Of a DNA stretch of 36,811 nucleotides, positions 1-36,811 are shown piece after piece; the first letter of the stretch is position 1, and each line of letters begins with the position of its first letter. The DNA is from a virus, in the IMG/VR virus record IMGVR_UViG_3300020020_000106, positions 1-36,811 of that record. One strand, written 5' to 3'. Position numbers and translations under genes: made by a program. The notes beneath the pieces are model-generated. The model saw nothing but the letters and a program-made list of their open reading frames with translations, was not told where the DNA came from and made no database searches.

Positions 1-150
1 TTGACAACAGGCAGCCGGAAGTCAATGGAAGATTATTACCAGACACTCACGATGGTAGAACGATCTGAATTGATGGCATATATGAAGTCAATAACAAGCC
101 AGCAGTTATATTTAAAGGTGCGAAACCTGGCTGAAAACCTTGCAAAATAA
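1..150 (+). CDS. Hypothetical protein, 3' part only
   Basis: The reading frame is open from the first base and ends at TAA 148-150, giving 49 residues; the true start may lie outside the window or be an internal ATG at 25 or 52. The visible part is mostly helical and polar, ending NLAENLAK. A short A-rich gap leads to the next small gene. I recognise no family. It probably belongs to the same early operon as the small genes and helicase that follow. Confidence 0.5.
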   Translation: MTTGSRKSMEDYYQTLTMVERSELMAYMKSITSQQLYLKVRNLAENLAK

Positions 151-174
151 TTTTTAAACCTCAAAACAAAACAA

Positions 175-369
175 ATGACAATCGAGAGAAAAAGTATCAT
201 CACAGGAAAAACTTCCAGCATGGAACTGCCTGTAACTAATGAAATGCTTAACCGCTGGGTAAAAGGCGAGTTAATCCAGAACGTAATGCCACACCTATCG
301 CCAATGCAGCGCGAGTTTTTAATCAGCGGTATGAGTGAAGCAGAACAAACCAAATTCTTTGGCAGATGA
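175..369 (+). CDS. Small conserved-type phage protein
   Basis: This 64-residue protein carries the stretch ELPVT...W..GELIQNVMPHLSP...REFLISGM (residues about 17-53). That pattern resembles small proteins seen beside replication genes in other phages, but I cannot name a function. Its TGA stop overlaps the ATG of the next gene (ATGA at 366-369), which indicates translational coupling. No membrane segment or cysteine motif is present. Confidence 0.65.
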   Translation: MTIERKSIITGKTSSMELPVTNEMLNRWVKGELIQNVMPHLSPMQREFLISGMSEAEQTKFFGR

Positions 370-641
370 TTAAGCTGGTAGCACTGGAGAAAATCTATGG
401 TATGGCGACGAAGACGACCTACGCTGAAAAGCATGAAGAGGTTGTCTTCGTCAAAGACCATTGCGACGAGTACGCAGTATACCTGAACGAAAGGATTAAC
501 CAGAAGTTCATCGCCAAGAAAGCAATGGTAGGTGAAATTGAACAGGCAGCAATTATTTCTTTTGTGGAACAAAAAACTAAAAAAATTAATAACAGTCGCA
601 GGACAAAAACTGACGACAAAAACCAAATGGAGATATTCTAG
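366..641 (+). CDS. Hypothetical protein upstream of helicase
   Basis: This 91-residue basic protein starts in the 4-nt ATGA overlap with the previous gene and ends with TAG one base before the helicase ATG at 643, so the three genes look like one operon. Residues 62-66 (SFVEQ) are encoded by a copy of the dispersed TTCTTTTGTGGA motif (553-569). The C-terminus is Lys/Arg rich (KTKKINNSRRTKTDDKNQ). No family recognised. Confidence 0.65.
   Translation: MIKLVALEKIYGMATKTTYAEKHEEVVFVKDHCDEYAVYLNERINQKFIAKKAMVGEIEQAAIISFVEQKTKKINNSRRTKTDDKNQMEIF
553..569 (+). repeat. Dispersed motif copy 1
   Basis: TTATTTCTTTTGTGGAA; inside the gene at 366-641, encoding SFVE. Confidence 0.8.
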
Positions 642-642
642 T

Positions 643-2244
643 ATGAGATACGAGAATCGACAGTACCAAACTGACCAGATTGACGAAATAGTACGTTTAC
701 TGGGCAAGTATAAAAATGTATGCGCGCAGTTACCAACTGGCGGAGGCAAAACAGTAGAGTTCGCACAATTAGCGCACAGGTATTACCACAAGACTGGCAA
801 ACGAGTTTTGATATTGGTACATAGGGAAGAGCTGATGCAGCAGACAAAGAAAACGATGGAGGCAATGTTCGGCGAGACAATGAGCCTCATCAAGGCTGGC
901 ACACGCAGGGTAGACTTTACCCCAGCGTTTATAGGCATGGTCGAGAGCGTTTACAAAAGACTCGATGATGTGCTGGCGGAAGATATGAATATCGGCTTAG
1001 TTATCATTGACGAGGCGCACAATGCAGCCTTCAACAAGATACACAGACAACTCACCAAGGAGTTCATTATCGGCTTCACTGCAACTCCATTATCCAGCAG
1101 CAAGAAAGAACCGATGAATAAGTATTACTCAGCAATATCGACTGGACCGTCTATTAAAACGCTTATTAAGTATGGTAGCTTATGCCAGAACTTAACACGT
1201 AGCCCACGCGAAGTTGTTGAGAAAGCAAGACTTGCTGTCGCCAATACAGGCGACTACGATATATCCATTATGGCTGAAGAGTTCATGAGAACTAAATACG
1301 TAATGAGTACATTCACTGGATATATGAAATACTCACGCAATAAGAAAACGATGATCTATAACGTTAATATTGCGCACAGCCTGGAAGTTACCAAGACGTT
1401 CAACCTGTTCGATGTGCCTTGTAAGCACGTAGACGGAACGACTCCGGAAGACGAACGTGCAGCTATCTTCAAATGGTTTCACGATACCGAGAACGCAGTT
1501 CTGTGTAACGTAGGTATAGCTACACTCGGATATGACGAGCCAACAATAGAAACAATTATAGTTAACAGAGCCACAACATCTATGCCTTTATGGTTGCAGA
1601 TGTGCGGCAGAGGTAGCCGACCAATAACTGAAGAATGGATTACCGAGAATCAATTCAGGTATCCTTACACAGTTAAACCGAAAGATCGCTTCCAGATTAT
1701 AGATATGGGAGGGAATTGTATCTCTCATGGCGATTGGTCAGACGATAGAGATTGGCATTATATCTTTAATAATCCTGACTTCCCAAAGGATGGGGTTGCC
1801 CCGATGAAAGAATGTCCAGAGTGTGGCTGTTTCTCTCATGCGGCTGTAATTGAGTGCAAGCACATACTCCCCGAGACAGGCGAAATCTGCGGATACATAT
1901 TTAACCGCAGGAAGTACGAAGAAGAGAAAGTGTATTCAGAGTTCATTACGGTAACGGAAGACCCTGAACTGGAACGAATGTTGAATAATATAGAACGAGG
2001 TAGCTATTCAGCGTTCTTCGAAGCAGCTGTGAAGATGATAAACAGAGCCGAGGAAAACATGGTAATGGATGGAACTAAACGCCAGCAGTTATTCGAGCTA
2101 TATTTTTCTTTTGTGGAGAAATGGTTTAAGGCTGCTTTTCCTGAACGCTGGTTCAATAGGGAGTGGCACAGACAATTAGCAAAGTATCATTTCGATAAGT
2201 ATTATTCTTTTAAAAATCAAAAAACAATCGAGTATGTCTCCTAA
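643..2244 (+). CDS. SF2 DEAD/DEAH-box helicase
   Basis: A 533-residue superfamily 2 helicase, probably unwinding DNA during replication or recombination. Visible motifs: Walker A PTGGGKT (31-37), DEAH (123-126), GFTATP (144-149) and motif VI QMCGRGSRP (319-327). A cysteine cluster follows from about residue 391 (CPECGC, then CKH...ICG), a probable zinc-binding domain. I start at ATG 643, one base after the upstream stop; a longer frame from 532 would overlap that gene over 110 bp and adds no homologous sequence. A motif copy sits near the C-terminus (2102-2118, encoding FSFVE). Helicases of this layout (RecQ/UvsW-like, radD-like) are common in phage replication blocks; the exact substrate cannot be read from sequence. 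Confidence 0.93.
   Translation: MRYENRQYQTDQIDEIVRLLGKYKNVCAQLPTGGGKTVEFAQLAHRYYHKTGKRVLILVHREELMQQTKKTMEAMFGETMSLIKAGTRRVDFTPAFIGMVESVYKRLDDVLAEDMNIGLVIIDEAHNAAFNKIHRQLTKEFIIGFTATPLSSSKKEPMNKYYSAISTGPSIKTLIKYGSLCQNLTRSPREVVEKARLAVANTGDYDISIMAEEFMRTKYVMSTFTGYMKYSRNKKTMIYNVNIAHSLEVTKTFNLFDVPCKHVDGTTPEDERAAIFKWFHDTENAVLCNVGIATLGYDEPTIETIIVNRATTSMPLWLQMCGRGSRPITEEWITENQFRYPYTVKPKDRFQIIDMGGNCISHGDWSDDRDWHYIFNNPDFPKDGVAPMKECPECGCFSHAAVIECKHILPETGEICGYIFNRRKYEEEKVYSEFITVTEDPELERMLNNIERGSYSAFFEAAVKMINRAEENMVMDGTKRQQLFELYFSFVEKWFKAAFPERWFNREWHRQLAKYHFDKYYSFKNQKTIEYVS
2102..2118 (+). repeat. Dispersed motif copy 2
   Basis: ATTTTTCTTTTGTGGAG; near the helicase 3' end, encoding FSFVE. Confidence 0.8.
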
Positions 2245-2392
2245 ATTAAACGAGAATCAAATCAAGATCATCAAGTTGCGCCACGAATTAGGCGCAACTT
2301 ACGAAGAGTTAGCGAAAGAATTTAATGTAACTTTAGACCATGTAAGACGCATTGTAACTGGCAAGCGAAGGCAAGCGGTTAAGAAAGACTGA
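2234..2392 (+). CDS. Orphan helix-turn-helix protein
   Basis: This 52-residue protein (start ATG 2234, 11-nt overlap with the helicase end) is one helix-turn-helix domain: NQIKIIKLRHELGATYEELA followed by KEFNVTLDHVRRIVTGKR. The same pattern forms the C-terminal domain of the HNH endonuclease at 18028-18519 (IRLKYELG...DLAEEYNVSHKLIRNII). Such domains are common DNA-recognition modules of free-standing HNH endonucleases. Here it is a separate gene directly before an interrupted HNH gene, so it may be a separated domain or a small regulator. Its TGA stop overlaps the start of a dispersed-motif copy at 2393. Confidence 0.75.
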   Translation: MSPKLNENQIKIIKLRHELGATYEELAKEFNVTLDHVRRIVTGKRRQAVKKD

Positions 2393-2411
2393 TTTCCACA
2401 AAAGAAAAAAT
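2392..2411 (-). repeat. Dispersed motif copy 3
   Basis: ATTTCCACAAAAGAAAAAAT on the + strand; between genes, ending at the HNH ATG. Confidence 0.85.
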
Positions 2412-2723
2412 ATGGTTATTGAAATTTTTGGGAAGCAGGTCGAGTACAATATTGTAGGAGACTGCTGGGAAGTAGTAAGCCATTGTCTTAACCCTAAATG
2501 ATATGCGACCTTTAGGGTTGGCAACAAGGCATTGCGTATTCACAGAGCCTTGTATATAGATAAAATTCTTGGTGGAAAGGATCTTGACCCAAGTGTCTGT
2601 ATTCTTCATTCTTGCCATAACAGGAAGTGTATAAGACCTACTCATTTGCGCGAAGGATCTCATAAAGAAAATATGCAGGACAAGCCAAAATCGCATAGGA
2701 AAAATCAATACACTAAAAAATAG
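2412..2723 (+). pseudogene. HNH endonuclease interrupted by in-frame TGA
   Basis: From ATG 2412 the frame encodes GDCWEV..., meets TGA at codon 30 (2499-2501), then continues open for 74 codons: YATFRVGNKALRIHRALYID, CILHSCHNRKCIRPTHL and GSHKENMQ. This is the standard HNH order (GCWEW, GYGRF-like, HR, CHxCDNxxCxxPxHL, GTxxENM). The TGA falls exactly where the family has Gly in NPKGY, so a single GGA to TGA change would explain it. Either the gene is a young pseudogene, the UGA is read through, or the product restarts at TTG 2532 as an inactive 63-residue piece. The stop also lies inside a perfect 9-bp inverted repeat (2490-2498/2511-2519). Confidence 0.8.
2488..2521 (+). other. Inverted repeat around the in-frame TGA
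   Basis: AACCCTAAA (2490-2498) pairs perfectly with TTTAGGGTT (2511-2519). The 12-nt loop begins with the TGA that interrupts the HNH gene. Two further G-T pairs can extend the stem. There is no following T-run, so it is not a typical Rho-independent terminator. Confidence 0.6.
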
Positions 2724-2729
2724 ATAACT

Positions 2730-4907
2730 ATGCCTAACATCTCGCTGTTCGGTTCTATATTTGAACTGAACAGCATTGACAACTTCCCACTCGATTCATA
2801 CCTACTTGAAGTAAGGGATGGTCAGTGGGAAGATCTTGTCTATCAAGTAAGGAATAAAAAAGATGAAAAAGAGAAAGATGAATTCAAGAAACGACTAAAC
2901 AGAGTTACATTTTCCGGAGTATTCTCGAGACGAGAGACAAAAGGGCTCTTGGAGCATTCAGGTTTTATTGCAATAGATCTGGATGATTTGGAAGATCCTG
3001 AAACAGTTAAGGAACTATTGAAGAATGACAAGTACGTCTATGCGGCATTTATCTCAACCGGAGGGAGAGGTCTTACGGTTTTGTTTAAGATAAACCCGAG
3101 TAAACACAGGGAGTCGTTTCTCGGAATATCCAGCTACCTACTAACTAATTACAACCTATTACCAGATCCTCAGTCGATAAGCGTTTCTAAGCCGTTCGGA
3201 GTTACTTTCGATCCTTTTTTATACGTTTCAGACAGGAATGTGCCAGCCTTCACCAACTACCCAAAGGAGAAGAAGGTCGAGAAGATCAATAACTTTTCGT
3301 TCGCCAACGACGACTTTAACAAGTTACTGAAAGAAGTCGTGAGTCGCGGGATAAACATGGCGGAGGACTACGACAAGTGGCTCAAGATCGGCTTCGCCTT
3401 TTCCAGCAAGTTCGGTGAATCTGGCAGGAATTATTATCATCTCATTTCATCTATATCGACAAAGTACAATGCCAAACGTACAGACCAGCAGTATACCTAT
3501 TGCCTAAAGAGCGAAGGTCTAAATATAGCGTCGATTTCTACATTTTACTATTATTGCAAGGAGCAAGGGCTTCAGATCTTCTCCGAAAAAACACAAAAGA
3601 TACGTAAGTCCACGATCAACTCCAAGGCTGCCGGTTTAAGCAAGAAACAAATTGTCGAGAACCTGAAGAAGTTCGAAGGGATAGACGACTGCGAACAACT
3701 GGTTTCTGATATATTCGACGGAACTGCGAACGTAGGCGATGGCGAGTCTTTGATTGAGCAGCTTGAGTACTTCTTAAGCGCCAATTATTCTCTGGAAAGG
3801 AACATGATAACTCGCTTCATCGAGTCGTCAGGCAAGCCGCTGGAGCAACGAGATTTGAACTCGATGTATATCTCGGCAAAGAAGATGATCGAGCTAACTG
3901 GTTACGACCTGTTCGAGCGTCTTATAATGTCAGACTTCGTGCCTGGGTACGACCCAATACTAAGATTTTTGAAGCAATGGGATGACGAGTTCGTAGCTTC
4001 TGACGCGTTCGAGAGTCCTAACATAGACGCATTTGCCTCCACAATAAAGAACGATCACCCAGAGTTTACCCTCTACTTCTTTAAGAAGTGGTTGGTGAGT
4101 GCGATAGCAGCAGCCCACGGAGAACACACTCCACTAATGTTCGTGCTGGTAGGTGAACTTCAGGGTACTGGTAAGACCGAGTGGTTCAGACGAATGATAC
4201 CTAAAAAGCTGGAGAGGTATTACGCCGAAAGCAAACTTGACGCTGGCAAAGATGATGAAATCCTCATGACTCAAAAGTGGTTCATCATGGATGATGAGAT
4301 GAGCGGCAAGTCGAAGCGTGAAGAGCAGCGCCTTAAGGAACTCACGTCGAAACAATGGTTCTCGCTTAGAGAGCCGTATGGTAGGATAAATGTAGACCTG
4401 AAGCGTATTGCTGTCTTGTGTGCGACTACCAACACGAAGGGTATATTGCGAGATACGATGAATAGACGTGTGCTGCCTGTGTACGTTGACTCGATCGACC
4501 AGAAACTGTACAACTCTATCAACAAAGACCTGTTGTTTAAAGAGGCGTATTTTCTTTGGCGTAATGGTTTCGACTGGACAGTGCTATCTGATGATATTGC
4601 GTTCTTGAAAACAAAGGAATTCGAGTTCGAGGCGGTGGTAATGGAGAAAGAATTGCTGCTTCTTTACTTCACTCGGGAACAACCTGACACTCATATGACC
4701 GCCTCCGAGATCAAGGTTGAGATTGATGAACTTACTAAACAGAAGCTGTCGTTAGACCAGATCGGTAAGCAACTGACCAAGAATGGATTCGAGCGAAAGT
4801 CGGTCAAAGAGAATGGTAACTCGGCAAAGAAATGGCTGGTGCGCAGGATTAATCGGAGGAGCGACTACGTACCTCAGATCAAGCCGGATGAGGAAGCGCC
4901 GTTTTAA
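2730..4907 (+). CDS. BT4734/VirE-type primase-helicase
   Basis: A 725-residue replication protein combining an archaeo-eukaryotic-type primase with a P-loop ATPase. Residues 1-170 resemble the BT4734/BF3469 N-terminal domain: FIAIDLDDL (79-87) supplies the acidic pair and STGGRGLTVLFK (109-120) the following core motif. Residues about 190-280 look like a PriCT-type domain (DYDKWLKIGFAFSSKFGESG...SIST). Residues 430-650 are a VirE-like ATPase with Walker A GELQGTGKT (475-483), an acidic WFIMDDEM (517-524) and a later ATTNTKGILRD sensor-like segment. It likely primes and unwinds phage DNA, acting with the upstream helicase. Plasmids and integrative elements of Bacteroidota carry the same family, so it does not by itself separate phage from phage-plasmid. 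Confidence 0.9.
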   Translation: MPNISLFGSIFELNSIDNFPLDSYLLEVRDGQWEDLVYQVRNKKDEKEKDEFKKRLNRVTFSGVFSRRETKGLLEHSGFIAIDLDDLEDPETVKELLKNDKYVYAAFISTGGRGLTVLFKINPSKHRESFLGISSYLLTNYNLLPDPQSISVSKPFGVTFDPFLYVSDRNVPAFTNYPKEKKVEKINNFSFANDDFNKLLKEVVSRGINMAEDYDKWLKIGFAFSSKFGESGRNYYHLISSISTKYNAKRTDQQYTYCLKSEGLNIASISTFYYYCKEQGLQIFSEKTQKIRKSTINSKAAGLSKKQIVENLKKFEGIDDCEQLVSDIFDGTANVGDGESLIEQLEYFLSANYSLERNMITRFIESSGKPLEQRDLNSMYISAKKMIELTGYDLFERLIMSDFVPGYDPILRFLKQWDDEFVASDAFESPNIDAFASTIKNDHPEFTLYFFKKWLVSAIAAAHGEHTPLMFVLVGELQGTGKTEWFRRMIPKKLERYYAESKLDAGKDDEILMTQKWFIMDDEMSGKSKREEQRLKELTSKQWFSLREPYGRINVDLKRIAVLCATTNTKGILRDTMNRRVLPVYVDSIDQKLYNSINKDLLFKEAYFLWRNGFDWTVLSDDIAFLKTKEFEFEAVVMEKELLLLYFTREQPDTHMTASEIKVEIDELTKQKLSLDQIGKQLTKNGFERKSVKENGNSAKKWLVRRINRRSDYVPQIKPDEEAPF

Positions 4908-5222
4908 TAGAGCCAAGAATTGGGCAATAGTGTGGAACATTATAAGCCCGTTTCACGCTGTTTAAGCCCGTTTTATTGGCTGGCATACATTTATATTAAA
5001 CCAGAATTAAAAGCCCGTACTGGGGCTGTCTGGTGGCAAGAATCGCAAGATACGGCAAATGTATGTTATTTTTTTGTGGCAAAACTGTATTTCTATTCGC
5101 TCTCGTATGGCAAGACAACTACCGGAGCTGGCTGGGTAGGTTTAACATTTGATTAACATTCCTTTAACACGTTATTAACATTGACTATTGTAACTTCATG
5201 TTTCAATATTAATAACGCACAC
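4908..5222. promoter_or_regulatory. Regulatory region A (gene-free)
   Basis: A 315-bp gene-free region. It holds three copies of AAGCCCGT (4944-4951, 4964-4971, 5011-5018), the block CTGGCATACATTTATATT (4980-4997) and CAAGAATCGCAAGAT (5037-5051). The last two recur with the same 57-bp spacing in region B (35621, 35678). A weak relative of the dispersed motif lies at 5068-5081. The region ends in the TTAACA array and promoter A. Confidence 0.75.
5142..5198 (+). promoter_or_regulatory. Promoter A with 11-bp phased TTAACA array
   Basis: TTAACA occurs at 5142, 5153, 5164 and 5175, each exactly 11 bp apart and so on one face of the helix. TAACTTCA at 5191, 27 bp after the start of the third hexamer, is the -7 candidate (TAnnTT part of TAnnTTTG). 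The start codon at 5223 lies 32 bp after it. Promoters B and C share the geometry. Probably bound by an activator or repressor recognising TTAACA. Confidence 0.7.
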
Positions 5223-5558
5223 ATGACAAAGAAAACTTACACGATCGAGGAGATCAGAACAAAGCTCCGGACAGATCAGAAATGGACGGAAAGAGCCATT
5301 CTTAAATTGTACGAACGTCAGACTGCCGACGAGCAGCAGATCGAAAGAACTAAATGGATGAACGGAGTCGGCTTCAATGCGACAGATAGCCGTCGGTTAT
5401 CCAGGTATGCAGAGTGGCTGAACAGCGGCAAGAAGCTGTCTGGCGAACACGTACAGATCGCACAGCGCATGGTCGCTAAGTACGCTGGACAGATACTTGA
5501 AATGATCGAGTACAAACAATCAGTTCTTGAAATGGCAGAGGAGGTATCAAATGCGTAA
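5223..5558 (+). CDS. Conserved small phage protein, first gene of early operon
   Basis: 111 residues from ATG 5223; the longer frame from TTG 5181 would run into promoter A, so I reject it. The pattern ERAILKLYERQTADEQ...NGVGFNATDSRRLSRYAEWL...KLSGEHVQIAQRMVAKYAGQI resembles a domain seen in many phage and plasmid proteins, sometimes fused to helicases, whose function I do not know. It is the promoter-proximal gene of a coupled operon and overlaps the next gene by 8 nt. Confidence 0.75.
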   Translation: MTKKTYTIEEIRTKLRTDQKWTERAILKLYERQTADEQQIERTKWMNGVGFNATDSRRLSRYAEWLNSGKKLSGEHVQIAQRMVAKYAGQILEMIEYKQSVLEMAEEVSNA

Positions 5559-5805
5559 GTACATCATCACACTGAACAACGGCGGAGTTATAGAAGAGAA
5601 TGCTCTCGCTATTATTGTACGTAACGACTGCCTCGGTGGCAATATCGTTAACTTCATGAAGGATAACGGTTATAGCAGCCTGTCGGAAAGAGACATCAGC
5701 GAAATCATTGAAGACGGCAAGGATGATGGCGGCAGGGTATTTTTACCTGAGCAGCCCAATATGAACACAGATCAATTTATCAGATTCTTAAAATTTAAAT
5801 ACTAA
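5551..5805 (+). CDS. Hypothetical small protein
   Basis: 84 residues. The start ATG 5551 is set by a strong Shine-Dalgarno GAGGAGG ending 6 bases upstream; a longer frame from 5527 lies inside the previous gene. The protein is acidic with a central GNIVNFMKDNGYSSLSERDI segment. Strong SD sites are unusual for Bacteroidota genes, yet several genes of this operon have them. No family recognised. Confidence 0.7.
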   Translation: MRKYIITLNNGGVIEENALAIIVRNDCLGGNIVNFMKDNGYSSLSERDISEIIEDGKDDGGRVFLPEQPNMNTDQFIRFLKFKY

Positions 5806-5809
5806 ACAA

Positions 5810-6049
5810 ATGACACACATTCCAGGTTTAGACAAATGGTTAACGACTCCTCCCGAAGACAGGGAGGATTTAAGCTACGATTTTTATGCAGAAGAAGTTG
5901 AGTCCGCAATGGGCGGAGAATGGCAGAGCTGGTACGAGCCTATTGTTCGCAAGTGCTACGACAACTGCATCGGAGTTTACAGGTGCGCAGACAGACTTCG
6001 TGAAGAAGCCGTTGAACGCCAAATTGAAAAGGAGGAGTACAATGACTAA
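5810..6049 (+). CDS. Hypothetical small acidic protein
   Basis: 79 residues, starting 4 bases after the previous stop. It has an aromatic N-terminus (IPGLDKWLTTPPEDREDLSY) and an acidic, Arg-rich helical C-terminus. It overlaps the next gene by 8 nt. No family recognised; context suggests an early host-takeover or accessory protein. Confidence 0.65.
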   Translation: MTHIPGLDKWLTTPPEDREDLSYDFYAEEVESAMGGEWQSWYEPIVRKCYDNCIGVYRCADRLREEAVERQIEKEEYND

Positions 6050-6290
6050 TACAGCCAGCGAGTTACTCGCACCGCAGCCAGCGCCAAAGTACTTCTTCTG
6101 CCTCCAGATCAAATCGAAATGGGGCGCAGATTGGTTTATGACAAGTTCATTCGCCTACGAAACATTTGAACAGTACAGGGAGGCAGCCAACAGCTCCGGT
6201 TCAGTTCCTGACGATGATGTAGTAGCTTACACTCGCATACCAGAGAGCGCAAAACGTGCCGAAGAAATTTTAAACGACTTACATTTTTAA
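6042..6290 (+). CDS. Hypothetical small protein
   Basis: 82 residues from ATG 6042, preceded by GGAGGA. The central part KYFFCLQIKSKWGADWFMTS followed by a helical C-terminus suggests a compact alpha/beta fold. Its start overlaps the previous stop, so it is translationally coupled. A longer frame from 5886 is excluded because it lies inside the previous gene. Confidence 0.65.
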   Translation: MTNTASELLAPQPAPKYFFCLQIKSKWGADWFMTSSFAYETFEQYREAANSSGSVPDDDVVAYTRIPESAKRAEEILNDLHF

Positions 6291-6291
6291 T

Positions 6292-6360
6292 ATGGTACAC
6301 ATAATCAGTTTTCTAATATTCGCCAGCTTCTGGTATTTTGCCACAAAGAAAAACAAATAA
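6292..6360 (+). CDS. Short single-span membrane peptide
   Basis: This 22-codon frame encodes HIISFLIFASFWYFAT followed by KKNK: one hydrophobic span and a positive end, typical of small phage membrane peptides. It begins one base after the previous stop and ends one base before the next ATG, so it fills the gap exactly. A degenerate dispersed-motif copy (6341-6353) lies in its 3' end. Confidence 0.45.
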   Translation: MVHIISFLIFASFWYFATKKNK

Positions 6361-6361
6361 G

Positions 6362-6568
6362 ATGTTATATTACTCAAAGATCAAGACCAACATTCAGCTT
6401 CTTCCTGATTTATCCACAAAAGAAAAAGAGCAGGCTTACGAGTTCATGAACTACGTATTCCAGCCAGCGTTCTACAACAGGGTACACAGTGTAAGCGCAG
6501 AGGCGGCAGAGAAAATAGTTACAAACGGATTAGGCATAATTACAGGTTACTCAACGGTGATGCACTAA
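6362..6568 (+). CDS. Hypothetical small protein
   Basis: 68 residues from ATG 6362, one base after the preceding stop; a longer frame from 6338 would overlap the membrane peptide. A motif copy at 6410-6427 encodes LSTKEKEQ in this gene. The C-terminus is AAEKIVTNGLGIITGYSTV. No family recognised. Confidence 0.6.
   Translation: MLYYSKIKTNIQLLPDLSTKEKEQAYEFMNYVFQPAFYNRVHSVSAEAAEKIVTNGLGIITGYSTVMH
6410..6427 (-). repeat. Dispersed motif copy 4
   Basis: TTATCCACAAAAGAAAAA on the + strand, with an exact DnaA-box TTATCCACA; encodes LSTKEK. Confidence 0.85.
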
Positions 6569-6584
6569 TTTTAATTTGATGGTA

Positions 6585-6638
6585 GTCGGAGGCGAGAAAC
6601 AAGGCGTAAACGGTAGGTTCGATTCCTGCCCTCCGACC
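6585..6638 (+). tRNA. tRNA-like element lacking an anticodon arm
   Basis: TCGGAGG (6586-6592) pairs perfectly with CCTCCGA (6630-6636) as a 7-bp acceptor-like stem, extendable by G6585-C6637. A canonical T-arm precedes the 3' strand: stem GTAGG (6613-6617)/CCTGC (6625-6629) with one G-U pair and the 7-nt loop TTCGATT (6618-6624, consensus TTCRANY). Only 20 nt separate acceptor and T-arm instead of about 41, with no evident D or anticodon arm. No CCA is encoded (CTA follows). It is either a decayed tRNA or a tRNA mimic; it cannot be a normal decoding tRNA. Confidence 0.55.
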
Positions 6639-6658
6639 TAAAACTTAAACACAAACAA

Positions 6659-6886
6659 ATGACAAACAAACTAAAATCAGATCTCGCGCTCATGGTAATC
6701 GAGGCGTACGATCATCTCGAAGCTCCGGAGGAGTATTTCAGCGACAGGTCAGATGCCGATTGCGACCAAGACGGCTACATTCCAAACGAGGAAATGAGGC
6801 GCCTCCACAATGTTCAGAGAGCGCGTGTGCTTCTGGAACGAGTAAAAACAATCTTATTAACCACAAAAGAAAAAAGTAATGTTTGA
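6659..6886 (+). CDS. Hypothetical acidic small protein
   Basis: 75 residues, acidic (EAPEEYFSDRSDADCDQDGY) with an Arg-rich helical C-terminus. Its last codons (LTTKEKSNV) are encoded by a dispersed-motif copy at 6857-6876. It overlaps the next gene by 8 nt. No family recognised. Confidence 0.65.
   Translation: MTNKLKSDLALMVIEAYDHLEAPEEYFSDRSDADCDQDGYIPNEEMRRLHNVQRARVLLERVKTILLTTKEKSNV
6857..6876 (-). repeat. Dispersed motif copy 5
   Basis: TTAACCACAAAAGAAAAAAG on the + strand; end of gene 6659-6886. Confidence 0.8.
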
Positions 6887-7055
6887 ATCAGTAATAGATA
6901 TGTTGATGCTTAGTTATTACGGCATCTACGACGACAACCGCGACAAGATCGAGGAAGGGGAAGACGATTTCTCCAAAAGCAAGGAGCGCAAGAAAATGAA
7001 CGAGCTGGTACAGGCTATCGTTATTCTTTACCAAAACAAGAACGGGAGACCATAA
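6879..7055 (+). CDS. Hypothetical small protein
   Basis: 58 residues from ATG 6879, overlapping the previous gene's end, with the start only a few bases after a motif copy. The sequence is SVIDMLMLSYYGIYDDN, a charged linker, then NELVQAIVILYQNKNG. Helical; no recognised family. Confidence 0.55.
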   Translation: MFESVIDMLMLSYYGIYDDNRDKIEEGEDDFSKSKERKKMNELVQAIVILYQNKNGRP

Positions 7056-7067
7056 CACTTACAGATA

Positions 7068-7226
7068 ATGGAAAAGAAAAAATCAGCATGGGACGAGTTA
7101 AGGGAAGGACTTTGGGAATCACGTATTCTCGGAGTTATGGCTCAATATTCAATGACTCGTGAAGAAGCACTTGAGCAAATAGCATTTGAAGATAACGAAT
7201 ACAGACAACAGGAGGAAACTAAATAA
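7068..7226 (+). CDS. Hypothetical small protein
   Basis: 52 residues: SAWDELREGLWESRILGVMA then QYSMTREEALEQIAFEDNEY. It ends in TAATG, sharing one base with the next start, and its 3' end supplies that gene's GGAGG Shine-Dalgarno. Helical and acidic; no family recognised. Confidence 0.55.
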   Translation: MEKKKSAWDELREGLWESRILGVMAQYSMTREEALEQIAFEDNEYRQQEETK

Positions 7227-7552
7227 TGGACACAATTAAAGTAATAAAGATAGACGTTGCCGAGAGGCGCGTCTATACTTGCGAAATCGAAAACTCGCTG
7301 GAAGGTATGTACGAGGCAATCGGCTGCCAGACTGTCGAAAACGTATTTCTGGCAACTCGGCATCACTTGATCATAGACGAAGATGCTGGACTATTCCGCA
7401 ATGATGATGCCAAGTTCAGGATTGACTCCGGCTTCACGAAGTTCAACGTGATAGGCGATGCGCTGATAGTAGGCATAACTCCTGACGGAATTGATTGGAC
7501 TGACTGCACACTAGACATCGAGGAGGTGCGAAGGAGGATAGATTTTTTATAA
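7226..7552 (+). CDS. DUF3846-like protein
   Basis: 108 residues. The N-terminal IKVIKIDVAERRVYTCEIEN, then a central LIIDEDAGL and GDALIVG near the end, follow the pattern of the DUF3846 family of small phage/plasmid proteins of unknown function. A GGAGG lies about 11 bases upstream of ATG. The assignment rests on remembered family pattern only. Confidence 0.65.
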   Translation: MDTIKVIKIDVAERRVYTCEIENSLEGMYEAIGCQTVENVFLATRHHLIIDEDAGLFRNDDAKFRIDSGFTKFNVIGDALIVGITPDGIDWTDCTLDIEEVRRRIDFL

Positions 7553-7570
7553 CCTAAAAATACAAAAGAC

Positions 7571-8011
7571 ATGATTTCCACAAAAGAAAAAATGGAAGGG
7601 CTGGCTCACTTAGAGCTGGCTTTTCCCACTATGACACTTTCACAGCTGCGCTCAAGAATCGAGGCGGCAGTCAATGACGGCAACTTCGTAATCGAGTACA
7701 ACATGAGAAACGGATTCGCCAGATGGGAAGAATTCGAGGACGATCAGTTCATCGCCAGCCCTGGAGTTGCGGTTGCTCTGGCATTCGTCGATGAGTGCAC
7801 GCCTGAGCTTACTGATCGAGGCGCGCGTGCAAGGAGACTTGGATGGGGCTGGTATTACCTGATGCACTTCGAGATGGCGATTAACTCGCTGTTCGCAGGA
7901 GATATTCGCGCCTACAATCACACCGAGTACTTCCCGCGCATTGACGACTCGATACGGCTGCCAAAGATAACTGCGGAGAATATTGATTTACTTTACAAAG
8001 CGATGAAATGA
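7571..8011 (+). CDS. Hypothetical protein
   Basis: 146 residues from ATG 7571, or 139 from ATG 7592. A dispersed-motif copy (7574-7593) lies exactly between the two possible starts, so the N-terminal ISTKEKM may be coding or untranslated. The remainder contains FARWEEFEDDQFIASPGVAV and a Trp-rich RRLGWGWYYL. It overlaps the next gene by 4 nt (ATGA). No family recognised. Confidence 0.6.
   Translation: MISTKEKMEGLAHLELAFPTMTLSQLRSRIEAAVNDGNFVIEYNMRNGFARWEEFEDDQFIASPGVAVALAFVDECTPELTDRGARARRLGWGWYYLMHFEMAINSLFAGDIRAYNHTEYFPRIDDSIRLPKITAENIDLLYKAMK
7574..7593 (-). repeat. Dispersed motif copy 6
   Basis: ATTTCCACAAAAGAAAAAAT on the + strand; between the two possible starts of gene 7571-8011. 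Identical to copy 3. Confidence 0.85.
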
Positions 8012-8751
8012 TAAAGTTACTGATCAAGATTGACAATGTGCTGGTAGATATCCTCGCCAATGAGTTACTACCAGACGAGAACAGGGTGCTTAAACTTGAG
8101 CGCAGACTGGAGGACAGCACCGAGTTCACTGGGATAACTACGATTGAGCATATGCGCAAGTTCTGCTTCAAGTATCACATAGACGAGCGGCACTTAAGCC
8201 CGCCGGTGAAGATACCTGAAAAACCCGAGATTGTCGGCAAGGTGCATATCAAGAACCCTGACAGCAATTACTCGTACTGTATGCGCGAGAGCAAGGACAG
8301 CACTGTTGTTCCTAAATGGCAACTCGCTCAGAATCATTCTCTCGACAGCGTATGTAAGGCGTGCTGGAATATACTGCACCCAAAAGGCAGAAAGGCGGAT
8401 TTAGGTTTGCTCTCTGATATTCTCCCAAAAGCAGCATTACGCCAGTACGAGCGCAGGGCAAACGGAGACGAACGCGCCGAGGCAGAGGCAGCAATGAGGC
8501 GCAAACCGGAGGACAAGAAGCCTTTCCAGCACAAGGTACATATCCAGCACCCACTAAGCGAGGACGACGATGTGAAGTCATTCTGCCAGAGCGACGGAGA
8601 TAATAGCACGATAACAGACATAGATCACCTGCGCCAGTACACAGACGATCAACTGTGCAAGAACTGCCGTCGCCGCTACTGGGACTACACTCACCCCAAT
8701 TCCCGCAAAGGAAGAGGGAATAAAGGCAGGTTTCCACAAAAAGAAAAATGA
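8008..8751 (+). CDS. Protein with duplicated Cys-rich (zinc-ribbon-like) module
   Basis: 247 residues holding the same module twice. Copy 1 (about 78-128): KVHIKNP...YC...L...VCKACWNILHPKGRK. Copy 2 (about 176-234): KVHIQHP...FC...L...LCKNCRRRYWDYTHPNSRKG. Each has a single Cys, then CxxC, with a conserved His at the start, a plausible zinc site. The end is strongly basic. The last codons (RFPQKEK) are written by a motif copy at 8731-8749. A nucleic-acid-binding role is likely but inferred; I know no family with this duplication. Confidence 0.7.
   Translation: MIKLLIKIDNVLVDILANELLPDENRVLKLERRLEDSTEFTGITTIEHMRKFCFKYHIDERHLSPPVKIPEKPEIVGKVHIKNPDSNYSYCMRESKDSTVVPKWQLAQNHSLDSVCKACWNILHPKGRKADLGLLSDILPKAALRQYERRANGDERAEAEAAMRRKPEDKKPFQHKVHIQHPLSEDDDVKSFCQSDGDNSTITDIDHLRQYTDDQLCKNCRRRYWDYTHPNSRKGRGNKGRFPQKEK
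8731..8749 (-). repeat. Dispersed motif copy 7
   Basis: TTTCCACAAAAAGAAAAAT on the + strand (one extra A); last codons of gene 8008-8751. Confidence 0.75.
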
Positions 8752-8820
8752 TTAGGTTGCGTCTGCTTCAGTTAGTGTGGCTGGTTTAAGTTCATCCTTT
8801 TTGGATTAGGCGTAATTTGT

Positions 8821-8838
8821 AACGTATTGATAATCAAT
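8821..8838 (+). repeat. 18-bp element copy 1
   Basis: AACGTATTGATAATCAAT. The inner ATTGAtaATCAAT is nearly palindromic; the AACGT flank gives direction. Same orientation as the copy at 8903. Confidence 0.7.
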
Positions 8839-8902
8839 CGTTTATGAGTGGTGCTGTAGTGGTAAGCAAGTGGTAAGCAGAATTTTCGAGATTGCCATTT
8901 AT

Positions 8903-8920
8903 AACGTATTGATTCTCAAT
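8903..8920 (+). repeat. 18-bp element copy 2
   Basis: AACGTATTGATTCTCAAT, 82 bp after copy 1. Confidence 0.7.
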
Positions 8921-9090
8921 ATATTATACGATCCTAGATAGGTGGTAATCAACATTCCATATAGCGACACCGGAAATCGACTCATGTGAACTACTGTACT
9001 ATAGTGTCTTAGTTAAGATAATATATTTTATTATTTTATGCTGGGTGCTATATAACGATTAATTTTCCAGTTTTTAACCACGCGCAAGTC

Positions 9091-9108
9091 ATTAAGAATC
9101 AATACGTT
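9091..9108 (-). repeat. 18-bp element copy 3 (inverted)
   Basis: Reverse complement of AACGTATTGATTCTTAAT. It lies in a longer direct repeat (CCAGTTT...CCACGCGCAAGTCATT) shared with copy 4. Confidence 0.7.
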
Positions 9109-9159
9109 ATAAAATTCGTAACTTTGACCAAAAAAGCCCAGTTTAGGACCACGCAAGTC

Positions 9160-9177
9160 ATTGAATATCAATACGTT
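9160..9177 (-). repeat. 18-bp element copy 4 (inverted)
   Basis: Reverse complement of AACGTATTGATATTCAAT, preceded by CCCAGTTT...CCACGCAAGTC as in copy 3. It ends 47 bp before the next start. Confidence 0.7.
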
Positions 9178-9223
9178 ATAAAAAATGGCATTTTTACCAG
9201 TTATTAAAAGAATTTGTAATATT

Positions 9224-9409
9224 ATGACAAGATCGGACACAATTTACAGGAAACTGTTACATTTCACAGAGGTAGGAAAAGCCTATACGCTGGCGGAAAA
9301 CGACCTACTTGCGGTATTAGAGCGGTTGAGGAGGCGTAGGAGGGATGGCAAACAATTTAAGTACAAACAAGTAAACAACGGAGAATACCTAATATGGAGA
9401 ACAAAATGA
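9224..9409 (+). CDS. Small basic protein before VRR-NUC
   Basis: 61 residues from ATG 9224, or 74 from ATG 9185; I prefer 9224 because the upstream stretch is AT-rich and directly follows the repeats. It contains NDLLAVLERLRRRRRDGKQF, a strongly basic helix, then a beta-like C-terminus. Its stop overlaps ATG 9406 of the nuclease (ATGA). Probably nucleic-acid binding by charge; no family recognised. Confidence 0.6.
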   Translation: MTRSDTIYRKLLHFTEVGKAYTLAENDLLAVLERLRRRRRDGKQFKYKQVNNGEYLIWRTK

Positions 9410-9753
9410 CCGAGTTACAGCTACAGGCAGCGTGTACTGTCTGGTTTCAGAACAACATGAGGGAATATAGAGGCAGATTTCGACGTGTAAAGAACGAAAC
9501 TGACCTCAAGGGAAAGTTCGGTGCGAGGATGGGTGCGCTGAACAAAACGACAGGAATAGTCGCTGGCACATGGGATGCCTTTCTCATGGTCGAGCCGATC
9601 GTATGGATAGAGTTCAAGACCGATGCCGGAGCTTTATCTACGGACCAAAAGGAGTTCAAAGCGATTGGCGAGAAACTGGGCTGGAACTTCGTGGTGATAA
9701 GGACGCTGGACGACTTCAAAAACATGATACATTTTTTCTTTTGTGGAAAATAA
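9394..9753 (+). CDS. VRR-NUC domain nuclease
   Basis: 119 residues from ATG 9394 (ATG 9406, in the ATGA overlap, is equally possible). It matches the VRR-NUC fold: a conserved Glu in TELQLQAA (7), then GTWDAF (D61), WIEFKTDAGALSTDQ (E73, K75, Q85). These are the PD-(D/E)xK-type metal and catalytic residues. Stand-alone VRR-NUC proteins are common in phages and probably process branched DNA. The last codons (FFFCGK) are written by a motif copy (9731-9750). Confidence 0.88.
   Translation: MENKMTELQLQAACTVWFQNNMREYRGRFRRVKNETDLKGKFGARMGALNKTTGIVAGTWDAFLMVEPIVWIEFKTDAGALSTDQKEFKAIGEKLGWNFVVIRTLDDFKNMIHFFFCGK
9731..9750 (+). repeat. Dispersed motif copy 8
   Basis: ATTTTTTCTTTTGTGGAAAA; last codons of the VRR-NUC gene. 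Confidence 0.85.
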
Positions 9754-9776
9754 AAAACAAGTAAAACGATGCAACT

Positions 9777-10253
9777 ATGGAAGATATGACTATCAATCAC
9801 TGGATGGTAACCGCCAGAACCAGTGGCACGAAAGCGGAGGATCTATGGGAGGACGCTAAGACGTACTTCATGTGGTGCGAGAGCAACCCGATCTACAAGC
9901 AGGAGATGATTAAGCAGACTGGCGCGATAGTCAGTACCTGTTTCCCGAGACCATTTAACCTACCGGCACTGTGCCTGCACTGCGGGGTGGCGGTGAGTTA
10001 CATCAACGACTTAGCCAGAAACAAGGCTGCTGGAGACTACCATTTGGTAGCGCAAAAGATACTGCAGGTGATATACTCGCAGAACCTGGAGTACGCCATG
10101 GTAGGTGTCTTCAACGCCAATGTAACCATGAAGAAACTCGGGCTGGGAGATGACGACAGGAGTAATGCTGCGGCGACTATCCAGATCAGCGTGGTCAAAC
10201 CTGAGGGCACTCCAGCCCTGGAAGACAATGAATTTGAAAACGAGAATTCCTAA
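9777..10253 (+). CDS. terS: Terminase small subunit
   Basis: 158 residues. DLWEDAKTYFMWCESNPIYK, then RPFNLPALCLHCGVAVSYIN (a helix-turn-helix) and VGVFNANVTMKKLGL match the Bacteroidota-phage small terminase (DNA-packaging) family. It should bind the packaging site and feed DNA to the large subunit. Unusually, 2.7 kb of repeat-rich DNA separates it from the large subunit at 13003. Confidence 0.85.
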   Translation: MEDMTINHWMVTARTSGTKAEDLWEDAKTYFMWCESNPIYKQEMIKQTGAIVSTCFPRPFNLPALCLHCGVAVSYINDLARNKAAGDYHLVAQKILQVIYSQNLEYAMVGVFNANVTMKKLGLGDDDRSNAAATIQISVVKPEGTPALEDNEFENENS

Positions 10254-10355
10254 AACGCATTTGGAGAAAACGCATTTTCAAAAAGCGAGATTCTCAGGAA
10301 TCCAAAAGAGAAAAGTCTGAGAGAGCATTTGACTTCCGCGAATGGAGACTGATGC

Positions 10356-10375
10356 ATTTTCTTTTTGTGGAAAAA
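10356..10375 (+). repeat. Dispersed motif copy 9
   Basis: CATTTTCTTTTTGTGGAAAA type sequence; gene-free region after terS. Confidence 0.75.
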
Positions 10376-10431
10376 TGTCTACGAAGATCTTCTTCCCCAA
10401 CGAGTCCAAGAATCTCCACAGGGTAAAAAGT

Positions 10432-10473
10432 TCCCCAACTTGGGCAATAAGATCCCCTTCCCCAAGTTGGGGA
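10432..10473. other. 13-bp stem-loop downstream of terS
   Basis: TCCCCAACTTGGG (10432-10444) pairs perfectly with CCCAAGTTGGGGA (10461-10473) around a 16-nt loop; each arm is itself nearly palindromic. No T-run follows, so it is not a clear terminator. It is a candidate recognition site for packaging. Confidence 0.6.
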
Positions 10474-10680
10474 GGAAAGTCCACAGTTGCCAGCCAGCCA
10501 ATACATTACAGATAATTGTAATATGACTCCGCTGGGTGAGGTAGGTAGTGTCAGGTAGTAGGTATAACATACAATACAACAATTTACGTTAGAAAAACCA
10601 AGCCGGAGCGACTTTCACAAAGATTTAACATTTGGCGCTGGGTGATCACATATTAAAGAAAATTGTAATACGACTCGAGA

Positions 10681-10700
10681 GAAGGTAGCCCGAAGGTACG
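10681..10700 (+). repeat. 20-nt repeat copy 1
   Basis: GAAGGTAGCCCGAAGGTACG; it can form GTAgCC-CGAA-GGTAC with one bulged base. It lies in a longer unit with CATATTAAAG upstream and an AAAGTTAAA-like tail. Confidence 0.75.
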
Positions 10701-10781
10701 GAAAAAATTTCAAAGGGAAAAGTTAAAATAAATTTGGAGCTGGCGGCAACATATTAAAGTTTTTTTATATGCGACAGGCGA

Positions 10782-10801
10782 GAAGGTAGCCCGAAGGTAC
10801 G
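10782..10801 (+). repeat. 20-nt repeat copy 2
   Basis: Identical to copy 1, 101 bp downstream, with the same CATATTAAAG about 30 bp upstream. Confidence 0.75.
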
Positions 10802-10851
10802 ACGAAAATTTGGATTAAAAAAGTTAAAGTTTAGTTAACGTTAAAATCGGA

Positions 10852-10870
10852 GAGGTAGCCCGAAGGTACG
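10852..10870 (+). repeat. 20-nt repeat copy 3
   Basis: GAGGTAGCCCGAAGGTACG, 70 bp after copy 2; the unit is shorter. A diverged relative (GAGGTAGGTAG) is seen near 10539. Confidence 0.7.
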
Positions 10871-11020
10871 AAAATTTTTTGGAATATCCAAGTTAAGGAA
10901 ATGTTAAAACCAGCCAGCCATGACCTGGGGCTGCAAACCTGGGGTGTCATGCCAGGTTTAGTTAAAATATGTTAAGATCAGGGTTTAACTAAAACATTAA
11001 CATTTGGCTGGGCTTGGCTG

Positions 11021-11045
11021 GGCTGGGCTGACAGCCAGCCTTTTT
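11021..11045 (+). terminator. Rho-independent terminator candidate
   Basis: GGCTGG (11021-11026) pairs with CCAGCC (11035-11040), followed by TTTTT (11041-11045). The stem is built from the same GCTGG/CCAGC repeat that fills this region, so it may be fortuitous. Confidence 0.5.
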
Positions 11046-11198
11046 GATGAATAGCTTTATTTGGCGTTTTAAGCCGTATTACAGCCAGCTTTACACGTTT
11101 GCATACATTATGCCAGCCAGCCTGCCGATCGTTGAAATTTGGGGAGATTTGCTATTTTTGTTATATGTAGCTGGCTGAGGATCAATTGTTTATGTGTG

Positions 11199-11224
11199 CA
11201 GCCAGCCAGCCAGCCAGCCAGCCA
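11199..11224. repeat. (CAGC)n microsatellite
   Basis: About six and a half uninterrupted CAGC units; part of the GCCAGC-rich island. Confidence 0.85.
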
Positions 11225-11325
11225 AAAAAGCTGGAATGTTAACGATCAGAAAAAACCTGGGCTTTAACATCATTTTAAGGAATTAATGCTTATATACGCG
11301 CAGGCATACGATTACATTATATAAA

Positions 11326-11350
11326 CCAGCCAGCCAGCCAGCCAGCCAGC
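11326..11350. repeat. (CCAG)n microsatellite
   Basis: Six CCAG/CAGC units following ATAAA; second large tract of the island. It is preceded by GGCATACG (11303), similar to the block in regions A and B. Confidence 0.85.
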
Positions 11351-11418
11351 GCCAAACGATCAAACGTTAAAGATATGTGAAAGGTAAGATCAGCTGTATT
11401 TTGTATTGATCGCTGGCA

Positions 11419-11426
11419 TATCTTTG
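11419..11426 (+). promoter_or_regulatory. -7 box TATCTTTG for membrane peptide
   Basis: TATCTTTG fits TAnnTTTG and lies 26 bp before ATG 11445. The nearest TTTG (11400-11403) is only 15 bp upstream, so the -33 box is poor. Confidence 0.4.
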
Positions 11427-11444
11427 CTGCTCAATATTAAAATT

Positions 11445-11552
11445 ATGAAACAAACAAACAAAAACAGCCAGCTCCAAGAAAATATAATTGTATTATTTAC
11501 TTTCGGCTTTATTGTATTTATGGTAATAGCTGCATTATATCAAATTAATTAA
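11445..11552 (+). CDS. Single-span membrane peptide
   Basis: 35 residues: a polar start with NKNSQLQEN then IIVLFTFGFIVFMVIAALY, one clear membrane span. ATG 11445 follows a TATCTTTG promoter box. The gene contains AAACAAAC and GCCAGC repeat DNA. It may be a small holin-like or superinfection-type peptide; the sequence alone cannot say. Confidence 0.5.
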   Translation: MKQTNKNSQLQENIIVLFTFGFIVFMVIAALYQIN

Positions 11553-11582
11553 TCAATCAATCAATCAAACAAACAAACAATT
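11553..11582. repeat. AATC/AAAC tetranucleotide tract
   Basis: ATCAATCAATCAATCAAACA and following AAAC units separate the two membrane-peptide genes. The second gene starts at the end of the tract. Confidence 0.7.
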
Positions 11583-11726
11583 ATGACTCAGATTATCATT
11601 CCCGCTCACATTGCTTATTTCATTGTATTTTTACAGGCTTATGCTGTATGTTTATTAATAGCTGGTTTAATGGGATATGCAGCCAGCCAGCGCAAAAAAG
11701 CCAGCCAAACAAAATCTACACATTAA
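11583..11726 (+). CDS. Second small membrane protein
   Basis: 47 residues: a hydrophobic stretch from IIIPAHIAYFIVFL to AYAVCLLIAGLMGYAA (one or two spans), then a basic tail SQRKKASQTKSTH partly written by GCCAGC repeats. Its TAA overlaps the first TTAACA of promoter C. It forms a pair with the upstream peptide; function unknown. Confidence 0.5.
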   Translation: MTQIIIPAHIAYFIVFLQAYAVCLLIAGLMGYAASQRKKASQTKSTH

Positions 11727-11768
11727 CATTTCATTAACAACGTGGTGTTGTATCATCACATATCTTTG
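11723..11768 (+). promoter_or_regulatory. Promoter C with paired TTAACA
   Basis: TTAACA at 11723 and 11734 (11 bp apart) and a full -7 box TATCTTTG at 11761, 27 bp after the second hexamer start and 32 bp before ATG 11793. This is the geometry of promoters A and B. No TTTG stands at the -33 position, so TTAACA probably replaces it. Confidence 0.72.
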
Positions 11769-11792
11769 TAATTCAAATTTAAATCATCAATT

Positions 11793-12626
11793 ATGTCAAA
11801 CGGTAAAAAAGGTAGCTCCGCCAAAAGTGAGCAAATAGTTTTAGATCAGCCAGTTATTGATCAGCCAGTTATTGATCAGCCAGCCAGCGACGAACAAGCA
11901 AACGGCAAACCAGCCAGCGACGAAGCAGCAAACCAGCCAGCGCCTCCTCCGGTTTTTATGTTGCCGATTATTGCAGCCCGCGAAGCTGAAGACAAGCTTA
12001 ACAGCGATAAAGCCAGCCAGCTATTTGAAGCATTTATTAATGCTAAAAAAGAATATGTTGCCGCAAACGTTGAAGACAATTTTGCCCAGACAGAGCGCGT
12101 ATTAACAGCTCAGGCAAACGTGAAATTAGCGGATGAAGCTATTACCAGCCACGCAAAAACGATTGAGCTGTTAGGGCTGGAAAGGGCTGAGAATGATCAT
12201 AAACTGATCAACAAATATGTTTTGTGTGAAGCTTTTGGTATTGATATAGCCGCTTTAGATATTTTGATCGCTAAAAGCGCTGATGTAAAAGATACATTAA
12301 AGCCAGCTTTCACCGCTGTTTTTGGCAAACCAGTTTACTTCGCAAAACAGGGCGAGACGTCTAAAGCGCTTAACGCCAATAAAAAGCCAGCCAGCGACGC
12401 AAACGGCGACGCAAACGGCGAAGCTGCGGACGACAAAAAGGCAGAAATTAGAGCTGACTTAACGGCAGGTATGACTTACGCTGAATTGCTTCAAAAATAC
12501 CCAACGAAGCCAAAAGACGCGCCGATCAATTACAATAAATTGAATGGTACAGTGCGCACCGTTATAAGCGAGGAAGGCTGGTCCAAACAAGCTGACGGAA
12601 GTTATACGCTAAAAGCAGCTGAATAG
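11793..12626 (+). CDS. Acidic repeat-containing protein of unknown function
   Basis: 277 residues. The N-terminus is a low-complexity run of VIDQP and QPASDE units; QPAS is simply the translation of CAGC tandem repeats, so the DNA repeat has spread through coding sequence. Residues about 60-190 are Ala-rich and helical. A second low-complexity part (KPASDANGDANGEAADDKK) leads to a C-terminal domain AEIRADLTAGMTYAELLQKY ending VRTVISEEGWSKQADGSY, which looks like a small folded DNA- or protein-binding module. It has its own phage-type promoter and is followed by the parS-like palindrome. I recognise no ParB, Rep or repressor motif. Confidence 0.75.
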   Translation: MSNGKKGSSAKSEQIVLDQPVIDQPVIDQPASDEQANGKPASDEAANQPAPPPVFMLPIIAAREAEDKLNSDKASQLFEAFINAKKEYVAANVEDNFAQTERVLTAQANVKLADEAITSHAKTIELLGLERAENDHKLINKYVLCEAFGIDIAALDILIAKSADVKDTLKPAFTAVFGKPVYFAKQGETSKALNANKKPASDANGDANGEAADDKKAEIRADLTAGMTYAELLQKYPTKPKDAPINYNKLNGTVRTVISEEGWSKQADGSYTLKAAE

Positions 12627-12637
12627 TTAAAGTTATT

Positions 12638-12668
12638 ACCTCAGCCGTTTCACGTGAAACGGCGAGGT
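12638..12668. promoter_or_regulatory. parS-like palindrome in a long hairpin
   Basis: GCCGTTTCACGTGAAACGGC (12644-12663) is a perfect palindrome; its inner 14 bp GTTTCACGTGAAAC equal the core of the bacterial parS site bound by ParB. ACCTC/GAGGT extend it to a hairpin with one bulged A. It lacks a proper T-run, so a terminator is less likely. No parA or parB gene is in the window, so host ParB would be the partner. Confidence 0.65.
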
Positions 12669-12782
12669 TTAACAAAATTTTAAGTTAAACCTGGAATGTT
12701 AAAAAAAAGTTAAAAAAATTCCAGGTGCGCCCTTGGTTCTCCCACAATTCGTCTGTCAACTTTCGACCTGTGCATAAGTTTA

Positions 12783-12814
12783 TTTGGTTAATTCATTTGT
12801 TCTCCTTACCTTTG
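12783..12814 (+). promoter_or_regulatory. Canonical Bacteroidota-type late promoter
   Basis: TTTG (12783-12786), 20 bp spacer, TACCTTTG (12807-12814): an exact match to the Bacteroidota primary-sigma consensus (TTTG, 19-21 bp, TAnnTTTG). Transcription would begin near 12820 and leave a leader of about 180 nt before the large terminase. Confidence 0.75.
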
Positions 12815-12825
12815 GTTTTTAATGC

Positions 12826-12913
12826 AGCACCGCACTCCGGATACCTTAGCCACGAGGAGTGTTAATCGCAAAGTATCTGATTCGAGAAACGCGATTATCC
12901 TTAGACCGGTGCT
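12826..12913 (+). ncRNA. Three-way-junction leader RNA
   Basis: P1: AGCACCG (12826-12832)/CGGTGCT (12907-12913), 7 bp. P2: CACTCC (12833-12838)/GGAGTG (12856-12861), 6 bp, directly stacked on P1. P3: TAATCGC (12863-12869)/GCGATTA (12891-12897), 7 bp. A further GGATA (12839-12843)/TATCC (12896-12900) pairing could form a pseudoknot or alternative fold. It starts about 6 nt into the late transcript. It matches no riboswitch or ribozyme I can name. Confidence 0.6.
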
Positions 12914-12977
12914 TAAAAACTGAAGGGATAGAAGCCGAGGGCGGCAAAAAGTTTTCCTATTATTATTGAACCCATGA

Positions 12978-12996
12978 ATTTTTTCTTTTGTGGAAG
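12978..12996 (+). repeat. Dispersed motif copy 10
   Basis: ATTTTTTCTTTTGTGGAAG type; 7 bp before the terL start. Confidence 0.85.
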
Positions 12997-13002
12997 TAAA
13001 AA

Positions 13003-14112
13003 ATGAAAACATCTATCATCTTCGAAGAAACACTCGCGCTGATGCGAACGCACAGGCGTATTCAACATCAGGGCGGGCAGTCGGCAGGGAAGACAGTTAA
13101 TATTCTTGCGGCGATTGCCAAGGTGCTGGCGGAAGAGCCGAAGGTGGCGACTGTTACCTCGATGAGCTTTCCGCATCTGAAGGCTGGCGCGATGCGAGAC
13201 TTTGACCGGTACGTCTTGCCGGAGTTTGCACCTGCTGTGAAGCAATACCGGAAAAGCGACTCGACCATTCTCTGGAACAGCGGCGGATTACTGGAGTTCA
13301 GGACTTACGAGACGGAATTTGACGCGAGAGGACCTAGGCGGAATATCCTGTTTGTCAACGAGGCTAATACCTTTGACTACATGACGTGGTGGCAATTAGA
13401 TTCGCGAAGTGAATTAAGCATATTGGACTACAACCCTACCATCAGATTCTGGGCGCACGAAAAAGTGAAGGATGAGCCAGGAACTGCGTTTAGAAGAAGC
13501 TGGCACGTTCACAACCCTTTTCTAACAGAGCAGCGACACTCGGAAATCGAGGGGATTAAAGACAAGGAACTGTGGAAAGTGTACGCTCGCGGATTGACCG
13601 GCAATGTCAAGGGAGTAATCTACCCTGATTGGGAGATGACTGATTTTATCGAGTGGTCAGATCCTTTTTTCGCTATTGACTTTGGATTTACCAACGATCC
13701 TACGGCAGTGGTGAAAATCGAAAAGGTTAAAGAAAAGATTTATGTGGAAGAGATAGCTTATGTTACTGGTGCTATGACTGCACAGCGTATCCAGTCTTGT
13801 TTAGAGGCTAATGGATACACAGACAACAGTATTATATACTGTGAACATGAGCCTAATATGATTAAGCAGATGAAGCTGTTAGGCTTAAGAGCCGTTGCTG
13901 CGAAGAAAGGACAAGGTTCACTCAACGCAGGAATAGAAAAGCTAAAAGAATATCAAGTTTATTATAGGGGTAGGAATATCAAGACCGAGCGCGACAAGTA
14001 CATCTGGGAGATTGACGATCTTGGTAATCCAACTAACAAACCGGTAGATGCTAACAACCACGCCTTGGATGCCATAAGATACGGCGTTTACTCGCACTTC
14101 TACCGAGAATGA
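13003..14112 (+). CDS. terL: Terminase large subunit
   Basis: 369 residues, the packaging motor. ATPase: Walker A GGQSAGKT (24-31) and Walker B ILFVNE (115-120). RNase H-like nuclease: AIDFGFTND (D226), IIYCEHEP (E281) and NNHALDAIRYG (D356). At 369 residues it is on the short side for the family but has all core motifs. It is the first gene after the late promoter, with a dispersed-motif copy 7 bp upstream, and is followed by a folded element and a terminator. Confidence 0.95.
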   Translation: MKTSIIFEETLALMRTHRRIQHQGGQSAGKTVNILAAIAKVLAEEPKVATVTSMSFPHLKAGAMRDFDRYVLPEFAPAVKQYRKSDSTILWNSGGLLEFRTYETEFDARGPRRNILFVNEANTFDYMTWWQLDSRSELSILDYNPTIRFWAHEKVKDEPGTAFRRSWHVHNPFLTEQRHSEIEGIKDKELWKVYARGLTGNVKGVIYPDWEMTDFIEWSDPFFAIDFGFTNDPTAVVKIEKVKEKIYVEEIAYVTGAMTAQRIQSCLEANGYTDNSIIYCEHEPNMIKQMKLLGLRAVAAKKGQGSLNAGIEKLKEYQVYYRGRNIKTERDKYIWEIDDLGNPTNKPVDANNHALDAIRYGVYSHFYRE

Positions 14113-14117
14113 CATTT

Positions 14118-14175
14118 GGCGAGTCAGTTCTGCCGGACTCTATATTTATATAGGACTACCTAAAGATGGCTCGCC
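14118..14175 (+). ncRNA. Possible folded RNA after terL
   Basis: GGCGAG (14118-14123) pairs with CTCGCC (14170-14175), enclosing AGTC/GACT (14122-14125/14136-14139) as an alternative and the hairpin CTATA-TTTA-TATAG (14140-14153). Weaker than the other two folded elements; possible intergenic processing or stability structure. Confidence 0.35.
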
Positions 14176-14176
14176 T

Positions 14177-14184
14177 TAATTTTG
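14177..14184 (+). promoter_or_regulatory. -7 box candidate TAATTTTG
   Basis: Fits TAnnTTTG, but no TTTG is found about 20 bp upstream. If used, it would start transcription just before the terminator hairpin and the glycoside-hydrolase gene. Confidence 0.3.
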
Positions 14185-14198
14185 CAACGTAAAGTGTC

Positions 14199-14241
14199 AG
14201 GGGGTGGGAAAAACTCGGGAGGTAGACCTCACCCCCTTTTT
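14199..14241 (+). terminator. Rho-independent terminator between terL and GH gene
   Basis: GGGGGTG (14200-14206) pairs with CACCCCC (14230-14236), with inner AGGT/ACCT (14220-14223/14226-14229) and five Ts after. Only 12 bases separate it from the GH start codon, so it can reduce read-through into that gene. Confidence 0.8.
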
Positions 14242-14252
14242 AAAAGATCACT

Positions 14253-15959
14253 ATGAAGAAAATAACCTGTGCATTTTTCTTTTTGTGGATAACTGCCTTT
14301 TGTTATTCGCAACAAGTTCCGTCTGTTCCCGAGACTTGGGGAACTTGGGGACTCGGTTATATCAAGAACAACAATTCTCTTAATATCTACACTGGATACA
14401 ATATCCAGGGATTTCATATGTACGTTTCTTGGGATATGTTAGAGCCTACTAAAGGAAACTTTAAATGGGATGAGTTAGACAAACAATTTCAATTATTGGC
14501 AGACGCTAAATTGTGGATTGGAGTTCAAATACTCGTAGGTCCTAACTGCCCTTCTTGGATTTACAACAATGTGCCTCGAGTAATGACTACCGGAGGACAA
14601 GACGATGGACCTTATCCTTATTACCTTGACAGAGATTACAAAGACCGGTATTTTTTTCTTTTGCGGAAAATGGGCGAGCATATAGAAAATTTGCCTGCTG
14701 ATATTAAAAAGCGTTTTATGTACTGGCAGATTTCAGAAGGTTCTACTGGAGATGGCGAACCTTACAAAGGCGATGTTGTAGAACAGCAATACGCTATCGA
14801 CTGGTACACATGGGATGCTTACAAGAAAGCCGCATGGGATAGTGCGAATGTTTACAGGGCAGACAACTGGTATCGTTTACAGTTTAACACCGGAAACTTT
14901 GGAGAAAATCTACAGTATGCAAACGCTCGGTTTCCTCGAGACCAACAGAAGAATGGAACTCTATCTCACTGGTACGGTTTTGATGGTGAGATACTTTATT
15001 ACACTAGACAATACAAAGACTTTTTACGTTTACCATTTAGTTTAAGAACACGAGGTGAAGTGCAAGATAATTTCAATAGAGACTGGTGGATGGAAGCTCC
15101 TGTAAAGAATGCTTTCGCGCTGGTTTGTTCAGCTCTTTCTGGCGGTCTTGATATGATGAACATAGCTGGTGGTTACATCAACTCTACATTAGACACAAGA
15201 CCGACAGCCTTTTTTAATAAGTATGCAGGTTTGAGATTTGCCGCTCAGTCAAACAGAGGATTTATCGCCTTAAGAGATGTACCCGACTTTTCTGATACGA
15301 TTCGTTTTCCACAAGAAGAATATGGAAGAGTTATACCCGCTTCGCAGGAAAACGCCTTCCTAAATCGTATCGAAAAGATAGAGAACAACCCTAAAGACTC
15401 TTCCATGTACAAGTACTGGCAGAAGATGAAGGCGATTGTTCAGTATCTTAACCCTGCAAGAGTACAGAAGATAACCGAAGAATTTGCACCTGCTGGAGCG
15501 ATGTACAACGAAAGCGGAGACGACTTGCACAATGATTTTGGAGTGAACATGGTTAATAACTACTTCATGTTCATCACTCAGTTGAAACCGGATGAAACTT
15601 CTATTGGTGGTTGGAGAGTAGGACCCGATACGAGTATGTACGGAAGATACTGCCGATTGTTCAAGATTGAGCGTAATGTAGGCGAGATGTTATTTCAATT
15701 CAATGAGCGTCTTGTTGAGCCAGGTGAGAACGTGAAGGCTACTATAGTTTACTTTGATGTTGCAGGCGGAAAATGGTCTATTAACGGAAGCAACAAAAGA
15801 GTAGTTGTAACCAACACTGGAACTAACCAATGGGTAAAGAAAGAAGTTGGACTAAACAATTTTGTTCCTAATACTGAACGTGAAGGTGCAGACTTCAGTT
15901 TACAATACGAAGATGGAGCTAATACTCCTTTTGCACTAATCGAGGTTGAAGTAAATTAA
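14253..15959 (+). CDS. Secreted glycoside-hydrolase-like protein
   Basis: 568 residues with an N-terminal signal peptide (about 1-19: two Lys, then CAFFFLWITAFC, cut near YSQ). Residues 45-100 read like a clan GH-A (beta/alpha)8 barrel: HMYVSWDMLEPTKGNFKWDE, then a hydrophobic strand VQILVGP. YWQISEGSTGD (158-168, E162) resembles the acid/base strand of GH42/GH5-type enzymes; the second catalytic Glu is not certain. The last 140 residues look like a beta-sandwich. A secreted sugar-cleaving enzyme is unusual between terL and portal. It may act on capsule or released polysaccharide. The signal peptide core is written by a motif copy (14273-14292) and a GCGG variant lies at 14650, so the gene has long been in this genome. 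Pathway and substrate are unknown. Confidence 0.7.
   Translation: MKKITCAFFFLWITAFCYSQQVPSVPETWGTWGLGYIKNNNSLNIYTGYNIQGFHMYVSWDMLEPTKGNFKWDELDKQFQLLADAKLWIGVQILVGPNCPSWIYNNVPRVMTTGGQDDGPYPYYLDRDYKDRYFFLLRKMGEHIENLPADIKKRFMYWQISEGSTGDGEPYKGDVVEQQYAIDWYTWDAYKKAAWDSANVYRADNWYRLQFNTGNFGENLQYANARFPRDQQKNGTLSHWYGFDGEILYYTRQYKDFLRLPFSLRTRGEVQDNFNRDWWMEAPVKNAFALVCSALSGGLDMMNIAGGYINSTLDTRPTAFFNKYAGLRFAAQSNRGFIALRDVPDFSDTIRFPQEEYGRVIPASQENAFLNRIEKIENNPKDSSMYKYWQKMKAIVQYLNPARVQKITEEFAPAGAMYNESGDDLHNDFGVNMVNNYFMFITQLKPDETSIGGWRVGPDTSMYGRYCRLFKIERNVGEMLFQFNERLVEPGENVKATIVYFDVAGGKWSINGSNKRVVVTNTGTNQWVKKEVGLNNFVPNTEREGADFSLQYEDGANTPFALIEVEVN
14273..14292 (+). repeat. Dispersed motif copy 11
   Basis: ATTTTTCTTTTTGTGGATAA; writes the signal-peptide core FFFLW of the GH gene. 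Confidence 0.8.
14650..14670 (+). repeat. Dispersed motif copy 12 (GCGG form)
   Basis: TTTTTTTCTTTTGCGGAAAA; inside the GH gene, encoding FFLLRK. Confidence 0.75.
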
Positions 15960-16049
15960 TAATTCGAGACAAACCGCAGTAGTTAGGTCTATGAAGCGGG
16001 CACGAAGTACTGAGAGGCGTGGTTAAAGAATGTCAGGACTCGAATTATT
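15958..16049 (+). ncRNA. Structured RNA candidate after GH gene
   Basis: A perfect 11-bp closing stem AATAATTCGAG (15958-15968)/CTCGAATTATT (16039-16049) encloses AACCGC/GTGGTT (15972-15977/16019-16024, one G-U) and AGTA/TACT (15978-15981/16008-16011) on top. An alternative CCGC/GCGG pairing is possible. The 92-nt element starts on the GH stop codon and is followed by a motif copy. No T-run follows directly. I cannot match it to a known RNA class. Confidence 0.55.
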
Positions 16050-16055
16050 CATTGC

Positions 16056-16075
16056 ATTTTTTCTTTTGTGGAAAC
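16056..16075 (+). repeat. Dispersed motif copy 13
   Basis: ATTTTTTCTTTTGTGGAAAC type; between the structured RNA at 15958 and gene 16093. Confidence 0.85.
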
Positions 16076-16092
16076 CAAAAAAATAATAAGTT

Positions 16093-16251
16093 ATGCCTGC
16101 TTTATTAATCTTTTTATTGTACTCTGCCATTGGTGCTTTAATAATTTACGGTGTACTGTACTTCATTAATGCCACACCTAAAGTAAGAACACTTGTGTGG
16201 ATTATATACGCAATCATAGTTCTTTTGTACTTAATATCACTAAATATATGA
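16093..16251 (+). CDS. Two-span small membrane protein, holin candidate
   Basis: 52 residues with two hydrophobic segments: LLIFLLYSAIGALIIYGVLY and TLVWIIYAIIVLLYLISL, separated by FINATPKVR. Size and two spans fit a small class II-type holin, but similar peptides have other roles. It starts 19 bp after a motif copy and ends in an ATGA overlap with the next gene. Confidence 0.55.
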   Translation: MPALLIFLLYSAIGALIIYGVLYFINATPKVRTLVWIIYAIIVLLYLISLNI

Positions 16252-16442
16252 GCGATTTCAAAGACAGACTAAGTATCGAGCAAACTTTGCTTAATGACAA
16301 AATTAAGAAACTTGCGGCTTTCATTAATAGTGCTCAATTCGATGTAACCGAAGAAAGGCAAAGAGTATTACTTGAACTTCAGCTTCACGTAATGAACACA
16401 TACAGTAAGATACTTTATGAACGCATTAAAATATTAGAATGA
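16248..16442 (+). CDS. crAss001_48-type small helical protein
   Basis: 64 residues from ATG 16248 in the ATGA overlap; a longer frame from 16197 lies inside the membrane-protein gene. FKDRLSIEQTLLNDKIKKLA then FINSAQF...LLELQLHVMNTYSKILYERI follows the pattern I recall for the widespread 'crAss001_48 related' phage family: two helices, function unknown. It overlaps the next gene by 4 nt. Confidence 0.65.
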   Translation: MSDFKDRLSIEQTLLNDKIKKLAAFINSAQFDVTEERQRVLLELQLHVMNTYSKILYERIKILE

Positions 16443-16630
16443 ACCCAAAGTACATAGTCTACATAAGAACTTGGTGGATATTTCATAAGCAGTTTGTAGC
16501 TTGCGATGAAATACATGGTACTAAAGATGATGATATTGTACTTTGTAAAATTGGAGATGAAGTGGTTGCAATTTTAGATAGAAAACTTTTCAAATTCGCA
16601 AAAAGAATAAACTATGCCGAGAGAGTTTGA
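16439..16630 (+). CDS. Hypothetical small protein before portal
   Basis: 63 residues, starting in a 4-nt overlap and ending 17 nt inside the portal gene. Beta-rich: YIVYIRTWWIFHKQFVACDE then DIVLCKIGDEVVAILDRKLF. No family recognised. Confidence 0.6.
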   Translation: MNPKYIVYIRTWWIFHKQFVACDEIHGTKDDDIVLCKIGDEVVAILDRKLFKFAKRINYAERV

Positions 16631-18041
16631 CTGGAATAATTGGACAAGCGGTGGTTTGCCTGTTACCAGACAACCTGGCTTGTTTGGCAGTATAGCCACT
16701 CAGGTTATGAAAGGTACTAACGTAGACTTCATACCTTTGGATAACAACTCCAATGTTATGGATGTAAAAGACAGTCCGTTATGGAAAGGTCTTGAATCTA
16801 AAGAAATGCAGTTCTGGGCTTATTGTTATTGTTCTCCTCTCGCTTCTGTTATTGACCGTCTTGCTGATGCAGATATTAACGGCACACTTATGTTCTTACG
16901 CAAATCTGATGATAGCGATTCTAATTCTGCAATCGTAAGAAAGGTAAAGGCACTTTTAATGCGACCAAATGCTTTGCAAGACCAATTTGAATTTCGTGCA
17001 GAGCAAGTGACTTACAAAAAGACTTACGGTTATGCCCTTATCTACGGAATGGGTATGACTGATGATAACCCATTAACCTGTTCTTCTTTGTGGAATCTGA
17101 ACCCTTTTTATTGCGAGCCTATAAGAGACGACAGTTTTAATCCTTATAATCGCAAAAAGTCAAATCCTATTAAAGAATGGAAAGTACGTATATTAGGTAA
17201 AGACTATACGATACCTGCCGATAAGATACTGATATTGAAAGACTCGTATCTACCTCGCCACAGAGATGAACTCGGGCTTCCTATATCCAAGATCAGTGGA
17301 CTGGACTGGGCGATAAGCAATATCTGCGCCGCAATGGAGGCAGATAATGTGCTGTTGCGTAAGAAAGGTCCACTTGGTTTTATTTCACAAGATACAGCCA
17401 AAGATCCTATTGCCGGTTATGTTCCTCTAAGTCCAAAAGATAAAGCCGAGATTCAAAGTGATTTACAGGCTTACGGTTTAACTTGGGCGCAATGGCAGTA
17501 CGTAGTTACTCGTCATGGTTTGAAGTGGAATCCAATGTCTTTTAATGTAAAAGATTTGGACACGAAAGGAACTATTAGAGAAGGCATTGATATGATAGCA
17601 GATAGGTACGGCTATCCTGCGGAGTTAATGTCTGGCAAGAATGCAACCTATGAAAATCGTACAAGTGCCGAAAGGTATCTTTATAATTCGACAGTCATTC
17701 CCAGCAATATGCGGGATATGTATAGTATTAGCTATTGGTTTGGAATGACTGAAGATTATATTTACTATGATTACACAGATTACCCTGCAATAAGAGATAC
17801 CAAAGTAACTCAAGGACAAGGTATAAAATCTTTATCAGAGGGTTTATTAATTCAGTTCCAAGCCAATGTTATTACTTTAAATCAAGTAAGACAAATATTA
17901 GAACAGAATACAGTGCCTGGAGATGATTTGTATTATGGCTCTGAAGAGTACAAAGAAAAGTATGGAGCTAATACTCCAGAACCAACCGTTGCTAAGCCTA
18001 TGGAAGAAAACACACCGCCAAAAACAGATGGAGAAAATTAG
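16614..18041 (+). CDS. Portal protein, HK97-type
   Basis: 475 residues, the dodecameric DNA gateway of the capsid. The layout fits HK97-like portals: N-terminal AYCYCSPLASVIDRLADA, a core with YGYALIYGMG, YLPRHRDELGLPISKI and wing/stem segments, then the IADRYGYPAELMSGKNATYENRTSAER region typical of portal clip/stem. The acidic Pro-rich C-terminus overlaps the HNH gene by 14 nt. Protease and capsid genes follow in standard order. Confidence 0.9.
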   Translation: MPREFDWNNWTSGGLPVTRQPGLFGSIATQVMKGTNVDFIPLDNNSNVMDVKDSPLWKGLESKEMQFWAYCYCSPLASVIDRLADADINGTLMFLRKSDDSDSNSAIVRKVKALLMRPNALQDQFEFRAEQVTYKKTYGYALIYGMGMTDDNPLTCSSLWNLNPFYCEPIRDDSFNPYNRKKSNPIKEWKVRILGKDYTIPADKILILKDSYLPRHRDELGLPISKISGLDWAISNICAAMEADNVLLRKKGPLGFISQDTAKDPIAGYVPLSPKDKAEIQSDLQAYGLTWAQWQYVVTRHGLKWNPMSFNVKDLDTKGTIREGIDMIADRYGYPAELMSGKNATYENRTSAERYLYNSTVIPSNMRDMYSISYWFGMTEDYIYYDYTDYPAIRDTKVTQGQGIKSLSEGLLIQFQANVITLNQVRQILEQNTVPGDDLYYGSEEYKEKYGANTPEPTVAKPMEENTPPKTDGEN

Positions 18042-18519
18042 TTATTTAAATGGAAGAGTTATTTGTGAAGTAAAAGATAATGGATGCCATGAGGTTATTA
18101 GTCATAAGCAAGGCGCAAACGGCTATCCTCAAATTAGATATAATGGTATTGCTTCTACTATTCATAGAGTAGTTTATATGTTTGAAATCTTAGGAGTTTT
18201 GAAACTTGATGGCACTATGGATATTTGCCATACTTGTGATAACAGAAAATGTTGCAACACAGAGCATTTGTTTAGCGGAACTCGACAAGATAACGTAAGC
18301 GATATGGTTGAAAAAGGTAGAAATTCAACAGGCAAAAAACATGGAGATACTTGTAGAGGAGAAATACAAGGTAATTCAAAATTGACTGAAATCGAAGTAA
18401 AATTGATAAGATTAAAGTATGAGCTTGGTAAAAGGAAATGTGATTTAGCTGAAGAGTATAATGTTAGTCATAAATTAATAAGGAATATTATAAATTATAA
18501 AACTTGGACTCATGTTTGA
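18028..18519 (+). CDS. HNH endonuclease with C-terminal HTH
   Basis: 163 residues from ATG 18028, a free-standing homing-type endonuclease. HNH core: NGYPQIRYNG (31-40), HRVVYMF (46-52), DICHTCDNRKCCNTEHLF (65-82: C67, C70, C75, H80) and GTRQDNVSDM (84-93). Residues 119-160 are a helix-turn-helix (IEVKLIRLKYELG...EEYNVSHKLIRNII). It overlaps the portal stop and the protease start (ATG 18512), so it sits exactly in the portal-protease junction. Such genes usually cut related phages at the neighbouring site. Confidence 0.9.
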   Translation: MEKISYLNGRVICEVKDNGCHEVISHKQGANGYPQIRYNGIASTIHRVVYMFEILGVLKLDGTMDICHTCDNRKCCNTEHLFSGTRQDNVSDMVEKGRNSTGKKHGDTCRGEIQGNSKLTEIEVKLIRLKYELGKRKCDLAEEYNVSHKLIRNIINYKTWTHV

Positions 18520-19270
18520 TAAAACTATTCATCCAAAGGTATTAGAGCTCAAACGTAGAGCTGGTACTATAATGAAAACTCCGCCTGTTCATGTAAATGT
18601 ACCTAAGCCGGAAGATTTTCTTACATTACTTGACCAAAGAATTGTGCGAGGCTATTCTTCTCTGTGGACAAGCAAAAATTCACATGATGAACTCTTTATC
18701 AAGGGAGCTTATTCAAAGAGCATTGATGAAAGAGGGCCTAAATCAAATTCTACTCAACCGATTAAGTTTCTTCGGCAGCACAATCAGGGAGATATATTAT
18801 CTCTTTTTGAAGAAATCGAGGAAGATGATTTAGGGTTGAAGTTTCGTACCAAGCCGTTAGACCCTGTTGATTCTGCTGACAGAGTTTTGATACAGCTGCG
18901 CTCTGGCACGTTGAACAATTACTCTAATGGTTTTTTACCAGTTTGGTCGAAAGCCGAGTATGATTCAAAAACAGACACAGTAATTTACGCCGAGGCTAAG
19001 TTATTTGAAATCAGTACTGTTGGACTCGCATCTGATGCAAGCACATTTACGATAAGAACACTCGATGAATTTGATGAAGAGCAATTGAATCTCACAGACG
19101 AAATCGAGTATTATATAAAATCATTGCCAAGAGCGCAACAACTCGAGGCACGATTTCTTTTCGCTCGCCAAAAAGCACTCTCCGAACTGAAGCCGCCAAT
19201 TGCACTTCAGCCTCCTAAAGAGCCGGTAAAGGCAGCACTGAATCTTGATTATTTAATTAATAATTTTTAA
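18512..19270 (+). CDS. Prohead protease, HK97-type (S78-like)
   Basis: 252 residues. RGYSSLWTSKNSHDELFIKG, then the catalytic His in FLRQHNQGD (H90) and Ser in TLNNYSNGFLP (S138) fit the HK97 prohead protease family. It matures the capsid by cutting scaffold or delta domains. Located between portal and capsid as usual; the C-terminal 60 residues may act as a scaffold or targeting tail. Confidence 0.92.
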   Translation: MFDKTIHPKVLELKRRAGTIMKTPPVHVNVPKPEDFLTLLDQRIVRGYSSLWTSKNSHDELFIKGAYSKSIDERGPKSNSTQPIKFLRQHNQGDILSLFEEIEEDDLGLKFRTKPLDPVDSADRVLIQLRSGTLNNYSNGFLPVWSKAEYDSKTDTVIYAEAKLFEISTVGLASDASTFTIRTLDEFDEEQLNLTDEIEYYIKSLPRAQQLEARFLFARQKALSELKPPIALQPPKEPVKAALNLDYLINNF

Positions 19271-19274
19271 CCAA

Positions 19275-20669
19275 ATGAAAAAAGAATTTTTCAATCCGGC
19301 TATGGTTCGCTTTGTAGAACCAATTACCGGAAGAAGCTACAGGCACAGTCGTAGTCTTCGTTTTGGTTCAGGCTGTTTCCGTACCGATGCGGGAGTTGCC
19401 GAAACAGAAGAAGAAAAGGTTGCAGACCTGTTGAAAAAAGTAAAAACAACTGCGGAGTCAGAAATGAACTTGCGTGGCGCAACAAAGGAGAACATTGACA
19501 AGTTCAATGGTATGCTTGCAGAGTGGGCTAAACTTCCTTTGGAAGCTGTAAGGGCACTTGCTGATGAAAACACAGGCATTTTGAAAACAGTGCAGGGTTT
19601 AGCTGCAAGGGTTGAAGGTATTGAAAACGGAACAGGTGCAGGTGGTAAGAGACCACTTACTATTCGTGAACAAATTTTGAAATACCAGGAAGAAAACAAA
19701 GATGTTTTCACTCAAATTCGTGAAAAAAGGAAACAAATTCCTTTGCCTGAATTTGAACTCAGTATTCGTGTTCCTGACGTTCCTCAGACACCGGCTGTAT
19801 CTATTGGAGCTAACACTGCCGGCTATTTGTCTGGTTATACTTTAGAACCTGGCTTGAATGACATTCCGTCTAACCCTTTCGTGTTCTGGAATACGATTAC
19901 AAAAGGTCGTACAGGTAAGAATACGATAGTTTGGGTGAATAAGACAAACAGGGAAGGCGCTGCCGGTTTCATTGCTCCAGGTGTTCTTAAACCTTACATA
20001 TCTTTCGATGTTGTTGCTGCACTTGCAAGCGCAATCAAAGTTGCCGCTGCCGATAAGGTTGCATTGGAACTTTTGGAAGACGTTGACCAATGGGAAAGCT
20101 GGATAAAAGATGAACTTCGCTGGCAGATTTTATCTGCTGTAAATACGAAGTTGATGGTAAATCCTGCAACTGCCGGTGAGCCAACTGGTATCAAAAACCT
20201 TTCAGTTGCATACACGCTTACAACAGTTAAAACTACCAACCCAGGAAATGCCGATGCTCTTCGTGCCGTAGTTGCTCAAATTCGTTCAGGTAATTTGACC
20301 GGAGATATAACTATCTTCATCAACCCTGCCGACAGCGCAACTATGGATATGCAGAAAGCTTCAACTGCCGGTGTTTATATGTTGCCTCCTTTTATGACCA
20401 ACGATGGCAAGACTATTGCCGGCGCAAAGGTAGTTGAAGATGCAAACATACCAGCAGGTTTCTTCCAGGCAGGTATCTTGCGTTATTACAAGATCTTGAT
20501 TTACAAAGATATGGTAATTTCCTTTGGCTGGGAAAATGATGATTTCCGTAGGAACTTGCTTACGTATCTGTGTGAAATGAGATTCATACAGGCGTTTAAC
20601 ACTGCTTACACTGGCGCATTCGTTTATGACTCTTACGCTAATGTTAAGACAGCGCTTATAGCTCCGTAA
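19275..20669 (+). CDS. Major capsid protein, HK97 fold
   Basis: 464 residues. Residues 1-130 form a helical delta/scaffold-like domain (ETEEEKVADLLKKV...GLAARVEGIENG) likely removed by the upstream protease. The remaining shell domain includes TKGRTGKNTIVWVNKTNREG, then AALASAIKVAA (spine helix), INPADSATMDMQK and GAKVVEDANIPAG, the usual phage_capsid pattern. A motif copy lies just past the stop (20682-20699). Confidence 0.93.
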   Translation: MKKEFFNPAMVRFVEPITGRSYRHSRSLRFGSGCFRTDAGVAETEEEKVADLLKKVKTTAESEMNLRGATKENIDKFNGMLAEWAKLPLEAVRALADENTGILKTVQGLAARVEGIENGTGAGGKRPLTIREQILKYQEENKDVFTQIREKRKQIPLPEFELSIRVPDVPQTPAVSIGANTAGYLSGYTLEPGLNDIPSNPFVFWNTITKGRTGKNTIVWVNKTNREGAAGFIAPGVLKPYISFDVVAALASAIKVAAADKVALELLEDVDQWESWIKDELRWQILSAVNTKLMVNPATAGEPTGIKNLSVAYTLTTVKTTNPGNADALRAVVAQIRSGNLTGDITIFINPADSATMDMQKASTAGVYMLPPFMTNDGKTIAGAKVVEDANIPAGFFQAGILRYYKILIYKDMVISFGWENDDFRRNLLTYLCEMRFIQAFNTAYTGAFVYDSYANVKTALIAP

Positions 20670-20681
20670 CCGAACCATTGT

Positions 20682-20700
20682 ATTTTTCTTTTGTGGAAAC
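20682..20700 (+). repeat. Dispersed motif copy 14
   Basis: ATTTTTCTTTTGTGGAAAC; between capsid gene and gene 20729. Confidence 0.85.
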
Positions 20701-20728
20701 CAATTTTTAATATTCTAATTTAAGTACA

Positions 20729-20953
20729 ATGGCAAAAGCTAAAGTTCAAAAAATCGAGTTGGAAAAGTATACAGAGCAATTTGTAGCTCTGCTCCCAACC
20801 GCAAAAGATCCTTATCACGAACAAGGTGTAGTTTACAAAGTTCATCCCGATGTAGCAAAGCGTTTTGTAGCCACAGGTTTGGCTACAGAAGCGCCTGAAG
20901 ATTGGGAAGAAGAAGAAAACGAATTTGAATTTTCTGAAGAAAACGAACAATAA
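20729..20953 (+). CDS. Small acidic protein after capsid
   Basis: 74 residues. The N-terminus has AKVQKIELEKYTEQF and YKVHPDVAKRFVATGLA, a short domain often found directly after capsid genes (possible head-fibre or connector accessory). The C-terminus is very acidic (EDWEEEENEFEFSEENEQ). The dispersed motif lies 30 bp before its start. Confidence 0.7.
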   Translation: MAKAKVQKIELEKYTEQFVALLPTAKDPYHEQGVVYKVHPDVAKRFVATGLATEAPEDWEEEENEFEFSEENEQ

Positions 20954-20962
20954 AGAAAGCTC

Positions 20963-21490
20963 ATGGCGAACTTAATTGATACCTCTTTTTTCATTGGGGA
21001 GATAAACATTCCTAACACAGGGAAGCTGGAAGTGCAGGAAAGTCTTACTCACTTTATAACGAAGTACGAGAATGACCTGCTTCATCAGTTACTTGGTTAT
21101 GAACTATGGAAAGCTTTTAAAGCAGATCCTACATCTCCACGATTTACTAAACTTGTCAATGGTGTTGAATATTATGAAGGAATTAGAAACTGGGGCGGTC
21201 TAATCCGTAGTAACGGAACTACTAAGCTCAGTTTGATAGCTAATTATATTTACTACCATTGGTTAAAGGACAAGGAGATCTGGAATAGTGGGATAGGCTC
21301 TGTAAAGCCTACGCCTAATCAGGCGATCAATATGTCTCCAGGTTTGAAGATGGTTGAGGCTTGGAATGATATGTCTGAGCAAATATATGAGTTCAATGAT
21401 TACATGAGTTTCTCTAAAAATGACGTTTACCCAGAATGGTCTCCTTATGGTCTCTGGCAGTTCAAACGTACAAACGACTTTGATATATGA
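20963..21490 (+). CDS. Head-tail connector candidate (DUF6712-like)
   Basis: 175 residues. The pattern SLTHFITKYENDLLHQLLGYELWKAF and the helical ANYIYYHWLKD segment resembles the DUF6712-type protein of Bacteroidota siphoviruses, in the position of the gp6-like adaptor. It overlaps the next gene by 4 nt (ATGA). Role inferred from gene order. Confidence 0.7.
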   Translation: MANLIDTSFFIGEINIPNTGKLEVQESLTHFITKYENDLLHQLLGYELWKAFKADPTSPRFTKLVNGVEYYEGIRNWGGLIRSNGTTKLSLIANYIYYHWLKDKEIWNSGIGSVKPTPNQAINMSPGLKMVEAWNDMSEQIYEFNDYMSFSKNDVYPEWSPYGLWQFKRTNDFDI

Positions 21491-22032
21491 AAAGCAGCGT
21501 TGAGAATGTAGAAAGCGTATTCGTAGTTGATATTATCAAGGAAGTGGTAGATAAAACTGCCGCAGACTTGGGTATCGGTATAAACTATGCTTACGGCGAC
21601 GCTGTAGACATTCTGAGGAATTTAAAGGACAAGGACAACAGCGTTTCACAAAAAGATACTAAGTATGTGTTAATTGCGCTATATATGCCTTTCACTGAAA
21701 GGCGTGGTAACATAGGAAACACTGCTTTGTACGCTGATGTTGTTGTAAGAAGAATAACTATTGCGGCGCTTACTAACGCTGATTATGAACCTGCCGAAAA
21801 GTACGCTAATGTTTTTAAGCCAATACTTTATCCGGTTTACGAGAGGTTCTTGATTAACTTTGCTCGCAGTAAATACATTTCTTGCAAAGACCCTAATACG
21901 GTTCTTCATACCAAAGTCGATATGATTGGCTACATGAGAGTATACATGAGAATAGAAGGAGTAAACGACTTCGTAGATTGTATAAACCTTGATAATTTTC
22001 AATTTTCTGTAAATCAACAAAAATTTTGTTAA
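21487..22032 (+). CDS. Neck / tail-completion protein candidate
   Basis: 181 residues: an N-terminal helical part and a beta-rich core (YVLIALYMPFTERRG, DVVVRRITIAALTN), with a cationic middle. It begins in the ATGA overlap and ends one base before the next ATG. Position between connector and major tail protein suggests a head-closure or tail-terminator role; no family motif recognised. Confidence 0.6.
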   Translation: MKSSVENVESVFVVDIIKEVVDKTAADLGIGINYAYGDAVDILRNLKDKDNSVSQKDTKYVLIALYMPFTERRGNIGNTALYADVVVRRITIAALTNADYEPAEKYANVFKPILYPVYERFLINFARSKYISCKDPNTVLHTKVDMIGYMRVYMRIEGVNDFVDCINLDNFQFSVNQQKFC

Positions 22033-22033
22033 C

Positions 22034-22969
22034 ATGAGTGCAATAGTAAGAGCTTGTACAAGTTCAACGAGCTTTAAAAATAGCGGCACTGCGTCTAACC
22101 TGTTTCCTCAGGCAACAGCTATGATATTTGTTGTTAGTCCAAAACTCAAGTTCACGCTTGCAGATTTGAACAACCCAGATATTATTTCTGTCTTTACCGA
22201 GTGGATTCATGCAGACGGAGACGACCGTATCTACCCGCTCTTTGGGAATCAAATTCCTATAAGCGGTATCGCAAACACCAAAGGAACTGACAATACCGTT
22301 ACTTTAGATAACGGTACTGTGATGTTTGTGTCTTATTCTCAATACGTAAAACTGTTTTCAACTACCGATGGCGGTTTGTGCTTTGCTAAGGTTCTGAAGA
22401 GCTTTAATAATGCGCCTATGGCTGTTATTGAAGTTGATATTGCAGGTAACATTGTCTGCAAAGCCAATTCAGACGGAACTTACAGCGGTCTTAAATGTAC
22501 CTTGTTTGCTCCGGCTATAGACATGGCAGACCTTAAAAATCCGGCTAAGTCGTACTTCCAGTTAGGCTATATGCCTGATTACTTCGTAGACAATGCCGTA
22601 ATGCTCCAGGATGGCAAGCCTTTGCTTGACTTGATTGGGTTGTTTGACTTGACTATTAAGGATGCAGGAAAATCAAGCATAACTCAATTATCAATCTATC
22701 TTTCAGATGATTGCTGCGGAGATAATGTAACCGCTGATTACCAAGATGCTATTACAAATGCTGCTAGTGTGTTTAAAGTTACAAGCCCTACTGGAGCAGA
22801 CGTTCCTGTAACAGATGTTGCTTTTGATGCTTCAGACGATTCATTTTTGTTAGACGGAACGTTCACAGCTGGGACTACTTATACTGTAAGTGCATTGCCG
22901 AGTGACGTGATGTTTGCAGTAAATATTGAAGGTATTGAAATAGCTTCCGGTGCAGTAGCTGTGCCTTAA
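22034..22969 (+). CDS. Major tail tube protein candidate with Ig-like C-terminus
   Basis: 311 residues. Residues 1-215 are beta-rich and Gly/Asn-rich as in tail tube proteins. Residues about 225-311 (ITNAASVFKVTSPTGADVPV...DGTFTAGTTYTVSALP) look like an Ig-like domain, a frequent decoration of major tail proteins. A strong terminator follows, as expected after a highly expressed structural gene. Confidence 0.7.
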   Translation: MSAIVRACTSSTSFKNSGTASNLFPQATAMIFVVSPKLKFTLADLNNPDIISVFTEWIHADGDDRIYPLFGNQIPISGIANTKGTDNTVTLDNGTVMFVSYSQYVKLFSTTDGGLCFAKVLKSFNNAPMAVIEVDIAGNIVCKANSDGTYSGLKCTLFAPAIDMADLKNPAKSYFQLGYMPDYFVDNAVMLQDGKPLLDLIGLFDLTIKDAGKSSITQLSIYLSDDCCGDNVTADYQDAITNAASVFKVTSPTGADVPVTDVAFDASDDSFLLDGTFTAGTTYTVSALPSDVMFAVNIEGIEIASGAVAVP

Positions 22970-23013
22970 TATAGCTGTCTTTGTTTTGTTGTCATTTTTG
23001 AGGTTTGAATTTG

Positions 23014-23047
23014 AAGGGGCGTATCTTGCTCAGTGCGCCCCTTTTTT
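23014..23047 (+). terminator. Rho-independent terminator after major tail gene
   Basis: AAGGGGCG (23014-23021) pairs with CGCCCCTT (23036-23043), with TTTTTT at 23042-23047. It probably sets a step-down between capsid/tube and tail-assembly genes. Confidence 0.88.
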
Positions 23048-23058
23048 AAAACTTGTTT

Positions 23059-23550
23059 ATGCCAAAAGGTAATAATTTCAAAGGCTTCAGAAGGTTCATA
23101 CAGAAGGTTAAAAAGTTTGAGCCGCCACAAGAGCTTGAAGAGGTATTGGAGGTTGAGTCAAGGGATATAGTGAACGCCGTTAAACTTCAGTTGTCAAGAG
23201 GTATTGACGGAAACGGAGAGAATGTTTACTTGCAAAAACTTGCCGGCAAGTCTTATAGCTACGCCGCAAGGACAATAAAGAACAAGGATATAGTTGGTGT
23301 TGGTCTTGGTGCTGTTACAGATCACATAACCAACTACATGAGGGGAAACTTCTACAATTCGATTTTCGTAGAAACATTTGATGATGGAAGCTGGCAAGTT
23401 CAGAGTAACAGTCCATTGATAGGACTTATAAGAGAGCGCAGTGGAGCTGCTATAATTAATTTAAGTCCTGAAAGTACAAGGTTTTTGTTCGAGGAGAAGA
23501 TGGCTCCTTTGTTACAAGAAGAAATAAACGAGTTGTTCTATGATGTGTGA
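23059..23550 (+). CDS. Tail-completion protein candidate (HK97 gp10-like)
   Basis: 163 residues from ATG 23059; an upstream TTG (23053) is close to the terminator and less likely. RRFIQKVKKF, ELEEVLEVESRDIVNAVKLQ, GSWQVQSNSPLIGLIRERSG has the order of HK97 gp10/minor tail proteins, though its usual place is before the tube gene. It overlaps the next gene by 11 nt. Confidence 0.55.
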   Translation: MPKGNNFKGFRRFIQKVKKFEPPQELEEVLEVESRDIVNAVKLQLSRGIDGNGENVYLQKLAGKSYSYAARTIKNKDIVGVGLGAVTDHITNYMRGNFYNSIFVETFDDGSWQVQSNSPLIGLIRERSGAAIINLSPESTRFLFEEKMAPLLQEEINELFYDV

Positions 23551-24136
23551 AAATGTAGTAATCGAATCTTTCATACTTGCGTGGTTCAATAAAAACTACG
23601 AAAAATTATCGAAAGAGGATTTTGAAAAAGTATATGCCGAATACATAGATGTGGCAGGACTTTATCAAAGTAAAGAGTTTGAATTAGTAACTTATATCAA
23701 TTACTTAAAAAATAGAATTTATGTTTTAAGAGCCGTAGTTTATTCGCAAGAAAAATTTTACGACACTTTTAAAACTCCATATATTCCAGGTTTGGAACTC
23801 ATAAAAGAGCAATTTGGATTTACATACGAGTGGACTGGAAATGACAAGACATTCATTTATTTTTTGCGGAAAATAGAAAATCAAGCTCGAACCAAATCGA
23901 CTGAATTGAAACGCAAGGAGTTTGAATTTAAGACTTTGCAAGATGCTAAGATGGAAGGCAATGTTTCTAAAGTTCAATCGAGGCACGAATTTATAAGAAT
24001 GTTAAATTCGTTAAGCAAGCAAGGGTATAAAATCGAAAGAGATAAAACTACGATTGAAGAGCTTGCATTGATTATAAAGAGCGTTCAAGAAGAAGCTGTT
24101 AGGATTGAAGCTGAATCTATAAAACATACAAGATGA
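23540..24136 (+). CDS. Tail assembly chaperone candidate
   Basis: 198 residues, helical. The position directly before the tape measure is the usual place for the tail assembly chaperone. I see no slippery sequence proving a frameshifted second product. A degenerate motif copy (23857-23873, GCGG form) encodes FLRKIEN. It overlaps the tape measure by 4 nt (ATGA). Confidence 0.5.
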   Translation: MMCENVVIESFILAWFNKNYEKLSKEDFEKVYAEYIDVAGLYQSKEFELVTYINYLKNRIYVLRAVVYSQEKFYDTFKTPYIPGLELIKEQFGFTYEWTGNDKTFIYFLRKIENQARTKSTELKRKEFEFKTLQDAKMEGNVSKVQSRHEFIRMLNSLSKQGYKIERDKTTIEELALIIKSVQEEAVRIEAESIKHTR

Positions 24137-27100
24137 GCCAACAGAATTTATTAGGTGTAGGTTTTGATGTTAATGCGCTTAGTGCAGAAGCACAACAAGT
24201 TCTTGCTATAGTTGAAAAATTATATGCAGAATTAAAGAAGTATGACGGTATGAAGATATCGCCTATTAGTGCTGGCGGAATGTCTGAACTTGTTGCAGCT
24301 GCTAAGGCTCAACAAACTTCTATTGAATCTTTAAATAAAACTGTATCTGATTTGGCGCTTGCAACTAGAGCGTACAATCAAGTTGCAAATGAAACTGCTG
24401 CCATTAACGCAAAGATAGCCGTATCATCTTCTGATGTTGCCAAAGCTAACGCTGCCGCCAAAGTTCAATTGCAGGAGAACAATAAGGCATTAATGGATAA
24501 AGCAAGGCTTGAAAACGATGATTACCAGTTAAGAAAAGGAATTGAACAAGAAGAAAAAGATAATGCAACCAAAGCTCTTGCTGAAAAGAAAAAAAATGAT
24601 GCTGCTAAGACCGCTTCTGACAGAGAATATACAAGAACTTGGAATAGGTTGCTAAAAGAAAGGGATGCCGAAGAAAGGAAAGCTGAAGCTAAAAGAATAC
24701 GTGATGCAAGAGCTGAAGACAGAAGGCGTGAAAAGGAAGGTCAAAATGCTCTTAAACAAAATGACTTATTGGCTCAACTTAAATTGAAACAGGCAGATTT
24801 ACAAACAAGAATTGCAAATGCAGAATTAAGCGGAGGTGTTGTTACTCCACAATCTGCTGCTGCACGAAATGCTTTAGTAAAAGAATTGACTGAAGTTAAT
24901 ACGGCGATAGCAAGTGTTAATAGCACTTTTGAAAAAGCTGGTTCAAGTGGAGCTGCCGGTTTTGGAAGAACATTGAATGGACTTATGGGTCCTGTAAGAC
25001 AACTTGCGTATATACTTCCAGGTTTGGGTATTGCAGGTATATTTAATCTTGCATTTGAAGCGATAGGCAAAGCTGCCGAGGCTATGGGTTTGTTTAATAG
25101 TGAAACCGAAAAAGCTATTGAAGAAGGTGAAAGATTGTTAGACCATTTTCAAAAACTCAATAAAGCTATTTTAGATAGAGCGGAAGCATTATCATTGGCA
25201 GATAAAGCTCAGGTTGATTATTTTAAAAATCAAAAAGAGCAAGCCGAAGCAAGAGGTGAAAATTTTGCTCAAACAATAAGTGAAACAGATGCAGTTTTAA
25301 ATGCCGATAAAGAACTTGCCGAACAACAACTTAAACGTCTTGGATTTACACAAGAAGAGTACGATAAATTAAACAATGAAGTAAATAGATTAACCGAAAC
25401 TCAAAAAACACAACTTTTAGCAGTAATTGCGCTTGATAAAGAAATTGAAAAAATAGAAGGTGAAAAACCAGAATTAACTCCTGCTGCCGATGAATTTGGT
25501 GGACAGTCTGCGGCTTTTCTTACACAACAGAAATTTAAAATTAAAAAGATAAAAGACAAACAAGATGAAATTCTTCAGTTGTCTGGATTGGCAAATAAAC
25601 AATATGCAGCAGATTTAGAAAGGTTTAATACTTTGCATGATGCTAGAAAAGCAGTAGATGATGCAGACCAAAATATTTCCATAGAAGCTCTTAAACGTAG
25701 TAAATATTTCGCTGATGAATATAGACAAATAGTATTGAGTAATGCTTTGTATGCTGCAAATTCATCTAAAGAGGCTAACGAACAGATACTTAATGATGAT
25801 TTGAAAACAACTGAAGAAAGGATAGCTGCATTAAAAGAAATATCTAATGCAAATATATATGCTGCAAAAGCTAAATATGAAAATGTAGTTAATACTATAG
25901 GTGTATCGCAATCTGCTGTAACTGAGGCTTTGAACGATTACAATATGGCTCTCCTTACTAACGAAAACAATACTACCGAGAAGTTGACTAGAATGACATT
26001 AGATTTCTATTTGAAAAAATTGGAACTAAATCATCAACAACATCAAACAGAATTATTGCAAGAGCAACTTAACGATAAAGAATTAATGGATAACGACCAA
26101 GAAGGTTATTCAAAGAGACTTGGTGCTTTGATGGAATACACTAACGACAGGGAAGAAATAGTGTGGAATCAGTACATGAAAGAAGTTGATATTGCCAAAA
26201 AAACACTTCCTAAAGATTTGTTAGATGATAAATTAAAACAGTTGTTTGCTGAATATCAGAAGCAAATTGCAGATATTGAAAACGGAGTTAGAAAAGAAGC
26301 GTATCAAATATCTCAAAGCTGGTTTGCCAAACAACAAAAATTAATCAAAGAGCAAACTGATTATAGTGAAGAAAATGCAAAGCGTTCTGCCACAAAAGAA
26401 TTAACAGAGTTGAATGAACAATTTGCCGACAAGGAAATATCTTATCGTAAATTTGCTAGAAGAAGAGAAGCTCTTGAATATGAATCCGCTGTTAAAATCA
26501 AAGATGCAAAAATCAAAGAAGATACAGCAGAATTAGAAAGGCTTGAAGGATTACAAAAAGAGTCTCAAGCGAATTTAGGTAGAGGTTTATTGGCTTTATT
26601 TAATGCAAGAAATGCTGTTGAAACAAAGACGGCTTTAGGTCAAATTGATGCAGCTAAAGAACAGGTTGCAACACAAGGTAAAGCTATTGGAGATAAAAGA
26701 GATGAAATAGCCAATACGGAATATCAGAAACTTCTTTTAACAAACAAAGCAAAAGAAGATGCCATAAAGCAGACTAATGCCAACTGGATGCAACTTGAAC
26801 AAGAAGCTGTAAATGGCATACAAACAATAGTTGACCAAGCGTTTGACCAAAGAATTGCAAAACTTAATGAAGTTGCAGAGGCGTATCAACACGCTGCTGA
26901 TATGGAGATAGATGCGATTGAAAGAAGTACATTATCCGCAAAAGAAAAAAATGCTTATGAAATTCAGTTAAATGCGCAGAAGGAAGCGAGGGAACGTAAA
27001 CTCGCCGAAGAGGTTAAAAAGATTTCTCACGATAAAGCAGTGTTTGACAAAGCAGTTTCTATGGCGCAGATAATACTTAATACTACATTAGCTGTTACAG

Positions 27101-27531
27101 GCGCATTGGCTCAGGCTAAGACATTAGGTATAGCCGCTGCACCTTTGGCGATATCCTATGCTGCCGTAGGTGCTGCTCAGTTAGCCATTGCCGCTGCAAC
27201 TCAAATACCGGAGTATGCTGAAGGTGGTATTCATAAAAAAGCTGGTCTTGCATTGTTTGGTGAAGCAGGTAGTGAGTTGGTTAGAGAGCCAGGTGGAAAG
27301 TCTTACATTGCAGACAAACCAACTATTAAACATTTGGAAGCAGGAACACAGTTGATACCACTGTATAACATACCGAGTTTTTCAGAAACGAAGAATGAAA
27401 GTTGGGCTCAAACTATGTATTTGGGTAAACAAATTGCAAAGAGCAAAAGGGAAATCAAGAACATCTTCAAGCCAAAGATAATCGTGGACTTAAATCGTCA
27501 AATCTATATAAATCGTATCTTACATGGATAG
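24133..27531 (+). CDS. Tail tape measure protein
   Basis: 1132 residues, the ruler for a long flexible tail. Long Lys/Glu/Ala-rich coiled-coil stretches (about 80-230, 330-900). Hydrophobic parts: residues about 283-315 (RQLAYILPGLGIAGIFNLAF) and 980-1025 (AQIILNTTLAVTGAL, then AAPLAISYAAVGAAQLAIAA), typical of tape measures. The C-terminal EYAEGGIHKKAGLALFGEAG is the usual tape-measure tail. At about 1.5 angstrom per residue it predicts a siphovirus tail near 170 nm. A GCGG-type motif copy (26930-26950) encodes LSAKEKN. Confidence 0.93.
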   Translation: MSQQNLLGVGFDVNALSAEAQQVLAIVEKLYAELKKYDGMKISPISAGGMSELVAAAKAQQTSIESLNKTVSDLALATRAYNQVANETAAINAKIAVSSSDVAKANAAAKVQLQENNKALMDKARLENDDYQLRKGIEQEEKDNATKALAEKKKNDAAKTASDREYTRTWNRLLKERDAEERKAEAKRIRDARAEDRRREKEGQNALKQNDLLAQLKLKQADLQTRIANAELSGGVVTPQSAAARNALVKELTEVNTAIASVNSTFEKAGSSGAAGFGRTLNGLMGPVRQLAYILPGLGIAGIFNLAFEAIGKAAEAMGLFNSETEKAIEEGERLLDHFQKLNKAILDRAEALSLADKAQVDYFKNQKEQAEARGENFAQTISETDAVLNADKELAEQQLKRLGFTQEEYDKLNNEVNRLTETQKTQLLAVIALDKEIEKIEGEKPELTPAADEFGGQSAAFLTQQKFKIKKIKDKQDEILQLSGLANKQYAADLERFNTLHDARKAVDDADQNISIEALKRSKYFADEYRQIVLSNALYAANSSKEANEQILNDDLKTTEERIAALKEISNANIYAAKAKYENVVNTIGVSQSAVTEALNDYNMALLTNENNTTEKLTRMTLDFYLKKLELNHQQHQTELLQEQLNDKELMDNDQEGYSKRLGALMEYTNDREEIVWNQYMKEVDIAKKTLPKDLLDDKLKQLFAEYQKQIADIENGVRKEAYQISQSWFAKQQKLIKEQTDYSEENAKRSATKELTELNEQFADKEISYRKFARRREALEYESAVKIKDAKIKEDTAELERLEGLQKESQANLGRGLLALFNARNAVETKTALGQIDAAKEQVATQGKAIGDKRDEIANTEYQKLLLTNKAKEDAIKQTNANWMQLEQEAVNGIQTIVDQAFDQRIAKLNEVAEAYQHAADMEIDAIERSTLSAKEKNAYEIQLNAQKEARERKLAEEVKKISHDKAVFDKAVSMAQIILNTTLAVTGALAQAKTLGIAAAPLAISYAAVGAAQLAIAAATQIPEYAEGGIHKKAGLALFGEAGSELVREPGGKSYIADKPTIKHLEAGTQLIPLYNIPSFSETKNESWAQTMYLGKQIAKSKREIKNIFKPKIIVDLNRQIYINRILHG
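26930..26950 (-). repeat. Dispersed motif copy 15 (GCGG form)
   Basis: TTATCCGCAAAAGAAAAAAA on the + strand; inside the tape measure gene. Confidence 0.75.
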
Positions 27532-30500
27532 GACTATTCAGCGAGATTTTTACAGCTACCTGCATAACGGTGCAGGCACATATTTTTCTTTTGTGGATAA
27601 TGTACTTCAGACTTCTACGTCTTCGGATGGTATGGAGTTGGAGTTCAATCCTGCAAACCTGAAAGATATGGTTCTTGCATTTGGTACTAACAAGGATTAT
27701 TTCTCTGGAGTTCGGGCAATGTTAGTTAACTGGACAATGATTGGCGATGGGGCAGATATACTTCGTACATTAAAGTACAATGGCAAAGGTTATGCTGAAG
27801 AAGTGCATTTGTTGGTAGTTCGCTGGAATCCAGACGATGATATTTACTATCCTTACTACAACGGCAGATTTGATTTGGCTCAAGCGAGAGATACTCTAAC
27901 CGGATATGCAGCGCCTTGTTTAGACGCTTCTGTGTGGGGAATACTATCACAGAATGACGATGTAAAGTATTCTATTGATTGTTCGTATCAAGCAGAGAAT
28001 GCTGTGCCTATTTTGTTCGATGGTATAAATTTAAAGTCAAGATATACGTATCAACCAGTTGGCGCTCCGTTTGTGCATGGGTTAGGACCTATTTCTTTTT
28101 CACTCGCTTTTCCTATTGTATTGGTTAATTCAGACGGAGACAGTTCTGGTATAATAACAAGTAATCAAAGCTATCAATATTCTGATACTTCATTTGACCA
28201 GAACTATATATACAAACCAACTAAAGATAATATCGCTCATCTTTTTGGTACGTTTAGTTTTCAGTTTAAAGCTAATAATAATAGCGCCGTATCATTTCAG
28301 TTGATTGCAAGATGTAGTTTGAGTCAATTATTGGTACTTGGAGAATTCTCGTTTTCGGCTACAACTACTTATTCTCAACATTCAGTTACATTTAATGAGT
28401 TCATACCATTACTCCCAGGTGAACAAATATTAATCTTGATTGAACCTTTAGCTTCTCCAGACGCTAACGAATGGACTTTTCTTCCAGATGTAACTAACAT
28501 ATTCATAGAAACAACAACTAAGGCAAACGCTTCTATCGTTTATGGAAGAAGACCTCTTGATGTGATACGTGAAATAGTTGCAAAAGCTACTAACGGAAAG
28601 TACACTGCACATTCTTTGTTTTATTCCACAAATAAAAATCTGGTATTGACTTGCGGTAACGCTTTAAGAGATGCGCCAAATGCAGTCATTCAGGCTTCGT
28701 TTAAAGACTGGATGAACTCGTATGATATAGAGCATTGGATAGCTTTCAGGATAATAAACAATCAACTATGGATTGAGCCTGTTCCTATCGTTTACGATGA
28801 TAGCACTAACTTATTAGACATTGGTGAAGTTAGTGAAATCGAAGTTGAAGATGCTGCTGAATATCTGTGCAATGAAATTAAACTCAATATGCAGAAACAA
28901 GATTACCGCCGTTCAAGCGGTAGGCTTGAGTTTAATGGATTGAACACTTTTTCTGTTTACCAGTTTAACGTAAAGAAGAATTTGGATTTAATATCTCCGT
29001 TTAGGAAAGACTGTTATGGTATGGAGTTTATTCGCCTTGATTACCAGCAACAAAGTACAAAAGACAATTCTGGTGATAGCGATGTTTTCATGGTAGATAT
29101 AACAGACCAAACAGGAACGGCAGACGTAGGTGTTCAAAACTATGTTTCAATAGATGTTAATAATCAGCCACTTGCGCCTATAATATACTTTCCTTTTGAT
29201 GATGATATTATCTACAACAGACATCCTGTAGTTAGAGGCGTATGCCAACCTAATACTACATTCAATGTTTACGTAGATGGAAGGTTTGACGGAACAGGTA
29301 CTTCGGATGCTACTCCATACGGAAACTTTGTTTACAACATTCAGACAGAACTTTCACCGTTTGAAACAGGGCAAGGTAGTAAAGATGGCATACACTTAAT
29401 AGAACTTACGTTTACTGATTTGACAGGAACTACATCATCGAGAACAATAACTATTCTTGATGGAGTTCAAACTACTACATTCAGCAGCGTTAAGAACGGA
29501 GATAACCTGTACGATAATAAGCCGTTATTAAGAGGTTTTCTTGAAGCCGGAACTACAGTACCATTGCTTATAGGCGGTGTTAATATGGGCAATATAACTG
29601 GTGATGGAAACGGAAGATGGTCTTATAAAGTAACAACTCCGCTTGCTAACGGAACTCGAGTACTGCAAATAGGCGCTGTAGTAATAACCGTCAATGTTTT
29701 TTCTTTTGTGGAACATCCGCTTTTGACCTCGTTTTTGGAAGGCTTTATGTTAGTAAACAATTTGCCATTAGTTGAAGGCGTTGCAATTCCAGGAACCGTA
29801 GTTAATCTATGGTTAGATTATTATGAAGGAAAGGCTATTGGAACTGCAACTGCTGATGCAAGCGGGAACTGGTCTGTTCAGTTAGTGCCAATGACTAAAA
29901 CAGACGGAACTACACCATTAACTCCTATTCCAAACGGCAACCATATTATATCTACTGATTTGCAGATACTTGATGTACCGATAGGTATAAGTGGATTTTT
30001 GCTTAACAGACCTGCTTACACAGATATATCTGGAGTTATTGACAATACAGTTTTCAATACAGAATTAACTCCAAAGCATAATCTCCTAAAGAGAATGAGA
30101 TACTGGAAGTCGATTTTCGCACAGCAACCTGATACCATAATTAAGTTTGAAACTGGAGATAAGAACATTGCGTTTTCGACTACACTGAATGGTGTTACCA
30201 CAAAAGAAAATAGTGATGTTAAATTATCCGACTACACAGATTTACCTTTGTTCATACCTTACATTCTAAACTTCACTTGCGAAACGCCGTTCTTTTTTAA
30301 CGAGATAATGCACAACTTTAACAGTGGCGGATTGGTAAAGATGACTCATCAAGGCTTTGATATTTGGTGCTTACCTATTGGTGATATGAAAGTGAATGAT
30401 GTTACTAACAATGTGCAGAAATGGAGTCTTTTGGTATCAGCTAAAACTCCTTTAAATACGCTACTCAATTTATCAAGTTTCGTTTCAAATCTAAGTTATA

Positions 30501-31417
30501 TGGCAGATACAATTTACCGAAGCGACTACAATACTCTTCACATGGTTAAGTACAACCACTCTGTTGAAGAACCTGAAATCCATGAAGATTGGTTTCAGAA
30601 CAGGAATGACAGATGGGTGAACAATCCAAAATACGTTCAGAAGATTCGTATTGACGATGGTTTAGTAGACCAGATAATAACAAAGTTCGAGTACCAAAGA
30701 ACAATCCAGTTAAGAGCTTTTGACGGTTGCGGAAACTTAAAGGCGACTTACGCATACGCACCAGTTACACCTTCGCCAATTCAATCTCCTGAAGTATTGC
30801 AACAGGTTACTGTTGATTTAAACGCTTTAGGCGAGGGAGACTTTTATTTCGTAATCTTTGTTGATTATCTTACAGCGTCAATATCCGAACTCGTTTCAAT
30901 CAGAAAAGAGCATTACGGAACTATACTGATTGATGGCTCAAGCAGAAGAAACAAAACGAATGTAGTATTCAGTAATGGTTGGAGAGCCAAAGTTCGTGTT
31001 GAAGGTTTAGTTCAGAAATGGATTGGAGATATCGAGTCTGTTATTAACGAAGATGAAATAGGGGATTTCGATAACCTAAGAGCAATCCTTTCAAAGAAAC
31101 GTACTATGCTTTTCGGAGATGGAACTGGTATTCCTGATTGGCTATATCTTAAAATCTGCCATATCATACTTCTTGATAATCTATACATTCAAAGAGTTGG
31201 TTATACGATAGCGAAAGATGCAAGCGTTGAACCAGTTGATAAAATTCCAGGTTATCCGTCTTATCATTATGCAGTTAATTTCAGACTTGCTGATAATACG
31301 CAAGGATTTAACTTTACTGAATTTGTACCTTACAATCAGATTATAGATAATGCTATAATGGCAGATGATGATAGGTACATAGATGCAGCAGAACAAAAAC
31401 CATTGCTAAGTAATTAA
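27524..31417 (+). CDS. Tail tip / baseplate protein with three Ig-like domains
   Basis: 1297 residues, starting 8 nt inside the tape measure. The N-terminal 540 residues look like a tail-tip/distal-tail protein. Then three Ig-like domains: HPVVRGVCQPNTTFNVYVDG (about 566), KPLLRGFLEAGTTVPLLIGG (about 667), LPLVEGVAIPGTVVNLWLDY (about 747), each followed by a GxWS/GNF turn. The rest (840-1297) is beta-rich. It probably forms the baseplate hub and touches the host surface; the Ig domains may bind carbohydrate. Motif copies lie at 27582 (FSFVD), 29696 (FSFVE, between Ig 2 and 3) and 30197. Confidence 0.8.
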   Translation: MDRTIQRDFYSYLHNGAGTYFSFVDNVLQTSTSSDGMELEFNPANLKDMVLAFGTNKDYFSGVRAMLVNWTMIGDGADILRTLKYNGKGYAEEVHLLVVRWNPDDDIYYPYYNGRFDLAQARDTLTGYAAPCLDASVWGILSQNDDVKYSIDCSYQAENAVPILFDGINLKSRYTYQPVGAPFVHGLGPISFSLAFPIVLVNSDGDSSGIITSNQSYQYSDTSFDQNYIYKPTKDNIAHLFGTFSFQFKANNNSAVSFQLIARCSLSQLLVLGEFSFSATTTYSQHSVTFNEFIPLLPGEQILILIEPLASPDANEWTFLPDVTNIFIETTTKANASIVYGRRPLDVIREIVAKATNGKYTAHSLFYSTNKNLVLTCGNALRDAPNAVIQASFKDWMNSYDIEHWIAFRIINNQLWIEPVPIVYDDSTNLLDIGEVSEIEVEDAAEYLCNEIKLNMQKQDYRRSSGRLEFNGLNTFSVYQFNVKKNLDLISPFRKDCYGMEFIRLDYQQQSTKDNSGDSDVFMVDITDQTGTADVGVQNYVSIDVNNQPLAPIIYFPFDDDIIYNRHPVVRGVCQPNTTFNVYVDGRFDGTGTSDATPYGNFVYNIQTELSPFETGQGSKDGIHLIELTFTDLTGTTSSRTITILDGVQTTTFSSVKNGDNLYDNKPLLRGFLEAGTTVPLLIGGVNMGNITGDGNGRWSYKVTTPLANGTRVLQIGAVVITVNVFSFVEHPLLTSFLEGFMLVNNLPLVEGVAIPGTVVNLWLDYYEGKAIGTATADASGNWSVQLVPMTKTDGTTPLTPIPNGNHIISTDLQILDVPIGISGFLLNRPAYTDISGVIDNTVFNTELTPKHNLLKRMRYWKSIFAQQPDTIIKFETGDKNIAFSTTLNGVTTKENSDVKLSDYTDLPLFIPYILNFTCETPFFFNEIMHNFNSGGLVKMTHQGFDIWCLPIGDMKVNDVTNNVQKWSLLVSAKTPLNTLLNLSSFVSNLSYMADTIYRSDYNTLHMVKYNHSVEEPEIHEDWFQNRNDRWVNNPKYVQKIRIDDGLVDQIITKFEYQRTIQLRAFDGCGNLKATYAYAPVTPSPIQSPEVLQQVTVDLNALGEGDFYFVIFVDYLTASISELVSIRKEHYGTILIDGSSRRNKTNVVFSNGWRAKVRVEGLVQKWIGDIESVINEDEIGDFDNLRAILSKKRTMLFGDGTGIPDWLYLKICHIILLDNLYIQRVGYTIAKDASVEPVDKIPGYPSYHYAVNFRLADNTQGFNFTEFVPYNQIIDNAIMADDDRYIDAAEQKPLLSN
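27582..27600 (+). repeat. Dispersed motif copy 16
   Basis: ATTTTTCTTTTGTGGATAA; codons 20-26 of the tail-tip gene (FSFVD). Confidence 0.85.
29696..29713 (+). repeat. Dispersed motif copy 17
   Basis: GTTTTTTCTTTTGTGGAA type; between Ig-like domains 2 and 3 of the tail-tip protein. Confidence 0.8.
30195..30211 (-). repeat. Dispersed motif copy 18
   Basis: GTTACCACAAAAGAAAA type on the + strand; inside the tail-tip gene (TTKEN). Confidence 0.7.
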
Positions 31418-31436
31418 ACTAATTAAATAAATTTAT

Positions 31437-34400
31437 ATGGCAGAAACTAATATAAGCGGAGTAAAAACTAACGAACTCCCTGCGGTTGTTTCAGTTACAG
31501 ACCAGCACTTGTTTATGGTTGCCGATAAGACAACTGGGTTTGCATACAAGGCGACTGAAGAACAGGTTAAGGAAGCTATTGCCGTTAATACAGATTTCAA
31601 GACAGCAGTACCGACAACAGTTCCGGTTACTCCTTCCGATGGAACTGTATATCTTCCTATGGTATCTGGAACTTACACCAATTTTAAAGACCAAGCAAAT
31701 GCTTCTTTGGTTGTTGCAGATACAGATGCGTTTCCATACTTTCTTTATAACGGAACGTACTGGACTAAGAGAACCAGTGCAGCCGATTTGACTCTTTACG
31801 CGACAGATGCAGAGTTGGCTGCCGTAGGTACAAGCGTAACAAAGGTTGAGAACCAGCAAAAGAAATTTAGGTTTTTTACTGATGATTTGCCTAACAATTT
31901 CTTTAAGGAGTTGCATTTATATGGCAAGACTTCTCTATACACAAACTATCGTGTAACTCAAATAAAGAATAATGTAGGTACGACTAATCCTTATAACATT
32001 ACAATAACTGCATTCAATGGAACTGCTGATATTAATGTGTGTGCTTGGATTTCTAATTCAGGACCTAACTACAATATTGTAATGAAGGAATACAACAACT
32101 CTGGTGTTATGGGAGTTGCTGTTGTAGATTGGAGTTCAATAGCAGAAGCGACTTATTTGACTCCTTATCCTATAAATAATAAATACGCATTTGCGTCTTA
32201 TTCTCCTTTTGCAGCATTGCAGAAATTTGATTTAGATATAGCTGATACTCCTGGAACTAAGTTTACAATTAGTGAGTTTAGTTTAAGCAAAACCAATTAC
32301 AATTTAGTACCAGTTGTAAATGCAAGAACTACCGAGCCATTAAGTATTCCTGACGATGGTATTATTATCTGTAAAGGAATTTATAACTTTGCAGCAACAA
32401 ACTTTGGCATTATGTTTTACGATGCAGACGGAACTCCTCATCCGCCTACTACATATTCACCTGCTGGACTGTATTTCACTTTCGATGTAAGTACAACTGC
32501 TTATAAGTATTATAGGCTTTCTGGACAGAAAGATGAAAAACCGACTATATTTCACAAGATAACAAAGCCGAAATCTAAGCCTGATTTAATTCAGTCGATT
32601 ATTTTAGGTAATGAAGACACATACAAACAGTTAATCGAAACTGGAACTTATACAATTCCAGCTCCTTTATTCGAGTATTACAAGAACTTGTATAATGCAA
32701 CAACTGGAGCGCTTTCGAGTTCAGGTGTTGCTTCCACAAGAAAAATATATGTTCATCTGGCTAATAAAATATCTTATCAGTCATTCAAAGCGTCTACTGT
32801 TGGTATGAGTTTTTACGATAAGAACATGACTCTAATAAGTTCTGTTATTGATAACGTATCTCCAACTGGTACGGTGAAAGAAGCATTAATTCCAGATAAT
32901 GCTTATTGGGCTTTTCATCCTTACTCAACTTTGGATGATGCAATAGCAAAAGGGTTTCCAGCATTTGATAAGATAACATTAAAGAAGAACAAGTTTCTGT
33001 CTTCATCTGGAACTCCAGAAGGTGCTACGCTGGAATATATGTACAAAGTTAGCGAGAATGTTCTTGGAACATTAGCTAATGTTACTATGCTTGTAGACAC
33101 CAACGTTAATCTCAACTCTGGAACAATGATACTCGATAACGTGGAGTTGGTTTTCGTTAAAGGTATTAAGCTAACTAACGGCACATTGTCTGGTAGCTAT
33201 AATATATCAACAAGTGATTACCAGCAGGTATTTGATATTCCAGGCGGTAGTTCAGTTGGAGTTTCATTGGCTGGTAAATGTAAGAACAAGTATTTATCTG
33301 TACAGTGGTGGGGTGCAAAGGGAACGAGTGCGTATATTAAAGATGCTGTATATACAGCTCTATACGGACAAGGAGTTGATGATACTCCGCCTATCAACTG
33401 GGCTTTATTACAGGCAAAGAACTTAGGTGGCGCATCTGTATTTGTACCTCCTACAAATGGCGCTTATTGGGTTAGATGCCAAACTAAATATGCTAATCAG
33501 CACGACCCTTCAGACCACGGTGACTTTAATGCAATAGACATTTACGATAATACAGAGTTGTTTGGAGACAGGAATTTTTCTAAGCTGGTTGTTGTAGACT
33601 ATCAGATAGCAGCAGATTATAATGCTTTAAATCCTATTTACAGAACAAGAGATTTAATGGGCTTTGCACCTTGGACTCAAGCTGAAATGGATGCGATAGG
33701 TAAAGGCAGCGTATCTAAAATATTTTTTAAAGTAGGAAGGAGCAATGTTACAGTGCATGACTTGTATATGGATTGCAGAGTTTCTATGCACCCCTCCAGC
33801 GATACAGAAATTAACAGCATAGTTTGTTGTATCTACTCTGTTAAATTTAGTGATGAAGCAACTGGTACAACTTACGGAAGGGGTAAAGATTGTATCTTTA
33901 GAGATAACACTTGTTACGATGTTGCAGTAGCCTGCCTTGTTAAGAACCATAACGGAACAGGGGCTGGTTACAAGCAAGTGAGCAGAACTCTGGTTATGGG
34001 AAACATAGTCGTTAAGACTTCCAACAAAGCATTTGAGTTCAGCAGAATTGATAACGCTGTATGTAGTCATAACAATGTACGTCTTGCTCAATGCTGCTAT
34101 CAGGCAATCTTCGATACTACAAATGTAGTTTTCTCTAATAATATTGGTTCGGAGTCAAGAGATGGAATAGACTTAGCACAAGGCGCACTTGATTGTATAG
34201 TTGCAAACAATATAATTACAGAGTGCGATGCTCCATTTCTAATAAGAGCTGATGCCGGAATTATCTCAACTGAATTTATAACGGAGAACCTGTACATTAC
34301 AGGAAACATATTCGAGCAAAAGGCAGTTTCGGTTTACACTTACTTGTTTGCGTTTCAAGGCGCATCTGCTCATACTGATACAGTATCTGGATTTATGCAC

Positions 34401-34877
34401 GTTAGAAATGTAGTAATCGAGAACAACAACTTTAGAGGGAATCTTGCTGTAATAGGAATGAACACAAATACTCAACAAGGTGGAAAACTTGCATGGCTTG
34501 TTGAGAATGTAACATTTAGAAACAATAACTGGGATTGCAATATTAACATACAGCAAGGAATTACTCAAAGTGGAGTTAGACCGCAAAGCGTTGTTAAAGA
34601 TATAATATTCGAGGATGTAATTAAAGCTGGTCGCAGTCTATCTGTACTTGGCAATACAGGAAGAATAACTTTCGCAAATAAAAAAATTGTTGGTACGGTT
34701 AGTGTAGACGGAACTGGTAAGGGCGCTATTGTTTTTACTCAATCTGAAATCAGCGGAGTTCTTGCAGTTCCAGCTGGAAACATATTATTGTTCTTCGATA
34801 CATTAGTAATTCCTGGCTCGTCAATAGACGTAACCGGAGCTACAATCCAAGTAGACAGAAGATACTCGTTAGCATGA
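31437..34877 (+). CDS. Tailspike / tail fibre with beta-helix
   Basis: 1146 residues. Residues 1-130 hold a short virion-binding region and a beta-rich domain (YLPMVSGTYTNFKDQANASL). From about 620, LSVQWWGAKGTSAYIKDAVY and GVDDTPPINWALLQAKNLGG followed by ASVFVPPTNGAYWV is the classic start of a pectate-lyase-like right-handed beta-helix. Repeating strands (NVTVHDLYMDC, NVVIENNNF, NVTFRNNNWDC) continue to the end. Such spikes bind and often cut capsule or LPS sugars. Active residues cannot be assigned. Confidence 0.88.
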   Translation: MAETNISGVKTNELPAVVSVTDQHLFMVADKTTGFAYKATEEQVKEAIAVNTDFKTAVPTTVPVTPSDGTVYLPMVSGTYTNFKDQANASLVVADTDAFPYFLYNGTYWTKRTSAADLTLYATDAELAAVGTSVTKVENQQKKFRFFTDDLPNNFFKELHLYGKTSLYTNYRVTQIKNNVGTTNPYNITITAFNGTADINVCAWISNSGPNYNIVMKEYNNSGVMGVAVVDWSSIAEATYLTPYPINNKYAFASYSPFAALQKFDLDIADTPGTKFTISEFSLSKTNYNLVPVVNARTTEPLSIPDDGIIICKGIYNFAATNFGIMFYDADGTPHPPTTYSPAGLYFTFDVSTTAYKYYRLSGQKDEKPTIFHKITKPKSKPDLIQSIILGNEDTYKQLIETGTYTIPAPLFEYYKNLYNATTGALSSSGVASTRKIYVHLANKISYQSFKASTVGMSFYDKNMTLISSVIDNVSPTGTVKEALIPDNAYWAFHPYSTLDDAIAKGFPAFDKITLKKNKFLSSSGTPEGATLEYMYKVSENVLGTLANVTMLVDTNVNLNSGTMILDNVELVFVKGIKLTNGTLSGSYNISTSDYQQVFDIPGGSSVGVSLAGKCKNKYLSVQWWGAKGTSAYIKDAVYTALYGQGVDDTPPINWALLQAKNLGGASVFVPPTNGAYWVRCQTKYANQHDPSDHGDFNAIDIYDNTELFGDRNFSKLVVVDYQIAADYNALNPIYRTRDLMGFAPWTQAEMDAIGKGSVSKIFFKVGRSNVTVHDLYMDCRVSMHPSSDTEINSIVCCIYSVKFSDEATGTTYGRGKDCIFRDNTCYDVAVACLVKNHNGTGAGYKQVSRTLVMGNIVVKTSNKAFEFSRIDNAVCSHNNVRLAQCCYQAIFDTTNVVFSNNIGSESRDGIDLAQGALDCIVANNIITECDAPFLIRADAGIISTEFITENLYITGNIFEQKAVSVYTYLFAFQGASAHTDTVSGFMHVRNVVIENNNFRGNLAVIGMNTNTQQGGKLAWLVENVTFRNNNWDCNINIQQGITQSGVRPQSVVKDIIFEDVIKAGRSLSVLGNTGRITFANKKIVGTVSVDGTGKGAIVFTQSEISGVLAVPAGNILLFFDTLVIPGSSIDVTGATIQVDRRYSLA

Positions 34878-35146
34878 AAATAATAATGATATTTTTTCTT
34901 TTGTGGATAATCTGTATTTTTTCCTGTAAGTCTCCGAATAAGATACAGTGGTCGCAGAAAGTTTTGACGGTTGAGCAAGACTCGATAAGTACCACTGTCA
35001 TACAAAGAGATAATACAGTTGATAGTGTGCGCTATAAGAAAAGTACTCATTACGAACAGAAGTCGCCACGAACTGTACAAGGTAAGTGGTATCTGGTAGC
35101 AGCAATATTAATTGGAGTTGCAGCTATCTTCTTATTAAGAAACTGA
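34874..35146 (+). CDS. Candidate unimolecular spanin (u-spanin)
   Basis: 90 residues: lipoprotein signal MKIIMIFFLLWIICIFSC with lipobox IFSC (Cys18), a polar periplasmic-type middle of about 50 residues, and a C-terminal membrane span WYLVAAILIGVAAIFLLRN (71-89). An outer-membrane lipid anchor plus an inner-membrane C-terminal span is the u-spanin topology of T1 gp11, here shorter. It would fuse the two membranes at lysis. It overlaps the tailspike by 4 nt. The signal's hydrophobic core is written by a motif copy (34891-34910). Confidence 0.65.
   Translation: MKIIMIFFLLWIICIFSCKSPNKIQWSQKVLTVEQDSISTTVIQRDNTVDSVRYKKSTHYEQKSPRTVQGKWYLVAAILIGVAAIFLLRN
34891..34910 (+). repeat. Dispersed motif copy 19
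   Basis: ATTTTTTCTTTTGTGGATAA; writes the signal core FFLLWI of the u-spanin candidate. Confidence 0.85.
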
Positions 35147-35172
35147 TTTTCTAACAATTAAATATAAATTTT

Positions 35173-35514
35173 ATGAAGTACTATCGGGCTACTCAGGATA
35201 TAGTTGCACCAGACGGAAAGGTAATTCCAGCTGGCTCAATTACATCTGAAATAACTTACAATGGCAAAGACGCTGCCATTCAAGCTATGTTTGAGGATGA
35301 TGTTGAAACAACTGTAGAAATTGCAGAAGAGTTACCGCCGCCTGCATCTCCACCTTCAGGCGATGCCGCCTCATTCGACCCTCCTGCAAAAGAGTGGGAT
35401 TTGCCTTATGCAGACCATACTGGATATGATGATGATGTTGTTGAACCAGGCGAAGATGATGATGAGCCTGTTCACTCTCATCCTCACAATCCGACTGATA
35501 CTCATGGTCATTAA
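35173..35514 (+). CDS. Acidic His-rich protein closing the late operon
   Basis: 113 residues. The N-terminus is a small beta-like domain (YYRATQDIVAPDGKVIPAGS). The C-terminus is Pro/Asp-rich and ends in VHSHPHNPTDTHGH, a possible metal-binding tail. Last gene before the late terminator. Phage short-tail-tip or decoration proteins can look like this, but I assign no function. Confidence 0.65.
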   Translation: MKYYRATQDIVAPDGKVIPAGSITSEITYNGKDAAIQAMFEDDVETTVEIAEELPPPASPPSGDAASFDPPAKEWDLPYADHTGYDDDVVEPGEDDDEPVHSHPHNPTDTHGH

Positions 35515-35553
35515 GTTGCGTGTTTTTTAAAATGGGTTTATATAGAGTTACTA

Positions 35554-35582
35554 CGGGGAGTGTTTTTACACACCCCTTTTTT
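35554..35582 (+). terminator. Late-operon terminator
   Basis: GGGG (35555-35558) pairs with CCCC (35573-35576) and GTGT (35560-35563) with ACAC (35568-35571) across one A-A mismatch, followed by TTTTTT (35577-35582). Confidence 0.85.
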
Positions 35583-35817
35583 ATGAGATAGATCCTTGCC
35601 CAGTAATCGCTAAAATTGCGCTGGCATACGTTTATATTGCCATAAAATTTGATGCCAATACTCGTCAAGAAAAGCGCCAAGAATCGCAAGATTTATGCCA
35701 TATATAATACAGCGTAAAAAGCCAAAAAAGCGAATATTTTAACAAACCTTTAACATTTCATTAACACTTTATTAATAAAATCTTATTTATATTGCAGTTT
35801 GTTCAAAATCAATAAAA
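35583..35817. promoter_or_regulatory. Regulatory region B
   Basis: Counterpart of region A: CTGGCATACGTTTATATT (35621-35638) and CAAGAATCGCAAGAT (35678-35692), separated by the same 57 bp, followed by the TTAACA array and promoter B. The rest is AT-rich with no gene. Confidence 0.75.
35739..35795 (+). promoter_or_regulatory. Promoter B with 11-bp phased TTAACA array
   Basis: TTAACA at 35739, 35750, 35761 and TTAATA at 35772, each 11 bp apart. TATATTGC at 35788 lies 27 bp after the third hexamer start and 30 bp before ATG 35818. Confidence 0.7.
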
Positions 35818-36132
35818 ATGAAGGTGTTAGTGGAAAGTTTAATAGATACGTACAGCAAAGGGCTTTATAGAGTTGACAAATGTGCGACGCTGGAAGAGGC
35901 TAAGGACATTACTATTGAACTGAATATATACAGTGGACTATGTTATGCTTCTGCATTTCATTCGTGTAGTGATCAAGACGCTGAAGAGTTTATACTCCAG
36001 TTGGCTGGTGATTTTCCTGATATAGAAATTAATCATGTATGGAAACCTCCTTGCCTTTGCACCAACATTGAAGATTTGAAAAAAGCATTGGAAGTTCGCT
36101 TAGATTACTTAATTAAAATATTGCCGGTATGA
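35818..36132 (+). CDS. Hypothetical protein, first gene after promoter B
   Basis: 104 residues with a cysteine-containing middle (GLCYASAFHSCSDQ) and WKPPCLCTNIEDLKKALEVR. Promoter-proximal gene of the second early operon. It overlaps the next gene by 4 nt (ATGA). No family recognised. Confidence 0.7.
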   Translation: MKVLVESLIDTYSKGLYRVDKCATLEEAKDITIELNIYSGLCYASAFHSCSDQDAEEFILQLAGDFPDIEINHVWKPPCLCTNIEDLKKALEVRLDYLIKILPV

Positions 36133-36383
36133 GTCCGAAACAAACATTACTCAAAGATTTGAAAAAGAAGATTGAAGATTTGCAAAAAGATATTGATGAT
36201 ATAGATGATGAAATCGAAGAGCATGAAGATGAAATATCTGATTTGAAAAGTGAGAAACTTGATAAAGAGGAAAAGATTTTAGATTTGGAAGAGCAATTCA
36301 TAAAACTGGAAGAGCAACCTGACGAAAACGTATTCGAGAACGAAGCGTACATACCTAATCCAAATCAACTAAAGTTATTATGA
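36129..36383 (+). CDS. Acidic coiled-coil protein
   Basis: 84 residues, almost wholly a coiled coil with Leu/Ile heptads (KKIEDLQKDIDDIDDEIEEH, then KSEKLDKEEKILDLEEQFIK). Overlaps neighbours by 4 nt on both sides. Probably a small oligomeric scaffold or inhibitor; function unknown. Confidence 0.7.
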   Translation: MSPKQTLLKDLKKKIEDLQKDIDDIDDEIEEHEDEISDLKSEKLDKEEKILDLEEQFIKLEEQPDENVFENEAYIPNPNQLKLL

Positions 36384-36556
36384 AAACAGAACAAGAGTTC
36401 CTTGCTCGTATTTGGTCTGTAATAAACGCTGATGAAGATTTAAAATCCAGAGTTCTTACTGTTAAAATATTAGGCGAAGAACTTGATGAAAACGGCAAAC
36501 AACTTTTTGAAATTGAGATAGTATACTATGACCACAAAGAAAATGCAGGTGATTAA
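36380..36556 (+). CDS. Hypothetical small acidic protein
   Basis: 58 residues from ATG 36380 in an ATGA overlap: EFLARIWSVINADEDLKSRV, then TVKILGEELDENGKQLFEIE. Helix then beta hairpin. No family recognised. A degenerate motif relative (CCACAAAGAAAA, 36532-36543) is in its 3' end. Confidence 0.55.
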   Translation: MKTEQEFLARIWSVINADEDLKSRVLTVKILGEELDENGKQLFEIEIVYYDHKENAGD

Positions 36557-36599
36557 TACAGCCACCCCGCAGCAAGCTGACGAGGTAGATAACAAATAA
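36528..36599 (+). CDS. Possible very short overlapping gene
   Basis: A 23-codon frame from ATG 36528 (TTKKMQVINTATPQQADEVD) bridges the previous gene and the MazG-like gene. The start is 29 nt inside the previous gene. Support is only position; it may be chance. Confidence 0.25.
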   Translation: MTTKKMQVINTATPQQADEVDNK

Positions 36600-36604
36600 A
36601 CACT

Positions 36605-36811
36605 ATGAATAAGAATTTAAATGAGCTTGCTGTATTAATACACAAAAATAATATTGACAAAGGATTTTATGAGAAAGAAAAGAATATAGGCGAAATGCTT
36701 TGTTTGATACATAGCGAAGTAAGTGAGGCATTAGAGGCAGACCGTAAAGAACATTATGCGGTAAAGTCTTGGAATATGGAGAATAATGTAAGCAGTCTTG
36801 ATTTTGAAAAC
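36605..36811 (+). CDS. MazG-like nucleotide pyrophosphohydrolase, 5' part
   Basis: 69 residues visible, cut by the window end. LIHKNNIDKGFYEKEKNIGE then MLCLIHSEVSEALEADRK carries the all-alpha NTP-pyrophosphatase signature (ExxE within HSEVSEAL). The second acidic helix (usually ExxD) lies outside. Phage MazG-like proteins alter nucleotide or alarmone pools. Confidence 0.75.
   Translation, partial: MNKNLNELAVLIHKNNIDKGFYEKEKNIGEMLCLIHSEVSEALEADRKEHYAVKSWNMENNVSSLDFEN

Follow-up and report, generated by a model that had tools for sequence, protein, structure and literature searches.

Phased TTAACA arrays before three gene sets of a Bacteroidota-type phage: candidate operators for the host regulator PhoB

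The source record was found to be a linear virus sequence of 36.8 kb, and the whole stretch of 36,811 nucleotides that was analysed (IMG/VR record IMGVR_UViG_3300020020_000106) is called the window. Apart from the genes of Table 1, the record encodes portal, protease, capsid and tail genes. In terminase and primase the record is 32-38% identical to its closest annotated phages, most of which infect Bacteroidota, and the host is placed no finer than this phylum because a terminase scan of genome contigs found no prophage or host. Three TTAACA arrays, named sites A, B and C, were located on the + strand. Site A lies directly past the primase gene, and the operon behind it appears to run via small genes to the small terminase subunit. 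The operon behind site B probably continues beyond the contig end, by circular permutation, to the helicase and primase at 532-4907. The label "early" for these two operons is taken from gene content (helicase, primase) only. The 277-aa gene behind site C gave no family match, and no phosphate-acquisition family (e.g. pstS) was recognised among the window proteins scanned.

Table 1. Coordinates of the arrays, the boxes and the genes around them in the window
Feature	Positions	Strand	Description
DEAD/ResIII helicase	532-2244		
VapE-type primase-helicase	2730-4907		
Site A, array	5142..5180	+	four TTAACA half-sites; starts 5142, 5153, 5164, 5175; 11-bp steps
Site A, -7-like box	5191..5198	+	TAACTTCA; imperfect TAnnTTTG; 16 bp past start of fourth half-site
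First gene behind A	5223..5558	+	111 aa, phrog_21015
Small terminase subunit	9777-10253		
Site C, array	11723..11739	+	two TTAACA half-sites; starts 11723, 11734; 11 bp apart
Site C, -7 box	11761..11768	+	TATCTTTG; perfect TAnnTTTG; 27 bp past start of second half-site
Gene behind C	11793..12626	+	277 aa; between small and large terminase genes
Large terminase subunit	13003-14112		
Site B, array	35739..35777	+	TTAACA at 35739, 35750, 35761 and TTAATA at 35772; 11-bp steps
Site B, -7-like box	35788..35795	+	TATATTGC; imperfect TAnnTTTG; 16 bp past start of fourth half-site
First gene behind B	35818..36132	+	104 aa, uncharacterised

Other features were also observed in the window. Between the large terminase and the portal lies a secreted-looking protein of 568 aa (14253-15959), whose match to Glyco_hydro_42 was borderline at 21.5 bits (cut-off 21). 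The end of the portal gene is overlapped, in a different reading frame, by an HNH endonuclease gene (HNH_3, 17923-18519). The region 10500-12450 contains dense AGCCAGCC repeats in the non-coding DNA and inside the 11793 gene, together with three AGGTAGCCCGAAGGTACG copies at 10683, 10784 and 10853; the matching place in related phages contains other words, CTAACGTTAG in L015 and AGCTTAAAGC in L013. Counting both strands, the 13-nt word TTTYTTTTGTGGA was found 21 times against 0.27 expected, often inside coding genes (556, 2105, 2395, 6413, 7577, 9735, 12982, 16060, 20685, 27585, 29700, 34895 and nine near-matches), and similar copies were present in the related phage L017.

The hexamers of sites A and B start 49, 38, 27 and 16 bp upstream of the first base of the box, followed by the ATG 32 bp (A, 5223) and 30 bp (B, 35818) after the box. 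The hexamers of site C start 38 and 27 bp upstream of the box, with no half-site at -16, followed by the ATG after 32 bp (11793), and one register is common to the three sites. The hexamer, box and ATG coordinates of the original prediction were all correct when the sequence was read again, including its claim that at A and B the box begins 27 bp after the start of the third hexamer in the row of four; at C it begins 27 bp after the start of the second and last hexamer. The TTTG element was sought at -36 to -33 and was absent from all three sites (ACAC, ACAC and ACAA at A, B and C, respectively), which bears out the proposal that TTAACA takes the place of the -33 TTTG. Imperfect -7 boxes are expected of activator-dependent promoters, and the imperfect boxes of A and B therefore fit promoters of this type. 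The features of sigma-54 and ECF promoters (-24/-12 elements, CGT-type -10 box) were not seen in TAACTTCA, TATATTGC or TATCTTTG; promoters of these two types were set aside on comparison of the boxes with the motifs in PMC9723704.

The exact pattern TTAAYA-N5-TTAAYA was found to have seven matches in the record, all at A, B and C and all on the + strand, and the same pattern read backward had none. Six TTAACA-N5-TTAACA pairs were observed. Dinucleotide shuffling of the window gave a mean of 0.015 (maximum 1 in 400), and the value was 0.001 when only the AT-rich non-coding parts were shuffled. The TTAACA pairs of the window that lie less than 45 bp apart were found at spacings of 11, 22 or 33 bp and at no other. 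The original prediction would have lost its ground if 11-bp pairs were common in AT-rich DNA; they were looked for, and the arrays proved to be very rare in Bacteroidota genomes, with two phage-type arrays in 395 Bacteroidia genomes and ten triple arrays in 101 Sphingobacteriaceae-family genomes against one for the reversed pattern. The arrays at A, B and C are thus confirmed as real and far beyond chance.

The large terminase was found in nine viral contigs at 69-83% identity. The window and ten related loci contained 28 same-strand TTAACA pairs at 11 bp, a count that includes close-relative contigs and stands for fewer independent events, followed by five pairs each at 10 and 22 bp and 0-2 at the other spacings. 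The search of relatives for TTAACA-N5-TTAACA, as proposed earlier, thus gave 11 bp as the dominant spacing and arrays that recur at matching places. In L014 and L015 the gene homologous to that behind C was likewise preceded by the site-C array, at the identical 27-bp spacing, and in L012 the array was present about one helical turn farther off. The more distant L045 (primase 47% identical) was found to contain a perfect four-hexamer array past the primase gene, as at site A, with the fourth hexamer starting 16 bp before the box, also as at site A. The L014 phage has a further site, L167, which precedes the helicase-primase block, the place that B would occupy. The occurrence of the arrays is patchy among Bacteroidota phages, and most of the isolates examined are without them: no 11-bp pairs were found in the isolate phages phi46:1, P12024S, mumin6-4, FPSV-S1, PM93P1, Nekkels_1 (fetched part) and two Riemerella phages, and the pairs of phi17:1 (two) and BU1-1 (one) were not accompanied by a TAnnTTTG box. 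When two array-bearing contigs were compared with isolate phages by megablast, no match was obtained, and a promoter-region search gave short, weak matches only.

The same element was found before phosphate genes of cellular genomes. A scan of 84,980 prokaryotic genomes for three hexamers at 11-bp steps, followed by TAnnTTTG 20-21 bp on, gave 34 loci, nearly all in Bacteroidota sensu lato (Ignavibacteria included). The genes directly downstream included pstS (TIGR02136), PHO4/PiT, a Na/Pi cotransporter with PhoU domains and Porin_O_P (OprO/P-porin), as well as phoB, which matched NF053854 at E ~1e-76, slightly below the cut-off of a model that is too broad for clean picking of phoB in whole genomes. 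When Bacteroidia pstS genes were chosen by family and not by motif, an array scoring at least 14/18 was present upstream of 9 of 29, against 4 of 104 other genes, whereas spacings of 7-10 and 12-14 bp gave 0-2 of 29, so that the enrichment is found at spacing 11 only; about two thirds of the pstS genes tested were without a strong array. In the 395 Bacteroidia genomes the phage-like motif TTAACATT-N3-TTAACATT-N3-TTAAYA was matched twice, each time upstream of a DUF47 (PhoU_div) gene and, after it, a PiT-like transporter that was identified by eye.

A known Pho box is a pair of 11-nt direct repeats that keep a conserved core; OmpR/PhoB-family response regulators bind it head-to-tail and contact sigma at the promoter (PMC2648988, PMC4415409). 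Sites A, B and C were likewise found to contain 11-nt direct repeats with a 6-7 nt core and a fixed replacement of the -33 element, and the same sequence stands before phosphate genes of the host phylum. The sites are thus very probably read by a regulator of the OmpR/PhoB family, and they are probably operators for the host PhoB in the form of predicted tandem Pho boxes. Because Bacteroidota place the identical once-per-turn TTAACA arrangement before phosphate-uptake genes, the virus may be borrowing the phosphate-starvation switch of its host. From the sequence we infer PhoB binding, activation rather than repression, the phosphate-starvation response and the timing alike.

A different OmpR/PhoB-family response regulator of the host, answering to a redox, envelope or other signal, would leave the mechanism unchanged and is a less probable alternative to PhoB. 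Repeats of 11 bp are used elsewhere in the family, such as the three to five repeats of ArcA (PMC3798270), and Bacteroidia genomes contain many OmpR-family regulators. A second cellular class of TTAACA arrays, with spacers like AAAGC (the TTAACAAAGCA class), was also observed; it always lies 21 bp before TAnnTTTG, upstream of surface or uncharacterised proteins (L128, L133, L137, L140-L143, L145, L150, L151, L157). This class may be the regulon of another OmpR-family regulator, and since it precedes non-phosphate genes, more than one regulator may read the TTAACA core. Against a reader other than PhoB, the spacers of the window score with the phosphate class (A +19.4, B +5.4 and C +5.1 bits, the modest scores of B and C being due to short or mixed spacers), as do those of nearly all array-bearing phage contigs, and both matches of the phage-type motif in the 395 genomes are phosphate operons.

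The reader of the arrays could also be encoded by the phage, as a DNA-binding protein or a sigma-like factor, and this is improbable. Many small phage genes are without a known family and related phages carry many arrays per genome, but no Trans_reg_C (OmpR-type DNA-binding) domain was found in the window, a record that may be incomplete, nor any other DNA-binding regulator among the window proteins scanned, and the identical element stands before host phosphate genes. The absence of Trans_reg_C from the window makes the regulator most likely the host's. The sigma-like factor of the original prediction found no support, since the -7 box is still sigma-A-like and 11-bp direct repeats are a signature of the OmpR/PhoB family; its proposals of a protein that reads one face of the DNA and of a regulon joining the three sites were supported. 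The original prediction did not name the host PhoB, the likely regulator.

Iterons, too, are typically tandem repeats with one copy per turn of the helix, and related phages contain arrays on both strands in non-coding stretches, so a replication origin or a nucleoid-protein site was weighed as a reading of the arrays as structural DNA. This is very improbable for three separate sites which are each oriented with transcription and keep a fixed register to the -7 box, followed by the start codon 30-32 bp on. The phase of the box was kept in many contigs. Of ten TAnnTTTG boxes in the relatives, eight lay 16, 27 or 37 bp past the last hexamer, and in contigs picked only for a fourfold array 31 of 41 lay at 16, 26/27 or 36/37 bp, with no such peaks on the upstream side of the arrays. 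The binomial values for this phase are very small, for positions that were picked post hoc and related contigs that are non-independent. The full pattern of array and box was present at 42 viral loci and at 34 in a 257-Gb cellular collection, as raw counts and not densities.

The raw counts of fourfold arrays in viral contigs (106 at 11 bp, 32 reversed and 117 for a 12-bp control) were given no weight alone, since the 12-bp control is just as frequent, and only the filtered and box-phased counts were used. The 12-bp control sites lay inside long open frames as coding repeats in 90 of 131 cases, and 4 had a box. After removal of coding and identical-unit arrays, 87 (11 bp), 18 (reversed) and 29 (12 bp) were left, with a box at 11, 1 and 1, respectively. 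Chance or low-complexity AT-rich DNA, with which the raw equality of 117 and 106 would agree, has a negligible probability against these filtered counts and is excluded within the window by the shuffles and the spacing scan.

If the arrays are operators for the host PhoB, each TTAACA with its 5-bp spacer would form one 11-bp half-site, and tandem dimers would be bound on one face of the DNA, with two dimer sites in A and B and one in C. The last half-site would lie 16 bp (A, B) or 27 bp (C) before a sigma-A -7 box that has no -33 element, and the bound regulator would recruit the host polymerase, with the array standing in for that element. Through this the host regulator would control the 11793 gene and the operons behind A and B, of which that behind B probably reaches the helicase and primase, and the probable signal would be the phosphate state of the host. 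It is a possibility, though a somewhat doubtful one, that a broad set of Bacteroidota phages uses host PhoB as the main activator of early or replication operons, with the speed or outcome of infection in nature dependent on the phosphate status of the host. On this broader reading, TTAACA-N5 would mark a portable "PhoB early promoter" that could be spotted in many uncultured phages.

A description of a Bacteroidota Pho box was not found in the open papers searched, a coverage that leaves out most subscription journals, and the arrays supply a candidate sequence for it, whose core TTAACA also resembles the B. subtilis PhoP site. The sites offer a testable example of an abundant phylum's phages that would couple their replication genes directly to a nutrient-stress regulator of the host. 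If this is true, infection in soils and waters would be tuned by the level of phosphate, and the array would be a computational handle on the promoters and hosts of uncultured phages.

Among known systems, the Bacteroidota sigma-A promoter (-33 TTTG, -7 TAnnTTTG; PMC9723704) is resembled in the -7 box, perfect in C and imperfect in A and B, whereas the -33 element is missing from the three sites and the array is in its place. The PHO box (E. coli CTGTCAT-N4; B. subtilis PhoP) has in common with them the 11-bp direct-repeat half-sites with a 6-7 nt core, the tandem boxes and the replacement of the -35/-33 element upstream of the -10/-7 box (PMC2648988, PMC4415409); sites A, B and C differ in lying in a phage before replication or uncharacterised genes, in the core TTAACA and in the Bacteroidota -7 box, and their link to PhoB is predicted. 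The boxes of ArcA, a member of the same family, contain two to five direct repeats with 11-bp centre-to-centre spacing but have no fixed place relative to the promoter, unlike the present arrays (PMC3798270). Phage genes under a host phosphate regulator are known from cyanophages (P-SSM2 pstS; S-PM2d), in which hypothetical and DNA-replication genes were bound by PhoB in vitro and predicted Pho boxes often failed to bind, being unreliable without binding tests (PMC10976474). The present phage differs from these in the host phylum, in near-perfect four-repeat arrays instead of degenerate boxes and in a window without a recognised auxiliary phosphate gene. Use of host PhoB, replication genes included, is thus known in cyanophages, and its predicted use by a Bacteroidota phage, for a replication operon as well as two uncharacterised gene sets, seems to be new. 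The points that set it apart are the phylum, the near-perfect arrays, the candidate sequence of the Bacteroidota box, and the position before replication or early-type genes with no phosphate gene recognised.
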